Of a DNA stretch of 64,000 nt, positions 1 through 64,000 are shown piece after piece. Positions within the stretch are counted from its first letter, which is position 1. Each line of letters starts with the position of its first letter. The position numbers and the translations under genes are program-made. The notes beneath the pieces were generated by a model. The model did no database searches. It worked only from the letters and a program-made list of their open reading frames with translations, and was not told where the DNA came from. Source of the DNA: Rhodothermus marinus DSM 4252 (GTDB taxonomy: Bacteria > Bacteroidota > Rhodothermia > Rhodothermales > Rhodothermaceae); the NCBI RefSeq assembly GCF_000024845.1, contig NC_013501.1, positions 1,306,001-1,370,000 on the forward strand. The letters are read 5' to 3'.

Positions 1-1724
1 TGGTGCTGACCGGCCTCAGTGCTGCCTTTGAGGGGGTCGGGCTTGGATTGCTGGTCCCCTTTCTGGATAGCCTGATGAATCCCGAAGCCGGGGCATTTGC
101 TACGGGCTGGAGCTGGGTCGATCAGCATCTGTTGCGTGTCGAGGCGCCCGTCATGACACGCCTGTACTGGTTTTCCGGTCTGATCCTGCTGACGATTCTG
201 TTGCGGGGGGGACTGGGCTATGCGGCCCAGCAGTTCAGCATCCGATTGCAGGAGTCCATCCTGCATCGGTTGCGCTGTCAGATCATCGACCAGCTACAGG
301 CTGTTTCACTCAAGTTCTATGCGCATCGGCGGGCCGGTGATCTGCTGAACGTACTCACGGCCGAAATTCAGCGGTTGCGTTTTCTGTTTGGGACGTCCAG
401 CGCTATTCTGATTCAGGGATTTTTGCTGGTCGTATACGGTACGGCGATTTTTGCGCTTTCGTGGCCACTGGCGCTGGTGGCTGTTGGCCTGACGCTCGGG
501 CTGTTTGTGGTGGTACGCGCCTTGATTGCCCGCCTGAAACGAGAAGGCAATGCGATCACGCAGACGAACAGCTGGATTGCCTCGCGGGCGCAGGAGCTGA
601 TCAGCGGCATTCGTACGGTGCTGACGCACGGGGCCCAGCCGTTCGAGTCGGCCCGGTTCAAGCAGGTCAGTCGAGAGGCGGCCGATGTGGTGGTGCGGCT
701 CAGCTGGAAGCAGTCGCTTATTGGCCCCCTTTCGCAGGCAGTCGCTTCGGCTGCATTAATCGGACTGATCATTGTGGCCGTGCAGTTTTTCGTGCTGCCG
801 GGGCGCATGAGCATGGCCGTGCTGATCACGTTTCTGTTCGCCTTCTTTCGCATGCTTCCCATGGTGCAGAACATCAATGACCTGCGGGCTATGTGGGCCA
901 AGCAGCGGGGAGCTGTAGATGCGGTGGCCGCTATTCTGCGTCGGGACGATAAGCCCTATCTGCCGGACGGCACGCTTCCGTTTGAGGGGTTGCGGGAAGC
1001 GATCGAGTTGCGTCATGTCTGCTTCGGCTACGAGCCCGGCCAGCGCGTGCTGCACGACATCAATCTGACGATCCGAAAAGGGCAGACCGTGGCCTTTGTG
1101 GGCGCCTCAGGGGCCGGCAAGAGCACGCTGGCCGACCTGATCGTGCGCCTCTACGACCCGGACGAGGGGCAGATCCTCTACGACGGCATCGACCTCCGAC
1201 AGTACCGGCTCGACACGCTCCGCCGCCGGGTGGCCATGGTGAGTCAGGAGACGTTCCTGTTTCACGACACGATCCGGGCCAACATTGCCTACGGGCTGGA
1301 GAATGTACCGGAGGAGCGCATCCGGTGGGCGGCCGCCCAGGCCAATGCACTCGAGTTCATCGAGCAACTGCCGGAGGGGTTCGACACGGTGGTGGGCGAC
1401 CGGGGCGCGCGGCTTTCGGGCGGGCAGCGTCAGCGGATTGCCATCGCCCGGGCGCTCCTGCGTGATCCCGACATCCTGGTGCTCGACGAAGCCACCAGCG
1501 CGCTCGACAGCATTTCCGAGCGGCTGGTGCAGGAGGCGCTTGAACGCCTGATGGCCGGACGTACGGTGATCGTCATCGCCCACCGCCTTTCGACCATCGA
1601 AAACGCCGACCTTGTGGTCGTCCTCGAAGCCGGCCGTATCGTGGAGCAGGGGACGTATGAGGAATTGCTTGAACGCCAAGGATATCTGTGGAAGTATCAT
1701 CACTTGCAATACCAGGTCGTATGA
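1..1724 (+). CDS. ABC transporter, fused permease and ATPase (5' end outside window)
   Basis: Half-transporter of the MsbA/PglK type that would move a lipid-linked glycan or lipid across the inner membrane by ATP hydrolysis. About 300 residues of hydrophobic membrane domain come first. The nucleotide-binding domain follows: Walker A GASGAGKST near residue 366, signature LSGGQRQR near 470, Walker B ILVLDEAT near 490 and H-loop IAHRLST near 525 (numbered from the first visible codon). The readable frame opens at the window edge already close to a membrane helix, so the true start is probably upstream. It overlaps the next gene by ATGA. Its place at the head of a polysaccharide cluster with no Wzx-type flippase in the window suggests it exports the glycan or its precursor; this is inference. 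Confidence 0.9.
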   Translation, partial: VLTGLSAAFEGVGLGLLVPFLDSLMNPEAGAFATGWSWVDQHLLRVEAPVMTRLYWFSGLILLTILLRGGLGYAAQQFSIRLQESILHRLRCQIIDQLQAVSLKFYAHRRAGDLLNVLTAEIQRLRFLFGTSSAILIQGFLLVVYGTAIFALSWPLALVAVGLTLGLFVVVRALIARLKREGNAITQTNSWIASRAQELISGIRTVLTHGAQPFESARFKQVSREAADVVVRLSWKQSLIGPLSQAVASAALIGLIIVAVQFFVLPGRMSMAVLITFLFAFFRMLPMVQNINDLRAMWAKQRGAVDAVAAILRRDDKPYLPDGTLPFEGLREAIELRHVCFGYEPGQRVLHDINLTIRKGQTVAFVGASGAGKSTLADLIVRLYDPDEGQILYDGIDLRQYRLDTLRRRVAMVSQETFLFHDTIRANIAYGLENVPEERIRWAAAQANALEFIEQLPEGFDTVVGDRGARLSGGQRQRIAIARALLRDPDILVLDEATSALDSISERLVQEALERLMAGRTVIVIAHRLSTIENADLVVVLEAGRIVEQGTYEELLERQGYLWKYHHLQYQVV

Positions 1725-2620
1725 AGGTTGTAGCTATGCATGAGAAACAGCCAAAAGGATCCATAACTTACCGCGTATTGCGTCGTGTATTGGGAGAAGT
1801 GGGACTGACAAAGGTATGGGAACATATTTCTTCTTTTTATTTATGGAATGCTTTTCCTCTTAATGGAAAGGACCCGCGTCTGTTTCAGGTTGTGGGGATA
1901 CCTCGATCAGGTACAACATTACTGTGCTCTTCACTGGATTCACATTCTAGAATAATATGTATAAGTGAGCCTTATCATCAATGGAAACATAATGGTTTTG
2001 TTTACGCAGAGAAGATATTACAGTTTGATATATGGAAGCGACATCCATCTCTTCTTATTGAGCAACTTCTGAAGGTTCATAAAGATAAAATGATTGGTTT
2101 TAAGGAAACCTATTATAGTGAATCTCATGGTCATTATAAAAATTACTTTTTCTTCAAAAAGAATTTTGAAAAGGGAATAAAGACAATAGTAATTGTTAGA
2201 GATCCTCGCGAAGTGTGGAAATCTCTTGTTATCATGCATTCCGAGAAGAAAGGAAAAGTACCAGATAGATTCTTAGAAGCTTGGAATGACTTAACAGAGT
2301 GGGCATTGAGAAATAATATTTTCTTGATAAAATATGAAAGTTTGATATCGAATCCGGTCTATGTTTTGCAAAAGGTATGCTCTTATTTAGTTGTAGAATT
2401 TGAATTTGATATGCTTCATTTAAGACCAAAGTTGGCACTAGGGGATCCAAAAGCATTAAAAGGTGGAAGTATTGTAAATAAATCTTTGGAATTTGAAAAG
2501 TTTTTGACTAAAGATGAAATTCTTAAAATAGAGAGAGGATGTTTTGGATTGATGAAGGCTCTAGGCTATAAGCCTATTCAATTAGCTGAGCAATATGCTG
2601 ATGAAGCGGATGAGAACTGA
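1721..2620 (+). CDS. PAPS-dependent sulfotransferase family protein (A+T-rich, foreign-looking)
   Basis: Predicted to transfer sulfate from PAPS to a carbohydrate. The 5'-phosphosulfate loop GIPRSGTTLL lies at residues 59-68 and the 3'-phosphate motif IVRDPREVWKSL about 100 residues later, as expected for the family; length (299 aa) is normal. I chose ATG 1721 because it overlaps the stop of the ABC gene (ATGA); an in-frame start at 1688 would lie well inside that gene. Base composition is very unlike the neighbours: the line 2101-2160 is only 23% G+C, and codons end mostly in A/T. This points to recent acquisition. The acceptor is unknown; the surrounding glycosyltransferases suggest the cluster's own polysaccharide. 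Confidence 0.82.
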   Translation: MKVVAMHEKQPKGSITYRVLRRVLGEVGLTKVWEHISSFYLWNAFPLNGKDPRLFQVVGIPRSGTTLLCSSLDSHSRIICISEPYHQWKHNGFVYAEKILQFDIWKRHPSLLIEQLLKVHKDKMIGFKETYYSESHGHYKNYFFFKKNFEKGIKTIVIVRDPREVWKSLVIMHSEKKGKVPDRFLEAWNDLTEWALRNNIFLIKYESLISNPVYVLQKVCSYLVVEFEFDMLHLRPKLALGDPKALKGGSIVNKSLEFEKFLTKDEILKIERGCFGLMKALGYKPIQLAEQYADEADEN

Positions 2621-2660
2621 TCGCTCACGCCGCGGGACGTTTCCGAAGCAGGATGACGCT

Positions 2661-3602
2661 ATGCTGTACGTTTATTTCGGACATCATAAATGTGCCTCAA
2701 CCTGGATTCGTGAAATTATCAGTCAAGTATGTAATGAGGCAGGTATAAGTACTTTGTTTCTGTGGAATCCTTTAACTCCTATGAGACGATCTTCATTAGC
2801 ATGCCACGGCTACTCTGGAATTGAAGTCAATGATATTCTAAATTTTATCAATGAACGAAAAATACAATTCGCTCTATTTGGAAATAGTTGGAAGGATATT
2901 GTGAGAGCTGTTTCGGAAACTAAAATAAAGGGTTTTCATGTAATTAGAGATCCACGCGATATTATAGTTTCCGGATACTTTTCCCATAAGTACAGTCATC
3001 CTACCGAGGGAATGCCGCACTTGGCGGAACATCGAAATCGACTGCAGAATGTTTCCAAGGAAGAGGGGTTACTGTTAGAGATGGACTTTTCGGCCCAAGA
3101 ATTACGGGATATGGGTGAATGGTCTTATGACCACCCAGATATACTTGAAATTAAAATGGAAAACTTAATTGTGCGCCCCTATGATGTTTTTATCCAGATA
3201 TTTGAATTTATGGGGCTTATGGGGTGGGGAGATGACTTTCATCCAGGCTATCGTCGAGTGATAAACTTCACTAAGCGGATGCTGAATCGGTTGAGTTTTC
3301 GCCATCCGCTGCTCCGGTGGTTGCGGCAACCGATGCCGGTGACGGGGGAGCTGTTGCTGGGACGGGTGTGGGATCATCGGTTTGAGAAGAAGGCGCGTCG
3401 TCGGAAGGGAGAGGAGGATCCTCGGAGTCATTATCGGAAGGGGCAGCCGGGCGACTGGCGCAATCACTTTACCGAAGAACACGTGGCCGCCTTCAAAGAG
3501 AAATTTGGTGATCTGGTCGTGCGGCTGGGATATGAGCCGGACAACGACTGGGGCCTGACCCCGCGTGAACCGGTCGCGCAGACGCCGACGGCGCCTCGCT
3601 GA
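2661..3602 (+). CDS. Sulfotransferase family protein, compositionally chimeric
   Basis: Second sulfotransferase-like enzyme (313 aa). The N-terminal phosphate-binding loop is FGHHKCASTW at residues 6-15, a variant seen in sulfotransferase_1/3-like proteins. The 3'-PAPS motif is VIRDPRDIIVSGYFSHK near residues 95-110. I prefer ATG 2661, just before the first beta strand, over the in-frame ATG at 2595, which would overlap the upstream gene. The first two thirds are A+T-rich (38% G+C at 3181-3240), then the DNA switches near 3280 to G+C-rich (70% at 3301-3360) without breaking the frame. The C-terminal third therefore looks native and the rest imported. Confidence 0.8.
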   Translation: MLYVYFGHHKCASTWIREIISQVCNEAGISTLFLWNPLTPMRRSSLACHGYSGIEVNDILNFINERKIQFALFGNSWKDIVRAVSETKIKGFHVIRDPRDIIVSGYFSHKYSHPTEGMPHLAEHRNRLQNVSKEEGLLLEMDFSAQELRDMGEWSYDHPDILEIKMENLIVRPYDVFIQIFEFMGLMGWGDDFHPGYRRVINFTKRMLNRLSFRHPLLRWLRQPMPVTGELLLGRVWDHRFEKKARRRKGEEDPRSHYRKGQPGDWRNHFTEEHVAAFKEKFGDLVVRLGYEPDNDWGLTPREPVAQTPTAPR

Positions 3603-3613
3603 TCGCTGAAGCC

Positions 3614-4849
3614 ATGCGCATTCTCTTTGTCGCACAACGGTACCATCCATTCGTCGGGGGGGTGGAGACGCAGACGCGGCTGGTGGTGCACGAACTGGCC
3701 CGGCGGGGACATGAAGTGCAGGTGGTAGCCACCACGCTCCGCGAACCGCGTTTGCCGGCTCGCCTGCGTGTGCTGGGCGACAGCCTGCTGCTGCCCGACG
3801 GCCGCTCCTACGATGACGAAGGGGTGCCCGTGCATGTGCTGACGCCCGGCCTCGGGGATCGGCTGCGCATGTTGCCGATCGCGCTGCGGGCCGTGCCGCT
3901 CCTTGCGCGGCGCTATCATGCGCTGCGACGCTTTGGCTATCCGTTTTTCCGACGGGTTTTCGCGCCGAAGCTGCACCCGTTCGTCGCGTGGGCCGACGTG
4001 GTGCACTCCGTGGCGGGCAACTACCTGGGATGGACGGCGCAGGAGGTGGCCCGGGCGCTGGGCCGTCCGTTCGTGGTGACGCCCTACGTGCATCCGGGCC
4101 AGTACGGCGATGGACCCGACGACGCCCGGCACTGGCAGACGGCCGACGCCGTGCTGGCGTTGCTGGAAACCGACCGAAAGGTGCTTGTCGAGCGACTGGG
4201 CGTACCGCCCGAAAAGGTACATCTGTACGGCGTGGTGCCGCTTCTTCCCGATCGGGCTGATGGAGCCAGCTTCCGGGCACGGCATGGTCTGGGCGAGGCG
4301 CCGGTCGTGCTGTTTGTGGGGCGCATGAACGATTACAAGGGCGCCCCGGCCCTGGTGCAGGCGGCCCCGCTGGTGTGGACGAAACGGCCCGATGTGCATT
4401 TTGTCTTCATCGGGCCGGCTTCGGAAGACGAGCGGCGGATCTTTGAAGGCGCCGACGCCCGCGTACATTATCTCGGGTGTGTCGATGAACAGGAAAAGGG
4501 TAATGCCTATGCAGCGTGCAATGTGTTTTGCATGCCGTCGCGACATGAAACGGTAGGAGCTGTATATCTAGAAGCGTGGTATTACGGTAAGCCAGTAATT
4601 GGAGGGCCAGCTGAAGGTCCCAGGGTATTAATCGAACAGAATTATGCTGGAATTGCTTTAAAGAGCCAGGTACCTGAAGCTATCGCTCAGAGTATTCTTC
4701 AGATACTTCAGCATCCAGAGTGGGCACGTGACTTCGGGGAAAATGGCCGCCGCCTGGTCCAACAACGCTTTACGCGCGAGGCGCTGGTCGATACCCTGGA
4801 GCGGGTTTACGGTGCACTTCTGACTCGTGCAACGTCCGCCGCTTCCTGA
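3614..4849 (+). CDS. Glycosyltransferase family 4 protein
   Basis: GT-B fold retaining glycosyltransferase, 411 aa, cytoplasmic or membrane-peripheral. The N-terminus has the acceptor-side motif VGGVETQTRLVVHELARRGHEV. The C-terminal half starts at FVGRMNDYKGA (about residue 236) and contains the EX7E nucleotide-sugar motif ETVGAVYLE followed by YGKPVIGG. The donor and acceptor sugars cannot be told. The stretch from about 4495 to 4725, which encodes exactly the donor-binding segment, is much poorer in G+C (42% at 4621-4680) than the rest of the gene, a sign of segmental recombination. Its last 43 bases overlap a convergent remnant on the minus strand. Confidence 0.9.
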   Translation: MRILFVAQRYHPFVGGVETQTRLVVHELARRGHEVQVVATTLREPRLPARLRVLGDSLLLPDGRSYDDEGVPVHVLTPGLGDRLRMLPIALRAVPLLARRYHALRRFGYPFFRRVFAPKLHPFVAWADVVHSVAGNYLGWTAQEVARALGRPFVVTPYVHPGQYGDGPDDARHWQTADAVLALLETDRKVLVERLGVPPEKVHLYGVVPLLPDRADGASFRARHGLGEAPVVLFVGRMNDYKGAPALVQAAPLVWTKRPDVHFVFIGPASEDERRIFEGADARVHYLGCVDEQEKGNAYAACNVFCMPSRHETVGAVYLEAWYYGKPVIGGPAEGPRVLIEQNYAGIALKSQVPEAIAQSILQILQHPEWARDFGENGRRLVQQRFTREALVDTLERVYGALLTRATSAAS

Positions 4850-5277
4850 TAACCTTCGGCCAGTTTCCGGGTGAAGTCCGGAGCGCAGGCATCGGCCAGG
4901 TGGACCAGGTCGGGAAAGGCTTCGTCGGGGTAGTCGGTAGGTACGTCGAGGACGAGCACGTCATGCTGCCGGGCCCACCTGTGGAAGGATTGCATTTTCT
5001 CCGGCGTGGGGCGGTCGGTCAGCCGATGCCAGGAAGTCAGCGGCACGTTGAAGACCACCACGCGGCCGCCATGGCGCTGCATCAGGCGCACCAGGTCGGC
5101 AAAGACGGTGCGGTCCCAGTCCGAGATGAGGCTGTCGGGGCGCAGGGCGTCGGTCGCGCGCATCTGCTCGAGGATCTGATACGGGATCGTTGTGCTCTTG
5201 ATATTCAGGCGGACACTGTGGTCGCTCCTCCAGGGCATGGGCAGGCCATTGTGCTCGTCTCCTGACGTGCAAAGAAT
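4807..5277 (-). pseudogene. Remnant of an SGNH/GDSL-type hydrolase or acyltransferase (C-terminal part only)
   Basis: The reading frame on the minus strand has protein-like content from about 5238 (an ATG) to 4807. It includes an alternating hydrophobic strand RVVVFNVPLTSW, then LVLDVP, then FPDLVHLAD. The last resembles the block V D-x-x-H catalytic motif of SGNH hydrolases, followed by a typical terminal helix. No block I GDS motif is present, and upstream the frame runs straight into REP-like palindromic DNA (about 5300-5385). I read it as a 5'-truncated gene, possibly once an O-acetyltransferase-like enzyme of the polysaccharide locus. It could still be expressed as a 143-residue protein from 5238. 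Confidence 0.45.
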
Positions 5278-5689
5278 GATATGGGATCGCTGATTTACTG
5301 GTGCATGAGGGGCCACACCCCGTGTGGCGGACGTGATCCGGCGGGTATGATCGGGCGGACCCAGGGGGCCGCCCCTACGGGATAGGAAAGACGTCAAGAA
5401 TCTGATAGGCGCGCACCACCGTGTGCGCCCGTGCTTTCTCACATGCACTCTGATTGCCCGGAAATCGTAATCGTATAAGCCACGAAGGCGCCAGCCGAAG
5501 TGGCGTCTCCCGAGTCGGCACTCCGCTTCGCTCCGTGCCTGACTATGAGCGGGTGCCGGGATGCGCGCAAAGGCGCATATCGCATGCGCCAGAACGACCT
5601 ATGCGCTGCCGAAAAATCGCGTGCGCCAGGTGAACGCCGATCCTGTAAACTATAGCTGCGAATCCTGAAAATCATCGACGGGCAGTTTC
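5278..5689. repeat. Intergenic region rich in REP-like short palindromes
   Basis: No gene is supported here. The DNA holds several short inverted repeats: the segment 5312-5385 with GGCCACACCCCGTGTGGC and, further on, a block ending GGGCCGCCCCTAC (minus-strand reading GTAGGGGCGGCCC). Others are GCGCAC/GTGCGC near 5419-5436, GCCAC/GTGGC near 5478-5505 and GGCAC/GTGCC near 5517-5540. The GTAGGGGC core is shared with the repeats at 8926-8985 and 14891-14969, so I treat them as one REP-like family. A promoter for the epimerase at 5690 is expected here, but I could not recognise it. Confidence 0.5.
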
Positions 5690-6631
5690 ATGGCAATTCG
5701 GCGGGTTCTGATAACCGGGGGTGCCGGCTTTATCGGACGATGGGTGGTGGCACGGTGTTTGGAGCAGGGGTATCAGGTGGCCGTTTACGACAACCTGACG
5801 GCCGGCTCCGTGGATCATCTGCTGGCTTTCTCCGATCGGATCGACTTCTACGAGGCCGACATTCTGGACACGGCTACGCTACAGGCGGTCATGGACGAGA
5901 CGCGGCCGGAGATTGTCTTTCATCTGGCCGCCCTCCATTTCATTCCATACTGCAACGCGCATCCGCAGGAGACGCTGCGGGTGAACGTCGAGGGCACCTA
6001 CAACGTGCTGGACGCGGCGGCCCGGGGCGGTGTGCGTACGGCGGTCGTCGCCTCCAGCGGGGCCATCTATCCGAGCGTGGAGGGACTGATTCCCGAAACG
6101 CTCGCGCCGGCGCCGGTCGACGTGTACGGTCTCAGCAAATGGCTCACCGAGCAGGTGGCCGAGCAGTTTGCGCGCACGACGGAGATGGCCTGCGTGGCGG
6201 CCCGGCTCTTTAACACCTACGGCCCCTATGAAACGAACCCGCATCTGATCCCCCACATCATCGCGTCGCTCCAGCAGGGGCCGGCGGTCGAGCTGGGCAA
6301 CATCCACACGAAACGCGACTACATCTACGTCGAGGACGTGGCGCGACTGCTGGTCGCGCTGGGCGAGCGCGTGACCAAGGGCTATGAAGTGGTCAATGTG
6401 GGAACGGGACGGGAGTACTCGGCGCAGGAGATTATCGAGACGCTGAGCGAACTGATGGGGCAGCCCATCGAAATCCGGATCGATCCGGCGCGGGTGCGTC
6501 CGGTGGACAAGCTGCACCAGCGGGCCGACACGACCCGCCTGCAGCAATTGACCGGGATGCTGCCCGAGGTGACGCTGCGCGAAGGCCTGGCGCGTTTGTT
6601 GCAGCACGAAGGTTTGCCCGTGCGGTTGTGA
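5690..6631 (+). CDS. NAD-dependent epimerase/dehydratase (extended SDR, UDP-glucose 4-epimerase-like)
   Basis: Extended short-chain dehydrogenase acting on a nucleotide sugar, 313 aa, cytoplasmic. It has the Rossmann motif TGGAGFIG at residues 9-16, the catalytic serine segment ASSGAIYP near 120 and Y-x-x-x-K (YGLSK) at about 146-150. The downstream segment ARLFNTYGP is typical of GalE/WbpP-like enzymes. The order of motifs and the length fit UDP-glucose/UDP-GlcNAc 4-epimerases or GDP/UDP-sugar dehydratases. The exact substrate cannot be settled from sequence, so no symbol is given. It stands alone between REP-like DNA upstream and a repeat array downstream, and probably supplies an activated sugar to the neighbouring glycosyltransferases. 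Confidence 0.85.
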   Translation: MAIRRVLITGGAGFIGRWVVARCLEQGYQVAVYDNLTAGSVDHLLAFSDRIDFYEADILDTATLQAVMDETRPEIVFHLAALHFIPYCNAHPQETLRVNVEGTYNVLDAAARGGVRTAVVASSGAIYPSVEGLIPETLAPAPVDVYGLSKWLTEQVAEQFARTTEMACVAARLFNTYGPYETNPHLIPHIIASLQQGPAVELGNIHTKRDYIYVEDVARLLVALGERVTKGYEVVNVGTGREYSAQEIIETLSELMGQPIEIRIDPARVRPVDKLHQRADTTRLQQLTGMLPEVTLREGLARLLQHEGLPVRL

Positions 6632-6694
6632 ATTATCCGGCAGCACAGGTGCCGAGGTGAACAGGGAAACGATGCGCAAGCAGGTAATGTTTTA

Positions 6695-7790
6695 CCCCCT
6701 CAGCCGCTTTGCGGCAGCTCCCCCTGAGAGGGGGAGCAGGTCTGGTAGTCGGCGGCAGGTGCCTGACGCTGGCGCATGCGTCCGGTTCAACGCTGGCGTT
6801 TCGCTTGCGACCCACTCCTTCCCTTCCCGGGAGAGGGGCAGGGGGAAGATTCAATGGAAATGGGCAAAGCGTAGGAACTACCCCCTCAGCCGCTTTGCGG
6901 CAGCTCCCCCTGAAAGGGGGAGCGGGTCTGGTGGTTGGCGGCCGGTGTCTGAGGCGGGCGCATGCGTCCGGTTCAACGCTGGCGTTTCGCTTGCTACCCA
7001 CTCCTTTCCTTCCCGGGAGAGGGGCAGGGGGATGATTAAATGGACAAAGCGTAGGAACTATCCCCTCAGCCGCTTTGCGGCAGCTCCCCCTGAAAGGGGG
7101 AGTTGGTCTAATGGCTGGCGCCGGCGCCTGGCGTGGCGAACGCGCCTGTCCCACCGCCGTTGCTTTCTTTGTTACACTTCCCCCTCCCTTCCAGGGAGGG
7201 GGCCAGGGGGAGGGTATTTTCCGGTTACTGCGGAGGCTCTGGCTCAGGCCGGCTGGCGGCGGTGGAGGTTTCAGGTAGACCCCCTTGTATCGTTCAGGGC
7301 TTCAGGGACATTAGTGGTTGGTCTGGGTAGACCCCCTCAGGCCCTTCGGGCCAGCTCCCCCTGCAAGGGGGAGCGAGGCGTAAGGATCGGCACAGCGCCG
7401 GTCCGGACGCCGACGTCAATACCACTACCGGCATTTTCAAGTTGTTACCCCCTCCCTTTCAGGGAGGGGGTAAGGGGGAGGGTCAAAGCCAGTCGCTTCG
7501 GGCATCGGTGTTCGGGGTGCCGGCATTGGCGATGGTTGCGGATAAACCTCCTCAGTCGCTTCGCGACAGCTCCCCCTTCCAGGGGGAGCGGGACTGTGAG
7601 CTACAGTCGGTGGTGGATGCAGGCGGCTGTGTCGTCTCAACCGTCGGGGCTCACCGAGCGGCGTTCGGTACGGCGACTACGCCGATCTCGCTGCTGGTTT
7701 TTTTTCTCAGGTTACCCCTCAGGGGGACTCGGGGAAGGTTCACAGATTGGAACGGGAGCTCAGGAGACCTTCCCCTGGCAGAACAGAAAC
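6695..7790. repeat. Tandem composite hairpin repeat array filling a 1.2-kb gene-free region (6632-7854)
   Basis: Five copies of hairpin A occur (CCCCTCAG, a small stem-loop, then GCTCCCCC...GGGGGAGC), starting near 6695, 6881, 7061, 7332 and 7547. Between them lie copies of hairpin B (CCTTCCCGGGAGAGGGGCAG or its CCCTCCCTTCCAGGGAGG variant) near 6829, 7010, 7182, 7449 and a worn one near 7712. The first three units are head-to-tail with spacings of 186 and 180 bases, and units 1 and 2 share a core reading GCGCATGCGTCCGGTTCAAC plus a tail AAAGCGTAGGAACTA. The later units are more degraded. Open frames through the array on both strands only translate the repeat and are not genes. Confidence 0.85.
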
Positions 7791-7854
7791 CGGCTATCTA
7801 CCCTGAACGCTACGTTCTCTGCTGTTTGTAAGAGGCATAAATAGTACGATTGTT

Positions 7855-8928
7855 GTGAAGAACGAAAGCGTCAACGGCGCTGCAGATAAAAACGTGAACG
7901 GGGAGTCCATGTGGCGGCCGGCGGAAAAACAGGCGACGCTGATCTGTATGACGCCGGTGCGTAACGAGGCGTGGATCCTGGAGCGCTTCCTGCAATGTGC
8001 GTCCACCTGGGCCGATTACATTGTGATCGCCGACCAGCAATCGACCGACGGCTCGCGGGAGATCGCCCGGCGATTTGAGAAGGTGGTGCTTGTGGACAAT
8101 CCTTGTGAGGCCTACGATGAGGGTGCGCGCCAGCGGCTGCTGATCGATTCGGCGCGGCAGTTGCCGGTCTCGGGCAAGCGCATCCTGATCGCGCTGGACG
8201 CCGACGAGATGTTTTCGGCCAACTGGATGGAAAGCCCTGAGTGGCAGCAGTTGCTGGCGGCACCGCCCGGCACCGTGCTCTACTTCCGGTGGGCCAATAT
8301 CGGCCCGGACGTGACCTGCGCCTGGGTGGATGCGGATTACAAGCCGTTCGGGTTCGTGGACGATGGCTCACCACACGAAGGGCGGCCCATCCACAGCCCC
8401 CGCGTGCCGGTCCCGAAAGAGGCCCCGGCGCTGTACTTCGACGAGATCAAAGTACTGCATTACCAGTATGCCGACTGGAATCGCATGCGTAGCAAGCAAC
8501 GCTGGTATCAGGTCTGGGAACGGCTGAACGACCCGAAGAAGCGTCCAGTGACCATCTTTCGCCAGTACCACCACATGGAGGCGGCCATTCGGCGGGCGGG
8601 ACCGGTACGTCCCGAATGGCTGGCCGGCTACGAAGCGCTCGGCATCGACATGCGATCGATCTCGAAGAGTCCCTATTACTACTGGGACGAAGATGTACTG
8701 AAGCTACTGGTCGAGCACGGAACGGAACGATTTCGCAAGCTGAACATCTGGGATCGCGACTGGACCGCGCTGGCAGCGCAGAAAGGGCTGGCCGTTAACG
8801 GAACGCTGCGTGACCCGCGCACCCCCTTTGAAAAGGCGGTGCATGCCTGGCTCCGCGCCACGCAGGGCAAAAGCCACACGCTGCCCGTACGCGCGGTGCA
8901 GAAACTGCTACAGGTATTTGGATGGTAG
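7855..8928 (+). CDS. Glycosyltransferase family 2 protein
   Basis: GT-A fold inverting glycosyltransferase, 357 aa. The start of the domain is TLICMTPVRNEAWILERFL, then DQQSTDGSREIA, then the metal-binding D-x-D region LDADEMF near residue 115. The C-terminal part is longer than minimal GT2 domains and lacks membrane helices. The GTG at 7855 gives a poor, polar N-terminus; the in-frame ATG at 7909 is a good alternative start. It lies directly after the repeat array and before a short REP-like spacer, so it may be transcribed on its own. Sugar specificity is unknown. Confidence 0.85.
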   Translation: MKNESVNGAADKNVNGESMWRPAEKQATLICMTPVRNEAWILERFLQCASTWADYIVIADQQSTDGSREIARRFEKVVLVDNPCEAYDEGARQRLLIDSARQLPVSGKRILIALDADEMFSANWMESPEWQQLLAAPPGTVLYFRWANIGPDVTCAWVDADYKPFGFVDDGSPHEGRPIHSPRVPVPKEAPALYFDEIKVLHYQYADWNRMRSKQRWYQVWERLNDPKKRPVTIFRQYHHMEAAIRRAGPVRPEWLAGYEALGIDMRSISKSPYYYWDEDVLKLLVEHGTERFRKLNIWDRDWTALAAQKGLAVNGTLRDPRTPFEKAVHAWLRATQGKSHTLPVRAVQKLLQVFGW

Positions 8929-9026
8929 GGACGCGCCTCTTTGCGCGCCTGCGGCGGACAGACACAGGGATCTGCCCCTACCAGTTCGGATAAATTTCGA
9001 CACAGAAGAACGCTGCTGAGATACCC
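8929..9026. repeat. REP-like palindrome between genes, with a possible -7 element
   Basis: The segment 8926-8985 begins GTAGGGACGCGCC and ends GGATCTGCCCCTAC, an imperfect inverted repeat. It shares the GTAGGGGC / GCCCCTAC core with the palindrome inside the RAYT gene at 14891-14969 and with the one near 5312-5385. Just downstream, TAAATTTC at 8991-8998 matches 7 of 8 positions of the Bacteroidota -7 box TAnnTTTG. No clear TTG lies at the right distance, so the promoter is only a suggestion. Confidence 0.5.
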
Positions 9027-10103
9027 ATGAACAGAATGCGCAGACTGCTGGTAACCGGATCGTCGGGACTGATCGGCTCCGAAGTGGCCACGTACTTTTC
9101 TCATCGGGGCTGGGATGTACATGGCGTGGATAACAACATGCGGGCGTTTTTCTTCGGGCCGGAGGGCGACACGCGCTGGAACCAGCGCCGGCTCGAAGAG
9201 ACGCTTCCGCGCTTCACGCACCACGAACTGGACATCCGCGACCGACAGGGCGTGCTCGAACTGATCGAAACGCTCCGGCCGGATGCCATCGTGCACGCGG
9301 CCGCTCAGCCCTCGCACGACAAGGCGGCACAGATTCCGTTCGAGGACTTCGACGTCAACGCCGTCGGGACGCTCAACCTGCTGGAGGCCACGCGGCGCTA
9401 TGCACCCGAGGCCGTGTTCGTGCACATGTCCACGAACAAGGTCTACGGCGATGCGCCCAACGAACTGCCGCTTGTCGAGCTGGAAAAGCGCTGGGACTAC
9501 GCCGATCCGGCCTACTACAACGGCATTCCGGAGACTTTCCGGATCGACCAGTCGAAGCACTCCATCTTCGGCGCCTCAAAAGTGGCGGCCGACATCATGG
9601 TGCAGGAGTACGGCCGCTACTTCGGCATGAAGACCTGCTGCCTGCGAGGCGGCTGCCTGACCGGCCCCAATCACTCGGGCGTGGAGCTGCACGGCTTCCT
9701 GAGTTATCTGATCAAATGCAACGTAACCGGTCGCAAGTACACGATTTACGGCTACAAGGGTAAGCAGGTACGGGACAACATTCACTCCTACGATGTGGCC
9801 CGTTTCATCGAGTGCTTCATCGAAGAACCCCGCGTGGCCGAGGTGTACAATCTGGGCGGCGGCCGGGGGAACAGTTGCTCGATCCTGGAAGCCTTCGAGA
9901 TGATCGAGGCGCTTTCGGGTAGAAAAATGATCTACGACTACGTGGATAAAGCGCGCGAGGGCGATCACATTTGCTACATTTCGGATCTGACCAAAATGAA
10001 AACCCACTATCCACAGTGGGACATCACGAAGAAGCTGCCGGACATTTTCGAGGAGATCTACCGGGGATGGGTCGAACGCATGAAAGCCGGACAGGCGGCC
10101 TGA
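9027..10103 (+). CDS. NAD-dependent epimerase of the CDP-paratose/tyvelose 2-epimerase-like group
   Basis: Extended SDR, 358 aa, cytoplasmic. The Rossmann motif TGSSGLIG is at residues 10-17. Phrases typical of CDP-tyvelose (RfbE-like) epimerases are present: [30 protein letters not shown] and [13 protein letters not shown]. The position of the usual catalytic Tyr of YxxxK is a Phe (FGASK, F181 to K185). From memory a Phe here occurs in this subfamily, but it means the classical Tyr-based mechanism cannot be assumed. The 3' end overlaps the start of the next glycosyltransferase, so the two are likely translationally coupled and open the operon that runs to about 20.1 kb. Confidence 0.82.
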
Positions 10104-11254
10104 TCGCCTTTGTGCAGCCGTTCGGGTTGCGCGACAGCAGCGGTGGCGGACGCATTCTGCGGGCCCTGTTGCAGGAGGCGCCGGTGCCGTTTCTGAGCAT
10201 CTGCACGAGCGTGCGGCCGCCGGCACCGCCGCCGTTCGGGCGCGAGGTACATCTGCCCCCCCGGCCGTACTTTGGACGCATCGAAGCGACGCGCTTTGCC
10301 CGCTACCTGCGCTGGATTGCCGAGTGGCGGCGGCCGGCCTTCGAACGGGCGCTGGAGCGAACGATTCTGGAGGCCGGTGCGACGGCCATCCATGCCATTC
10401 CCCACGGCGAGGCGTTCTGGCAGGCATTTCAGGTGGCCGAGCGGCACGGCCTGCCGTATTTTCTGAACGTGCACGACGACATGCGCTACAACCTGGCCGG
10501 TCATCCGAAGCTGGACTTTCTGATGGACCGGCTGGCGTACGTCTGGCAGCGGGCCACCGGACGGATCGTGATCTCGGAGGCCATGGGGGAGGCCTATTGC
10601 CGGTGGTTCGGCCGCCTGCCCTATGAGATTGTCACCGACGGGTTGCCCGACGAACTGCCCGAAGCGCCGCGGCCGCGTCCGGAGGGGCGGGCCGTGGTCT
10701 ATTTCATGGGCGCGCTGCACCTGTCCTACCATCCGAACTTCCGTGTGTTGGCCGAGGCGCTCGACTGGCTCCGGGCACGACGACCCGACTGGGAAGTAAC
10801 CTTCGTAACCCGGGGAAGCCGGACGCCTGTTCGTCCCCGGACCGTACCGGTGCAGGAACTGCCTTACGCGCCGGAGGCCGAGGTGGCGCGCGATCTGGAT
10901 CGCGTGGACGTGCTTTACATGCCGTTGCCGTTCGGGGAGCAGTACTGCTGGTTTACGCGCTACAGTCTGTCGACCAAACTGGTGACGTACCTGGGGAGCG
11001 GGTTGCCGATCCTGTATCACGGACCGGCGGATGCCGCGGCGGCACAGCTGCTGGCCCGCTATGGGGCCGCCGTACAGGTGCACGAGTTGGAGCCGGACGC
11101 CCTGGGTCGGGGCATCGAACAGGCGCTGGAAGCCCGGGACGAACTCGTCGCCGGGGCGTTACGTCTGGCACGCGAGCGATTCCGGCTTTCGGATCAGCGC
11201 GCGCGTTTCTGGAAGTTGCTGGCCGGGGTTCCGGTCGAGGCATCCACAGACTGA
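10067..11254 (+). CDS. Glycosyltransferase, GT-B type (GT4-like)
   Basis: Protein of 395 aa with a GT-B-like layout. The N-terminal strand is [10 protein letters not shown], a middle section [14 protein letters not shown] resembles nucleotide-sugar glycosyltransferases, and [17 protein letters not shown] marks the linker. The C-terminal domain has [14 protein letters not shown] and ends with [17 protein letters not shown] classical EX7E motif is not obvious, so the family call is tentative. I chose ATG 10067, which follows GAGGAGATC and overlaps the epimerase by 37 bases; an in-frame start at 9971 would overlap much more. The next gene starts seven bases past its stop. Confidence 0.75.
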
Positions 11255-11260
11255 GTGATT

Positions 11261-12229
11261 ATGGCAGAGTTCGACACATCGCGTTCGGCCGTCTGCACGC
11301 TCTTCGAAGGGCACTACCACTACGGGGTGGGCGCGCTGGTGAATTCCCTTTACCGCCACGGCTTTCGCGGGGTCGTATGGGTGGGGTATCGCGGTGATCT
11401 GCCTCCCTGGGCACGAGCGGCGCGTCAGACGCCAGCGGGCTACGATCTGGAGGTGGCGTCGGGCTGTGTTATACGCTTTCTACCTGTAGAGACAAATGTC
11501 TTTTTTGCCAACTATAAGCCTCACTTCATGCTGGACCTCTGGGACCACTATGGCCTGGAGGCCGAACGGCTGTTCTATTTCGATCCGGACATTGTCATCA
11601 AATGCCGCTGGTCTTTTTTCGAGGAATGGGTCGATACCGGCGTGGCGCTCTGTCTGGACGGAGCCTATGCGCACATGCCGGCCACCCATCCGTTCCGTCG
11701 CCAGTGGCAGGCATTTGCCGGTCGCCATGGTTTACAGGTGCAGCGTTGTCCTGACGAGTACTACAACAGCGGTTTTGTAGGCGTCCGTCGCGAGCACCGT
11801 GCCCTGCTGGAGGCGTGGCGAACGCTCATGGAAGCGGTGCGCGAGGAAGGGATTAACATTACCAGTTTTAAAAACTTCGAGGGCTACAACATTGGAGATC
11901 GGAGCCATCCCTTCTACGTGGCCGATCAGGACATGCTGAACCTGAGTGTGATGGTGACCGATGTGCCGCTCAGTGTGATGGGCACCGATGCGATGGACTT
12001 CACCGGGGCGGGTTTCACCATGTCGCACGCGGTGGACGCCCCGAAACCCTGGAAAAAGAATTTCCTCTGGTTGCTGCTGAAGCGGGGACGGCTGCCCGTG
12101 CTGGCCGACGCCGAGTTTCTGAAGTACATCGATGGTCCCATCCGGCTCTATTCTCCCCTGCGTCTGCGCCTGAAGCGCCTGAACTATCTGGCCAGCAAGG
12201 CCGTGGGGACGTTCTACCACCGACATTGA
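11261..12229 (+). CDS. Glycosyltransferase, GT-A fold (GT8-like)
   Basis: 322-aa putative retaining glycosyltransferase. It opens with AVCTLFEGHYHYGVGALVNSLYRHGF, as in GT8/glycogenin-like enzymes. FYFDPDIVIK near residue 105 supplies the D-x-D metal site, and EYYNSGFVGVRRE is the acceptor-side block. ATG 11261 is preferred over the GTG at 11255, which starts on the base after the preceding stop. No signal peptide or membrane segment is seen. Substrate unknown. It belongs to the tightly packed glycosyltransferase operon. Confidence 0.75.
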   Translation: MAEFDTSRSAVCTLFEGHYHYGVGALVNSLYRHGFRGVVWVGYRGDLPPWARAARQTPAGYDLEVASGCVIRFLPVETNVFFANYKPHFMLDLWDHYGLEAERLFYFDPDIVIKCRWSFFEEWVDTGVALCLDGAYAHMPATHPFRRQWQAFAGRHGLQVQRCPDEYYNSGFVGVRREHRALLEAWRTLMEAVREEGINITSFKNFEGYNIGDRSHPFYVADQDMLNLSVMVTDVPLSVMGTDAMDFTGAGFTMSHAVDAPKPWKKNFLWLLLKRGRLPVLADAEFLKYIDGPIRLYSPLRLRLKRLNYLASKAVGTFYHRH

Positions 12230-12235
12230 GTCTGT

Positions 12236-13390
12236 ATGCGGATCGGTCTGCTATTTCCGGCATTGCCGCCGGCGCTGGACGGTATCGGGGATCACACGGC
12301 GCATCTGGCGGCCGCGCTGGCGGCCGAAAGCGCGTCGGTGCGGGTGTGGACGGCGCAGCCGGAGGCCACGCCGATCCCGGGCGTCGAAATCGTACGGGTG
12401 TTTCGCTATCCACCCCGGCGTGGCGTATTGGAGCTGGGGGCGGTCGTGTCGACCGATCCGCCCGACTGGCTGATCGTCCAGTTCAATCAGTTCAGCTACG
12501 GCCGCTGGGGGTTGAACCCGTTCCTGCCGATGGCGCTGCACTCGTTGCGTCGCCGCTGTCCCTCAATGCGGCTGGCCGTGATGTTCCATGAGGACTTTGT
12601 GCCGCCTTCAAGCTGGAAGAACCGGGTGTTTCGTTTGTGGCAGATCCCGCAGTTTCGGGCGCTGGGTCGGATGGCCGACGTGGTGGCGTTTTCGATCCAG
12701 CCGTGGGTGGCGCGGTACCGGAGCTGGTTTCCGCAGGCGCAGGTGGTGCACTGGCCGGTGGGATCGAATATCCCGGACGTGGGCGTCTCGCGCGAAGAAG
12801 CCCGCCGACGGCTGGGGCTGGACCCGGAAACGCTCGTGGTGGGAGTGTTCGGGACGATCGGGGCCGGACGGCTGGTCGATTACATCCGGGCGGCCATCGA
12901 ACAGCTGAGCAAAGCCGGCGTGCGCTTTGCAGTGTGGTACGTGGGGCCGCATGGTGGACGACTTCGCGCACAGTTGCCCCCCGGTGTTTCGTTTCGGGAT
13001 GCCGGTGCGTTACCCGGTGAGGCGGTTTCGGTGCATCTGTCGGCGATGGATCTGCTGCTGGCGCCGTTCGTCGATGGGGCTTCGACGCGGCGGGGTTCGA
13101 TGATCGCGGGATTGCAGCACGGGCTGGCCGTGCTCAGCACCGACGGGCCGCTGACCGATTCGATGCTGCGGGCCGAGCACGGGCGGTCGTTGTGGCTGAC
13201 GCCAGTAGGAGACCGCGGGGCGTTTGCCGGAGCGGCGCTGGAGCTGGCGCGACGTCCGGAGTTGCGGGCTGCACTGGGGCAGAACGCCCGGCGCTTTTAT
13301 GCGGCGCAACTTGACTGGCCGGTACTGGCCCGGCGGGTGATGCAGACGCTGGAAGAAGCGGCCTCGAACGTTGTCGTGCAGGTGTCATGA
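12236..13390 (+). CDS. Glycosyltransferase family 4-like protein
   Basis: GT-B fold protein, 384 aa, starting MRIGLLFPALPPALDGIGDHTAHLAAALA, a common GT4 N-terminus. The donor domain begins at VVGVFGTIGAGRLVDYIRAA (near residue 200). The region that normally carries EX7E reads VDGASTRRGSMIAGLQHGLAVL, so the first catalytic-site glutamate is not conserved; similar variants exist among GT4-like enzymes. It starts six bases after the previous stop and overlaps the next gene by ATGA. Specificity unknown. Confidence 0.8.
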   Translation: MRIGLLFPALPPALDGIGDHTAHLAAALAAESASVRVWTAQPEATPIPGVEIVRVFRYPPRRGVLELGAVVSTDPPDWLIVQFNQFSYGRWGLNPFLPMALHSLRRRCPSMRLAVMFHEDFVPPSSWKNRVFRLWQIPQFRALGRMADVVAFSIQPWVARYRSWFPQAQVVHWPVGSNIPDVGVSREEARRRLGLDPETLVVGVFGTIGAGRLVDYIRAAIEQLSKAGVRFAVWYVGPHGGRLRAQLPPGVSFRDAGALPGEAVSVHLSAMDLLLAPFVDGASTRRGSMIAGLQHGLAVLSTDGPLTDSMLRAEHGRSLWLTPVGDRGAFAGAALELARRPELRAALGQNARRFYAAQLDWPVLARRVMQTLEEAASNVVVQVS

Positions 13391-14547
13391 AGGTGGCGAT
13401 TCTCATGCCCCTGGCCGAGCAGCTCGGTGGGGCCGAGCAGCTTCTGCGCCTGTTTCTCCGCCATGCCCCCGGGGGGCCGGACGCCTGGCCGCTCGTGTTT
13501 TTTGAACCCGGACCGCTGGTGGACGAGGCGCGTGCGCTGGGCTTCCCGGCGCAGGTGATCCGGGCCGGTCGGTTGCGGCAGCCCGTCCGCTATCTGCAGA
13601 CGGTCCGGCGGCTTGCGCAGTGGTTCCGGCAGGAAGGCCTTACGCTGGCGCTGAGCTGGATGGGCAAAGCGCATCTGTACGGGGGCGTGGCGGCCCGGCT
13701 GGCAGGAGTCCCGGCGGTCTGGTTTCAGCACGGGATTCCGACGCGGGATTCGTGGATGGATCGATGGATTACGCGGATGCCGGCCGTCGGGGTGCTTGCC
13801 TGTTCCGAGGCGGCCGCCGCGGCCCAGCGACGGTTGCGTCCGGTGCGGCCGGTGGCCGTCGTCCATCCGGCGGCCGAGCTGACGGCGTTTGATCCCGATC
13901 GGCTACCTGCACCTACGGAAGCCCGCCGCCAGCTCGGGTTGCCCGAAAGCGGGCCGCTGATCGGTATGGTGGGGCGTCTGCAGCGCTGGAAGGGCATGCA
14001 TACGCTCGTGCAGGCCATGCCGCGCATTCTGGAGAGACATCCTGAGGCCCGGGCCGTGATCGTCGGGGGACGCCACGAGCTGGAGCCGGATTACGAACCC
14101 TGGCTGCGCAGCTTGATTACCCGGCTTGGCCTGCAGGATCGGGTCTGGCTGGTCGGATTTCAGAAAGACATCCCGCTGTGGATGCAGGCGATGGATGTGA
14201 TCGTGCACGCCTCGGACCGGGAGCCGTTCGGGATCGTGGTGGTCGAAGCCATGGCGCTGGGTAAACCCGTGGTGGCCGGGGCCGAAGGCGGTCCGCGTGA
14301 AATCATCACCGAAGGGGTGGACGGCCTGCTGGCTCCTTTTGAGGATGCCGAAGCGCTTGCCCGGCAGATCCTGCGCTACCTGGATGACCCGGATTTTGCC
14401 CGACGGGTAGGCGAGGCCGCCCGACACCGCGCCCGGGATTTCTCGCCGGAAGCGTTTGCGCGGCGGGTCACGGACGTCCTGCGAGATTTCGGGGAAATGG
14501 CCAATCGGATTGCGCCGGAGGCGCATGAAAAACGGCGTGACGGATGA
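13387..14547 (+). CDS. Glycosyltransferase family 4 protein
   Basis: GT-B retaining glycosyltransferase, 386 aa. The N-terminus MKVAILMPLAEQLGGAEQLL has the G-G-A-E acceptor motif. The C-terminal domain has GMVGRLQRWKGMHTLVQAMP and the EX7E motif EPFGIVVVE followed by LGKPVVAGAEGG. It overlaps the upstream gene by four bases (ATGA). Its 3' end abuts the RAYT transposase, which interrupts an otherwise continuous glycosyltransferase series. Likely adds one sugar to the cluster's glycan; the sugar is unknown. Confidence 0.9.
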   Translation: MKVAILMPLAEQLGGAEQLLRLFLRHAPGGPDAWPLVFFEPGPLVDEARALGFPAQVIRAGRLRQPVRYLQTVRRLAQWFRQEGLTLALSWMGKAHLYGGVAARLAGVPAVWFQHGIPTRDSWMDRWITRMPAVGVLACSEAAAAAQRRLRPVRPVAVVHPAAELTAFDPDRLPAPTEARRQLGLPESGPLIGMVGRLQRWKGMHTLVQAMPRILERHPEARAVIVGGRHELEPDYEPWLRSLITRLGLQDRVWLVGFQKDIPLWMQAMDVIVHASDREPFGIVVVEAMALGKPVVAGAEGGPREIITEGVDGLLAPFEDAEALARQILRYLDDPDFARRVGEAARHRARDFSPEAFARRVTDVLRDFGEMANRIAPEAHEKRRDG

Positions 14548-14603
14548 TACGCCGGGCGATGAATGGTTGCATTTTGCAACATGCGGTCACGTGCCGTGAC
14601 ATC

Positions 14604-15218
14604 ATGGACGGGGCGCGGTATCATCGGCGATCGATTCGCCTGAAGGGATACGATTACACGCAACCCGGTGCCTATTTCGTCACCGTCGTGACGCAGGATC
14701 GGGTGTGTCTGTTCGGGGAAATTGTTGACGGACGTATGCGGTTGAACAGTCCGGGTAAAATTGTGTACGAAGAATGGTTCAGAACGGCACGATTGCGGCC
14801 CTACGTGGAATTACGCCCGGACGAATTCATCGTCATGCCCAACCATATTCACGGCATCATTCGGATTGTGGATATAATCGATGATGACAATGTTGTAGGG
14901 GCACGGCGACGCCCTGTAGGGGCACGGCGGCGCCCTGTAGGGGCACGGCGGCGCCGTGCCCCTACAACAACATCGGGGACGACGTTGGAACAATTCGGGC
15001 GCCCTGTGCCGGGATCGATTCCCACCATCATACGGGCGTTCAAATCGGCCACCACGCGCCGGATCAACGAATGGCGGGGTACGCCGGGTGCCCGCGTCTG
15101 GCAACGCAATTACTGGGAACATATCGTCCGAAATGAAAAGGCTCTGGAGCGTATTCGCCGGTACATTATGACCAACCCGGCCCGCTGGCAGATGGATCGT
15201 GAAAATCCCTATCGATAA
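14604..15218 (+). CDS. RAYT: REP-associated tyrosine transposase (IS200-like HUH, Y1)
   Basis: Single-strand DNA transposase-like protein of 204 aa. It begins with the RAYT pattern YHRRSIRLKGYDYTQPGAYF. The HUH motif is MPNHIHGIIRI (His81, His83), and the catalytic-tyrosine block RVWQRNYWEHIVRNE places Tyr170, followed by the usual YIMTNPARW end. All expected residues are present, so the enzyme may be active. A 79-base REP-like inverted repeat (14891-14969) sits in frame just after the HUH strand and encodes three seven-residue repeats (GARRRPV). I prefer ATG 14604; a longer frame begins at 14544. RAYTs are domesticated transposases thought to spread REP elements, which agrees with the related palindromes in this window. 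Confidence 0.88.
   Translation: MDGARYHRRSIRLKGYDYTQPGAYFVTVVTQDRVCLFGEIVDGRMRLNSPGKIVYEEWFRTARLRPYVELRPDEFIVMPNHIHGIIRIVDIIDDDNVVGARRRPVGARRRPVGARRRRAPTTTSGTTLEQFGRPVPGSIPTIIRAFKSATTRRINEWRGTPGARVWQRNYWEHIVRNEKALERIRRYIMTNPARWQMDRENPYR
14891..14969. repeat. REP-like inverted repeat with three 21-base direct repeats, inside the RAYT frame
   Basis: The outer arms are exact complements: TGTTGTAGGGGCACGGCG at 14891-14908 and its reverse complement at 14952-14969. Inside, the unit TGTAGGGGCACGGC is repeated with a 21-base period, starting at 14894, 14915 and 14936. The last copy plus the right arm forms a perfect 31-base palindrome (14936-14966) around one central G. Because 21 is a multiple of three, the repeats keep the transposase frame open. 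Confidence 0.9.
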
Positions 15219-15233
15219 CCATAACAGAACACC

Positions 15234-16679
15234 ATGCGGTTGACATTTTCCATATCGGGCCCTACGGCAACGGCCATTTCCTGGCGGCGGGCGCTGGGAC
15301 TGTGGTTGCTTGGGGCGCTCAGCATCGGCGCCGTGCTGTTTTTGCTGCTGACGGGCCACGGTCGTCTGGCGCTGACGCTCATGTTGCTGGAATTGTTCGT
15401 GGCAATGGCCACGTTCAACGTGCGCGTGGCCATCCTGGCCGTGTTCGCCTATTTGATCGTGCTGGGGGACCTGCGGCGGTTGTTGATCCCGCTGTTTGGC
15501 TGGTCGGGTACCGATCCGCTGCTGGTGGTGGGGAGCGCCTTTGCGCTGGTGGTGGTGGCCGGGGCGCTGGTCAACCGGGAAATTCGCTTCGACACGAAGC
15601 TGGCAAAATGGACGCTGGCGCTCATGGCCATCATGGTGCTGCAGATCTTCAATCCGAAACAGGGCGGGCTGATGGTGGGACTGGCCGGGGCCATGTTTCT
15701 GATCGTGCCGATCTGCTGGTTCTGGGTGGGACGCACCTATGCCACGCCGGCCTTCCTGCGCACGCTGCTCTATGGTCTGGTGCTGCCCATGGCGCTGGTG
15801 GCCGCCGCCTACGGCACCTATCAGGTGTTCTTCGGCTACCTGCCACACCAGCAGCGCTGGCTGGAAATGAACTGGTACGCCGGGCTGGGTGACCCGAACA
15901 ACCCGGCGCCGATCTCGCTGTTTGCTTCGAATACAGAGTATGGCATGTTCATCAGTATTGGCGCTGTGTTGGCCTGGGCTGCTTTTCTCAAGGGAAATCG
16001 TGGAGCCGGATTGCTGGTGCCGCCGCTCCTGGTGGCCGTGGCGCTGACCGGAAGTCGCGGTCCGCTGTTTTTCTCGCTGGCTACGATGGTGGCGCTCTGG
16101 GCCGTGCTTTCGCGTTCGACGACGGCCTGGGTACTGCGCGGGGCGCTGGCGGCCGTGCTGGCGGCCGTGGGGCTGGTCTGGAGTCTGACCCAGGCGACGC
16201 AACTGGGGCTGGATCCGCATGTGCAGGCAAGGCTGGAGCGACAGGCGCAGGAATTCATTCACGCCCGAAAAGGAGAGGTCGAGTACAGCTCCGCGGAAAA
16301 TCACTTCATGATGATGGTGCGGGGCTATCTGTATCCCCTCAGAGAACCACTGGGGCTGGGGATTGGCGCGGTCACCAAAGCGGCCGGTAAGTTTGGAGGG
16401 CGTGCCTATAACACAGAAACGCACCTGGGGAATAGCTGGGTAGCGCTGGGTCTGCCCGGCGGGATACTCTATCACCTGATCATCGGGCTGTTGCTCCTGA
16501 CCGCGCTGCGATATTGGATTCGCACTCGAGGTTTGATGGCGCTGGCGCTGCTGGGCATCCTGGGCGTGACCATGGCCAATTTGCTGGCCGGAGAGCTGTA
16601 TGCCGTCGGGCCACTGACCGCGCTATGTGCGGGGGCTGTGGATCGCCTCGCCTCAGATCAAGCCGCAGAGCCGAGCTGA
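15234..16679 (+). CDS. O-antigen ligase/polymerase-like membrane protein (Wzy_C-type)
   Basis: Integral inner-membrane protein, 481 aa, with about ten to twelve hydrophobic segments (for example near residues 18-38, 50-68 and 95-115, and several after 240). A long periplasmic loop lies around residues 310-400. This layout, together with the short motif ALTGSRGPLFF before the loop, fits the O-antigen ligase/Wzy_C family, which ligates or polymerises lipid-linked glycans on the periplasmic face. Its place in a glycosyltransferase operon supports the role; whether it is a ligase or a polymerase cannot be decided. It overlaps the next gene by one base (TGATG). Confidence 0.82.
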   Translation: MRLTFSISGPTATAISWRRALGLWLLGALSIGAVLFLLLTGHGRLALTLMLLELFVAMATFNVRVAILAVFAYLIVLGDLRRLLIPLFGWSGTDPLLVVGSAFALVVVAGALVNREIRFDTKLAKWTLALMAIMVLQIFNPKQGGLMVGLAGAMFLIVPICWFWVGRTYATPAFLRTLLYGLVLPMALVAAAYGTYQVFFGYLPHQQRWLEMNWYAGLGDPNNPAPISLFASNTEYGMFISIGAVLAWAAFLKGNRGAGLLVPPLLVAVALTGSRGPLFFSLATMVALWAVLSRSTTAWVLRGALAAVLAAVGLVWSLTQATQLGLDPHVQARLERQAQEFIHARKGEVEYSSAENHFMMMVRGYLYPLREPLGLGIGAVTKAAGKFGGRAYNTETHLGNSWVALGLPGGILYHLIIGLLLLTALRYWIRTRGLMALALLGILGVTMANLLAGELYAVGPLTALCAGAVDRLASDQAAEPS

Positions 16680-17785
16680 TGCGTGCGCCCAATCAATATT
16701 ACCGCTGCCTGGGCTACCGGGAAACACCGGAGCCAATGGAGCTTTCCCGGCCGCCGGTCCGGCCGTCCTATCTCCACCGGGTGCTGCAGGTGGTGGAATC
16801 GGAGCTTGAAGGGGCCGGGCTCACGTTTTTTGTAACCTGGAAGCTGGATGTACTGCCGGAGTATGGCGATCATGTGGTGGCCATCGTCATGGGGGACGAG
16901 TGGAGTCAGATCCCGGCCTACGTCGATCGGGTGCTGGTGACGTTCAAGTGTTACGGGATCTATCCGCGGCTCGGCGTACGGCCGCTGCGCCGGCCCTCTT
17001 ATCTGAATACACTGGTATTTTTGCGGCATCTGCGCGTGTTGGTGCACTGGTTTCCCGGAGCGGTGCGGCACGCCGGTCGCTATCTGAAACGGCGGCTGCA
17101 GGGCGGCGCCATGCCGCCGGTTTACGATCTGCCGCTGGGATACGGCAACCAGCTACCGCTCCCCGTGCAGCCCATCGAAACGCGGCCGATCGATCTATTT
17201 TTTGCCGGAAGCGTCGAACAGGGATTCCCGAAGCGGCTCTGGTCGCCGCACCGCTGGCTGCCCAGCCCGAAGCGGGTTTCCCGGGAGCGCATGCTCCGGA
17301 CGCTGGAAGTCCTGCAACGCCGCTTTCCGGAACTGCGCATTTTCGTGCATACGAACGCCCGGTTTGTGCTCAATGCGCTGGAGTACGGCTTGACCGAACC
17401 CGGCGAGGTGCTGGATACCGAGGCCTACTCGCAGATGCTCATGGACAGCAAGATCTGTCTGGCGCCCCGGGGCACGTCGGCCGATACGTTCCGGCTGTTC
17501 GAGGGATTGCGGTACGGATGTGTGGTGATCACGGAGCGGCTACCGGCCCGCTGGTTCTATCGGAACGCGCCGGTCGTCCAGATCGACGACTGGCGCGAAC
17601 TCCACCGGCTGGTGCCGGAGTTGCTTGGAGACGCCCGGCGGCTGCAGGAGCTTTCGCAGGCGGCATTGCACTGGTGGCGGACGGTCGCCTCCGAAGAAGC
17701 CATCGGGCGATGGATGGCCGAACGGATCCGAAAGCGGCGGCAGCAGGTTGCCATGGCTTCGTCTGAAACGGTACCGGTAGGATGA
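16679..17785 (+). CDS. Exostosin-like glycosyltransferase
   Basis: Protein of 368 aa. The C-terminal half carries a pattern of exostosin-type (GT47-like) glycosyltransferases: DLFFAGSVEQGF, then a segment on hands-and-feet helices, then MLMDSKICLAPRGTSADTFR, FEGLRYGCVVI and WFYRNAPVVQIDDW. These enzymes use nucleotide sugars in animal heparan synthesis and in some bacterial glycan clusters. The ATG at 16679 overlaps the ligase stop by one base; in-frame starts further upstream lie inside that gene. It overlaps the next gene by ATGA. The donor is unknown. Confidence 0.75.
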   Translation: MRAPNQYYRCLGYRETPEPMELSRPPVRPSYLHRVLQVVESELEGAGLTFFVTWKLDVLPEYGDHVVAIVMGDEWSQIPAYVDRVLVTFKCYGIYPRLGVRPLRRPSYLNTLVFLRHLRVLVHWFPGAVRHAGRYLKRRLQGGAMPPVYDLPLGYGNQLPLPVQPIETRPIDLFFAGSVEQGFPKRLWSPHRWLPSPKRVSRERMLRTLEVLQRRFPELRIFVHTNARFVLNALEYGLTEPGEVLDTEAYSQMLMDSKICLAPRGTSADTFRLFEGLRYGCVVITERLPARWFYRNAPVVQIDDWRELHRLVPELLGDARRLQELSQAALHWWRTVASEEAIGRWMAERIRKRRQQVAMASSETVPVG

Positions 17786-18942
17786 TTCATCTGGCGTTCA
17801 TCACGCACAATGTGATTCCCGGCGACGGGCAGGGACGTGTCAACTTCGAGCTGGCGCGCTATTTTCTGCTGCGCGGCGCCACGGTGACGCTGTTTGCCGA
17901 TAAAGTGGACCGGCGGCTGCTCGAAATGGGCGCTTCCTGGGTGCCCGTGCACACGGGACCGCTCGGCGAGGCTGTCGATCTCTACAAGGTCTGGCGCTTC
18001 CGGGAGCTTTCCGATCGCATCCTGGCCACGATGGATCACCTGTTCGACGTGATCATGGGCTGCGGGGTGGTCACGCGCTTTCCGCACACGGTCAACGCCG
18101 TCCACTTCGTGCACGGTACCTGGCTGCGTTCGCCCTACCATCCCGCCCGGCAGAGCCGGCACCCCCGCGCGCTGTATCAGAAGCTGTTCTCGCAGCTCAA
18201 CGCCGAGTGGGAGCAGGAGGCGTTCATTCAGGCCCGGCAGATCGTGGCCGTTTCCGAGATGGTACGGGACGAGCTGATTGCCGTGGGGGTGCCGCCGGAG
18301 CGCATCGAGGTGATCGTAAACGGGGTGGATCTGGCCGAATTTCATCCCGGTCGGGCCGACCGGGGCCGCCTGGGATTACCCGAAGGAGTGCCGCTGGCGC
18401 TGTTTGTGGGCGACATTCGCTCGACCATCAAGAACCTGGACGGCGTGTTGCATGCGCTGCAGCAGGTGCCGGCGCTGCACGTGGCCGTGGTCGGACGGCT
18501 GCCGGGCAGCCCGTATCCCGCGCTGGCCGAGCAGCTCGGCGTGGCCGACCGTGTGCATTTTCTGGGCTTCCGGCGCGACGTTGCCTCGCTGATGCGGGCC
18601 GTGGACTTTTTCGTGCTGCCCTCGCGGCGCGACTCGTGTCCGCTGGTGCTGCTCGAAGCAATGGCCAGCGGGCTGCCGGTGATCGTTTCGCGACAGGTGG
18701 GGACGGCCAACCTGGTGGGCGAAGCCGGCTTTGTGATCGAAAACCCGGAAGATCACGAGGCGCTGGCGCAGGCGATGACCACGCTGACGCGGGAGCCTGA
18801 CCTCCGACATGAAATGGGTCGGAAGGCCCGGGCCGTTGCCGAGGAGCATAGCTGGGAGCGCATGGCCTCGCGCTATGCGGCGCTGTTCGAGCGGCTGATG
18901 GGCCGCAAGTTTCCGTTGCCGGAACTGTACACAGTAGAATAA
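17782..18942 (+). CDS. Glycosyltransferase family 4 protein
   Basis: GT-B glycosyltransferase, 386 aa. The N-terminal domain starts LAFITHNVIPGDGQGRVNFELA, and the linker has IVAVSEMVRDELI and VIVNGVDLAEFHPG. The donor domain has LFVGDIRSTIKNLDGVLHAL and the motif DSCPLVLLEAMASGLPVIVS, with Asp in the first Glu position of EX7E. It is coupled to the previous gene by ATGA and followed nine bases later by a strikingly A+T-rich gene. Cytoplasmic; specificity unknown. Confidence 0.88.
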   Translation: MIHLAFITHNVIPGDGQGRVNFELARYFLLRGATVTLFADKVDRRLLEMGASWVPVHTGPLGEAVDLYKVWRFRELSDRILATMDHLFDVIMGCGVVTRFPHTVNAVHFVHGTWLRSPYHPARQSRHPRALYQKLFSQLNAEWEQEAFIQARQIVAVSEMVRDELIAVGVPPERIEVIVNGVDLAEFHPGRADRGRLGLPEGVPLALFVGDIRSTIKNLDGVLHALQQVPALHVAVVGRLPGSPYPALAEQLGVADRVHFLGFRRDVASLMRAVDFFVLPSRRDSCPLVLLEAMASGLPVIVSRQVGTANLVGEAGFVIENPEDHEALAQAMTTLTREPDLRHEMGRKARAVAEEHSWERMASRYAALFERLMGRKFPLPELYTVE

Positions 18943-18950
18943 GCGGCACA

Positions 18951-20095
18951 ATGAAGTTACTGGTGATCAGCCATGCATGTGTTACTCCTATTAATCAGGA
19001 TTTCTGGAGTTTTGTCATGCATAAATATGGGTGGAATATAGATCTTGTTGTTCCAGAAACATGGAGAGGAGAATATGGTCTTGTTGCTGCACAGAGATGG
19101 AAGAGCTTTACAGGCAGAATATGGAAGTTACCTGTTTTATTTTCAGGATCTGTTCCATTGCATATTTACAGGGCAAGACTTGACAAAGTGATCGAGAAAG
19201 TTGATCCAGATGTTGTATATGTCCATCATGAGCCTTACGGACTGGCAACTTTCCAATGGTATCTGGCTAATAAGATCGCAAAAAGTGTTCCCATAGGTTT
19301 TTTTTCATGGCAGAACATTCTGAAGAATTATCCGCTACCTATCCAGGTGGGAGAACAATGGGTTTATAGAAATAGCAGTTTTGCTTTTGTGGGTTCTAAA
19401 GGAGCCGAAGAAGTGTTGCGCGAGAAAGGATATAAAGGACCAGTATATTACAAGCCGGGCTTTGTGAATCTCGATATATACAAGCCATATCCGGAGGAAG
19501 CCAGAAAAATAAGGAGAGAATTAGGTGTTGAAGATAAATATGTTATAGGTTTTGTTGGTAGATTAGTAAGGGAAAAAGGTGTTGTTACTTTAGTTAAGGC
19601 TCTGGGCTTGCTTGATGATAGGCTTGATTGGGTATGTTTTTTATCGGAAAGGGAAACTTGTTAGATTTTTTAAAGAGCGAGTCTGTGCGTCTGGGAATTG
19701 ATAGAAGAGTAATATTTATGGATTACATTAAGCATGAAAATATCCCTTATTATCTGTCTTTGATGGATTTGTTGATTCTGCCTTCTGAAACTCAAAAAAA
19801 CTGGAAAGAGCAATTTGGGCGCGTCATTATTGAGGCAATGGCCTGTGGGACACCAGTGCTTGGTTCAAGTTGTGGAGAAATACCTCGTCTTATCCAAAAG
19901 ACAGGAGGCGGATTGATCTTCCGTGAAGGAAATTACGAAGAGTTAGCTGAGTGTATTGTTAAATTGTTGAATGATGAAGCGCTTAGAAACAACCTGGTAA
20001 TCAGAGGTGGCAATGTGGTTAGAAATGAATATTCTCTGGAAGCTGTAGCTTCAGCCTTTGTCTGTAATCTTAAGCGCGTTCTGAGAGGATTTTAA
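18951..20095 (+). pseudogene. Glycosyltransferase family 4 gene with a one-base frameshift (A+T-rich)
   Basis: Two overlapping frames, 18951-19664 and 19628-20095, together make one complete GT4 enzyme of about 381 residues. The first ends ...FVGRLVREKGVVTLVKAL, then LDWVCFLSE and a stop. The second continues FFIGKGNLLDFLK and carries EQFGRVIIEAMACGTPVLG. The join is at a run of six T at about 19640-19645; one extra T would restore W-V-C-F-F-I-G-K-G-N. The gene may be inactive, phase-variable, rescued by slippage, or a sequencing error. It is about 30% G+C at 19501-19560, unlike both neighbours, which suggests transfer. Confidence 0.8.
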
Positions 20096-20099
20096 TGAT

Positions 20100-21344
20100 A
20101 TGCGGATTGCCTGTTACGCGCTGGTGGAGCAGCACGCCGGGAGCGTGGCGTCGGCCAACTACCTGATTCTGGAGGAACTGCTGCGGCGGGGGCATCAGGT
20201 GGACCTGTTCGCCAAGGCCGACTTTGTGCGTCGGCCGGAAGGGCTGGAACGCTGGCCGAATTTCCACTACGAAGGCGTGTTGCTGGAGCGGTTGGGGGCG
20301 TTGCGCGACCGGTGGCGTCCGCTCCTTCGTGGCGGTCTGGAACGTGTGGTGGAAGACTGGATCTATCGCCGACATCTGGAGGCCATTGCCCGTCGGGTAG
20401 CCGAACGGCACCGACAGCAGCCCTACGACGTGTTGCTGTTTCTGGGCGTGGGGGCTCAGTTCGAGGTGGCGGGGCTTCCGGCGGTGGCCTGGTTGCAGGG
20501 CCCTCCGCAGACCGAATGGCAGGCGATCCATCGGCTCCGGCACCGACTGATCGAACTGGCCGGCCGGATGCTCTACTGGAAGCTCCGGGTCTTTTACCGA
20601 CACCGGCAGCGCGTGGCGCGACGTGAGCTGACCCGCTGCCGGGCCGTGATCTGCGGCAGTGAATGGAGTCGGCAGCACGTGATCGCCTTTGGCGTGCCAG
20701 CCGAGCGTGTGTTCGCGCTGCCCTATCCGTTCGATCTGGAGCTGTTTCGGCCTGAGCCGAACGTACCGCCAAGGCATCCGGGCCGACGGACGTTCCTCTG
20801 GCTGGGGCGTATCGACCCGCGCAAGCGACTGGATCTGATGCTGGAAGCCTTTGCCCTGCTGCTGGAAAAACGCCGCGACGTGCATCTGGAGATCATCGGA
20901 CGCTTCACCTATGCCCCCGAGTACCGGCGGCTGATCGAGGATTTTCCGTTCCCGGAGCATCTGACCTACGCGCCTTATATCGCGCGAACCGAAGTGCCGG
21001 ATCTGCTGCGTTCGGTAGATGTGATTGTGCAGCCCAGCGAAGACGAAAATTTTGGTTCCACGGTGGCCGAGGCGCTCTGCTGCGGCAAGCCCGTGGTGGT
21101 GGGTCCCACAAACGGCACCGGCGAATACTGCGGAGCGGCTGCTTTTCGGTTCGAACGCTACACGCCCGCGTCGCTCTGCGCGGCGCTGGAGGCCGCGCTG
21201 CAGGCCGTCGAAACCGATCCGGCCGGCCTGGCGGCTCTGGCCCGTCAGATTGCGGAGGAGCAGTTCGATGTGCGCCGGGTGGTGGATCGGCTGGAGGAGG
21301 TTTTGGTGAAACGGCTGATAGGACAGGAGGAAATAGCGCAGTAG
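20100..21344 (+). CDS. Glycosyltransferase family 4 protein
   Basis: GT-B glycosyltransferase, 414 aa, G+C-rich again. The N-terminus MRIACYALVEQHAGSVASANYLILEELLRRGHQV is typical. The linker has AVICGSEWSRQHVIAFG. The donor domain has FLWLGRIDPRKRLDLMLEAFALL and the EX7E motif ENFGSTVAE, then CGKPVVVGPTNGTGEY. It starts five bases after the frameshifted gene and is the last of the long operon; the next 150 bases are gene-free. Sugar and acceptor unknown. Confidence 0.9.
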   Translation: MRIACYALVEQHAGSVASANYLILEELLRRGHQVDLFAKADFVRRPEGLERWPNFHYEGVLLERLGALRDRWRPLLRGGLERVVEDWIYRRHLEAIARRVAERHRQQPYDVLLFLGVGAQFEVAGLPAVAWLQGPPQTEWQAIHRLRHRLIELAGRMLYWKLRVFYRHRQRVARRELTRCRAVICGSEWSRQHVIAFGVPAERVFALPYPFDLELFRPEPNVPPRHPGRRTFLWLGRIDPRKRLDLMLEAFALLLEKRRDVHLEIIGRFTYAPEYRRLIEDFPFPEHLTYAPYIARTEVPDLLRSVDVIVQPSEDENFGSTVAEALCCGKPVVVGPTNGTGEYCGAAAFRFERYTPASLCAALEAALQAVETDPAGLAALARQIAEEQFDVRRVVDRLEEVLVKRLIGQEEIAQ

Positions 21345-21463
21345 GACTATCGCGAAAGCTATTCTTTTCCGCGTTTCTTGCGCCAAAGCTACTTTGTTAC
21401 TTCAATTCTTTCAAATATTTTGTATATATCCTGTTGATCGTCAGAATTTTATCGGGTAGAAAA

Positions 21464-21471
21464 TAAATTTG
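21464..21471 (+). promoter_or_regulatory. Candidate Bacteroidota-type -7 box
   Basis: TAAATTTG matches the Bacteroidota sigma consensus TAnnTTTG in all fixed positions. It lies 23 bases before the ATG at 21495 in a clearly A+T-rich intergenic stretch (21345-21494). The nearest upstream TTG (21434-21436) is 27 bases away, further than the usual 19-21, so the -33 part is weak. Confidence 0.4.
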
Positions 21472-21494
21472 CTTAGATCTTATGGGTAAAATTT

Positions 21495-22487
21495 ATGCCT
21501 CGAGTAACCATTGTAATCCCCCTTTATAATACGGAAAGGTTCATTGCCGACGCGCTGGAGAGTGTGCTTGCCCAGACGTTTACCGACTGGGAGTGTGTGG
21601 TTGTGAACGATGGAAGTACGGACCGATCAGCGGAGATAGTTGCCCGTTACGTCGAGCGGGATCCGCGAATTCGTCTGGTTCATCAGCCCAATCAAGGCGT
21701 TTGCGCCGCCCGTAACACGGGCGCAGCACATGCAAGTCCCGATAGCGAATATCTTTTCTTTCTGGACGCTGACGATATGCTGGAACCGGAGGCGTTGGAA
21801 CGACTGGTGGCCTATCTGGACGCGCATCCCGAAGTTGGACTGGTGGGTTGCCAGTTTACTCGGATCGATGCGGAAGGAAAGCCTATGGATATTCGAAATC
21901 CTCTGAAGATCAGTCTCAGAGAACGTACGCGCTGGGCTCCGGGCTTTCTGGGAATTCCGCATCGACTGAAGCCCTCAGAGGCCTATACGCCGTTTCTCAC
22001 CTTTTTCTGTGGAACGGGACAGGGGCCCTTTGCCCTGTATCGTCGCTCGGTGTTTGCGCAGACGCAGGGGTGGGATCCGAGGTTCAACGTCTGGCACGAC
22101 GATACGGATATGTTCTGCCAGATGAGTTTAATCGCGGATGTGCATTACATTCCAGATCGCCTGTATCGCTATCGGGACCACGCAAGTAACCGATCCAAAG
22201 ATCCCCGAGTGGTAGAGACTGCTCGATTGTTACAGGAAAAATGGAGAAGCTACCAACCGCGCAATGAAAGGGAGGCGCGGTTGCTGGCCGAGGCTATCTG
22301 GTACCATGATTATCGGCATGTTCCGTTCCGGTACATCTGGGTAGGCATTCAGGGGCTCGTGGAGAGCATTTCAGAAAGAAGTTTAAGCAAAGTGCGCTGG
22401 GGCATGAAAAATCTGCTTACCGGCCTCTGGAGGTTAACGCGATCGGTCTTCGCTTCGAGAGGGCGTCGGTCCTTTCATCTGAGCTGA
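21495..22487 (+). CDS. Glycosyltransferase family 2 protein
   Basis: GT-A fold inverting glycosyltransferase, 330 aa. The classic start is VTIVIPLYNTERFIADALESVL, then VVNDGSTDRSAEI and the metal site FFLDADDMLEPEAL near residue 93. Later FCGTGQGPFALYRRSVF and WHDDTDMFCQMSL complete the GT2 catalytic region. No transmembrane tail. It probably has its own promoter upstream, so it starts a new transcription unit that may run through the next two GT4 genes. Confidence 0.9.
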   Translation: MPRVTIVIPLYNTERFIADALESVLAQTFTDWECVVVNDGSTDRSAEIVARYVERDPRIRLVHQPNQGVCAARNTGAAHASPDSEYLFFLDADDMLEPEALERLVAYLDAHPEVGLVGCQFTRIDAEGKPMDIRNPLKISLRERTRWAPGFLGIPHRLKPSEAYTPFLTFFCGTGQGPFALYRRSVFAQTQGWDPRFNVWHDDTDMFCQMSLIADVHYIPDRLYRYRDHASNRSKDPRVVETARLLQEKWRSYQPRNEREARLLAEAIWYHDYRHVPFRYIWVGIQGLVESISERSLSKVRWGMKNLLTGLWRLTRSVFASRGRRSFHLS

Positions 22488-22533
22488 GACTTGCCTATCT
22501 TTTGCAGCGCAACAGTAGTCCATTCAGGACAGT

Positions 22534-23667
22534 ATGCAGGTCCTTCAACTGGGTAGCGGGTGGTTTGCGGAGGCGCCGGGGGGACTGGAGCGGGTCTACG
22601 AGGCGCTATGCCGTCATCTGCCGGAAGCGGGCGTTGCCTGTCGCGGCGTGGTGGTAGGCTCCGAGGCGGTGACCCAGGCTACCGATGGGCGGTTTGTGGC
22701 GGCGGCGCGTCCGGATGCGCCGCTCTGGCAGCGCTGGCAGGGCATGCGGCAGGCCGTGCGGCAGCTTCGCCGGGCTGTGTCGTTCGATCTGGTGGCCGCA
22801 CACTTTGCGCTCTACGCGTTCCCGGTGCTGGATCTGGTGCGTGACCTTCCGCTGGTGGTGCATTTTCATGGACCCTGGGCATGGGAGGGGCGCGAGGAAG
22901 CGAAAGGCGGCCTGCAGGTGGCCGTCAAGACCTGGCTGGAACGCACGGTTTACCGCCGGGGGGCGCGGTGCATCGTGCTGTCGGAGGCGTTCGGTCGGGA
23001 GCTGGTTCGGCGCTACGGGGTGGCGCCCGAGCGGGTGCGCGTCGTGCCCGGCGGCGTGGCGGCCGAGCGCTTTGCGCTGCCGCACACGCGGCGTGAAGCC
23101 CGGGAAGTGCTGGGGTGGCCGACCGACCGGCCGATTGTGCTGAGCGTGCGGCGTCTGGTGCGACGCATGGGGCTGGAGCGACTCGTTGCGGCCATGGCCA
23201 CGGTGCGGCGGCACATGCCGGACGTGCTCCTGCTGATCGCCGGACGCGGGCCGCTGGCCGACGCGTTGCAGGCGCAGATCGACGCGCTGGGGCTGGCGCA
23301 GCACGTGCGGCTGCTGGGTTTTGTGCCGGACGAGCAGCTGCCGCTGGCCTACCGGGCGGCCGACCTGACCGTCGTGCCCACCGTGGCGCTGGAAGGCTTC
23401 GGACTGATCACGCTCGAGTCGCTCGCGGCCGGCACACCCGTGCTGGTGACGCCGGTGGGAGGATTGCCCGAAGCCGTGCGGGGACTCTCGGAGGCGCTCG
23501 TGCTGGAAGAGGCGACTCCGGAGGCGCTGGCGGCCGGGCTGACCGAAGCGCTGACAGGTCGGCGGCCGCTCCCGTCGGACGAAGCCTGTCGGGCGTACGT
23601 TCGCGCCCACTACGACTGGCCCGTCATCGCCCGCCGCGTGAAGGCCGTGTATGAGGAGGTACTGTGA
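22534..23667 (+). CDS. Glycosyltransferase family 4 protein
   Basis: GT-B glycosyltransferase, 377 aa. The N-terminus LQLGSGWFAEAPGGLERVYEAL is in the style of GT4 enzymes with a G-G acceptor loop. The donor domain has VLSVRRLVRRMGLERLV (near residue 205) and the EX7E motif EGFGLITLE, then AAGTPVLVTPVGGLPEA. It overlaps the following gene by four bases (GTGA). Probably one step in assembly of the cluster's glycan. Confidence 0.9.
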   Translation: MQVLQLGSGWFAEAPGGLERVYEALCRHLPEAGVACRGVVVGSEAVTQATDGRFVAAARPDAPLWQRWQGMRQAVRQLRRAVSFDLVAAHFALYAFPVLDLVRDLPLVVHFHGPWAWEGREEAKGGLQVAVKTWLERTVYRRGARCIVLSEAFGRELVRRYGVAPERVRVVPGGVAAERFALPHTRREAREVLGWPTDRPIVLSVRRLVRRMGLERLVAAMATVRRHMPDVLLLIAGRGPLADALQAQIDALGLAQHVRLLGFVPDEQLPLAYRAADLTVVPTVALEGFGLITLESLAAGTPVLVTPVGGLPEAVRGLSEALVLEEATPEALAAGLTEALTGRRPLPSDEACRAYVRAHYDWPVIARRVKAVYEEVL

Positions 23668-24839
23668 ATATGACGGTACGCTTGAATCTGCGCACTCTTT
23701 TTCTGGATCACAGCGCGGCACTCGGCGGGGCCGAGCTGTATCTGCTCGATCTGGCCCCGGCTTTTGCGCCGCCCGGCGAGGTGCTGCTGCTGGAAGAGGG
23801 GCCCTTTTATGAAAAGCTCCGGGCGGCAGGTATCCCGGCCGACGTGATCACTGCACCCGAGGCGGTCCGGCGTGTGGCGCGGGAGGCCGGACCTTTCCGT
23901 GCGCTGCGGGCGGTGCCCGGATTGCTCCGGCTTGCCTGGCGCGTAGCCCGGAAGGCCCGGGCGTTCGATCTGATTTATGCCAATTCCCAGAAGGCGCTGG
24001 TGGTCGGGAGCCTGGCGGCGCAGATGGCCCGGCGGCCGCTCGTGTGGAACCTGCACGACGTGCTGACGACCGAGCACTTCAGCGCAATGAACATCCGACT
24101 GGCCGTGACGCTGGCCAATCGGTTCGCGCGTCTGCTGATTGCCAACTCGGAGGCTTCGAAAGCAGCTTTCCTTGAGGCTGGCGGGCGGGTGCCGGTCGTG
24201 GTAGTGCACAACGGGATCGACGTCGAGCGCTTTGCGGCGGTCGATCCGGAACAGGTGGCCGCCCTGCGTCGAGAACTCGGCCTGCGCGACGGGCCGGTGG
24301 TCGGACTCTTCAGCCGGCTGGCACCCTGGAAAGGACAGCATGTGCTGCTGGAAGCATTGGCCGAGCTGCCGGAGGTGCAGGCGATTCTGGTGGGGGAAGC
24401 GCTGTTTCAGGACGAGCAGCTCTACGCCGAGCAGCTCCGGAAACGCGCGGCGCAGCCCGACCTTGAAGGGCGTGTGCATTTTCTGGGATTTCGGGACGAT
24501 GTGCCGATGCTGATGCAACTTGTCGATGTGGTGGTGCATACGTCCGTCGCACCCGAACCATTCGGCCGGGTGATCGTCGAGGGCATGCTGGCCCGTCGTC
24601 CCGTCATCGCCACGCGAGGCGGAGGGGCCGTGGAAATTGTGCGCGATGGGGAAACGGGTCTGCTGGTGCCGCCTGGCGATGCGCAGGCGCTTGCCGCCGC
24701 CATTCGGCACCTGCTCGAGCACCCGGATCAGGCCCGTCAACTGGCCGAAGCTGGCTCTCAGGATGCCCGCCATCGGTTTTCCATAGAGGCCATGCGTAAA
24801 GGAGTCCACCAGGCACTGGCCGCCCTGCAGGAAGCTTGA
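23664..24839 (+). CDS. Glycosyltransferase family 4 protein
   Basis: GT-B glycosyltransferase, 391 aa. The acceptor-side motif is DHSAALGGAELYLLDLAPAF, the linker RLLIANSEASKAAF, and the donor domain VGLFSRLAPWKGQHVLLEAL with the EX7E motif EPFGRVIVE. GTG 23664 overlaps the upstream gene; the ATG at 23670 is an alternative two codons later. It is the last gene of the main glycosyltransferase block and is followed by a possible terminator. Confidence 0.9.
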   Translation: MNMTVRLNLRTLFLDHSAALGGAELYLLDLAPAFAPPGEVLLLEEGPFYEKLRAAGIPADVITAPEAVRRVAREAGPFRALRAVPGLLRLAWRVARKARAFDLIYANSQKALVVGSLAAQMARRPLVWNLHDVLTTEHFSAMNIRLAVTLANRFARLLIANSEASKAAFLEAGGRVPVVVVHNGIDVERFAAVDPEQVAALRRELGLRDGPVVGLFSRLAPWKGQHVLLEALAELPEVQAILVGEALFQDEQLYAEQLRKRAAQPDLEGRVHFLGFRDDVPMLMQLVDVVVHTSVAPEPFGRVIVEGMLARRPVIATRGGGAVEIVRDGETGLLVPPGDAQALAAAIRHLLEHPDQARQLAEAGSQDARHRFSIEAMRKGVHQALAALQEA

Positions 24840-24858
24840 CAGCGGTTTTCTTTTTTTC
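24820..24858 (+). terminator. Possible Rho-independent terminator
   Basis: CCG-cc-CTG at 24820-24827 can pair with CAGCGG at 24840-24845 (six pairs with a two-base bulge, 12-base loop). It is followed at once by TTTTCTTTTTTT. The stem is weak for a high-temperature organism and overlaps the stop codon of the glycosyltransferase, so the call is tentative. Downstream, a 10-base perfect palindrome CGTAATTACG (24887-24896) and a second AACGTAA near 24904 could be a regulator site for the next gene. Confidence 0.4.
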
Positions 24859-25035
24859 CATACAGTACGCGGCGGCGGGTACATAACGTAATTACGCATT
24901 CCAACGTAAATCGGCCTTCTTTTCCTATTTTGCGCACGGCCGAGCTGATCGGCATATCGTTGGCCCCCGGCATCTCCGGCCGGTGCCCGTTCGGGTCCGG
25001 AAACGCCCGCCTTCCAACCATCCAGAAGTTGAGAG

Positions 25036-28000
25036 ATGTCGGGGACGATGCGTTACGTCTGGGGACTGTTGTCGATCGGTTTATTGCTCGCGCTGGGGCT
25101 GACGCAATTCCTGAAGGCTGACGAAGAAGTCGTCGTCACGCTCCCCATCGAAGTCATCGGCCCGGATGGTTATACGGTGGCCGTCGAAGTGTACGTGTCC
25201 GACACGACCGGTGTCGATTCGCTCTACCTGAAAGCCCACAACCTGGGCTATAACTACACGCCCGCCCTGGAAGACACCGGCGGTTACGATAAGAAGGCGT
25301 CGTTTCGCATCAACGGCGGGGCGTGGATTCCCATCGACAATGAGCACTTCAAAGCCTTCTATCCGGAGGCGGTCATGTACCGGGAGCCGCTCACCGGGCC
25401 GATCGGCGGGCCCTACAAGACGCTGCGGGGGATGATTTCCATTCGAGAGACCGGCAAGCTGCATCCGGGCCGCAACGTGATCGAGTTTCGGTTTAACGGA
25501 ACCGAGGGGGTGACCTCGGGCTACCGCGTGCTGGAGCTGGACCTGCGGCGGGGCGGACGGCGCGGCACGAGCGCACTTGAGGGAACGCGCTTCGTGTGGG
25601 ATGATCCCGCGACGTGGCGCGCGCCCGAGGGCTACGACACGCCGGAAGCCGTCGCCGAGGGCAAGGCGCTCTGGCTGGAGCGACGCATTCTGACGGCCAA
25701 CCCGCGCAACCCCACGCCCATCGTAGCCGCCTGCGCCGATTGCCATGCCGAAAGCGGTCGCGACCTGAAGTACTTCAATTTCTCAAACCACGCCATCATC
25801 GAGCGCGCGAAGTTCCACGGGCTCTCGGAAGACGAAGGGAAGAAGATCGCCGCCTACATCCGCTCGATCGACCTGAAGCTACCTCCGGGCGAGACGGTGG
25901 CCACCTGTGGCGGCCGGCCGTGGAATCCGCCCTACCAGCCGGGGCCGGGGCTCTCGAAGCGTCCCGTCGAGTGCTGGGCGGCCGGTGCGGGTGTCGACTG
26001 GGCGCTTGCGGAGGACCGCGACGTGCTGGCCTACTTGGCGCCTGATGCGGCCACCGAAGCAGCCTTGAACGCGCTCAAGGGCGTGCCGCCTTCGCCCGAA
26101 CACTTCCCGGCACGTGCGGATCTGTCGGTGGAGAATCTGGTGCGGCGCTTCGATCTGAAGAAGTCGTTGCCGCTCAGCGACATCCCGGTGGCCTACCAGA
26201 TGCCCGACATTTTCGAGTGGTGGCCGGACATCTATCCCGGGGATTACTTCGGAGATGAGGCCTTCCACAGCTCACAGGCCTATCAGAACTGGAAACAGGC
26301 CTACGAGGAGTTAGAACAACCCGGGAAGGTAGATGCGCTCATCGAAGAGGCAAAGCGCGACGTGAACAACTGGATGAGCCGGGGGCTTCCGACGTACTTT
26401 CGCTTCGAGATGAACACGAAGGACATGCCGCAGGACATCAGGCCGTATTTGCCTGAATCCTGGCAGCAGAACACGGGCGAAGGAGAGATCGCAAAGCTCT
26501 CGGTGCGGCAGTGGATCCTGATCAAGCTCTGGGAGCTGCTTCACGCGCACAAACTGGAGGATAAGATCGTCGAGATCTACGGCGACAACGCCCGCTCGGG
26601 TGAGATTGACCTGACGAACTGGGACCGCAACTGGCCGGTGCGCGGCATGTGGGTCTACGACATGGCCACGCACAAGCAGGGAAGCAAGTTCGCAGACATC
26701 GGGCCCTACCCGACAAAGCCGCAGGACTTCTACTTCTCGATGGCCTGGTACCAGATGGCTCAGATCATCAACAGCGGCACGCGCACTTCGGGCGGCACGA
26801 CGAACGTCGACTGGAACTATGTCTTCGGGCTCATTAACGACGTGCAACGTGAGTACCGGGTTCGTTTCGGCGCCGAGTACCTGAAGAGCGTCGTCACGGC
26901 GATGCAGACGCGCACGTCCTGGTACGTCGAGCGCGACGCGCCGGAGTGGATGGTGCCGGGTTTCGGCAAGCAGAACCGCCCGGGTTTTAAGGACCTCAAG
27001 GTGTTCATGCCGCTCAACTGGTTCTATCTCGGGCATAAGCAGCGGACCGAGGAGTTCACGTCCGAGGAAATGCGCAACATCACCGAGGCGCTGCTCCGGG
27101 TCTGGATCGAAGAGGCCGAGCGCTACGACGAGCGGCATGCGGAGTGGATCCGCAGCTGGAAAGACAACACCAAACACAAAGTGCTGCTACCGGCTGACTC
27201 CACCTACGATGTGCGCTACGAGCGCTGCAACAGCGTCGTGCCGCTCGATCCGAACTGGTACAAGGACGAGGCCATGTTGCAGTTCCTGTATCAGGCGCAG
27301 TGCTACGGGGTGGATCCGGCCGTACTCGACCGCGTGGCGCGCTTCATGGAGCGCATGAGCCCCGGAGGGAACTGGGAACGGTTTTTCCTGAGCACGGACA
27401 CCACGCACCAGACGCTGACGCTGGAAGCCGGTTGGAATCTGGTTTCGCTGCACGTGCAGCCCGCAAGCGACCGTCTCGACGATCTGCTGACACCGATTCG
27501 CGATCGCCTGGTGCTGGTCAAGGACGGAGACGGTCGCGTCTACAGTCCCGAGCTGGGCGTCGACCAGATCGGCCGCTGGGACTGGCGTCGCGCCTACATG
27601 ATCTTCGTGACCGAGCCGACGACCTGGACGGTCGAAGGTCGTGCGATTCCGGAGACGGCGAGCATTGGCCTGGAGGCGGGCTGGAACCTGATTCCCTACT
27701 GGCCGACGGTGTCGATGCCGGTGTCGGAGGCGCTGGCCTCGCTGGGTTCGTCGCTGGTGCTGGTGAAGGACCTGGAAGGGCGGCTCTACTTCCCGGAATA
27801 CGACATCTACACGTTGCAGATACTGGAGCCGGGCCGGGGTTACAAGGTGTACGTGAGCCGTGCGGCGACGCTGACGTATCCGGCTTCGGGAAGCGGCAAG
27901 CGGAGTCCGGCAGTGGCATCTGTGGAGGATGGCGCGGCGGTGTTGAGCAGCGTGCTGATTCTGGAGGGATTGCCGGAAGGCGGTCGGGTGCAGGTGCGGA

Positions 28001-28524
28001 CGACGAGCGGCGAAGTGGTCGGGGAAGGCGTGGTGCGAGCGGGCAGGGTGGCCGTGGTGGTCCGGGGGGATGAGCCGCTGACGGAAGTGCGTGAGGGTGC
28101 CGAGGTCGGTGAGACGCTGACGTTGTGGTGGGTGGACGAGGACGAGGCGCGGCGGCTCGAAGTGCGGCGGGTGATGGATGTGCTCACCGAACGGGAGCGC
28201 CCGGCCGCCCTGCAATTTACGCCGGACCAGGTGTGGGCGGTCGAGGCGGAAGGCCTGCCGCTGGAGTTTGCCGTACAGGCGCCCTATCCGAATCCGGTTG
28301 TCGAACGCGCCACGATTTCCTATCAGTTACCGGAGGCGGCGGAGGTACGGCTGGAGATGTTTGATGTGCTCGGTCGTCGGGTGGCGACCCTGGTGGATGA
28401 ACATCAGGAAGCCGGCATTCATCGCGTGGTCATCGACGCGCGTGATCTGGCCGGTGGTACCTATTTCTACCGGCTACAGGCCGGGGCCCATCGCGCCACC
28501 GGGCAGATGGTGGTCATTCGATAG
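25036..28524 (+). CDS. Secreted monohaem cytochrome c-like protein with T9SS sorting domain (long paralog)
   Basis: 1162-aa exported protein. After a hydrophobic signal segment (residues 5-25) comes a beta-rich domain (about 30-180). A cytochrome c motif CADCH follows at residues 233-237, then HGLSEDEGKKIAAYIRS, a usual class I cytochrome helix. A large domain of unknown fold, rich in Trp/Tyr, runs to about residue 790. Two similar modules come next, each starting LEAGWNL and containing LVLVKD (about 795-885 and 875-960), and the C-terminal 75 residues are a Por/T9SS sorting domain (PYPNPVVERATISY ... YFYRLQAG). It should be released or anchored on the cell surface with covalently bound haem. 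The redox partner is unknown. The next gene is a paralog. Confidence 0.75.
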   Translation: MSGTMRYVWGLLSIGLLLALGLTQFLKADEEVVVTLPIEVIGPDGYTVAVEVYVSDTTGVDSLYLKAHNLGYNYTPALEDTGGYDKKASFRINGGAWIPIDNEHFKAFYPEAVMYREPLTGPIGGPYKTLRGMISIRETGKLHPGRNVIEFRFNGTEGVTSGYRVLELDLRRGGRRGTSALEGTRFVWDDPATWRAPEGYDTPEAVAEGKALWLERRILTANPRNPTPIVAACADCHAESGRDLKYFNFSNHAIIERAKFHGLSEDEGKKIAAYIRSIDLKLPPGETVATCGGRPWNPPYQPGPGLSKRPVECWAAGAGVDWALAEDRDVLAYLAPDAATEAALNALKGVPPSPEHFPARADLSVENLVRRFDLKKSLPLSDIPVAYQMPDIFEWWPDIYPGDYFGDEAFHSSQAYQNWKQAYEELEQPGKVDALIEEAKRDVNNWMSRGLPTYFRFEMNTKDMPQDIRPYLPESWQQNTGEGEIAKLSVRQWILIKLWELLHAHKLEDKIVEIYGDNARSGEIDLTNWDRNWPVRGMWVYDMATHKQGSKFADIGPYPTKPQDFYFSMAWYQMAQIINSGTRTSGGTTNVDWNYVFGLINDVQREYRVRFGAEYLKSVVTAMQTRTSWYVERDAPEWMVPGFGKQNRPGFKDLKVFMPLNWFYLGHKQRTEEFTSEEMRNITEALLRVWIEEAERYDERHAEWIRSWKDNTKHKVLLPADSTYDVRYERCNSVVPLDPNWYKDEAMLQFLYQAQCYGVDPAVLDRVARFMERMSPGGNWERFFLSTDTTHQTLTLEAGWNLVSLHVQPASDRLDDLLTPIRDRLVLVKDGDGRVYSPELGVDQIGRWDWRRAYMIFVTEPTTWTVEGRAIPETASIGLEAGWNLIPYWPTVSMPVSEALASLGSSLVLVKDLEGRLYFPEYDIYTLQILEPGRGYKVYVSRAATLTYPASGSGKRSPAVASVEDGAAVLSSVLILEGLPEGGRVQVRTTSGEVVGEGVVRAGRVAVVVRGDEPLTEVREGAEVGETLTLWWVDEDEARRLEVRRVMDVLTERERPAALQFTPDQVWAVEAEGLPLEFAVQAPYPNPVVERATISYQLPEAAEVRLEMFDVLGRRVATLVDEHQEAGIHRVVIDARDLAGGTYFYRLQAGAHRATGQMVVIR

Positions 28525-28637
28525 GGCCCCTGTGTACCGGCCGAAAGTGGCCGACTCTCTTTCCCCGATCATCCACGAGCTACGCGGCTTCTGCGTGTTC
28601 CTGCGCGCTTGTTCCACTTACTCCGCGAGGCAGGATC

Positions 28638-31328
28638 ATGCAGTACCGCCGTCGTTCGCTGTCTGCGCTCCTCTGGGGCGCGCTGGTGTTGCTTGGAAGC
28701 TGGGTGCTGATGACTTCCTCCCGAAAGCTCCAGGCTGGCGAAGAGGTGGTCGTGAAGCTTCCCATCGAAGTGATCGGCCCGGATAGCTTCGTGGTGGCCG
28801 TCGAAGTCTTCGTGAGCGACACCAGCGGGGTCGACTCCATGTTCCTGAAGGCCCACAACCTGGGCTACAAATACGTGCCCGAGCTGGACGGCAGCCCGAA
28901 TTACGATAAAAAGGCAAGCTTCCGCATCAACGGCGGGGCGTGGATTCCGATAGACAACGCACATTTCAGAGCCTTCTACCCTGAATCGAAGATGTACGCC
29001 CCGCCGCTTACCGGCCCGATCGGTGGGCCGTATCAGACGCTGCGGGGCATGATCTCTATTCGGGAGACAGGTAAGCTGAAGCCCGGACGCAACGTGATCG
29101 AGTTTCGCTTCAACGGAACGGAGGGAATCTCCTCGGGCTACCGTGTGCTGGAGCTGGATCTGCGACAGGGCGGACGCAACGGCACGAGCGTGCTTCAGGG
29201 AACGCGCTTCGTGTGGGATGATCCTGCAACATGGGGGCCGCCCGAGGGCTACGACACCCCGGAAGCCGTCGCCGAGGGCGAGCGGCTCTGGAAAACCCGA
29301 CGCATCCTGCTGAAGAACGCCCGCGAACCCGTTCCGATCGTGGCCGCCTGCGCCGACTGTCATGCCGAAAGCGGCTTCGACCTGAAGTACTTCAACTTCT
29401 CCAACCACGCCATCATCGAACGGGCGAAGTTTCACGGGCTCTCGGAAGATGAAGGCAAGAAGATCGCCGCCTACATCCGCTCGGTCGATCTGAAGCTTCC
29501 CGAGGGCGAGACCGTCTCGAGCTGCGGCGGTCGTCCCTGGGATCCGCCTTACCAGCCCGGCCCCGGACTCTCGAAACGGCCCGTCGAGTGCTGGGCCGCG
29601 GGCGCCGGACGCAAATGGGTGCTGGATTCGGACCGCCGGATGCTGGCCTTCCTGGCCCCGAGCGCGCGCTTTCGCGCCGAGCTGGACGCACTCCAGGGTG
29701 TGCCCGATCCTGGGGCGCTGCGCCCGGAGGTGGACCTATCCTGGGAGAACGTCCGGCGCTACTGGCGCATGGACTCGACGCTCGTGCTTGCGGACATCCC
29801 CGTGGCCTTCGAGCTTCCGGACATCTTTGCGTGGTGGCCGCAGATCTATCCGGGCGACTTCTTCCCGGCGGACGTCTGGTTCAGCTCGAAGTACTACCAG
29901 AACTACGAGAAGGTTAAAGAACTACTTGAGACGAACGGCCCCGAATACTACATCGAGAAGCAGCGCCAGAGCCGCAACTCGCCGAAGTGGGACGAAGGGC
30001 TGGCGAAGCTCTTTGCCGACTACAACTTCCGCCTCAACCCGAAGCACGATGACCACGAGGACCTGAGTCCTCCGCCGGAGTGGGGCGGGCGCTATCCGAC
30101 GCATCCGGTCGGCCGCATGGCACACATCGCCGTGGCCCGCTGGTTCCTCATGAAGATGTGGGAGCTCCAGATGGAATACAAGCTGGAGGACCGCTACGCG
30201 GACGTCTACGGCGACAACGTGCGAGGCATCCCCATGGAGAAGGCCGATCGGGCGCTTTTGCTCACCGGGCCGTGGCTGATGGACCAGACGATGCACCGCC
30301 TCTCGAAGAACGATCTGGCCTTCGCCGCGCCCTTCCCGACGCTCGAAAGGCACCACTACGAAGACCTCTCGTGGTGGCATCTGGCCACGGTGCTCACGCC
30401 AAAGCTCCGGACCGACAATCCCTCGAGCGGTGCCATTGACTGGTCCTACATCTTCGAGCAGAGCCGGCGGGCGCTGGAGCGCTACGGCCGCGACCACACG
30501 ATCGGCCATCTCTACTACGTGATCGCCGCCATGCAGGCGCACACCTCGTGGTATGCCGACGAGGGCTTCACGCCGGGATGGGGATCGACGCGCCGCCTCG
30601 GCGTGCGCATGATGAAGGCCGGCTCGCCGCTCACGTGGTTCTTCTTCCACGTACCCAACGGCTTCCGGGAACTGGATCGAGATACGCTCCGGATGATCAC
30701 GGAGAACCTGCTCCGGAGCTGGTTCATCGAAGCGCAGCGCTATGACCTGAAGCACTGGAGGTCGCTCTACGGAGATGAGCGCGTGGGCGGATCGAAGGGC
30801 ATCGAGCCGCCCGAGACCGTCTTCGACGTGCCGCAGGAGCGCTGCACCGAAGACGGTCATCCGGCGGCCAATGTCGAGATCAACGACTGGAAGAACCGGG
30901 CTTTTATGCAATACCTGTACAACGCGCAGTGCGTGGGCGTGAGTCCGACGCTGCTCGACAGCGTGGCGCGCTTCTGGGAAGCGATCTCTCCGGGAGGGAA
31001 CTGGGAACGGTTCTTCCTGAGCGAAACGGAAACGCCCACCTTTTCCGAGGAGGTGCCGGTTTCCGGGGCGTTCTCGCTGCAGTCGGTCTATCCCAATCCG
31101 GCCGTTCACAGGGTAACGATCGCGTACACGCTGCCCCATGCGCTACCCGTGCGCCTGGAGGTTTACGATCTGCTGGGACGCAGGGTGGCCGTGGTGGTCG
31201 AGGCTGTGCAACCGGCTGGAGCCCATCGGGTGCCCTTTGAGGTGCGTTCGCTGGCCAGTGGACGCTACGTGCTCCGCTTGCAGGCGGGACCGCACGAGAC
31301 CAGCCGCTCATTGATTGTGCAGAAGTAG
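28638..31328 (+). CDS. Secreted monohaem cytochrome c-like protein with T9SS sorting domain (short paralog)
   Basis: 896-aa paralog of the preceding protein, collinear over the signal peptide, the beta-rich domain (VVVKLPIEVIGPD), the haem motif CADCH at residues 238-242, the HGLSEDEGKKIAAYIRS helix and the large Trp-rich domain. It lacks the two LEAGWNL modules and goes straight to the T9SS tail (VYPNPAVHRVTIAY ... YVLRLQAGPH). The shared DNA stretches show a tandem duplication followed by gain or loss of the central modules. Role unknown. A surface electron-transfer function, perhaps with a polysaccharide-oxidising partner, is inference only. Confidence 0.75.
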   Translation: MQYRRRSLSALLWGALVLLGSWVLMTSSRKLQAGEEVVVKLPIEVIGPDSFVVAVEVFVSDTSGVDSMFLKAHNLGYKYVPELDGSPNYDKKASFRINGGAWIPIDNAHFRAFYPESKMYAPPLTGPIGGPYQTLRGMISIRETGKLKPGRNVIEFRFNGTEGISSGYRVLELDLRQGGRNGTSVLQGTRFVWDDPATWGPPEGYDTPEAVAEGERLWKTRRILLKNAREPVPIVAACADCHAESGFDLKYFNFSNHAIIERAKFHGLSEDEGKKIAAYIRSVDLKLPEGETVSSCGGRPWDPPYQPGPGLSKRPVECWAAGAGRKWVLDSDRRMLAFLAPSARFRAELDALQGVPDPGALRPEVDLSWENVRRYWRMDSTLVLADIPVAFELPDIFAWWPQIYPGDFFPADVWFSSKYYQNYEKVKELLETNGPEYYIEKQRQSRNSPKWDEGLAKLFADYNFRLNPKHDDHEDLSPPPEWGGRYPTHPVGRMAHIAVARWFLMKMWELQMEYKLEDRYADVYGDNVRGIPMEKADRALLLTGPWLMDQTMHRLSKNDLAFAAPFPTLERHHYEDLSWWHLATVLTPKLRTDNPSSGAIDWSYIFEQSRRALERYGRDHTIGHLYYVIAAMQAHTSWYADEGFTPGWGSTRRLGVRMMKAGSPLTWFFFHVPNGFRELDRDTLRMITENLLRSWFIEAQRYDLKHWRSLYGDERVGGSKGIEPPETVFDVPQERCTEDGHPAANVEINDWKNRAFMQYLYNAQCVGVSPTLLDSVARFWEAISPGGNWERFFLSETETPTFSEEVPVSGAFSLQSVYPNPAVHRVTIAYTLPHALPVRLEVYDLLGRRVAVVVEAVQPAGAHRVPFEVRSLASGRYVLRLQAGPHETSRSLIVQK

Positions 31329-31488
31329 CCGGGGTTTATCCAGACGGATAGCTTGCGCCATTGGCGCATACCGGATCGGTCAAAACCGGTGTGCCTCGAT
31401 TCGAGCGACGCCCTAATCTTTTTGATGCGTGCGCCGTAGTATTGCTACGGACGCACATTCGGAGACCGTTCCATTTTCAGGGGGGCGC

Positions 31489-32601
31489 ATGCAACAGATC
31501 AGCCGCCAGGAGTATGGGGGACCGGTGGTCAGCATTCTGATCCCGACGTTCAACCGGGCGGGGTATCTACAGGCGGCGCTGGCGAGCGCCTGCGCCCAGA
31601 CCTATCCGAACCTGGAGATCATCGTGCTGGACGACGCCAGCTCTGATCATACCCCGGCGGTAGTCCGGGCCTTTCAGCAGCGGGATGATCGGATTGTGTA
31701 TGTGCGTAATCACCGGAATCGGGGCCTGGTGGCCAACTGGCGGCAGGGCGTCGAAATGGCCCGGGGGGAGTTTTTCTGTTTCCTGGGCGACGACGATACG
31801 CTGGAGCCGGCTTTTGTGGGGACCCTGCTGCAACCGCTTCGTCAGGACGCCCGCCTGGTGCTGGCCTTCTGTGATCACTGGGTCATGGACGGCGAGGGAC
31901 GGCGGCTGCCGGACGACAGCGAGCGGAATACCCGGCGCTGGCGACGTGCGCGTCTGCCGGAGGGATCGGTGGACGATTTCCTGCGGGTTGCGCTGATCGA
32001 TCGGTCTGTGTTCATCGGGGCCGTGCTGTTCCGCCGGGCGTCCGTACATCCCACGTTTCTGGCCGATGAGGCGCGGGCCATGGTGGACCTGTGGCTGTTG
32101 TACCGGTGCGCGCAGCAGGGCGGCGCCTACTACGTGCCGCAGCGGCTGGCCAGTTGCCGCTGGCAACCCGGCGGCGTCAGCCGGAGCTGGAACTGGCGTC
32201 TCTACGGGTTCGAAGGCGAACTATTCTGCTACCGGCACTTTCTGCAGGATCCGGCGCTGGCGCCGTACCGACCGGTTTTCGAAGCCCGGATGGCCTATGC
32301 GTTGACCACTTATGGGAATACACTGCTGAGCATCGGTCAACGAAAGGCCGCCCGGGCGCGATTGCGACAGGCGTTGCGCCTGCGGTGGACGCTGCGCAGC
32401 AGCGTGGGCTACGTCCTGACCTGGCTGGGACCGCCGGGGAGCTGGATCTCGCGCGGGGTGCGCTGGCTGCGCAGCCGGTTCTGGCGCAAACCCGTTCCCA
32501 ACTATCCGGAGGAATTGTTTCGGTACACGGTGCCGGATCTGTCGGTAAAATCCATGCCTCCCGCATCTGAAGAAGTCGCACCGTTGACCCTCTCTTCCTG
32601 A
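31489..32601 (+). CDS. Glycosyltransferase family 2 protein
   Basis: GT-A glycosyltransferase, 370 aa. The domain opens VVSILIPTFNRAGYLQAALASA, then LDDASSDHTPAVV, and has the D-x-D region CFLGDDDTLEPAF near residue 105. I chose ATG 31489, which follows CAGGGGGGCGC, rather than the GTG at 31429, since the extra 20 residues are not conserved-looking. It lies seven bases before the nucleotidyltransferase gene, so it may be the first gene of the following operon. Confidence 0.88.
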   Translation: MQQISRQEYGGPVVSILIPTFNRAGYLQAALASACAQTYPNLEIIVLDDASSDHTPAVVRAFQQRDDRIVYVRNHRNRGLVANWRQGVEMARGEFFCFLGDDDTLEPAFVGTLLQPLRQDARLVLAFCDHWVMDGEGRRLPDDSERNTRRWRRARLPEGSVDDFLRVALIDRSVFIGAVLFRRASVHPTFLADEARAMVDLWLLYRCAQQGGAYYVPQRLASCRWQPGGVSRSWNWRLYGFEGELFCYRHFLQDPALAPYRPVFEARMAYALTTYGNTLLSIGQRKAARARLRQALRLRWTLRSSVGYVLTWLGPPGSWISRGVRWLRSRFWRKPVPNYPEELFRYTVPDLSVKSMPPASEEVAPLTLSS

Positions 32602-32608
32602 GCTTGCC

Positions 32609-33799
32609 ATGTCGCTTGCATCGTCCCTTCAGCCGGAAGCACGGGTGCTGACGCTGGCGGCGCGCACGTGCCTGGATCCGTCGGCGGCCGAGCAATTGCG
32701 GACGCTGCTGAACCAGCCGCTCGACTGGGAACGCCTGTATCGCCTGATGCTGCGCCATGGCGTGGTGGCGCTGGCGTACCGAAACCTGCTGCAGGCGGCA
32801 CCGGATGCCGTTCCCGAACCGTGGCGTATCCGGCTGGAGGCCGAAGCGCGGGCGCTGGCCGTCCATAACCTGCATCAGACGCAGGAACTCCTGCGACTGG
32901 TCGATCGGCTGGAGGCCGAAGGGATTCCGGTGATTCCCTTCAAAGGGCCGGCCCTGGCCGCACTCATCTACGGGGATCCGGCCGCGCGGGTCTATGTGGA
33001 CATCGACCTGCTGGTAAAACGGAGCGACTTCTGGAAAGCCCGACGGGTCATCGAGTCGCTGGGCTACCGGGCCCATAAACAACTGGGAGAGGCCGAAACA
33101 GAAGCCTATCTGGACACGCAGCTCGGCTTTGAATTTGTTCACGAAAGCCGCGACTTTGTCGTCGAGCTGCACTGGGCCTTTTTCTACACGATCTACGACC
33201 TGCCGCTGGATCCCGAGGCGATCTGGGCACGGCACCGGCAGGTTCCCTTTGCCGGACGGACGCTGCGCACCATGGCGCCCGAGGACCTGTTGCTCTATCT
33301 GGCCATTCACGGCAACAAACATCGCTGGCTGAAGCTGACCTGGGTGGCCGACGTGGCCGAACTGCTGCGTCGCTGCGCTGACTTGGACGGGGCGGCCGTG
33401 CTGCAACAGGCGCATCGCCTGGGGGTGGCGCGTGTGCTGGCCATCGGATGTACGCTGGCCGCCGAGTTGCTGGGTGCACCGGTGCCGGACGTGCTGCAGC
33501 GAGGGCTTCGCCAGCGGCGGGCAGCCCGGCGCATGGCCCGTGAGGTGGTCACGCGCTGGATGTTTCGGGAAGACGTCGACGTGCGCGCCTTCTGGCCCAT
33601 GTTCTGGTATCACTTCCGGGAACGCGAGCGCTGGCGACATCGCCTCGGCTACCTGGGCCATCACCTGAAACTGGCGCTGGCGCCCACCGAAAAGGATCGG
33701 GCGTTCTGTCGGTTGCCGAAACAGCTTACCTTTCTCTATCCGGTGATTCGCCCGGTGCGCGTGCTGGTAGAGCGGTTGCATCTCGGCGAAGCTTCATGA
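32609..33799 (+). CDS. Nucleotidyltransferase family protein (NTP_transf_5 type)
   Basis: 396-aa protein with the pattern of the NTP_transf_5 family: IPFKGPALAALIYGDPAAR followed by YVDIDLLVKRSDF, where Asp131 and Asp133 are the expected metal-binding pair. A later FVHESRDFVVELHW supplies a third acidic residue. Such proteins are common in glycan and lasso-peptide clusters, but their substrate is mostly unknown. It overlaps the GMC oxidoreductase by ATGA, pointing to a joint job. Confidence 0.75.
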   Translation: MSLASSLQPEARVLTLAARTCLDPSAAEQLRTLLNQPLDWERLYRLMLRHGVVALAYRNLLQAAPDAVPEPWRIRLEAEARALAVHNLHQTQELLRLVDRLEAEGIPVIPFKGPALAALIYGDPAARVYVDIDLLVKRSDFWKARRVIESLGYRAHKQLGEAETEAYLDTQLGFEFVHESRDFVVELHWAFFYTIYDLPLDPEAIWARHRQVPFAGRTLRTMAPEDLLLYLAIHGNKHRWLKLTWVADVAELLRRCADLDGAAVLQQAHRLGVARVLAIGCTLAAELLGAPVPDVLQRGLRQRRAARRMAREVVTRWMFREDVDVRAFWPMFWYHFRERERWRHRLGYLGHHLKLALAPTEKDRAFCRLPKQLTFLYPVIRPVRVLVERLHLGEAS

Positions 33800-35439
33800 A
33801 AATCGACCTGAAAGCCTTCGATCGAGCGGAGCTGGGTCCCTACGATCTGTGCATCGTAGGGGGCGGGGTGGCCGGACTGACGCTGGCCTGGGCGTTGCGC
33901 GACAGCGGGCTGGGCATCTGCGTGCTGGAAACGGGCGGTGAACGACCGGAACCGGAAACCGCCCGGCTCAGCCGGGGCGACATCACGGGGTATCCCTACT
34001 TTCCCCTGGATATGGCCCGGGCGCGGGCGCTGGGAGGCTCCAGCCATCTGTGGGACTACGAAGTGGCTCCCGGTGTGTGCCGCATCCGGCTGCGGCCGCT
34101 CGATCCAATCGACTTCGAGCGTCGCGAAGCGGTCCCTTTCAGCGGATGGCCGTTCGGTTACGAGACGCTGGCACCGTACTATCGCCGGGCCCAGGCTTTC
34201 TTCGGGCTGGAGGACCGTCCCTACACGGCCGAAGCGTGGGCGTCCGACGCGGAGCGTCCGTTGCTCTCGGAAGGAAGTGCGGTGCTGCGTACCGCGTTGT
34301 TTCAGTTCGGCGATCCCGCTCGGTTTTATCGGGACTACGGGCCGGCGTTGCTGGCCGATCCGAACGTGACGGTGTGTCTGCACGCGCATGCGCTGGAGCT
34401 GCTGACGAACGAAACCGGCGAGGTAGTCGAAGGCGTTCGGGTGGCGCGGCCGGATCGGACCGAAGTCATCGTACGTGCGCGCTGCGTGGTGCTGGCAGCC
34501 GGCGGGCTGGAAAATGCACGACTGCTCCTGCTCTCGAATCGAGTCTGCCCGAACGGGCTGGGCAATGCCTACGATAGGGTGGGGCGCTTTTTCATGGAGC
34601 ACCTGCATTTTCTTTCGGGGCTGTTCATGCCGGCCGACCGCGCGTTGATTCCCCAACTGGGCTTCTATCGGCTGCATGCGCGGCTGGGCACGTGGATTAT
34701 GGGCAAGCTGGCGCTGCAGGAGGACGTGGTACGCCGGGAGGGGTTGCTGAACTACTGCGTGGCGCTCTGGTCGACCGATCGCCTGGCATTGCCCCGCCGC
34801 AACAATCCGCTGCTCTGGGGTGGTTTTGAAGCACTCCGCGTGTTGCGAGAAGCTATCCGGCACCGCACCTGGCCCGAAGATCTGCCCCGACAGCTTTTCC
34901 GACTGGTGCGCGACATGCCGCGGCTCGTCCCCTGGGCCACCACCCGACTCCTTGCGCTGAAGGGGAAAACGACGGCCACGACGCGGGCACCGGTCGCCTT
35001 CGTGCTGCATCACATGACCGAGCAGGCGCCTGACCCGGAGAGCCGCGTGCGGCTTTCTCGACGCCGGGACGTGTTCGGCCAGCCGCGTCTGGAGCTGCAC
35101 TGGCGGATCGGCCGCCAGGATGTGGAAAGTCTGCAGCGGGCACAGCACCTGGTGGCGCAGGAGCTGGCCCGGCTGGGGTGGGGCAGCGTGCAGGAAGAAG
35201 AATTCCGGCGCATTCCGCCCGATGGCATTACGGGCGGCTTCCACCACATGGGCACCACGCGCATGCATGCCAGCCCGCGTGAAGGCGTGGTGGATCCCGA
35301 TGCTCGGGTGCATGGTGTAAAGAACCTGTATGTGGCCGGATCGTCCGTTTTTCCGACCGCCGGCTTTGCAAACCCGACGTTGACCATTGTGGCACTGACC
35401 TTGCGGCTTGCCGATCATCTGAGAACCCGTCTGACCTGA
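33796..35439 (+). CDS. GMC family FAD-dependent oxidoreductase
   Basis: 547-aa flavoprotein. The FAD-binding motif CIVGGGVAGLTLAWAL is at about residues 19-34, the GMC N-terminal block RARALGGSSHLWDYE at about 75-90, and the C-terminal GMC domain has GGFHHMGTTRMH and VAGSSVFPTAGFANPTLTIVAL. Members oxidise alcohol groups of sugars or other alcohols. No signal peptide is visible, so it probably works in the cytoplasm. It is coupled to the nucleotidyltransferase upstream (ATGA) and is 13 bases before the COG4091 gene with a strong ribosome site between. Confidence 0.85.
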   Translation: MKIDLKAFDRAELGPYDLCIVGGGVAGLTLAWALRDSGLGICVLETGGERPEPETARLSRGDITGYPYFPLDMARARALGGSSHLWDYEVAPGVCRIRLRPLDPIDFERREAVPFSGWPFGYETLAPYYRRAQAFFGLEDRPYTAEAWASDAERPLLSEGSAVLRTALFQFGDPARFYRDYGPALLADPNVTVCLHAHALELLTNETGEVVEGVRVARPDRTEVIVRARCVVLAAGGLENARLLLLSNRVCPNGLGNAYDRVGRFFMEHLHFLSGLFMPADRALIPQLGFYRLHARLGTWIMGKLALQEDVVRREGLLNYCVALWSTDRLALPRRNNPLLWGGFEALRVLREAIRHRTWPEDLPRQLFRLVRDMPRLVPWATTRLLALKGKTTATTRAPVAFVLHHMTEQAPDPESRVRLSRRRDVFGQPRLELHWRIGRQDVESLQRAQHLVAQELARLGWGSVQEEEFRRIPPDGITGGFHHMGTTRMHASPREGVVDPDARVHGVKNLYVAGSSVFPTAGFANPTLTIVALTLRLADHLRTRLT

Positions 35440-35452
35440 AACGAGGAGGTGT

Positions 35453-36643
35453 ATGGCGGATTCCTATCGCATTGGAGTTGTGGGGAGCGGCTTCATCGCC
35501 CGCGGCTTCGTGATGGCGATGCAGCATGTGAAAGATCTGCGCGTAACGCGCGTGCTGACGCGCACCGACATCCGCAATCGTCCGGACTTTCCCCGGCCGG
35601 AGCTGCTCACGAACAGCCTGGACGACCTGATCGAGCACGCCGATCTGGTCGTCGAGTGCAGCGGCGATGTGCTGCATGCCACCGAGGTAGTCAGCCGGGT
35701 GCTGGAAGCCGGGCTTCCGGTGGTGACGATGGACGCCGAGTTTCACATCACGACGGGCTCCTATTTTGTCGATCGGGGATTGCTGACCGAAGCCGAGGGC
35801 GACCAGCCGGGCTGTCTGGCCGCGCTGCGGGAAGACATTCTGCAGATGGGCTTCCGGCCGCTGGTCTATGGCAACATCAAACGCTACCTGAATCATAATC
35901 CCACGCCCGAAGAAATGCACTTCTGGGCGCGGAAGCAGGGCATCACGCTGCCGCAGGTGACGGCCTTTACCGATGGCACCAAGGTGCAGATCGAACAGGC
36001 ACTGGTGGCCAACGGACTGGGAGCCGACATTGCCGTGCGGGGCATGCTCGGGATTCAGTCGCCGGACGTCGAAGTAGGCGCCCGCACGCTGGCCGATGGC
36101 GCTCGCCGCCTCGGGCATCCGATCAGCGACTACGTGCTCTCGCCGGGTGCCCCGGCCGGCGTGTTCATTGCCGCCGAGCACGACGACTACCAGCGCGACT
36201 ACCTGCAGTATCTCAAACTGGGCGACGGTCCGTATTACGTGCTGCTGCGGCCGTTTCATCTCTGCCACCTGGAAATCCAGAAAACCATCCGGCGCGTGCT
36301 CTTCGAACGGCGTATTCTGCTGAACAACACGAGCCACCCGCGCATCAGCGTGGCCACCATTGCCAAACGACGCCTGCCGAAAGGCACGCGCATCGAGCGC
36401 GGCATCGGAAGCTTTGAGGTGCGGGGAGAGGCCGTGCGCATTCTGGACGAGCCCGATCACGTGCCGATCGGTCTGATGGCCGACGTCGTGCTGACCCGCG
36501 ACGTCGAGCCCGGCGAACTGATTCGCTTTGACGACGTGGAGCTGCCGGATACGCTGGCGCTGCGCGCCTGGCAGGCCATTCTGGAGCGCGTGCGCCTGAA
36601 AAAGGCCGTGGAAGAACAACCGGCGCCAACCGCTTCCCGCTGA
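35453..36643 (+). CDS. COG4091-type NAD(P)-dependent dehydrogenase with C-terminal SAF domain
   Basis: 396-aa protein. A Rossmann NAD(P) motif VVGSGFIARGFVM sits at residues 9-21, and a homoserine-dehydrogenase-like catalytic region in the middle includes VTAFTDGTKVQIEQAL. The C-terminal SAF-like domain spans about 300-385 (KRRLPKGTRIERGIG ... DVEPGELIRFDDV). Proteins of this type are called predicted homoserine dehydrogenases, but many sit in sugar clusters and probably act on sugar-derived aldehydes or acids. The ribosome site GAGGAGGT lies just before ATG 35453. The product is unknown; operon context suggests a modified sugar. Confidence 0.8.
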   Translation: MADSYRIGVVGSGFIARGFVMAMQHVKDLRVTRVLTRTDIRNRPDFPRPELLTNSLDDLIEHADLVVECSGDVLHATEVVSRVLEAGLPVVTMDAEFHITTGSYFVDRGLLTEAEGDQPGCLAALREDILQMGFRPLVYGNIKRYLNHNPTPEEMHFWARKQGITLPQVTAFTDGTKVQIEQALVANGLGADIAVRGMLGIQSPDVEVGARTLADGARRLGHPISDYVLSPGAPAGVFIAAEHDDYQRDYLQYLKLGDGPYYVLLRPFHLCHLEIQKTIRRVLFERRILLNNTSHPRISVATIAKRRLPKGTRIERGIGSFEVRGEAVRILDEPDHVPIGLMADVVLTRDVEPGELIRFDDVELPDTLALRAWQAILERVRLKKAVEEQPAPTASR

Positions 36644-36651
36644 GACTGCGC

Positions 36652-37794
36652 ATGCCTCGCGTTCGTGGCATTGCTGATGGAATGCTTCAACTCGTCTCCG
36701 GCAGCCTGCTGGGGCTGTTCGGGCTGGCCTATGCGGCCTACTGGATCCCGCCGGAGGCGGCCTGGTGGCTGCAATTGCTGGCGGTTGGCTTGCCGCTGCT
36801 GGTGGCAGCATTGGGCGTGCTGGCGCTGGTACTGCTCTGGCAGCGCCGCTGGCTGATGGCAGGGGGCGCGTTGCTGGCGCTATTGCTCTACGGCCTGCGA
36901 CACGGCTGGCCGGGAGGGGCGGAGCCGTCCGGTGCGGAGGCTGACGATACCCTTGTAGTGATGACCTACAACGTGCCGGAAAGTCGCCGGCCTGCGCTGG
37001 GTGATTCGTTGCAGGCGCTGGTATTGCGCTACCGGCCGCAGCTCATCGGCTTTCAGGAAGTGGGCGTCTGGCGCTACGAGCAGCGGGGACGTCCGTCCAC
37101 GGTGCGCCTGATCGGGCATCTGCGGCCGCTCGTGGAACGTCAGGGCTTCCGGTTTTCGGTGCCTGATCCGACGCGCGGGCCCATGTTTGCCGAGGTGGTG
37201 ACGTTGACGCGCCTGCCGGTCGTTCGGCAGGAAATTCGCCTGCTGGAACGCGGACCGGAAGGGTTGATCTACCAGGCCGTGCGGAGCGAGCTGTGCTGGG
37301 CGGGTCGCCTTTTTGTACACTACAATGTGCGGCTGCAGTCGTATGGCCCGGTCAAACCGTGGGAAGTGCTGCGCGATGGCGGTTGGAAGCGTCCGGCAAA
37401 CTGGCGCCGATGGCTGGGCGCCTACCGACGGGCCATGCTGCAACGGGCGGCTCAGGTCCGGCAACTCCGTGCCTGGATCGATCAGGAGGAGCTGCCCGTC
37501 ATCCTGAGCGGCGACTTCAACAGCACGCCCGACCAGTGGTTTTATGGCTGGCTGTCCCGGGGATTGCAGGCGGCCGGACGGCTCGGTGGTATCGCGGCAC
37601 CTTCGTGGCCGGCGGGGCGACCGCTGGTGCGCATCGACCACGTGCTGGTCAGTCGCGAATGGGAAGTGCTCGGCGGCGCCGTGCCGGCCGCCGGACTCTC
37701 GGATCACCGTCCGGTGATCGCCCGCCTGCGCTGGCGCCGGACTTCCGCCAGCCCTGGAACGTGCCCGTTTGATGCCCCGACGGCGAATCCCTGA
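36652..37794 (+). CDS. Membrane-anchored endonuclease/exonuclease/phosphatase (EEP) family protein
   Basis: 380-aa protein. Three hydrophobic segments lie in the first 85 residues. An EEP domain follows: MTYNVPESRR, then IGFQEVG (catalytic Glu), ILSGDFNSTPDQW, RIDHVLVS and SDHRPVIARL (Asp351, His352). The fold includes nucleases, phosphatases and phospholipases. With a membrane anchor in an envelope cluster, a phosphodiesterase acting on lipid- or sugar-phosphates is more likely than a nuclease, but this is inference. It is the last gene of the operon. Confidence 0.8.
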   Translation: MPRVRGIADGMLQLVSGSLLGLFGLAYAAYWIPPEAAWWLQLLAVGLPLLVAALGVLALVLLWQRRWLMAGGALLALLLYGLRHGWPGGAEPSGAEADDTLVVMTYNVPESRRPALGDSLQALVLRYRPQLIGFQEVGVWRYEQRGRPSTVRLIGHLRPLVERQGFRFSVPDPTRGPMFAEVVTLTRLPVVRQEIRLLERGPEGLIYQAVRSELCWAGRLFVHYNVRLQSYGPVKPWEVLRDGGWKRPANWRRWLGAYRRAMLQRAAQVRQLRAWIDQEELPVILSGDFNSTPDQWFYGWLSRGLQAAGRLGGIAAPSWPAGRPLVRIDHVLVSREWEVLGGAVPAAGLSDHRPVIARLRWRRTSASPGTCPFDAPTANP

Positions 37795-38285
37795 AGCACG
37801 CTTGCCGGCCGGGTGGTCGGCGAGTTCGTTTCGTTGGAGTACAGGTCCGGCTTTTCTCTGGCGCAGGTCTGTTTCAGGTAAATTATGGCGCCTTTGCACA
37901 CCCCTGACCCCGTCTTCTTTGAAATGTGCGGGAGGGCGTCCGTTGTGGTACGCCTCTATCCGGCAAACGCCTCATCCCCACCACGCCGGGGCGGACCGCC
38001 GTTTCTGTCGTACTGGATTATGTCTGGCACACGGCGTGTTGCACCATCATGCCCGGGTAAATCGGCGATCACCTATGACGTAACAACTAGCCCGGCAGCA
38101 TGCCGTGCCCTATCTGCTGTACTCGGGCGCCCTGAACGAACTGGCCGTCTGGGTGGAGAAAGATTGAGTCCCGATACGCCGTTCGGAAGCGGAAAACGCA
38201 CGCTGTTGCAGTGCATGAAACTTGAAACAGATTCAATCTTTTAAACTTCAATATGAATGATGTATGACCTTACCGGTTAAGGGCG
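37795..38285. other. Gene-free region with a short coding fragment and the regulator's promoter zone
   Basis: No complete gene is supported. Between stop codons at about 38079 and 38167, one plus-strand frame reads protein-like (VPYLLYSGALNELAVWVEKD, ending at TGA 38165-38167). It may be the tail of a decayed gene. A+T content rises after 38210. TTG at 38222-38224 and TAAACTTC at 38242-38249 (17-base gap) are a weak promoter guess. TGATGTA at 38258-38264, followed by TGACC, matches one arm of the operator found at 39093-39118 and could serve autoregulation. Confidence 0.35.
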
Positions 38286-39053
38286 ATGAGCAAGCTATTT
38301 CAGTCCATTGGTAAGACCGAGTTGCTCAGCCATACGGTAGAGCAGGCCATCGAAGCCGCCATTCGCGAAGGGCATCTCAATGTAGGCGATCGGCTCCCCT
38401 CTGAGTTCGAGCTGTGCAATCAGTTCGGTGTAAGCCGGACGGTCATCCGCGAGGCGCTGCGTATGCTTTCGGCTCGAGGGCTGGTGCGCATTGAAAAGGG
38501 CCGGGGCGTCTTCGTATGTGCGCCTTCTGTCGAGTCCGTCTCCAATCCGATGGCCCTGTACCTGCACATGAATCTCGGGCCCGATCATGCCCTGGAGGTG
38601 GTGCGTGCCCGTCAGCTCATCGAGCCGGTCATTGCCGCCGAAGCCGCCCGTCGTCATACGACCAAGGATGTGCGCCGCATTCAGGAAAACCTCGAAGCGC
38701 TGAAAGCCTGCAGCGGGTCTTTTGAGCAGTTGACGCAGGTGGACATGGAGTTTCATGTGCTCATTGCCAAGGCGACGCACAACCCGGTCGTGCCGCTGAT
38801 CATCCATCCCATCCAGCAGCTTATGCCGCGTATCAAGTTGAACGTGTACCTCTCCGTAGAGGACGCCCATGCGTCGGCCGTCGAATGGCACACGGCCATC
38901 GCCGAGGCCATCTTCGCGCGGGATGCCGAGCGGGCAGAGGCGTGCATGGCACAGCACCTCCGCATTGCAGAAGAGCACGTCCGGAAGATGCTGGTGGCGC
39001 TGGAAGACAAAGCGAAGCCATTGCGGAACGGAGAGTCGGCAAGCGCCTCTTGA
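38286..39053 (+). CDS. GntR/FadR-family transcriptional regulator with FCD domain
   Basis: 255-aa DNA-binding regulator. The winged helix-turn-helix (about residues 12-75) contains LPSEFELCNQFGVSRTVIREALRML and GLVRIEKGRGVFV. The FCD ligand domain (about 95-230) has VDMEFHVLIAKATHN and later His residues that form the usual metal/effector site. The family senses small acids such as hexuronates or KDG/KDPG. It heads the alginate locus and precedes eda and kdgK homologues, so a repressor released by a DEH/KDG-type intermediate is the natural inference. Candidate operators are listed at 39093-39118 and 52084-52109. Confidence 0.87.
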   Translation: MSKLFQSIGKTELLSHTVEQAIEAAIREGHLNVGDRLPSEFELCNQFGVSRTVIREALRMLSARGLVRIEKGRGVFVCAPSVESVSNPMALYLHMNLGPDHALEVVRARQLIEPVIAAEAARRHTTKDVRRIQENLEALKACSGSFEQLTQVDMEFHVLIAKATHNPVVPLIIHPIQQLMPRIKLNVYLSVEDAHASAVEWHTAIAEAIFARDAERAEACMAQHLRIAEEHVRKMLVALEDKAKPLRNGESASAS

Positions 39054-39092
39054 GCAGTTTCTGTTTTTGAAAACAGTGTGAAGCATATCTCG

Positions 39093-39118
39093 TGTGTTGT
39101 ATGACATGTTACATCACA
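39093..39118. promoter_or_regulatory. Candidate operator for the GntR/FadR regulator
   Basis: Inverted repeat TGTGtTGTA, eight-base spacer, TACAtCACA (8 of 9 arm positions complementary). It overlaps the -33 element and spacer of the promoter at 39097-39127, a place where a bound repressor would block polymerase. A related sequence occurs at 52084-52109; the 19-base cores TGTATGA...TTACA..CA agree at 15 of 19 positions. Confidence 0.6.
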
Positions 39119-39127
39119 CTATCTTCT
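39097..39127 (+). promoter_or_regulatory. Candidate promoter of the first structural gene of the alginate locus
   Basis: TTG at 39097-39099, a 20-base gap, then TATCTTCT at 39120-39127. This resembles the Bacteroidota TTG-N19-21-TAnnTTTG pattern with two mismatches in the -7 box. The same layout with TATTTTCT and the same 20-base gap is found before the PL17 gene (52050-52080), also next to the shared operator. Confidence 0.5.
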
Positions 39128-39207
39128 CAGGCGAGAGTTAATCATTCGGTAAAGGAAAACCGCTTCCGGCGGCTTTCATCCATCCTCATAAACAAACGCT
39201 TACAGCC

Positions 39208-40785
39208 ATGAAGCTGCGCTACTACCTGTCGACTGCGGTGGCCGCTCTTTTCCTGATCGGCGGCACGGCATGGGCCCAGGTGACCGTCGTCAAGAGCGGC
39301 AACTGGAGCGACCCGACGACCTGGTCTACGGGGGCCGTTCCGACCGCCACCGACGACGTGGTCATCGAAGATAGTACAGTGTATGTCGATGTTGCGGACG
39401 CCAAGGCTCGCAACGTGACGATTCGGGGGAGCGGCCAACTCCTCTATCAGCGCGATCCTTCGCTGCAGGGCTTCGAGCTCTCCGTGCACGGGAATCTCGT
39501 GATTGAAGGCCCGGACGCCGAGTTGCGGCCGCTTTCGCAGGAAGACGAGGCAACCGGCCAGGGGCTGGGCATCGTCTATCATCGCCTGATCATCTACGGT
39601 GACATCGACAACAGCACGGGTGGAACGTTCGATATGCGTCGCGGCGCGACGAGCTCGGATCCGCCCACGGCCGCTTTTGTCGACCTCTACTTTGTGGGCG
39701 ATACCGACTCGCACGTAACGCTGGGTGAGTATGACACCAATAAAAACCAGCTCTTTCAGGTTTTCATTCAGAAGGAAAACGGTGCAAAGGTAGTGCTGCA
39801 CAGCGATGTAACCCAGGACAACAACAGTCTGGCCAAGCTCCACCTCGACAGCGGCTACATCGTCACGAACGAGTTCCGCTGGCGGGTATATTCGAACAGC
39901 TCCAGTGCGGTGGTGGGCGGCTCGCCGGAGTCCTATGTGATCGGTGCGCTGTCGCGGGGCATCCCGAAGAGTGGCGACCCCTATGAGCGCGTCTTTCCGG
40001 TGGGCGACGAAAACGGCTATCGGCCCGTGACGATCTATTCGTCCGACGTGGTGCCGGACGACCAGGACTTCGAAGTTCGGGCCATTTCCGGCGATGCCGA
40101 TCCCGGTGGGGCTACGTTCCAGGGTGGATTGACGGACGTGTCCCCGGTGCGGTACTACGCCTTCACCATGTACGAACGGGATTCGAGCGACCCGTACACG
40201 GTGGAGAAAATCACCATTACCTATGGCTCGGACGACGGGGTTCCCGAGGGGAGCAGCGATTTCGTGGTGGCCACATCCGTGGATGCAAGCCGTATGGTGT
40301 GGCGCAACAGTGGCGGTTTCGATCCGGCTACCGGCCAGCCTCACGTGACGAGTCTGGCCAATCCGCCGACGCCGATTCAGTCCGATGTGCTGACGGACTT
40401 CACGTTCGAGATTTCGGTGGTACCGGGCAATCCGCCGCAGTTTTCGCGGGACACCTACTACGCGGCCATCGGTACGAAGAGTGCCTTCACGGTAGCGGCC
40501 GAAGAGATTACGGCCGTGGATGGCTTCCGACTGGGTCCGGCCTATCCCAATCCCTTCCAGGAGGCTACGCGCATTGTGCTGGAGTTGCCGCGCGTGGCTC
40601 CGGTGGACGTCCGCGTGTACGACCTGCTCGGCCGTGAAGTAGCCCGGCTGGCGGAAGGAACGTGGACGCCCGGTACGCACACACTGATGTGGAAACCGGC
40701 TGCTGCGGTTGCGCCGGGGCTCTACCTCATCCGCGTGCAGGCGGGAGCCCTGACGGCAACCCGGAAAGTGATGGTGGTGCGCTAA
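39208..40785 (+). CDS. Secreted protein of unknown role with T9SS sorting domain
   Basis: 525-aa exported protein. Signal peptide MKLRYYLSTAVAALFLIGGT, cleaved near AWAQ. The mature N-terminus reads SGNWSDPTTWSTGAVPTATD, a G8-like or related beta-rich module found in surface proteins, followed by more beta-rich sequence. The last 75 residues are a T9SS/Por domain (AYPNPFQEATRIVLEL ... YLIRVQAG). I recognise no catalytic motif. As the first gene behind the operator-covered promoter it may bind alginate or stabilise lyases at the cell surface; this is inference. Confidence 0.7.
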   Translation: MKLRYYLSTAVAALFLIGGTAWAQVTVVKSGNWSDPTTWSTGAVPTATDDVVIEDSTVYVDVADAKARNVTIRGSGQLLYQRDPSLQGFELSVHGNLVIEGPDAELRPLSQEDEATGQGLGIVYHRLIIYGDIDNSTGGTFDMRRGATSSDPPTAAFVDLYFVGDTDSHVTLGEYDTNKNQLFQVFIQKENGAKVVLHSDVTQDNNSLAKLHLDSGYIVTNEFRWRVYSNSSSAVVGGSPESYVIGALSRGIPKSGDPYERVFPVGDENGYRPVTIYSSDVVPDDQDFEVRAISGDADPGGATFQGGLTDVSPVRYYAFTMYERDSSDPYTVEKITITYGSDDGVPEGSSDFVVATSVDASRMVWRNSGGFDPATGQPHVTSLANPPTPIQSDVLTDFTFEISVVPGNPPQFSRDTYYAAIGTKSAFTVAAEEITAVDGFRLGPAYPNPFQEATRIVLELPRVAPVDVRVYDLLGREVARLAEGTWTPGTHTLMWKPAAAVAPGLYLIRVQAGALTATRKVMVVR

Positions 40786-40857
40786 AGCATGGCGGTGTGG
40801 GCGGCGGCGGCCATGTGCCGTCGCCGCCCACTGCTGTCTGCCAGAACCAGAGCAGTC

Positions 40858-41502
40858 ATGCGACACGAGATTGTTTCGGAATTGATCCGGCGCGGGGCGG
40901 TGGCCGTCATCCGCATGAGCGACCCCGAGCGCCTGGTGCGCGTGGTGGAAGCCATCTGCGAGGGCGGCGTGACGGCCATCGAAATCACGATGAGCATACC
41001 GCGCGCCTTTCAGATGATCGAAGAAGTCGCGCGTCGCCTGGGCGACGTGGCGCTGGTGGGCGCCGGGAGCGTGCTCGACGCCGAGACGGCCCGCCTGGTC
41101 ATCGAGGCCGGGGCCCGCTACGTGGTCAGTCCGGTCTTCAAGCCGGAGATCATCCAGACGGCGCACCGCTACGACGTGCCGGCGCTTCCGGGCGCCTTTA
41201 CGCCGACGGAGATTCTGGCGGCGCACGAGGCCGGGGCCGACATTGTGAAGGTGTTTCCGGCCGACGTGGTGGGGATGGCGTTTTTCCGAGCGATTAAAGC
41301 GCCGATGCCGCAGCTCAAGCTGATGCCCACCGGTGGGGTGACGCTCACGAACGCGGGCGAGTGGCTTCGGGCGGGGGCGTGTGCGGTGGGGGTGGGCAGC
41401 GCGCTGCTGGACCGGGCGGCGATCGCCGAGGGGCGCTGGGAGAAGCTCACCGAAAACGCACGCACGCTTATGGAAAGCATTCGGCAGGCACGGGCCCAGT
41501 AA
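40858..41502 (+). CDS. eda: KDPG aldolase (2-dehydro-3-deoxy-phosphogluconate aldolase)
   Basis: Splits 2-keto-3-deoxy-6-phosphogluconate into pyruvate and glyceraldehyde-3-phosphate, the last step of alginate-uronate breakdown. 214 aa, the usual length for this class I aldolase. The catalytic Glu42 is in TAIEITMS, the Schiff-base Lys131 in ADIVKVFPAD, and the phosphate-binding block is MPTGGVTLTNAGEW. I chose ATG 40858; the frame can be opened at 40789, but those 23 residues are Arg/Ala-rich and overlap no ribosome site. It is 18 bases before the KDG kinase gene. Confidence 0.9.
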   Translation: MRHEIVSELIRRGAVAVIRMSDPERLVRVVEAICEGGVTAIEITMSIPRAFQMIEEVARRLGDVALVGAGSVLDAETARLVIEAGARYVVSPVFKPEIIQTAHRYDVPALPGAFTPTEILAAHEAGADIVKVFPADVVGMAFFRAIKAPMPQLKLMPTGGVTLTNAGEWLRAGACAVGVGSALLDRAAIAEGRWEKLTENARTLMESIRQARAQ

Positions 41503-41520
41503 CCAATCGGAGCAGCAGCC

Positions 41521-42549
41521 ATGAAAGTAGTTACGTTTGGAGAGATCATGTTGCGGCTGTCGACGCCGGGTTTCAGTCGGTTTGTGCAGGCGTCGACGTT
41601 CGAGGTGACGTTCGGAGGCGGGGAGGCGAACGTGGCCGTGTCGCTGGCCAACTACGGGTTGGAGAGTTACTTCGTGACGAAGCTTCCCAAGCACGAGATT
41701 GGTCAGGCGGCGGTCAATCATTTGCGTCGGTTCGGGGTGCGGACGGATTTCATTGTGCGGGGCGGGGATCGGATCGGGATTTACTTTCTGGAGACGGGGG
41801 CCAGTCAGCGGCCTTCGAAGGTGATTTACGACCGGGCGCATGCGGCGATCACGACGCTTCGCGAGGGGGAGGTTGACTGGGAGCAGGTGCTGGAGGGGGC
41901 GCGGTGGTTTCACTGGACGGGGATCACGCCGGCGCTGGGCGAGTCGGTGCAGGAGGAGCTTCGTCGGGCGCTGGAGGTGGCGCGTCGGCTGGGGGTGAAG
42001 GTGAGCGCGGATTTGAACTACCGGGCCAAGCTCTGGAGCGTGGAGGAGGCGCAGCGGGTGATGCGGTCGTTGATGGAATACGTGGACGTGTGCATAGGGA
42101 ACGAGGAGGATGCGGAGAAGAGCCTGGGGATTAAGCCGAAGGGGGTGGACGTGGAGGCGGGGAAGCTGGAGGAGGCGGCCTATCGGGAGCTGGCGCAGGA
42201 GCTGAAGCGGACGTTTGGGTTTGAGGCGGTGGCGATCACGCTTCGGGAGAGTTATTCGGCGTCGGTCAACGGCTGGAGTGCGTTGATGGTGGACGATCGG
42301 GACTGTCGGGAGGGTTATCGGTCGCGTCGGTATGAGATTCAGCTGGTGGACCGGGTTGGAGGGGGCGATGCGTTTGCGGGGGGCTTGATTTATGGGTTGT
42401 TGACGAAGGGTGACACGCGGGAGGCGTTGGAGTTTGCGGTGGCGGCGTCGTGTTTGAAGCAGACGATTCCGGGGGATTTCAATCTGGTGAGCGCGGGGGA
42501 GGTGGAGAAGCTGGCGCAGGGCACGGGCTCCGGACGCGTCGAACGCTGA
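41521..42549 (+). CDS. kdgK: 2-keto-3-deoxygluconate kinase (PfkB family)
   Basis: Phosphorylates KDG to KDPG, feeding the aldolase encoded upstream. 342 aa with the PfkB hallmarks: N-terminal MKVVTFGEIMLRLSTPGF, substrate loop FGGGEANVAVSLANYG, and the second signature DRVGGGDAFAGGL with the catalytic Asp283. Codon use is oddly G-rich: long runs of GAG, GGG, CGG and GTG, with a purine bias not shared by the genes on either side, and hardly any GGC. The reason is unknown. Starts after AGCAGCAGCC with no strong ribosome site. Confidence 0.88.
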   Translation: MKVVTFGEIMLRLSTPGFSRFVQASTFEVTFGGGEANVAVSLANYGLESYFVTKLPKHEIGQAAVNHLRRFGVRTDFIVRGGDRIGIYFLETGASQRPSKVIYDRAHAAITTLREGEVDWEQVLEGARWFHWTGITPALGESVQEELRRALEVARRLGVKVSADLNYRAKLWSVEEAQRVMRSLMEYVDVCIGNEEDAEKSLGIKPKGVDVEAGKLEEAAYRELAQELKRTFGFEAVAITLRESYSASVNGWSALMVDDRDCREGYRSRRYEIQLVDRVGGGDAFAGGLIYGLLTKGDTREALEFAVAASCLKQTIPGDFNLVSAGEVEKLAQGTGSGRVER

Positions 42550-42592
42550 GCAATCTGGAAAACTGTTTTCTTGAATCCCAACATTCTGCGGT

Positions 42593-45433
42593 ATGACCAT
42601 GCGGCGGGTTCAAGCACTTCTGGTAATGCTGGTCTGGGGTGGTATCGCTTCCGCGTTTGCCCAGACCGGCAAGATCGCAGGCTACGTTCGGGATGCGGCC
42701 ACGGGTGATCCGCTACCCGGCGTGAATGTGGTAATCGTCGGGACCACCCTGGGAAGCGCCACGGACATTGATGGCTACTATGTCATTCTCAATGTGCCGC
42801 CCGGTGTTTATGAAGTGCGGGCTACGTTCGTCGGCTACCAGCCCGTTACGAAGACCGATGTGGTGGTCAACTCGGGGCGCACGACGGAGCTCAACTTTGA
42901 GCTGACCGAAGCCCCTATGCAGATCGGCGAAGAGATCGTCGTGGTGGCCGAACGGCCGGTGGTCGATCCGGAACGGGTAGCTTCGAGCGAGATTTTCCGT
43001 CCGGCCGACGTCGCGGTGAGCACGCCGGGCATTTACGACTTGGCGGACGTGTTCGACCTGACGGTGGATGTGTCGGACGGTCACTTCCGCGGTGGGCGCA
43101 CGGGCGAAGAGCTTTACCTGCTGAACGGGATCAACATCGTCAATCCGCTGAACAACAGCCGGGCTTTTCAGCCACCGACGATCGCGTTGGAGGAGGTTGA
43201 AATCATCACCGGTGGATTCCCGGCCGAATATGGCAATGCGCAGAGCGGTGTGGTCAACATCGCGCTTCGGGAAGGCCCCAGCCAGGAGTGGAGCGGCAAC
43301 GTGGTCGTGCGACTGCGGGCACCGGGGCGCAAGCACTTCGGACCGAGTGTGTTCGATTCGACGGCCAACCCGTACCTGCAGGCTTTCAACAGCCCTGAGG
43401 ACTGGATGGGGGACAGTGGTGAGGGTTCTTACTACGGCTTTATTGGATATGGCTTCAATCCGCCTGATAGTCTTACAGGTGGGCGTATTGCATACGGTAT
43501 GTGGCAGCAGGCCCGCAAAGAGCTGGGGCGTAACTATGGTAAGATGTGGGACAGCGACATGCAGGTGGCGCTGGGTGGGCCGCTGACCTCCTGGGCGCGC
43601 ATTTTCCTGTCGGGTCGTTTTCAGAGTGAGGAATGGGTGCTGCCCTACGCACATCCGCTGGAGACCCGCCAGCTGCTCGGTACGGTCACCTTCGATGTGG
43701 GCAGCAACAAGAGCCTGCGACTGGCCGGGGCCTACAATACCAACGAGGCCATCAGTGCCAGCAGCAGCTTCTGGAACTGGCTCTGGGATCGTGCAATCGG
43801 GGTGGCCCCGCAAAAAGAGACGGCCTATGCGCTGGGGCTTCGGTTTTCCCATGCATTGTCGGGCCGGTCTTTCTATGAAGTGAACCTGTCCACGCTCTGG
43901 ACGCGTTTCCGGCAAGGTGCTGCCGTGCTCGATCCGAATCGCTTCCGCGAAGACGCCGCCGACGCAGGGGTCTGGCGCTATTACAACCCGCCGGATCAGT
44001 TCCGCGTGGGCTACATGGAGAATGACTTTCTTGATGAGCGGACGCGGACCTGGAGTCTGGATGCCGCCTACAGCAACCAGTTGACCAGCAATCACCTCCT
44101 GAAAGCGGGCGTGCAGGCACGCCTGTACGAGCTGGACGTGCGCAACCGGCGCAACCTTTCGAGTCCCTCGGACGCGCAGGACGAATTCTTCAAGAGCAAT
44201 CCGGTCGATCTGGGCATTTACGTCCAGGACAAGATGGAATTCGGTGGCCTGATCGCCAACGTCGGGCTGCGCCTGGACCTGTACAACCAGAACATAGACT
44301 ACTATACGAATCAGTTCAATCCCTTCCTCAATCCGAACTACGATCCCACGCAACCGCCGGTAGGCGAAAATGTCTATCTCAGTCCGGACCTGGCGGACAA
44401 GAAACCCACCCCATGGGTTTACGGGCTGCAGCCGCGTCTGGGCATCTCGTTCCCCGTCTTTGTGCAGACCGTGTTCTATTTGAACTACGGGGCGTTTTTC
44501 CAGCGCCCACCTTTTGAGCGGTTGCAGGTGAAGCGCTTGCAGCACGCCAATCAGACGACCATCTTCCGGATGGGCAATCCGCGTCTGGAGCCCGAGCGCA
44601 CGAACATGTACGAAGTGGGTGTGGCCCAGCAGCTTCCGTGGGATTTCGTGCTCGACGTTTCGGGCTACTACAAGGACGTGAAGAATCTGGTGCAGCTCGC
44701 CTACTTCCGTCAGGGTGAAGAGCTGCCCTATGAAACCTATATCAACCGGGATTACGCCGATATCCGCGGCTTCCGAATTTCCCTCAACCGTAGAACTGGA
44801 TGGTGGCGGGCTTCGGTGCGCTACCACTACAGCGTAGCGACCGGTAAAACGTCGTCGTCGTTCGACGCACCGCCCACGTACACGCAGCTGGAAAATGGCG
44901 AGGTGGCCGTTTCCGGTGGGGTGCTCAACCTGAACGACGTGCTGCTCGACTTCGACCGCACGCACAACCTGCTGGCTCAGCTCACGGTGAGCACGCCCGG
45001 GGACTTCGGCTTCCGGATCGGGGATGTGAATGTGCTGGGCAACCTTTCAATCTCCCTGAAAAGCCGGATCCAGAGCGGCCGACCCTACACCTACGTCGGG
45101 CCCAGTGGCGGGTTGGAAGGGGTGGTCTTGATGAATCGGCGGAGTCCGACGGAGTACCAGACCGACCTCAAAATTACGCGGCGGTTTAAGGAATTCGGGG
45201 ATCGGGTGGACTTCGTGGCCTTCGTCGAAGTGATCAACCTGTTCAACAACCGGCATTTTGATTACGACTACGTCTTCAGGGATCCACTGCTGATTCGTTC
45301 TTATGAGGGCGACGCTGATGAACCCATTGAACTGATCATTCCACCCAACGGAAGCTGGACGGCGAATCAGGAGTGGCGCATTTACGACAACCTGCCGCGG
45401 TCCTTCTACTTCGGGGTTTCTCTGGAATTCTAA
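42593..45433 (+). CDS. TonB-dependent receptor with carboxypeptidase-regulatory-like N-terminal domain
   Basis: 946-aa outer-membrane receptor. The signal peptide runs to about residue 24 (ends FAQ). A CarboxypepD_reg-like domain follows (GKIAGYVRDAATGDPLPGVN to about residue 110), then a plug domain (LYLLNGINIVNPLNN, GGFPAEYGNAQSGVVNI). A long beta-barrel ends in YFGVSLEF, the aromatic C-terminus expected for the barrel assembly machinery. It is the likely importer of oligoalginate. It is not followed by SusD but by a 767-aa T9SS protein, a different pairing. ATG 42599 is an alternative start. Confidence 0.85.
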   Translation: MTMRRVQALLVMLVWGGIASAFAQTGKIAGYVRDAATGDPLPGVNVVIVGTTLGSATDIDGYYVILNVPPGVYEVRATFVGYQPVTKTDVVVNSGRTTELNFELTEAPMQIGEEIVVVAERPVVDPERVASSEIFRPADVAVSTPGIYDLADVFDLTVDVSDGHFRGGRTGEELYLLNGINIVNPLNNSRAFQPPTIALEEVEIITGGFPAEYGNAQSGVVNIALREGPSQEWSGNVVVRLRAPGRKHFGPSVFDSTANPYLQAFNSPEDWMGDSGEGSYYGFIGYGFNPPDSLTGGRIAYGMWQQARKELGRNYGKMWDSDMQVALGGPLTSWARIFLSGRFQSEEWVLPYAHPLETRQLLGTVTFDVGSNKSLRLAGAYNTNEAISASSSFWNWLWDRAIGVAPQKETAYALGLRFSHALSGRSFYEVNLSTLWTRFRQGAAVLDPNRFREDAADAGVWRYYNPPDQFRVGYMENDFLDERTRTWSLDAAYSNQLTSNHLLKAGVQARLYELDVRNRRNLSSPSDAQDEFFKSNPVDLGIYVQDKMEFGGLIANVGLRLDLYNQNIDYYTNQFNPFLNPNYDPTQPPVGENVYLSPDLADKKPTPWVYGLQPRLGISFPVFVQTVFYLNYGAFFQRPPFERLQVKRLQHANQTTIFRMGNPRLEPERTNMYEVGVAQQLPWDFVLDVSGYYKDVKNLVQLAYFRQGEELPYETYINRDYADIRGFRISLNRRTGWWRASVRYHYSVATGKTSSSFDAPPTYTQLENGEVAVSGGVLNLNDVLLDFDRTHNLLAQLTVSTPGDFGFRIGDVNVLGNLSISLKSRIQSGRPYTYVGPSGGLEGVVLMNRRSPTEYQTDLKITRRFKEFGDRVDFVAFVEVINLFNNRHFDYDYVFRDPLLIRSYEGDADEPIELIIPPNGSWTANQEWRIYDNLPRSFYFGVSLEF

Positions 45434-45440
45434 CAGGAAG

Positions 45441-47744
45441 ATGTCAGCCATGAAAGCGTTGCGTGTGCCATCCGTGCTGCGATGGGGACTCCTGGGTGTT
45501 TCCCTGCTGATTGTCGGCGTTACTGAAGCCCAGGTCCGGCGATATGAGGTGCATCGCCGGGGCATGTTGCACGAGACTGTCTACAACACGGGTGAAATCG
45601 GACGAGCTTACCATCAGGGACAGGCGGGCAATGCCACGACGGTTCCGCTCATGGAATGGCCTGGTTTCTCGGCCACTGTGGTGGACGACATTTCTTATGA
45701 CGGCAAACATCACATTCTCGGTGGTGGCATTCATATTTCCGGCGATGCCGCTGATACCACCCAGCGGATGTTTGCCTTCTGCGGGGCGGTCGGTGCCGGC
45801 ACGCCGGAGCAGGTGGCCGGCCGCTGGGCCTTCCCCTACAGCATCGTTCGCATCGAGAACTATCCGGTACTCGAAAACGGCGAACTGAACCCGGACTACA
45901 ACCCGGACGAAGCCGAAGAGATTATCATCGCCACGTGGGGCACGCCTCTGGGTATTCTGGTCAAACGCACCACGCGGGCCTGGAGCTATCCTGACTACAA
46001 CGACTTCATCATCTACGAATACGAACTGACCTACACCGGCGATCGGGATGGCGACCTGGTGCCCGACACCGACGTGCCATTGACCGACGTGCTGGTCAGC
46101 TTCGCCTATGGCTTTGCGCCCAATATGTTCGGCTACCAGCGTCAGTACAACCGCTGGCTCTATTCCGACTTCGAGCGCAACGACCAGCGCGCCCGGTTCG
46201 ATCCCATGCGCTGGCTGGCCTACAACCTGCACATGAATGGCCTGCCGGATCCCGTCTACTACGAGGAATGGGGGCGCACCGGCATGAACGGCGGCGGTCT
46301 GAATGCACCCGGCGCGCCCGGTTTTATGATGCTCTACTACGACACGGAGCATCTGGCCACGCCGGAAGAGACGCACGCGGCCGTGGCTGCCAGTGACTCG
46401 GCCATCGTCTGGACGCTGGAATACGGCGGGGGCCCCAAGATCAAACAACCCTGGATGGTTCGTCTGGAAACGAGTAACCTGCGTCAGTCGAAAATTGAAC
46501 AGCAATACGTGGTAGATCCGCGTAAAAACCCACCCTATCGGGCGGGTTCTATAGAGCCGCCGGCGGGCGATAGTACGCACCCGGCGTACCAGTGGTATCA
46601 GCAGTACTGGGTCGGGCGCGGACAGTTCAACCATCGACAGACCCGCAAGGCGGTGGGGCGCATGTTTACCTTCGGCCCTTATACGCTGCATATCGGGGAC
46701 AAAATTGAGTTCTCGTATGCGGAAGTGATCGGCTACGGGGCGGCGCGCAAGGAAGAGACGGACGCCGGGCTTCTGGACTTTGGGGGCTCCTGTGGGGAAG
46801 ATTGCGGTGAGCCCAGTGAGAAAGCATTCTATCCAGTGCCAAACTGGTACGAGAAGATCCTCTATGGCGGTACGCCTTTCCCGGGCTACCCGTACGGTTT
46901 CCTTTATGAATACGGAAGCACGTACCTGTCGGAGTATGACCTGCCGGACTACGTGGACTCGGATGTGGTGACCGTCCGCGAGGTGGCCGACAAGGCCAAA
47001 GAGGCCTACACCGGCGATCCTTCGGGGCCGCCGTATGCGATCGAGCAGTTCCCCAAAGACGGCGTCTATCGGCTCCCTATCCCGGTTCCGGCGCCGGCCA
47101 TCGAAGTGGCCAACGATGAGCGGGGTAACAACATCATTTACTGGGGGCCGCAGGTCGAACAGTTCGACCATCCACGGCTCATGGGTCGCTTCGATCACTA
47201 CGAGGTGTATCGGGCGCCGCATCCGACCGGTCCCTGGACGCTGCTGGCGGTCGTGCGGCCGGGGGACCCCAACTACGTCAATCAGGGCGACATCTCCTTC
47301 GTGCCGAACGGTTACTACTTCGTGCGGGACCCCGAGCCACGCATTGGCGAGACCTTCTACTACTCGGTGTTGAGCGTTGACGAGCACGGCAACAGGAGCG
47401 GTCGGACCAACATCACCCGGCACGAGTCGCAACTGGGACCGGTCGAAAAGCTCGGTAACGTCTACGTAGTGCCCAACCCGTTTGTCGTCAGCTCGGGCTT
47501 CGCCGGCGAGGTAGAGAGCCAGCTCCGCATCGGCTTCTACGGGCTTCCGGCTCGGGCTACGATCAAGATCTACTCGTTCTCCGGGCAACTGGTGGCCACC
47601 ATCGAGCACGACGATCCGACCTACTCGGTGGCTTATTTCCAGGTGACGCGCAACAATCAGCGGTTGGCCTCCGGGGTCTACTTCTACGTGATCACGACGC
47701 CGGAAGGTGAGGTGGCGCGCGGCAAGTTCGTCATCATCCGGTAA
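45441..47744 (+). CDS. Large exported protein of unknown function with Fn3-like region and T9SS-type tail
   Basis: 767-aa protein. Signal peptide up to about residue 31 (VTEAQ). A long region without a recognised family follows (residues 32-560, rich in Tyr/Trp/Gly and acidic loops). Around 580-660 comes a fibronectin-III-like stretch (HYEVYRAPHPTGPWTLLAVV). The tail, VYVVPNPFVVSSGF ... GVYFYVITTPEGEVARGKF, resembles T9SS/Por sorting domains. It starts eight bases after the TonB receptor gene and takes the place that SusD has in other Bacteroidota. A surface glycan-binding partner is plausible but unproven. Confidence 0.65.
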   Translation: MSAMKALRVPSVLRWGLLGVSLLIVGVTEAQVRRYEVHRRGMLHETVYNTGEIGRAYHQGQAGNATTVPLMEWPGFSATVVDDISYDGKHHILGGGIHISGDAADTTQRMFAFCGAVGAGTPEQVAGRWAFPYSIVRIENYPVLENGELNPDYNPDEAEEIIIATWGTPLGILVKRTTRAWSYPDYNDFIIYEYELTYTGDRDGDLVPDTDVPLTDVLVSFAYGFAPNMFGYQRQYNRWLYSDFERNDQRARFDPMRWLAYNLHMNGLPDPVYYEEWGRTGMNGGGLNAPGAPGFMMLYYDTEHLATPEETHAAVAASDSAIVWTLEYGGGPKIKQPWMVRLETSNLRQSKIEQQYVVDPRKNPPYRAGSIEPPAGDSTHPAYQWYQQYWVGRGQFNHRQTRKAVGRMFTFGPYTLHIGDKIEFSYAEVIGYGAARKEETDAGLLDFGGSCGEDCGEPSEKAFYPVPNWYEKILYGGTPFPGYPYGFLYEYGSTYLSEYDLPDYVDSDVVTVREVADKAKEAYTGDPSGPPYAIEQFPKDGVYRLPIPVPAPAIEVANDERGNNIIYWGPQVEQFDHPRLMGRFDHYEVYRAPHPTGPWTLLAVVRPGDPNYVNQGDISFVPNGYYFVRDPEPRIGETFYYSVLSVDEHGNRSGRTNITRHESQLGPVEKLGNVYVVPNPFVVSSGFAGEVESQLRIGFYGLPARATIKIYSFSGQLVATIEHDDPTYSVAYFQVTRNNQRLASGVYFYVITTPEGEVARGKFVIIR

Positions 47745-47767
47745 ACGACACGAATTTCGGGGGAAAC

Positions 47768-48823
47768 ATGAAAGCTTACGGCTTCACAGTTCGAGCGCTC
47801 CGGCGGAGCCGTCTGGCGCTGGCACTTGCCGGGCTGATGCTGGTGGCCTGGCCGTCGTGGGCGCAGAAGGTGGGTACGACCTCCATGCAGTTTCTCAAGG
47901 TGATGCCGGTGGCGCGGGCCACGGCACTGGGCGACGCCTTCGTGGCGCTGGCCGAGGGCGTGGAGTCGGTCTTCTGGAACCCTTCCGGCCTGGCACTGGG
48001 CGAAGGCTTCCAGATCTCGGGCACGCATATCCCGTATCTGATCGACACGCGGATTTCTTCGGCGGCGATCGCCTTCCCGCTGGGCGACTTGAACCGCATC
48101 GGCATTCTGGTCCAGTACGTCGATTACGGGGAGATCGTCGAGACGCGGACGGATCTGCTCGGCTTCAACCCGGATGGCACCTACAATCCGGGGCTGACCG
48201 GCAACACGTTCAGTCCGCAGGCCTGGGCGGTGGGTCTCTCCTACGGGCGCTCGCTCAACGACCAGTTCCGCATTGGCATTACGGCCAAGTACGTCCACGA
48301 ATCCCTGTACGACGGGCCCACCACGTTTACCGATCCGGAAACCGGCGCGACATATGCCACCAGTACCAGTGTCGTGCTGTTCGACTTTGGCCTGCAGTAC
48401 GACACCGGCTACCGGACGCTTCGGCTGGGGGCTGCCGTGCAGAACTTCGGACCGGAGGTGGCCTTCGTGGAGGAAAACTTCGCGGCACCGATGATCTTCC
48501 GGCTCGGGGCTGCCTGGGACCTTGTCGGGCCGTCGGCGCTGCTTTTCAACACGAGCGGCCAGCGGTTCACCATGGTGTTCGACATGGTGCATCCCAACGA
48601 CTACGATCAGCAGGCCCATGTGGGCGTGGAGTACGTTTTTGCCGACGTGCTGGCACTCCGGGCCGGGCGAAAGATCAACTACGATACCGAAAAATGGACG
48701 CTGGGCGGCGGGCTGCACATCGGCCTGGGCGCGGCTGACCTGTCGTTTGACTATTCCTACAACGACATGGGCGAAGACCTGGGCGCAGCCCACCGCATCA
48801 CGTTGAGCGCACGACTGAAGTAG
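47768..48823 (+). CDS. PorV/PorQ-family outer-membrane protein
   Basis: 351-aa beta-barrel protein. Signal peptide with cleavage near WAQ (about residue 36), then the family pattern MPVARATALGDAFVALAEGVESVFWNPSGLAL, typical of PorV/PorQ and the wider FadL-like fold. PorV shuttles T9SS cargo to the attachment complex. This paralog lies directly behind a T9SS-tailed protein and before T9SS-tailed lyases, so a dedicated role in exporting or holding them is possible; a simple outer-membrane channel is the alternative. A GGGGGAAAC ribosome site precedes the ATG. Confidence 0.8.
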   Translation: MKAYGFTVRALRRSRLALALAGLMLVAWPSWAQKVGTTSMQFLKVMPVARATALGDAFVALAEGVESVFWNPSGLALGEGFQISGTHIPYLIDTRISSAAIAFPLGDLNRIGILVQYVDYGEIVETRTDLLGFNPDGTYNPGLTGNTFSPQAWAVGLSYGRSLNDQFRIGITAKYVHESLYDGPTTFTDPETGATYATSTSVVLFDFGLQYDTGYRTLRLGAAVQNFGPEVAFVEENFAAPMIFRLGAAWDLVGPSALLFNTSGQRFTMVFDMVHPNDYDQQAHVGVEYVFADVLALRAGRKINYDTEKWTLGGGLHIGLGAADLSFDYSYNDMGEDLGAAHRITLSARLK

Positions 48824-48847
48824 GATTTGCAAAACGACTGCTGAGCA

Positions 48848-50245
48848 ATGGCAACGAATCGTATGATTTACCGGCTTCTGCTGGCGCTCGGCCTGCTGCT
48901 CGGGCCGACCGGCGCAGCAATCGCTCAGGGCGTGGCCGATCCGCTGCTGTTTCAAGGGATGGATCAGACGGTGTGGCCGGGCGCGCGGGCGCGTGCCATG
49001 GGCGGGGTGGTGATGGGCGACTACCGGGATGCGACGGCGCTGTTTGCCGATCCGGCTGCATTGGCGCGCCTCGAGCGTGCCGAGGTCCGCATCGGGGGCA
49101 GTTATTCGGCCACCTCGCTCGATCAGGAGGTGCGCTGGATCCCGGATCGCATTTATGCCGAGCTGAGCCTGGTGCTCGAAAACGATCCGGACAAACTCGT
49201 GCTGACGCGGCCCTTCGATTCGATCCGGCCGGACTGGCACCACAGTTATACGGCGACGCGGCCGACGGTGGTCGCGCTGGCTTTCCCGTTTGAGGCGCTG
49301 GGCGTTTCGTGGGCGGCCGGGCTCGGCTTCGGGCAACTGGCTGCGCTGGACCATTACTACCAGAACAACAACGCGCTGGACCCTAACATCGGGCGGATGC
49401 GGCCTGCTCCCGTGCCGCGCGTGCAGGAAGGCGATTCGCTGCTGGTGGACTGGTTCCAGTTTGCCCGCGAGCGCAGAGGCGCACTTTACGGCATCACGCC
49501 GGCCCTGGCCTTTCGGCACGGCCGCCTCGCCTTCGGGCTGTCGGTCACGGTGCTGACCGGATCGTCCGACGACTGGCAGCGCCGCTTCGGCCGTGGCCTG
49601 TTCATCCTGCGCTACAACAACGACTTCTCGCTGCTCCCTCCCGAAATCGGCGAGGTGATTTCGGAGGGAAGCTCCGACTACCGGGGCGTGCGCGCCGCGC
49701 TCTCCGGCCGCCTGGAATACGAGCGGTTTGCCGTGGGTATCGTACTGCGGCCGGGCTACACGCTGGAGCGCCGCTGGGAGACGAAAGCCGGCAACGAGGG
49801 GACCGACAAGCTCGAAATTCCCACCCAGGTGACCGTAGGGCTGGCACTCTATCCCTCCCGCGCCTGGCGCCTGGTAGCCGACTACGACCTGCGTCGGCTG
49901 GACGAGGCCCGTTACATCCCCGCCGGCAGTGAGGCACAGAAGCCCTGGGTGGGCAAGGGGACGTTTCGGCTGGGGGTCGAGTATCTGGCGTCGGACTGGC
50001 TGGCACTGCGGGCAGGCTACCGCGACGAACCGCAGAGTTTTGCACCGGCTGGCGACGCCTTCATCGACGACCCGGCCATCGCCTCGGTTTATACGGCGGG
50101 TGTGGGCATTACACGCGGTCCCTTTGTCGTGGACCTCACCTACGAGCTGTTTCGCCTGCGCTACGACGACCTCTGGATCTCCAACGTGAACACGAACCGG
50201 GTGAAGACGCACACGCTCCTGCTGGAGCTCGCTTATCGATTCTGA
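48848..50245 (+). CDS. Outer-membrane beta-barrel protein (FadL/PorV-like)
   Basis: 465-aa exported protein. Signal peptide to about residue 26 (AIAQ), then QTVWPGARARAMGGVVMGDYRDATALFADPAALARL, which repeats the A-R-A-M-G-G...DPAAL theme of FadL/PorV-type barrels. Amphipathic strands follow to a C-terminal aromatic ending (LLLELAYRF). It could be an outer-membrane channel for oligo-uronates or a structural partner of the preceding protein. It is 24 bases after the PorV-like gene and six bases before the PL6 lyase gene, so all are probably co-transcribed. Confidence 0.75.
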   Translation: MATNRMIYRLLLALGLLLGPTGAAIAQGVADPLLFQGMDQTVWPGARARAMGGVVMGDYRDATALFADPAALARLERAEVRIGGSYSATSLDQEVRWIPDRIYAELSLVLENDPDKLVLTRPFDSIRPDWHHSYTATRPTVVALAFPFEALGVSWAAGLGFGQLAALDHYYQNNNALDPNIGRMRPAPVPRVQEGDSLLVDWFQFARERRGALYGITPALAFRHGRLAFGLSVTVLTGSSDDWQRRFGRGLFILRYNNDFSLLPPEIGEVISEGSSDYRGVRAALSGRLEYERFAVGIVLRPGYTLERRWETKAGNEGTDKLEIPTQVTVGLALYPSRAWRLVADYDLRRLDEARYIPAGSEAQKPWVGKGTFRLGVEYLASDWLALRAGYRDEPQSFAPAGDAFIDDPAIASVYTAGVGITRGPFVVDLTYELFRLRYDDLWISNVNTNRVKTHTLLLELAYRF

Positions 50246-50251
50246 AAACCC

Positions 50252-51997
50252 ATGCGTCCTGGAATCATTATCCTGCTGCTTGGTTGCTGGGTGGCCACCG
50301 CCCGGGCGCAGGCCGTCCGCTACGTGACCACGCCCGACGAGCTTCAGACGGCCATCCAGGCCGCACGGCCGGGCGACACCATCGTGATGGCCGACGGCAC
50401 CTGGCGGGACGTTGCGATCATCTTCGAGGCCAGCGGGGCTCCGGGCGATACCATCACGCTCCGGGCCGAGACGCCCGGTCGGGTGGTGCTGACCGGCCGT
50501 TCCCGACTGCGTATCGGCGGTGCCTACCTGAAGGTGGAAGGCCTGTGCTTCGAAAACGGCGCGTTACCCGAAGGCGAAGGCGTGATCGAATTCCGGGCCA
50601 ACGGTCGGCATGCCTTCCACAGCCGCCTGACCAACACGGCCATCATCAACTACAACCCACCGCGCAGGGAAACGGAATACAAGTGGGTTTCCCTGTACGG
50701 CCGCTTCAATCGTGTCGATCACTGCTACTTCGCTGGCAAGACGAACCGGGGCGCGTTGCTGGTGGTGTGGCTTCAGGATCCACCCAATGATGCCCCACCG
50801 GCCCACCGTATCGACCACAACTACTTCGGTCCGCGGCCGGAACTGGGTGAAAACGGCGCCGAGATCATCCGGATCGGCACCAGCGCCCGCTCAATGCAGG
50901 AGGCCCGCGTCGTGGTGGAGCGCAACCTTTTTCTGGAGACGAACGGAGAGATCGAAATCATCTCGAACAAGTCGGGCGGCAATATCTACCGGGGCAACAC
51001 CTTCCGACGGTGCCGGGGGACGCTCACGCTGCGCCACGGCAACGGGGCGCTCGTCGAAGGCAACTTCTTCTTCGGCGAGGGAATCGCCGGGACAGGCGGT
51101 GTGCGCATCATCGGCGAAGACCATCGTGTACTCAACAACTACTTCCAGGACCTGACCGGAACCGGCTACTATGCGGCGATCTCGGTGGTGCAGGGCGTGC
51201 CCGACTCGCCGCTCAACCGCTACTTTCAGGTGAAGCGGGCGGTGATCGCCCACAACACGTTCGTCAATACCGAGCGCAGCTTTGAAATCGGCATCGGAGC
51301 CAGCCCGGATCAGTCGCTGCCGCCCGAAGACCTGACCATCGCCAACAACGTGGTGCAGACCCGACTGGGTGCGCCCATCGTGACGACGCACCTGGAGCCT
51401 GTCGGAAAGACCACCTGGGCCGGCAACATTTTCTACGGTAAGCCCGGATCGTATCCGGAAGGGGCGGCGACGTTCGCCCATCCGGAACTGGTCCGAAGCG
51501 AAGACGGACTCTACCGCCCGGCGCCTACCAGCCCGCTCATCGACACGGCGCACCCGGACTTCGCGCTCGCGACGGACATGGACGGACAGCCGCGTAACGA
51601 CCGGACCCCCGATGTGGGCGCCGACGAAATGTCATCCGCACCCGTGCGCTGGCGGCCGCTCTCGCCTGCCGACGTGGGGCCCGACTGGCTGCGGGAGGCA
51701 AACATCGAAGTGAAGTTCGGAGGGAGACCCTCAAGACTGGCACCGCATACCTCCGGCTTTCCTTTTGAAGGCGTGACCTCCATGAGTTTTTACCTGGAGC
51801 GGCCGGCCCACGTTCGGATCAGCATGTTCGATCTGAGCGGGCGCAGAGTGATGACCGTGTTCGATGAACGGGTCGATGAAGGATCCCACGTATTTCGACT
51901 CGATGGCAGCCATTTGCCCACCGGGACCTACCTGCTGGTGATGGAGACCGACTGCAACGAACGCGACTATCGCCTGATTACCATCGCTCGGCCCTGA
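50252..51997 (+). CDS. Polysaccharide lyase family 6, alginate lyase (T9SS-secreted)
   Basis: 581-aa secreted lyase that cuts alginate by beta-elimination. Signal peptide to about residue 20 (ARAQ). A right-handed beta-helix of the PL6/chondroitinase-B family spans about 25-400, with ISNKSGGNIYRGNTF (Lys240) and TLTLRHGNGALVEGNFFFGE (Arg261). The 21-residue gap between them equals that of the catalytic Lys/Arg pair in chondroitinase B (K250/R271). A T9SS-type tail closes the protein (MSFYLERPAHVRISMFDLSG ... TYLLVMETD). Alginate rather than dermatan is inferred from the locus. Confidence 0.88.
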   Translation: MRPGIIILLLGCWVATARAQAVRYVTTPDELQTAIQAARPGDTIVMADGTWRDVAIIFEASGAPGDTITLRAETPGRVVLTGRSRLRIGGAYLKVEGLCFENGALPEGEGVIEFRANGRHAFHSRLTNTAIINYNPPRRETEYKWVSLYGRFNRVDHCYFAGKTNRGALLVVWLQDPPNDAPPAHRIDHNYFGPRPELGENGAEIIRIGTSARSMQEARVVVERNLFLETNGEIEIISNKSGGNIYRGNTFRRCRGTLTLRHGNGALVEGNFFFGEGIAGTGGVRIIGEDHRVLNNYFQDLTGTGYYAAISVVQGVPDSPLNRYFQVKRAVIAHNTFVNTERSFEIGIGASPDQSLPPEDLTIANNVVQTRLGAPIVTTHLEPVGKTTWAGNIFYGKPGSYPEGAATFAHPELVRSEDGLYRPAPTSPLIDTAHPDFALATDMDGQPRNDRTPDVGADEMSSAPVRWRPLSPADVGPDWLREANIEVKFGGRPSRLAPHTSGFPFEGVTSMSFYLERPAHVRISMFDLSGRRVMTVFDERVDEGSHVFRLDGSHLPTGTYLLVMETDCNERDYRLITIARP

Positions 51998-52049
51998 AGA
52001 AAACCGCTTTAAAACAGCCGCAACCGCTGCCAGCGCACCACGCTCTGAC

Positions 52050-52080
52050 TTGACGGTAACACTGCTTCGGTGTATTTTCT
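52050..52080 (+). promoter_or_regulatory. Candidate promoter of the PL17 gene
   Basis: TTG at 52050-52052, a 20-base gap and TATTTTCT at 52073-52080. It has the same spacing and almost the same -7 box as the promoter at 39097-39127. It implies a transcript start near 52087 and a short leader before ATG 52109/52112. Confidence 0.5.
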
Positions 52081-52083
52081 CAA

Positions 52084-52109
52084 CGTCATGTATGATGTAT
52101 TACAACATA
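52084..52109. promoter_or_regulatory. Second candidate operator of the GntR/FadR regulator
   Basis: The core TGTATGATGTATTACAACA at 52089-52107 agrees with the site at 39098-39116 in 15 of 19 positions. It lies right after the predicted -7 box, over the expected transcript start, a classical repressor position. The outer arms (CGTCATGTA / TACAACATA) are less symmetric than at the first site. Confidence 0.5.
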
Positions 52110-54334
52110 TGATGCGACGCACTCTACTGCTTCTGGGGTTGATGCTGGGCCTGCAGGGCACGGCATTTCTGGAAGTGCTCGCGCAGCCGCGGCATCCCCG
52201 TGTGTTCATCTCGGCCGAAGAGGCGGCGGCACTTCGGGAGAATGCCGAGCGCTACACGCTGCTCAGGACCACGCTGGCGCGCGTGCGGGCCGAGATGGAA
52301 GAGGTCCTGGCGAAGCCCATCGAAATTCCGCCGCCCGGCGAAGCCGGTGGTTACGAGCACGAGCGGCACAAGCAGAACTACCGCGAAATGTTCAAAGCCG
52401 GGCTGCTCTACCAGATCACCGGCGACGAACGCTATGCCCGGTTCGTGCGGGATATGCTGATGGGCTATGCGGCCATGTATCCCGAGCTGGGGCCGCATCC
52501 GCGCAGCGAGCGCCAGATTCCCGGCAAGCTCTTCCACCAGCTGCTCAACGAGTGCGTCTGGCTGGTGCACACCATTGTGGCCTACGACGCGATCTACAAC
52601 TGGCTGAGCGAGGCCGATCGGGCCCACATCGAGGCCAGCGTGTTTCGTCCGATGGCCTCCTGGATCATGAACGAAGGGGCCTACGAGTTCAACCGCATCC
52701 ACAACCACGGCACCTGGGCGGTAGCCGCGGTGGGCATGACCGGCTACGTGATCGGCGAGCCGGACTGGGTGGAAAAGGCGCTTTACGGCAGCAATAAAGA
52801 GGGAAAAAGCGGGTTTTATGCGCAGCTCGATCAGCTCTTCTCACCGGACGGCTACTACATGGAAGGCCCCTATTACGCCCGCTATGCGCTCTGGCCTTTC
52901 TTCTTCTTTGCCGAGGCGATCGAGCGGTACGAGCCCGAGCGCGGCATCTACGCCTATCGCGACAGCATCCTGAAAAAAGCCCTTTATGCCACGGTGCAGA
53001 CCGCCTTTCCGGATGGCGTCCTGCCGCCGCTTAACGATGCCTCGCTCACGATGGACATTCGGGCGCCGGGCGTCGTGCTGGCCACCGATGTGGTGTTTGC
53101 CCGCTACGAGGGCGATCCGGCCCTGCTGGGCGTGGCGCACGAACAGGGCCAGGTGGTGCTCAACGGCGCGGGGCTGGCCGTGGCGAAAGCCTACGACGAG
53201 GCGTCCGAAGTGCCCCGGATGACGTGGCCCAGTGTCGAGTTCACCGACGGGGCCGACGGCCGGCGAGGTGGTATCGGCTTTCTGCGTACCGGCGTGGGCC
53301 GCGACCAGACCGTCGTGCTCATGAAGTACGGCGTGCACGGACTGGGGCACGGCCACTTCGACAAGCTGCACTTCATGCTCTACGACAACGGCCGCCAGGT
53401 CATCCGAGACTACGGCTTTGCCCGGTTCATCAACGTGGAACCCAAGTACGGCGGCCGCTACCTCCCGGAAAACGAAAGCTACGCCAAGCAGACCATCGCT
53501 CATAACACGGTGGTGGTGGACGAGACCAGCCAGAACCGGGCCGATCGGGACGAGGCCGAGGCCATGTCGGGCCAGCGGCACTTTTTCGACGGCAGGGGCG
53601 GCCCCGTACAGGCCATGAGTGCGCGTGCCAACGGCTACTGGCCGGGCGTGAACATGCAGCGGACGCTGCTGCTCGTCGAAGATGCGCGGCTGGACTATCC
53701 CGTGGTGGTGGACCTCTTCCGGGTGACGGCCGACACCATGCACCAGTACGACTATCCCCTGCACTTTCTGGGGCAACCCATCTGGGACAACCTGGGCATT
53801 CGGGGCTACCCCGATCAGCTCAGGCCGCTGGGGACCGACTTCGGCTACCAGCACATCTGGGAGGAGGCGCGAGCGCGCACCGATAGCGTCGTGCAGTTTA
53901 CCTGGCTCGATGGCTCGCGCTACTACACCTGGACGGTGGCGGCCGCCCCGGCCACAGAGGTCATCCTGGGACGCATCGGCGCTGGCGATCCCCGCTTCAA
54001 TCTACGCCGGGAACCGATGATTCTGGTGCGCCGCCGCGGCCGGGACCATCTGTTCGCCAGCGTCATCGAGCCGCATGGTTACTTCAACGAGGCGCGCGAG
54101 ATCAGCCTAAGGGCCAGGCCTCAGGTGCAGGCGGTACGGGTGATCGGCCACAGCGAGGCGGCCAGTGTGGTGGAGGTGGTCGGGAAGGGCGGCTGGACCT
54201 GGACCATCATGGTGACGAACGGGCCGGCCGATCCTGACGCCCGCCATACCGTCACGTTCGGCAACCGCACCTTCTCGTGGACGGGCAATTATGCGGTGGA
54301 GGGCGTGGTCGTTGCCAGTGATTCCCGCCGTTAA
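52109..54334 (+). CDS. Polysaccharide lyase family 17, exolytic oligoalginate lyase
   Basis: 741-aa enzyme that releases unsaturated monouronate from alginate oligomers. Signal peptide MMRRTLLLLGLMLGLQG, cleaved near LAQP; no lipobox and no T9SS tail, so it should be periplasmic. The alpha-toroid domain has NRIHNHGTW (Asn199, His200) and GYYMEGPYYARYA (Tyr255/256). The heparinase II/III domain has GHGHFDKLHFMLYD, DYGFARF and TIAHNTVVVD, the His/Asp/His set that binds zinc in PL17, and Tyr458. These positions match those known from Alg17C-type enzymes. I chose ATG 52109 (or 52112); a longer frame from 52070 would start inside the promoter. Confidence 0.9.
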   Translation: MMRRTLLLLGLMLGLQGTAFLEVLAQPRHPRVFISAEEAAALRENAERYTLLRTTLARVRAEMEEVLAKPIEIPPPGEAGGYEHERHKQNYREMFKAGLLYQITGDERYARFVRDMLMGYAAMYPELGPHPRSERQIPGKLFHQLLNECVWLVHTIVAYDAIYNWLSEADRAHIEASVFRPMASWIMNEGAYEFNRIHNHGTWAVAAVGMTGYVIGEPDWVEKALYGSNKEGKSGFYAQLDQLFSPDGYYMEGPYYARYALWPFFFFAEAIERYEPERGIYAYRDSILKKALYATVQTAFPDGVLPPLNDASLTMDIRAPGVVLATDVVFARYEGDPALLGVAHEQGQVVLNGAGLAVAKAYDEASEVPRMTWPSVEFTDGADGRRGGIGFLRTGVGRDQTVVLMKYGVHGLGHGHFDKLHFMLYDNGRQVIRDYGFARFINVEPKYGGRYLPENESYAKQTIAHNTVVVDETSQNRADRDEAEAMSGQRHFFDGRGGPVQAMSARANGYWPGVNMQRTLLLVEDARLDYPVVVDLFRVTADTMHQYDYPLHFLGQPIWDNLGIRGYPDQLRPLGTDFGYQHIWEEARARTDSVVQFTWLDGSRYYTWTVAAAPATEVILGRIGAGDPRFNLRREPMILVRRRGRDHLFASVIEPHGYFNEAREISLRARPQVQAVRVIGHSEAASVVEVVGKGGWTWTIMVTNGPADPDARHTVTFGNRTFSWTGNYAVEGVVVASDSRR

Positions 54335-54394
54335 CCGGCAATCCTCGAGAAAACCATAACCGAAGGCAGTGTCAAACCAAAAAAGAGTTGCGCG

Positions 54395-55153
54395 ATGAAA
54401 ATCGATCTCACGGGCAAACGCGCACTGGTAACCGGAGCCGGTCGTGACATCGGCCGCGCCATTGCCGAAGCACTGGCACGTTGTGGTGCCGCCGTAGCGG
54501 TGAACTACCGGGCTTCGAAAGATCAGGCGGAGGAGGTGGTGCAGGCCATTCGCGCCGAGGGCGGCACGGCCATCGCCGTGCAGGCCGATGTCACCCGGGC
54601 CGACGAGGTGGAGCGCATGATCCAGGAAGTGGTGCAACAGCTCGGCGGCAACCTGGATATTCTGGTCAACAACGCGGGCGGCCTTGTGCAGCGTTCGGCC
54701 ATTGCGGATATGCCCGAGGAGTTGTGGGATCAGGTGATGAACGTCAACCTGAAGAGCGTTTTTCTGGTAACGAAGGCCGCGCTGAAGCATTTCAACGACG
54801 GAGGCGCCATCGTCAACGTCTCGTCGCTGGCGGCGCGCAACGGAGGCGGAAACGGCGCCGTGGCCTACGCCGCGGCAAAAGGCGGGGTGCTGACCTTCAC
54901 GCGCGGGCTGGCGAAAGAACTTGCTCCACGGAAAATCCGGGTCAACTGTGTTTCGCCCGGGCTGATCAACACCACCTTCCACGACCGCTTTACGCCCCCA
55001 GAGGCGCGTCAGCGTACCGCCAGCGCGACGCCGCTGGGCCGTGAGGGCGAGGCCTCTGAGGTGGCCGCCGGTGTCGTCTTCCTGGCGTCCGATCTGGCCT
55101 CTTACATCAACGGCGAATCCCTGGAAATCAACGGTGGCCTCTATTTTGTCTGA
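54395..55153 (+). CDS. SDR-family oxidoreductase, probable DEH reductase
   Basis: 252-aa classical short-chain dehydrogenase. Cofactor motif TGAGRDIG at residues 13-20, NNAG block, Ser in NVSSLAA (about 144), Tyr158 and Lys162 in AYAAAKGG. In alginate loci of Bacteroidota an SDR in this place reduces 4-deoxy-L-erythro-5-hexoseulose uronate (DEH) to KDG; that assignment is by context. General resemblance to 3-oxoacyl-ACP reductase (FabG) is a family trait and does not fit the locus. The cupin gene follows after 16 bases. Confidence 0.82.
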   Translation: MKIDLTGKRALVTGAGRDIGRAIAEALARCGAAVAVNYRASKDQAEEVVQAIRAEGGTAIAVQADVTRADEVERMIQEVVQQLGGNLDILVNNAGGLVQRSAIADMPEELWDQVMNVNLKSVFLVTKAALKHFNDGGAIVNVSSLAARNGGGNGAVAYAAAKGGVLTFTRGLAKELAPRKIRVNCVSPGLINTTFHDRFTPPEARQRTASATPLGREGEASEVAAGVVFLASDLASYINGESLEINGGLYFV

Positions 55154-55169
55154 GCCAGCCCGCTCTGCC

Positions 55170-55535
55170 ATGGAGATGACGACAAAAAATCAATCGAAAC
55201 GGTTTGTTTTCAGTCAGGAAGTGGCCTGGGAGGATCTGGGCGGGGGCATCCGGCGCCAGATTCTCGGCTACGACGAGCACCTGATGCTGGTGCGGGTGCT
55301 TTTCGAAAAAGGCGCGGTGGGGGTGGTGCATCACCATCCCCATCGTCAGACCACCTACGTGGAGTCCGGCGTGTTCCGGGTGCGCATCGGCGATGAAGAG
55401 GCCATCCTGAGGGCGGGCGATGGGTTTTTCGTGCCGCCCGATGTGCCGCACGGTGCCGAGGCGCTGGAAGCGGGCAGCCTGATTGACGTGTTCGCACCGG
55501 CACGCCGATCTTTTCTGGGCCTTGACGAGGATTGA
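55170..55535 (+). CDS. kdgF: KdgF-like cupin, uronate linearisation
   Basis: 121-aa single-domain cupin. The metal-binding motif VVHHHPHRQTTYVESGVF gives His54-56, His58 and Gln60, and PPDVPHGAEA gives His94. KdgF proteins speed the opening of 4,5-unsaturated monouronates to DEH (DKI from pectin), between the exolytic lyase and the DEH reductase; both lie next to this gene. ATG 55170 gives MEMTTKNQSK; the frame continues upstream to 55041 only as overlap with the SDR. It ends seven bases before the next lyase gene. Confidence 0.85.
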   Translation: MEMTTKNQSKRFVFSQEVAWEDLGGGIRRQILGYDEHLMLVRVLFEKGAVGVVHHHPHRQTTYVESGVFRVRIGDEEAILRAGDGFFVPPDVPHGAEALEAGSLIDVFAPARRSFLGLDED

Positions 55536-55542
55536 CAGGTTC

Positions 55543-58215
55543 ATGGGGACGCCTCACCTGCAGCCTGGCAGTGCGGAAAGACGCAGGCGCTTTCCGCCGG
55601 GTATGCTGGCGCTGGCGGCGTGGCTGCTCGTCGGCTCCGTCGCCAGCGCCCAGAACCCTTATGAGACTTACACGGGCTTTACGGTCCCGACCGAAGCCGT
55701 CCTTCCGGACAGCGAAGTGCATCCCTCGCTGTGGTTTTCGGCCGAAGAGCTTGCCACGATCCGGGCTCGCTGGCAGGACCCGGCTTACGCCGAGCTGGTG
55801 GACGAAATCAAACGGGACATCCGGGACTTCAAAAATCGCAACCCTGAATCCACCGAGCCCGGCGAACGGGCACGGATGGCCAAGACGCTGGCCTTCGCCT
55901 GGCTGATGGAAAACGATGTCGTGGCGCTGGTAAAAGCGCTTGCAACGCTGGAGGTGGCCTACGACAACGTACCCCAGACGTACGATTCAGGCGTGTTCGA
56001 TGGCGAATACGACGAGATCTACCGGGCCACGTGGTTGCAGAACTACTGCGCCGCCTACGACTGGCTGTACGACCAGCTCGGGTCCCAGCTGGAGGCCGAA
56101 TTACGCGCCAAACTGGTGGCCGAGGCGCAACTGCTCTACACCTACATGAACCAGTACGCGCCAAGGCCGCACAACCACCGGTCCAAGCCGGCCTATGCGC
56201 TCGGGACGGCGGCGCTGACACTGTCGAGCCATCCGAATGCGGCGCAGTGGCTCTCGTTTGCGCTCGACCGGCAGAACAGCGTGACGAAGTACATGTTCAG
56301 CCACGAGGGCGTCTATCGAGAAGGGCCTCACTATTATGTCTTCACGCTGGTCAACGCGATTCCTTTTCTCTGGCATTACCTGCACGTGTCGGGTGTGAAC
56401 CTTTTCCCGTACTATCAGCCGGCCTTCGAATGGCCCATCCGTATCCGAAACAGCCGAGGGTGGATGCCCAACATCGAAGACGGCTTCATGAAGCCCGCCC
56501 CCACGCATGCCGTGGCCGCAGCCTATCGCGACACGCCGACCCTGCTGCACAGCAGCGCCCCGCTGGCCGAAATTCTACAGTGGAACTGGCAGACCACCCG
56601 CTTTTTCACGCAGAACTACACCGGCGCCACGAACGACGTCACCTGGGAGATCGACGTGCTGCTCTCCTGGGACGCGAGTATTCCGGCAACGCCTCCGGAC
56701 GTCTCGCCGACGCAGGTGTTGCAGAGCGGGCAGGTGGCCTTTCGCAATGCCTGGAGCGATGTAGGGGAGTCGTCGCGCTATCTACTGTTCCATGGCGTGG
56801 CCTCGGCCGACAACCACGACCACCCTGATCATCTCTCGTACGTGGTGGATGCGGCCAACACGACGCTGGCCGTGGATGCCGGTTACGGGCCGGAGGGCTC
56901 CAGCGACGACCGGCGTAGCTGGTACACGTCGCCTCAGGCCCACAACACGGTCACGGTCAACGGTTTCCCGCTGGTCGATTACAGCACGGCGCGGAACGAA
57001 GGTCCACGTCTGCGGCACGCGCTCGACACGCCGTTTTACGACTTCGCCGAAATGCAGGCCCGCAGCCAGGGCGTGGCCGGCGGCGCCGAAGTACGGCGCG
57101 GCATTGCGTTTCCTGAAGAACGTTTCTGGGTGGTGTACGACCTGGGCTCCTCGGACAACGAGGCCAGCTACCAGGTGCACCTGCACGGGCGGGGGACGTT
57201 TGCGCGCAACGGTTCATGGCTGACCTGGACCGCCCAGCCTGACACCTACGGCGAGGGCGCCCGCCTGCATGCGGCGTTCGCCGGCAACCGCACGCTGACG
57301 ATTTCGGAGAACACCGGCTGGACGAGTCTCTACTGGGGGCATGAGGAGACGCAGACCTACGTTTCCGTGCGGCAGACGGCCACCGATCCGGTCTTTCTGC
57401 ACGTGCTCTATCCGACTCCGTTGAACGGAACGCCTCCGGCGCTGGTGGACCGGAGCGGCTCCGGCATCGTCAGTCTGGAGCTGACCGAAGACGCGGGCAT
57501 CACCAACGTGGCCGTGCAGCGAGATCAGGTGCTGCGAACGGCCGGTCCGCTGGCGACCGACGCGATTTTTGCCTGGACCCGGCGCGTGCAGGGGAACATC
57601 GTGCAGTTCGCTCTGACCGAAGGGCGAGAACTCCGGTGGGAAGGGCGCCTGCTGCTTTCGGCCAGCGACACGCTGACGGTGGCCGTCGATCGCTCCAATC
57701 CGTCGCGTCAGTTGCTGTATGTGGAGCCGTTCACCGGACAGGCCGAGTTGACGCTTCGGCTGCTGCCCGACACGGCCACGCCGCTTTCCGTCACGCTCGA
57801 CGGACAGCCGCTGGCCTTCGAGACGCCGGAGCAGGGCACGGTGCGCTTCCAGCTCAGCGGCGATCGGCTCGGAGCCGGCAGCGTCATTGTGGTAACAACG
57901 AACGTGACCTCGGCCGCCGAGCCCCATGAGGCGGCCACCGCAGGTTTCATGATAGAGGGACCCTATCCCAACCCCACGTCGGGGCCGATGCACCTTCGGC
58001 TTGTACTGGCCCGACCGGCGCATGTACGGGCGGTGCTGTACGACGTGCTGGGACGTCGCCTGGCGACGCTGTGGGATGGGGCGGTGGGAGCCGGACAGAC
58101 CGAATTGACCTGGGATGTGGGACGCCTGTTGCGACAGAAACTGACGCCAGGGCCCTATCTGATCGAGGTGGAGGCCGACGGCGCGCGCAGGGTAGTCCGG
58201 GGTCTGGCATTTTAG
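55543..58215 (+). CDS. Heparinase II/III-fold polysaccharide lyase with T9SS tail (possible PL39-type alginate lyase)
   Basis: 890-aa secreted protein. Signal segment MLALAAWLLVGSVASAQ ends near residue 38. The toroid domain has PRPHNHRSKPAYAL (Asn211, His212) and YREGPHYYVF (Tyr264/265). The beta-sandwich domain has ADNHDHPDHLSYVVDAANTT and SPQAHNTVTVNGF. This repeats the catalytic and zinc layout of PL17 without its detailed sequence, which suits PL39 or a related heparinase-type family. The tail (GPYPNPTSGPMHLRLV ... YLIEVEADG) is a T9SS sorting domain. It probably cuts polymeric alginate outside the cell. ATG 55543 was chosen because it follows the kdgF stop. Confidence 0.8.
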   Translation: MGTPHLQPGSAERRRRFPPGMLALAAWLLVGSVASAQNPYETYTGFTVPTEAVLPDSEVHPSLWFSAEELATIRARWQDPAYAELVDEIKRDIRDFKNRNPESTEPGERARMAKTLAFAWLMENDVVALVKALATLEVAYDNVPQTYDSGVFDGEYDEIYRATWLQNYCAAYDWLYDQLGSQLEAELRAKLVAEAQLLYTYMNQYAPRPHNHRSKPAYALGTAALTLSSHPNAAQWLSFALDRQNSVTKYMFSHEGVYREGPHYYVFTLVNAIPFLWHYLHVSGVNLFPYYQPAFEWPIRIRNSRGWMPNIEDGFMKPAPTHAVAAAYRDTPTLLHSSAPLAEILQWNWQTTRFFTQNYTGATNDVTWEIDVLLSWDASIPATPPDVSPTQVLQSGQVAFRNAWSDVGESSRYLLFHGVASADNHDHPDHLSYVVDAANTTLAVDAGYGPEGSSDDRRSWYTSPQAHNTVTVNGFPLVDYSTARNEGPRLRHALDTPFYDFAEMQARSQGVAGGAEVRRGIAFPEERFWVVYDLGSSDNEASYQVHLHGRGTFARNGSWLTWTAQPDTYGEGARLHAAFAGNRTLTISENTGWTSLYWGHEETQTYVSVRQTATDPVFLHVLYPTPLNGTPPALVDRSGSGIVSLELTEDAGITNVAVQRDQVLRTAGPLATDAIFAWTRRVQGNIVQFALTEGRELRWEGRLLLSASDTLTVAVDRSNPSRQLLYVEPFTGQAELTLRLLPDTATPLSVTLDGQPLAFETPEQGTVRFQLSGDRLGAGSVIVVTTNVTSAAEPHEAATAGFMIEGPYPNPTSGPMHLRLVLARPAHVRAVLYDVLGRRLATLWDGAVGAGQTELTWDVGRLLRQKLTPGPYLIEVEADGARRVVRGLAF

Positions 58216-58342
58216 CAGATAGACGCGAGGCAAAATTCCCGGGTGTCTGGCCGGCACGGGCAGAGACGGACGCGCCCGCATGGAGTGGTAATCCGTCTCC
58301 CCGTTGACTTTCTGTCGGAGTCGTCCAAGCAGGAGGTAAGCA

Positions 58343-59620
58343 ATGCGCAAAGTCAAAGGCCTTCGCTGGTGGATTATCAGCCTGATCGCGATTGCCACTG
58401 TCATTAACTACATCGACCGGGGTGCGCTTTCGATCCTCTGGCCCAACATCTCCGCCGATCTGGGGATGACCAAAGAGGATTATTCCCTGATCGCCATCAT
58501 GTTTACAATCGCCTATGCGATCAGTCAGACGCTCTCCGGGCGGCTGTACGACTGGGTCGGCACGCGCCTCGGCTTTGTCATTTCGATCACGGTCTGGTCG
58601 ATTTCCATTGCGCTCCATGCCATTGCGCGGAGCGTGACCAGCTTCAGCATCTTCCGATTTCTGCTCGGGCTGGGCGAGGCCGGCAACTGGCCCGGCGCCA
58701 CCAAGGCGGTGGCCGAGTGGTTTCCGATCAAAGACCGGGCGCTGGCGCAGGGCATTTTCAACGCCGGGGCCTCCATCGGGTCCATCATCTCGCCGCCGCT
58801 GATCGCCTTCCTGTACCTGTGGCTGGGCTGGCAGGCGACCTTTGTGGTGCTGGGCGGACTGGGTCTGCTCTGGCTCATTCCCTGGGTGATCGTCTACAAG
58901 GCGCTTCCAGACCGCCATCCCTGGCTGACCGAGGAGGAGCGTCAGTACATTCTGAGCGGACAGAAAATCGAAGGTGCCGAGGCGGAGGATGAACGGGTGC
59001 CTGGCTTTTGGGAACTTCTCTCGTACAAACAGACCTGGTCGGTGCTCGTGTCCCGCTTTTTCCTGGACCCGATCTGGTGGCTTTTCGTGTTCTGGCTGCC
59101 CATCTACCTGCACGACCGGTTTGGCTTCGACATCCAGCAGATCGGCCTTTCAGCATGGGTGCCGTACGTGGGAGCGGCCGCCGGGGCGCTGTTTGGCGGC
59201 TGGTATGCCGGTTTCCTGATGCGTCGGGGCTGGACGGTGGACAAGGCCCGCAAATGGGCCATCACGCTCGGCGGGCTGATCATGCTGCCCGGGTTGCTGC
59301 TCACCTCGATTGCAGCCCATCCCGTCGTGGCTGTCCTGTTGATCGCCGTGGTGCTGTTCGGATTCCAGGTTTCCATCGGCAACATCCAGACGTTGCCCAG
59401 CGACTTCTATTCCGGAAAGGCCGTCGGGTCGGTGGCCGGTATGGGCGGGACCACGGCTGCGCTCGGGGTGATCATAACAACCTGGCTGGTTCCCAAGCTG
59501 GTGGTGGCCAGTTACGTACCGTTTTTCCTGATGGGTGCCATGCTGGTACCGCTGGGTGTGCTCTCTGTGTACGTGCTGGGTGGCCGCATTCGGCGTGTAC
59601 CACTGCGTCGGCGGCCCTGA
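58343..59620 (+). CDS. MFS transporter, hexuronate (ExuT-like) type
   Basis: 425-aa inner-membrane transporter with about twelve hydrophobic segments. Family marks are VINYIDRGALSILWPNI in helix 1, GRLYDWVGTRLG between helices 2 and 3 and GLGEAGNWPGATKAVAEWF in helix 4, all typical of the anion:cation symporter/ExuT group. In this locus it should import unsaturated monouronate or DEH from the periplasm into the cytoplasm. The ribosome site AGGAGGT (58331-58337) is strong. The 127 bases between it and the lyase show no gene. Confidence 0.88.
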   Translation: MRKVKGLRWWIISLIAIATVINYIDRGALSILWPNISADLGMTKEDYSLIAIMFTIAYAISQTLSGRLYDWVGTRLGFVISITVWSISIALHAIARSVTSFSIFRFLLGLGEAGNWPGATKAVAEWFPIKDRALAQGIFNAGASIGSIISPPLIAFLYLWLGWQATFVVLGGLGLLWLIPWVIVYKALPDRHPWLTEEERQYILSGQKIEGAEAEDERVPGFWELLSYKQTWSVLVSRFFLDPIWWLFVFWLPIYLHDRFGFDIQQIGLSAWVPYVGAAAGALFGGWYAGFLMRRGWTVDKARKWAITLGGLIMLPGLLLTSIAAHPVVAVLLIAVVLFGFQVSIGNIQTLPSDFYSGKAVGSVAGMGGTTAALGVIITTWLVPKLVVASYVPFFLMGAMLVPLGVLSVYVLGGRIRRVPLRRRP

Positions 59621-59799
59621 ACTCTGAAAGCGCACCTCCAGGTGTGCGGTAGCTGCGGAGCCTGGGAGTCTTCAATGCGCCTGGTGAAAAGTGTGGGCGG
59701 TCGGCCGGGTTGGACTCAAACCATTGCGCTACGTGCATCTTTGCGGCGCCGCTGTTATTATTGGACCGGATTATCGGTTCGTCTGTTTGATTTTGATCA
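59621..59799. other. Gene-free spacer with a small hairpin
   Basis: GCGCACCT CC AGGTGTGC at 59630-59647 forms a 7-of-8-pair hairpin just after the transporter stop, but no T-run follows, so I do not call it a terminator. Nothing else is recognised; a tRNA fold was looked for and not found. Confidence 0.35.
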
Positions 59800-62643
59800 A
59801 TGCGCCGCGCCGCGCTGCTTTTTGCTCTGTTCTGGGGCGTTGTCGAAGGCGCCCATGCCCAGTGGTATGGCGTGACCTATCGGCCGCCCGGCGTGCACTA
59901 CCGGGTGCTGCGCAGCCCGCACTTTGAGCTGATCTACCAGCAGGGACGTGAGGCCGAAGCGTGCGCGGCGGCCGCGCTGCTCGAAGCGCACTACGACAGC
60001 GTGCAGGCCCTGGTGGGGCTGCGCCACGACTTCCGGATGCCGGTGATCGTCAACGACTACCGGGATCAGGGTAACGGCTTCGTATCGGCGCTGCCGTTTC
60101 GACAGGAACTCGACGTGGCGCGGTTGCGCGGGCTGGCCGTGGCGCCCACGGCGCACTCCTGGCTGCATGCGGTGGTGCCACATGAGCTGGTTCACGCCGC
60201 CCATGCCGAACTGAATGCCGGGCTCGGTATCGGGTGGGGACTGCGGCTGCTGGGGCCTGACTGGAGCCGTCTGCTCAACCTGTGGGCGCCGGCCGGCTTT
60301 GCGGAGGGCGTGGCCGTCTTTTACGAAAGTCGCATCGAGGGAGGGGCCGGCCGTCTGCACTTCCCATTTTTCAACATGGAGTTCCGGGCGGCCATGGCTT
60401 CCGACCATCCCTGGCGGCTGGCGCAGTTGCTGGAAGCCTCGACCTACACCTGGCCCTTCGATCGCCACTACAACGGCGGCGGACACCTGCATCAGTACCT
60501 GGTCGAGAACGGAAAGCCCGACTTTTTCCGGCGCACGACGCGCTGGTTCCATCGCATGCCGCTGACGGGTTTCGGCGTGGCTTTCTGGTACGGCACGCGA
60601 CAGTTTCCGGCCACGCTGGGCCGGCGTTTTCGTCGGGAGGCCCGGGCGCAGGTAATGGCCGATCTGAAGCGCCGCGCTCCGTTCACCGAGGTGCAGGTGG
60701 TGCGCTCCGAGCGCGGATTGATCCTGCGCCGGCCCTACTGGCTCGACGACCGCACGCTGGTGGTCTACGGCTTCGGCTATCGGGAACGGCCCGGTTACTA
60801 CCGGATCGATGCCAAAACGGGCCGCATGACGCGCCTGCGCACCTTCGCCACCACGGAGGACTATCTGTATGCGCCGACCGCCGACCGACAGGCATTGCTG
60901 GTGGCCCGCTACGTGCCCGATCCGCTGCTCTCAGGACGGCTTTCGGCCGAGGTCTACCGGATGGATCTGAATGGAAAGGTGCAGCGCCTGACCCGTGGCG
61001 GGCGTGTCTACGCGCCGGTGGAGGCGCCGGACGGTAGCATCTGGGCGCTTCAGAACGACGGCTTCTACAACCGCTGGGTGCGGATCGGGGCGGATGGCAG
61101 CATTACACCGGTGGCCGCCTTCAAGGAGGTCTTTTTCGTGCAACTGGCGCCCGCGCCACAGGGGGATCGAGTGGCCGTGCTGCTGAACCGGCACGGTCGT
61201 CAGGGATTGTTCGAAGCCCGGATCGGGCCGGACAGCCGCGTAACGCTACGGCCCTGGCTGGCCTTTCGCCAGGGTGCCATCTACGACGTGAGCTGGAGCG
61301 CCGACGGCCAATGGCTGCTCTTTACGGCCGATCCCGACAGTGTGCCGAACATCTACGCGCTGGAGGTGGCAAGCGGCCGCGTGCGACGGCTGACGAACGT
61401 GGCCTTCGGAGCCCTGGAGCCGGCCCTGTCGCCCGACGGCCGGCACCTGGCTTTCATTCACTACCGGCACGAGCGCTACGAGCTGGTGCGCATTCCCTTC
61501 CGGCTCGAGGCGGCGCCCGAAGTGCCTTCGACGGAGCTGGCATCGTTCTCGCTGCAGGCTGTGGCCGCACACGAAGCCGATCCGGTGGCGTTCGACGGGC
61601 CACCACGCCCTTACCGCCCCTGGCGCTATCTATGGCGGCCACGTCTGACCTATCTGGTGGGCGATCTTCCGCAGGGCGACCCGGATGGCTTTGGCGAGGG
61701 GCTGGGATGGGCACTCGGACTGGGCCTGGAGGGCACCGATCCGCTTCAGCGCTGGGTGTACATGGCGCACGGCTTCTACCGACAGGATCGGCTCTGGGGT
61801 AGCCTGTGGCTGAGCTACGGCGGCTGGCCCTTCCGGCTTGGACTGTTCCTGTACGACCTGCCTGCTTCGGCCCTGGTGCGCTTCAGCAACGGTGCGATTC
61901 GTCGTGTCGGGCGCGAGCGACGCGGGGTGGCCTTCAGTGCCAATCTGCCCGTGCTGCTGGAGTCGAACGTATACAGCTCGTGGCTGCTGCTGACGCTGAT
62001 CGGTCGTAGCGAGCAGGAACGCTACTTCTGGCACCGCCAGCCCGATCATCCCACACTGCTGAGCGACACGCGACAGACGGTGGAACCCATCGTGACGGTG
62101 GCCTACCGGCTGCAGCAGAACCTGCGCGACCTGATGCCCAACCAGGGATTGAGCTGGACGACCCGGGCGCTCTGGGACCTGCGACGCACGACGCTGGCCC
62201 GGCGCGAAGCCTACCGGTCCAGTCTGCATGTGTACCTGCCGCTGCTGGCCCGCTACAACGTGGGACTTCGGCTCGAGGCCGGGCTGCTCTGGCAGAACCG
62301 GGGCGACGTGCTCGACCTGACCACGTTCCTGCCGCGCGGCTGGGAAGACGCCTTCCTGGGGCACGGCACGTTCGGACGGCTGGGCACGCTGGCGCTCGTG
62401 CCCGTGAAGTTCATCGACAGTGGCCTGGTGATCCTGCCGCTCTACGTCGAGGCGCTGTACCTGTACGGCTTTGCCGAGACGGTTCGTATTCTTGACGGCG
62501 AAGTGATAGGGCCACGTGATCTCAGCGCGGTGGGTGGTGGGGTCGGGGTGCAGTTCCGGCTCCTTTCGCATCTACGGTTGGATCTGCGGGCCGGCATGGC
62601 CTATCGCCTGCGCGACGGAAAGTGGCAGACCGTCTGGCGTTGA
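59800..62643 (+). CDS. Exported protein with HExxH metalloprotease-like domain, beta-propeller and C-terminal barrel
   Basis: 947-aa exported protein. Signal peptide to about residue 20 (GAHAQ). A peptidase MA-like domain has PHELVHAAHAE (His128, Glu129, His132) and, 37 residues on, GFAEGVAVFYES with Glu169 as the likely third zinc ligand (gluzincin pattern). Residues about 290-560 contain TolB/PD40-like propeller repeats (LFTADPDSVPNIYALEV, ALEPALSPDGRHLAFIHY). The last 320 residues have amphipathic strands ending in an aromatic-rich region typical of outer-membrane barrels. Substrate unknown. It seems unrelated to the alginate genes upstream. Confidence 0.7.
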   Translation: MRRAALLFALFWGVVEGAHAQWYGVTYRPPGVHYRVLRSPHFELIYQQGREAEACAAAALLEAHYDSVQALVGLRHDFRMPVIVNDYRDQGNGFVSALPFRQELDVARLRGLAVAPTAHSWLHAVVPHELVHAAHAELNAGLGIGWGLRLLGPDWSRLLNLWAPAGFAEGVAVFYESRIEGGAGRLHFPFFNMEFRAAMASDHPWRLAQLLEASTYTWPFDRHYNGGGHLHQYLVENGKPDFFRRTTRWFHRMPLTGFGVAFWYGTRQFPATLGRRFRREARAQVMADLKRRAPFTEVQVVRSERGLILRRPYWLDDRTLVVYGFGYRERPGYYRIDAKTGRMTRLRTFATTEDYLYAPTADRQALLVARYVPDPLLSGRLSAEVYRMDLNGKVQRLTRGGRVYAPVEAPDGSIWALQNDGFYNRWVRIGADGSITPVAAFKEVFFVQLAPAPQGDRVAVLLNRHGRQGLFEARIGPDSRVTLRPWLAFRQGAIYDVSWSADGQWLLFTADPDSVPNIYALEVASGRVRRLTNVAFGALEPALSPDGRHLAFIHYRHERYELVRIPFRLEAAPEVPSTELASFSLQAVAAHEADPVAFDGPPRPYRPWRYLWRPRLTYLVGDLPQGDPDGFGEGLGWALGLGLEGTDPLQRWVYMAHGFYRQDRLWGSLWLSYGGWPFRLGLFLYDLPASALVRFSNGAIRRVGRERRGVAFSANLPVLLESNVYSSWLLLTLIGRSEQERYFWHRQPDHPTLLSDTRQTVEPIVTVAYRLQQNLRDLMPNQGLSWTTRALWDLRRTTLARREAYRSSLHVYLPLLARYNVGLRLEAGLLWQNRGDVLDLTTFLPRGWEDAFLGHGTFGRLGTLALVPVKFIDSGLVILPLYVEALYLYGFAETVRILDGEVIGPRDLSAVGGGVGVQFRLLSHLRLDLRAGMAYRLRDGKWQTVWR

Positions 62644-62647
62644 GCGT

Positions 62648-63499
62648 TCAGCGTGTCGCCGAAGTATCGGCCAGCACCTCGGCAACGGCCGCCAGCACCT
62701 CGTCGGTCGTCCAGCGATTGCCCCGCCAGATGCGTCCGATGCGTCCGTCCGGCATCACGAGCGCCGTGGTCAGGTTGTGGATAATCTCACCGCCTTCGGT
62801 CTCGTAGTGTACCCCGAACTGCGCGGCCAGCCGGCGGATGGTGGTCGTGTCGCCCGTGGCAAAAATCCAGTGGCGGGTGTCGTCCGTGTAGTGCCGCGCG
62901 TAGCGTCGCAGGACCGAAGGCGTGTCGTAAGCCGGATCGAAGCTGATCGTGAGCAGGCGCGTGCGATCGCCAAAACGCGCTTTGAGCGGTTCCTGAAGCT
63001 GCTGGAAGCGGCGCGACATGAGCGGGCAGAAGTCGGGCACCGGGCAGCGCGTGTAGATGAACGTAAGCAGCAGGGCGCGGCCCTGCAGGTCGGACAGGCG
63101 GAGTTGCAGGCTGTCCTGCGTCAGCAGCGTGGCGTCGGGAAGCGGATCGCCTTCCTGCAACAGAGGCAGGCCCTGAAATGCAGGCGGCGCGCCGGCATCC
63201 AGGTTCAACCGGGTGCCCGGCGGCAGGCGCCGGATGTCGATGATCCAGGCGCTGTCGCGCGTCACGTGGAAAGTGAAGGCGATCTGGTCGCCCAGGGAAA
63301 GGCGGGACACGGCCGTTGTATCCGGCGTGCGAAATGGCATCGTCATGGCCGGCATGTAGCCGGGGATTTCTTCGTGCTGGATGAAAAGTGTGTGCGGGTC
63401 GTCGCCGAAGCCGACCACACGGCCACGCACTTCGTAGGTGCGGGAAAACCGACAGCCCGTCCAGAGCAGCAGGGCGGTAAGAAGCAGCAGGCGCGGCAT
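62648..63499 (-). CDS. SCO1/SenC-family copper protein with N-terminal CusF-like domain
   Basis: 283-aa envelope protein. The N-terminus ends in LWTGC16, a weak lipobox, so it is probably a lipoprotein. Residues 23-90 resemble the copper-binding CusF/DUF domain (GYMPAMTMPFRTPD, with Met-rich ligands). Residues 110-275 are the SCO thioredoxin-like fold with YTRCPVPDFCPLM (Cys152 and Cys158, five residues apart) and the copper-ligand His in EIIHNL near 245. It delivers copper to the CuA centre of cytochrome oxidase. The stop lies five bases from that of the convergent plus-strand gene. Confidence 0.88.
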   Translation of the reverse strand: MPRLLLLTALLLWTGCRFSRTYEVRGRVVGFGDDPHTLFIQHEEIPGYMPAMTMPFRTPDTTAVSRLSLGDQIAFTFHVTRDSAWIIDIRRLPPGTRLNLDAGAPPAFQGLPLLQEGDPLPDATLLTQDSLQLRLSDLQGRALLLTFIYTRCPVPDFCPLMSRRFQQLQEPLKARFGDRTRLLTISFDPAYDTPSVLRRYARHYTDDTRHWIFATGDTTTIRRLAAQFGVHYETEGGEIIHNLTTALVMPDGRIGRIWRGNRWTTDEVLAAVAEVLADTSATR

Positions 63500-63576
63500 G
63501 GCATCGGGAAGCGGTTCGTTCCGGGTACGTCCCGGATACGTCAGACCGGCACGGCGGATCTGCTTTTGCCAAAAAC

Positions 63577-63963
63577 TCAGGAACGGCGATTCCTGGCCGA
63601 TTCGATGGCTTTCAGGAGCTGCTGGCGCGTGAAGGGTTTCGTCAGGTACTCGTCGAATCCTTCCTGCAGAAACCGGTCGCGGTCTTCCGGGCGGGCGTAG
63701 GCGGTAAAGGCGATGGCGGGCGTGTCGCGGTAGGTGAGGCGCTCACGGAGTTCGTGCAGCAGGTCGATCCCTGTGCGCTGCTCGCCCAGGTTGATGTCGA
63801 GCAGGAGCACCTCGGCATGCTCCTGACGGGCCAGCTCCAGCGCTTCATCAAACGTGGCGGCCAGCAACAGGTCGAAGTGCTCCTGCAGAAAATAGCGCAG
63901 CAACATGCGTGTTTCCGGGTTGTCTTCGACGGCCAGCAGCCGCGGCTTCGAGGGTTCCGACAT
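63577..63963 (-). CDS. Single-domain response regulator (CheY-like receiver)
   Basis: 128-aa receiver domain with no output domain. The acidic pair is in LLAVEDNPETR (Glu13, Asp14), the phospho-acceptor is Asp56 in VLLLDINLG, the Thr/Ala switch is in AIAFTAYARPED, and the conserved Lys is in EYLTKPFTRQQ (about 112). It would work as a phosphorelay intermediate or by protein binding; its histidine kinase is not in the window. Upstream of its start only 37 bases remain. Confidence 0.9.
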   Translation of the reverse strand: MSEPSKPRLLAVEDNPETRMLLRYFLQEHFDLLLAATFDEALELARQEHAEVLLLDINLGEQRTGIDLLHELRERLTYRDTPAIAFTAYARPEDRDRFLQEGFDEYLTKPFTRQQLLKAIESARNRRS

Positions 63964-64000
63964 GGCCAGTGCCCCTGTTAGCGTGACCGGTTACGTAGAA

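Follow-up and report, generated by a model that had tools for sequence, protein, structure and literature searches.

A recurrent cassette of a TonB-dependent receptor, a T9SS-tailed protein and two barrels in a SusD-free alginate locus of Rhodothermus marinus

Background

SusC/SusD importers are the standard model of glycan uptake in Bacteroidota. The susC/susD pair has been described as a hallmark by which polysaccharide loci are recognised (PMC8286568). The alginate locus of Rhodothermus marinus studied here resembles such importers in having a TonB receptor with a CarboxypepD-reg domain and a putative surface protein partner in a polysaccharide locus. It differs in lacking a SusD, in a receptor that falls far below the SusC cut-off, and in a partner that has no lipobox, carries a T9SS tail and is followed by its own PorV-family barrel. 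Alginate systems of Gammaproteobacteria also take up alginate products through TonB-type receptors with no susD-like gene; the SusC homologues of these bacteria are without the N-terminal carboxypeptidase-regulatory domain that the R. marinus receptor has, and the parts of the source covered mention no T9SS cassette (PMC8286568).

The T9SS offers two further comparisons. Type B substrates have cognate PorP/SprF shuttles encoded directly downstream (PMC12618676), and HypA of our locus is likewise a putative surface protein directly followed by the gene of its own putative carrier barrel; unlike these systems, its tail fits the Type A model (TIGR04183), the carrier is of the PorV family, and a TonB receptor is attached. 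The tail of PorZ stays uncleaved on PorQ (PMC10202324), an arrangement of tail and PorV-type barrel that HypA may share. PorZ-PorQ and PorU-PorV are, however, T9SS attachment machinery, whereas hypA occurs in nutrient loci, next to the gene of a TonB receptor.

The locus itself has been published as the "Alg-PUL" of strain MAT378, and the copy in DSM 4252 was called structurally identical (PMC9530828). That work describes lyases of PL6, PL17 and PL39 together with hypA, which has a T9SS tail, hypB of the PorV/PorQ family, and hypC, and names the tails of AlyRm1 and AlyRm3. It also gives the endo-activity of the PL39 enzyme (AlyRm3), reports PL17 (AlyRm4) activity in its abstract, and states that the activity of the SDR (kdgR) was verified, with the data unpublished there. 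It makes no mention of SusD, and in the parts of it covered the four genes are not treated as a cassette. What we add is what occupies the place of SusD, i.e. the TonB-HypA-HypB-HypC cassette, of which no published account was found among the listings and passages covered of the open-licence PMC literature, preprints excluded. We lean, with modest confidence, towards a locus that takes the polymer to pyruvate and glyceraldehyde-3-phosphate and passes the outer membrane through this cassette, in a SusCD-like way with other parts.

The alginate locus

We analysed a window of 64,000 nucleotides of R. marinus DSM 4252 (NC_013501.1, positions 1,306,001 to 1,370,000). The locus occupies positions 38286-59620 with all genes on the + strand and the gene content as described (Table 1), and twelve of the genes form one co-directional run (39208-58215) with intergenic gaps of 3-72 bp. 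Lyases, the enzymes from DEHU to KDPG, a regulator and a transporter are all present in one cluster, as in an alginate PUL, and every family that the initial annotation had named for the whole alginate route was found. Searching 37800-39300 for sigma-70-like promoters gave none, with 0.7 expected. Short palindromes were also seen as possible operators, with no chance estimate attached to them.

Table 1. Genes of the alginate locus; positions are those of the window.
Feature	Position	Strand	Evidence
GntR/FCD-family regulator	38286..39053	+	PF00392 5e-23, PF07729 5.5e-26
G8-domain protein, opens operon-like run	39208..40785	+	G8 24.8 bits (cut-off 22.9); enzyme-class T9SS tail
Eda/KdgA, KDPG aldolase	40789..41502	+	PF01081 5e-44
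KdgK, KDG kinase (PfkB family)	41521..42549	+	PF00294 6e-38
Cassette gene 1, TonB-dependent receptor	42593..45433	+	PF00593 1.6e-18; CarboxypepD-reg domain PF13715 6e-19
Cassette gene 2, HypA, 767 aa	45441..47744	+	AlphaFold2 model, VIA-align, tail class
Cassette gene 3, HypB, PorV-family barrel	47768..48823	+	NF033709 190 bits
Cassette gene 4, HypC, FadL/BamG-like barrel	48848..50245	+	profile vs PDB
PL6 alginate lyase (AlyRm1)	50252..51997	+	PF14592 3e-102; AlyGC 5gkd E 5e-100; enzyme-class T9SS tail
PL17 exo-lyase (AlyRm4), without T9SS tail	52070..54334	+	NF042990 671.5 bits, under cut-off 1400
SDR, DEHU reductase (kdgR in PMC9530828)	54395..55153	+	PF13561 1.5e-67
KdgF-type cupin	55164..55535	+	7zyb 1e-36, 5fpx 7e-24
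PL39 endo-lyase (AlyRm3), second heparinase-fold lyase	55543..58215	+	6jph E 2e-156; enzyme-class T9SS tail
MFS transporter	58343..59620	+	PF07690 7e-57; TIGR00893 259.8 bits, under cut-off 395

A recurrent, co-inherited cassette

The TonB receptor scores 50.4 bits against the SusC/RagA model TIGR04056, the cut-off of which is 368, and by this curated model it is not a SusC. Its pairing with the 767-aa protein in place of a SusC/SusD pair, as first annotated, stands, and the partner is T9SS-tailed. That partner had been taken for an isolated unknown; it is no one-off, and belongs to a cassette that recurs in several groups of bacteria. Among 80 loci with HypA relatives, a TonB receptor gene lies directly upstream in 78 and a PorV-family gene directly downstream in 76, with HypC next in 69, and most of the shortfalls are due to contig ends. 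Tree distances across 28 genomes correlate at r 0.78-0.91 among the four cassette genes and at 0.28-0.37 between these and SprA, although gene linkage itself can raise such correlations; the TonB-HypA pair shows the best agreement of all (r 0.91). The TonB receptor, HypA, HypB and HypC are one co-inherited cassette.

The genes downstream of HypA cassettes often encode uronate-polymer enzymes, i.e. PL6-type (16/57), heparinase-fold (12/65 and 8/57) and GH88 (6/57) enzymes. HypA relatives at E < 1e-100 occur in only 11 of the 118 genomes of a phylum sample. The titles of several relatives' records (not counted) refer to lakes, groundwater or sediment, and the suggested link to high temperature was not sustained.

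It is unlikely that the receptor works alone, with HypA as an ordinary T9SS surface protein (an adhesin or glycan binder), HypB as a mere shuttle and no SusCD-like complex. Gammaproteobacteria do use alginate with TonB receptors that have no SusD (PMC8286568), hence a partner may not be needed, and the PDB match of HypB is the T9SS carrier PorV. In 2 of 40 sampled loci (L178 and L183) the TonB gene comes directly before the PorV gene, with no tailed protein between them. Against such independence of the receptor stand its fixed position upstream of HypA and the agreement of their trees.

A wider form of the cassette, TonB-[T9SS-tailed protein]-PorV, is present in 7 copies in the R. marinus genome; one paralogous cassette lies at C1:2.778 Mb. 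When the six cassette proteins other than HypA were compared with it, one had the full HypA core, two matched ~65 residues of it and three did not match, and a single domain family for all cassette partners is not borne out. Pfam has no match for four of the five other cassette proteins submitted. The xylan locus (Rmar_1068-1073, PMC6987092), which has a TonB receptor with T9SS-tailed neighbours, was considered as a further cassette and rejected: its four candidate tails are of the enzyme class, and no PorV-family match is listed there.

Search for SusD

A Pfam scan of 18 proteins, those of the locus and its near neighbours, gave no match to a SusD family (PF12741 included) at E 0.001. Genome-wide, PF07980, PF14322 and PF12771 gave 6, 7 and 4 places, which merge by position into eight genes, all outside the window. 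The nearest is at C1:1,243k, ~100 kb before the locus. We also built our own SusD profile, seeded with six genes of the R. marinus genome; it recovered 15 of 15 independent SusD places of other genomes as a positive control, and it matched nothing in the window and none of the 80 HypA loci. The locus is SusD-free, as had been proposed, and with these profiles no SusD homologue lies just beyond the window. Could a SusCD pair encoded elsewhere import the alginate oligomers in trans, with the local cassette in a side role? Eight SusD genes are available for it. We consider this quite improbable in view of the ~100 kb separation and of the 13 out of 28 HypA-cassette genomes in which PF07980 finds no SusD, many of the genomes being MAGs and possibly incomplete.

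Structure and N-terminus of HypA

HypA comprises a signal peptide, a beta-supersandwich, an Ig/FN3-like region and a cassette-class T9SS tail. Its AlphaFold2 model, made from a 76-sequence alignment, is mostly beta with a pLDDT of 90.5; an earlier fold from 11 sequences (pLDDT 64) was discarded in favour of it. Residues ~29-598 align with the supersandwiches of carbohydrate enzymes at Z 17-20 using VIA-align, while plain Foldseek gave low scores (TMq <=0.21 among the matches listed). In glycosidases or phosphorylases of the GH94/GH116 type a supersandwich is followed by a catalytic (alpha/alpha)6 barrel; the supersandwich was matched in this mostly beta model. The HypA model has a glycosidase-type beta-supersandwich and seemingly no catalytic helical barrel. 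The supersandwich applies to the HypA clade only, and the shared fold by itself shows no function of HypA.

The protein of this locus has no Cys within its first 50 residues. No lipobox was seen in the 57 readable N-termini of the 80 HypA proteins (23 could not be judged), and 13 of the 80 have a Cys <=25 aa before the RGMLH motif, none in a lipobox pattern. HypA is thus not the lipoprotein expected of a SusD-like surface partner. Homology to SusD was rejected, with no Pfam SusD match and no SusD among the Foldseek or VIA-align matches listed, a remote likeness being possible. The HypA profile matched only the PorZ tail among PDB sequences (E 0.018). PorZ (5m11) aligns with the end of HypA at Z 11.0 over 88 residues in VIA-align and is also its best NCBIfam tail match, at 37.3 bits under a cut-off of 260.

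T9SS tails and barrels

We ran the Type A model TIGR04183 (cut-off 23 bits) on the last 120 aa of the proteins. The G8-domain protein (41.7 bits) and HypA (34.0 bits) exceed the cut-off, PL6 is borderline at 22.3 bits (22.7, or 23 with neighbours), PL39 stays under it at 19.2 bits, and PL17 has no tail in this region. Against the Type B model TIGR04131 HypA scores 14.9 bits (cut-off 35). A second profile was built from the enzyme tails of related loci, and the scores for the enzyme versus the cassette class are 83.8 vs 13.1 bits for the G8-domain protein, 53.3 vs 11.1 for PL6 and 51.5 vs 6.6 for PL39. We accept the PL6 and PL39 tails because of their scores on this enzyme-class profile. The four T9SS tails initially annotated, including those of both polymer-type, endo-acting lyases, can thus be kept, with the G8-domain protein and HypA recognised by TIGR04183, PL6 at its border, and PL39 by the lineage profile only. 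The HypA tail gives 92.9 bits for the cassette class and 31.0 for the enzyme class, and judged by these profiles it is of a class distinct from the lyase tails of its own operon. The T9SS translocon is encoded in the genome (SprA, 2630.7 bits); PorU (980 bits) and PorV (292.5 bits), both over their cut-offs, are adjacent and away from the locus. SprA exceeds its cut-off in every one of the 29 genomes examined for it.

HypB exceeds the cut-off of 90 bits for the broad PorV/PorQ family NF033709, and falls below those of canonical PorV, NF033710 (84.9 bits, cut-off 250), and of NF033711 (81.4 bits, cut-off 220). Its profile matches PorV 6h3i at E 3e-20. On these models HypB is a predicted PorV-family barrel, neither canonical PorV nor PorQ. 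The six other cassette PorV-family members of the genome likewise reach 57.8-80.6 bits on NF033710 (cut-off 250). HypB is a conserved neighbour of HypA and not the general T9SS PorV, which adjoins PorU elsewhere. The two PorV/FadL-like barrels of the earlier description were both found.

The HypC profile matches 9hiv_F (9.5e-14), BamG 9n2d (5.8e-9), CymD (5.8e-9), TbuX (7.6e-9) and TodX. BamG belongs to the Bacteroidota BAM complex and shares the FadL-like superfamily with HypC (PMC12611786). The likeness is one of superfamily only, as HypC scores 26.4 bits on the BamG model NF053685 (cut-off 250). In contrast to BamG, HypC is encoded within the cassette. The matches to CymD, TbuX and TodX, channels for hydrophobic compounds, might suggest a non-alginate cargo, such as a hydrophobic compound passing through HypC, for a cassette merely located among polysaccharide genes, which is the least probable reading of all given that the HypA clade repeatedly adjoins uronate-polymer enzymes, shares one operon-like run with them here, and that BamG, likewise FadL-like, functions in outer-membrane protein assembly (PMC12611786).

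Proposed mechanism and implications

In the SusCD-like reading that we favour, PL6 and PL39 would be exported by the T9SS through their enzyme-class tails and cleave alginate outside the cell. HypA would be exported by the same system through its distinct tail class, and HypB, its regular neighbour, would collect it and keep it bound at the cell surface through a tail that stays uncleaved and would replace the lipid anchor of SusD. We infer that HypA then joins the TonB receptor, captures oligo-uronides and passes them on; complex formation, binding and transport by the cassette are all of this conditional kind. HypC may be an assembly helper or a member of the complex, which is the weakest step. 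PL17, which has published activity and no tail, would act in the periplasm, and the MFS transporter, KdgF, SDR, KdgK and Eda, all recognised by family, would complete the route.

More speculatively, and at slightly less than even chances in our estimate, TonB-[cassette-tailed protein]-PorV units could be a second, SusD-independent class of outer-membrane nutrient importer, in which each surface capture protein sits by an uncleaved tail on its own PorV-type barrel. Such units would be the main polymer uptake in Rhodothermota, Ignavibacteria and several candidate phyla. With them, the rule of one PorV for all Type A tails (PMC12618676) would no longer hold; since HypA fits the Type A model, this rule counts against the SusCD-like reading. 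If a SusD-free cassette does take this role, Type A-like T9SS tails can have dedicated carriers as Type B tails do, and loci of Rhodothermota, Ignavibacteria, Calditrichota, Neomarinimicrobiota and KSB1 escape searches based on susC/susD. The many PorV-family genes of such genomes, with 10-42 matches per genome in the 28 HypA-bearing genomes, would then have a role as well. R. marinus is a culturable organism.

Absence of SusD from the alginate locus

The genome consists of two contigs of 3,261,604 and 125,133 bases, with the window at bases 1,306,001-1,370,000 of the larger (main) one; the smaller is presumably a plasmid of Rhodothermus marinus DSM 4252. Family scans recovered every gene class that the initial annotation had listed for the alginate locus, and the PL6, PL39 and KdgF assignments are backed by relatives with solved structures (see the table of features). 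Its proposal that the locus lacks SusD is confirmed, as three SusD models hit 6, 7 and 4 places genome-wide, which merge into eight genes, none of them inside the window. The closest SusD lies at 1,243 kb on the main contig, about 100 kb before the locus, and seems from its position and order to belong to the published xylan locus (PMC6987092).

The alginate locus itself is already known as Alg-PUL. It was reported from strain MAT378, and the DSM 4252 version was termed structurally identical (PMC9530828). That paper gives PL6, PL17 and PL39 lyases, optima of ~75 °C for the endolytic PL39 and ~81 °C for the exolytic PL17, tails on AlyRm1 (PL6) and AlyRm3 (PL39), a T9SS-tailed hypA and a hypB of the PorV/PorQ family; its text never names SusD. 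Gammaproteobacteria are described as importing alginate products via TonB without SusD (PMC8286568).

Features of the alginate locus, its flank and three further loci (window positions unless a locus is named)
Feature	Position	Strand	Remark
TGTATGAC, possible operator (by eye)	38258; 39100		before regulator gene; regulator/G8 gap
12-gene run	39208-58215		one direction, intergenic gaps 3-72 bp
G8-domain protein	39208-40785	+	T9SS tail
TonB receptor	42593-45433	+	cassette
HypA	45441-47744	+	cassette; 767 aa, T9SS tail
HypB	47768-48823	+	cassette; PorV-family barrel
HypC	48848-50245	+	cassette; FadL/BamG-like barrel
PD40 protein	59800-62643		3' of MFS gene; HELVH motif (by eye)
CusF-SCO1/SenC protein	62651-63499	-	single protein, both domains
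L047 (genome G003, same genus)	L047:8845-9666		822 bases separating TonB residue 569 from HypA residue 339
L060	plasmid contig C2, ~11-18 kb		cassette
L073	contig C1, ~300-315 kb		cassette, T9SS-tailed protein with CBM20 match, GH13 alpha-amylase

A recurrent four-gene cassette

The TonB receptor, HypA, HypB and HypC form a recurrent, testable cassette. We sought HypA relatives with two conserved peptides in genome_contigs (84,980 species), confirmed 135 and kept the best 80. Many come from MAGs, and their record labels include Rhodothermales, Ignavibacteria, Melioribacteraceae, Calditrichota, Neomarinimicrobiota and KSB1, among others. Among these best 80 of 135, the immediate upstream neighbour of HypA is a TonB receptor in 78 loci (the other two being a contig end and a locus with a small opposite-strand ORF between), and the immediate downstream neighbour is a PorV-family gene in 76, leaving three contig ends and L155, a locus with a run of N and an unlabelled ORF. 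HypC comes next in 69, with ten contig ends and L155 making up the shortfall. A profile that recovered 15/15 independent SusD places found no SusD in any of the 80 loci; PF07980 SusD is missing altogether in 13 of 28 HypA-bearing genomes and reaches at most 7 matches per genome. Of 118 genomes sampled within the phylum, 11 have HypA relatives with E < 1e-100. R. marinus has a full-length HypA paralogue (49% identity), which again neighbours TonB-receptor, PorV-family and HypC genes.

Across 28 genomes, tree-distance correlations among the four genes are 0.78-0.91 (0.75-0.90 with the T9SS translocon SprA partialled out), and those with SprA are 0.28-0.37; therefore the cassette has a single history, distinct from that of the secretion machine, though linkage alone can explain part of these correlations. 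One of the seven R. marinus cassettes sits on the presumed 125-kb plasmid (L060), and so the unit can be mobile. In L047 both TonB and HypA are broken, with the lyases, HypB-HypC and the rest of the locus intact, which could reflect either a genuine loss of this uptake pair or a misassembly.

The wider design around PorV-family genes

Ten R. marinus genes pass the PorV-family cut-off: the canonical PorV (directly 3' of PorU), one PorQ, one PorV2-like gene (266 bits, below its 325 cut-off) and seven cassette members, which satisfy the broad family only. Each of the seven is immediately preceded, on its own strand, by genes for a TonB receptor and a cassette-tailed protein; no TonB lies within three genes upstream of the other three. 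For scale, this 3.39-Mb genome has 36 TonB barrel matches. SprA is present in 29/29 genomes searched, and the PorV family in 91/118 of the phylum sample, with 2-5 members in some genome families and at least 10-16 in others.

The 28 HypA-bearing genomes have 10-42 PorV-family matches each. In 40 genes hand-picked from these matches, three of which recur among the 80 HypA loci, a TonB receptor was always found within three genes upstream (at -2 in 35, -3 in 3 and -1 in 2), the gene at -1 has a cassette-type tail in 36, and a profile search of the surrounding loci gave no SusD (0/40). The alginate cassette is therefore one clade of a wider design. The middle proteins of this design are not all alike.

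Two classes of T9SS tails in one operon

Four proteins of the locus had been assigned T9SS-type tails. The G8 protein and HypA exceed the TIGR04183 cut-off, PL6 is borderline and PL39 scores below it; both lyase tails exceed 50 bits with a tail profile from related loci. The tails fall into a cassette class and an enzyme class: HypA scores 92.9 vs 31.0 bits (cassette vs enzyme), and the G8 protein, PL6 and PL39 score 83.8 vs 13.1, 53.3 vs 11.1 and 51.5 vs 6.6 (enzyme vs cassette). Profiles trained on one half rightly assigned 19/19 cassette proteins and 33/33 enzyme tails of the other half. The sets were not blind, as cassette tails had been selected by similarity to the HypA tail and enzyme tails by similarity to the G8 tail, and they have three HypA loci in common. 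The cassette class holds 76/76 HypA proteins and the 6/6 other R. marinus cassette proteins outside the window, the enzyme class 7/7 other tailed R. marinus proteins tested; the PorU tail is intermediate (25.3 and 31.4).

HypA and a probable mechanism

The AlphaFold2 model of HypA (76 sequences) is confident, with pLDDT 90.5 and pTM 0.88. In VIA-align, residues ~29-598 match the β-supersandwich part of dextran dextrinase 9ju0 (264 residues, Z 19.8, 3.4 Å) and, at Z ~17, that of GH116 and GH94 enzymes, and the C-terminus aligns with PorZ 5m11 over 88 residues (Z 11.0); plain Foldseek scores are low (TMq <=0.21 among the matches listed). Because the model is mostly β, HypA seems to lack the helical catalytic barrel of these enzymes. 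The lipobox pattern occurs in none of the 57 readable N-termini (of 80), and 13/80 proteins have a Cys within 25 residues ahead of the RGMLH motif. The hypA length of 2,181 nt (726 aa) in PMC9530828 corresponds to translation from Met42 of the ORF in the window, with which the signal peptide would be lost; HypA relatives reach upstream of Met42, and H38, R40 and G41 are conserved.

In published work, the T9SS translocon passes the tail to PorV loops (PMC10994853), Type B substrates require a shuttle encoded just downstream and one PorV is said to serve all Type A tails (PMC12618676), PorQ retains the tail of PorZ in uncleaved form, and cognate PorV-like barrels are proposed as tail protectors (PMC10202324). 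Together with the present data, this makes it likely that HypB would carry HypA out of the cell and retain it, tail uncleaved, next to the TonB receptor, where HypA would take the part of SusD; every step from gene neighbourhood to a complex is inferred. The open-licence literature searched gave no description of such a cassette in SusD's place. We regard it as a variant of TonB-dependent glycan uptake, and there is a fair chance that it forms a class of its own.

Genes following the cassette

The first genes after the cassette (n=65, one per locus, same strand, 200-1100 aa, without a cassette profile match) have Pfam labels for a T9SS tail (43), DUF5123 (19), the heparinase fold (12) and SDR (8). 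The second genes (n=57) have a T9SS tail (22), DUF5123 (17), the PL6-type chondroitinase-B family (16), the heparinase fold (8), alginate_lyase (8) and GH88 (6). These counts indicate that the HypA clade often adjoins enzymes for uronate-containing polymers; many neighbours carry no such label. DUF5123 (L112-L166, 3' of HypC) is a candidate uncharacterised uronate-polymer enzyme or binding domain. The gene order in L073 points to a starch cassette with the architecture of the alginate one. Beyond the MFS gene of the alginate locus, the HELVH motif of the PD40 protein hints at a possible fusion of a zinc peptidase with a propeller.
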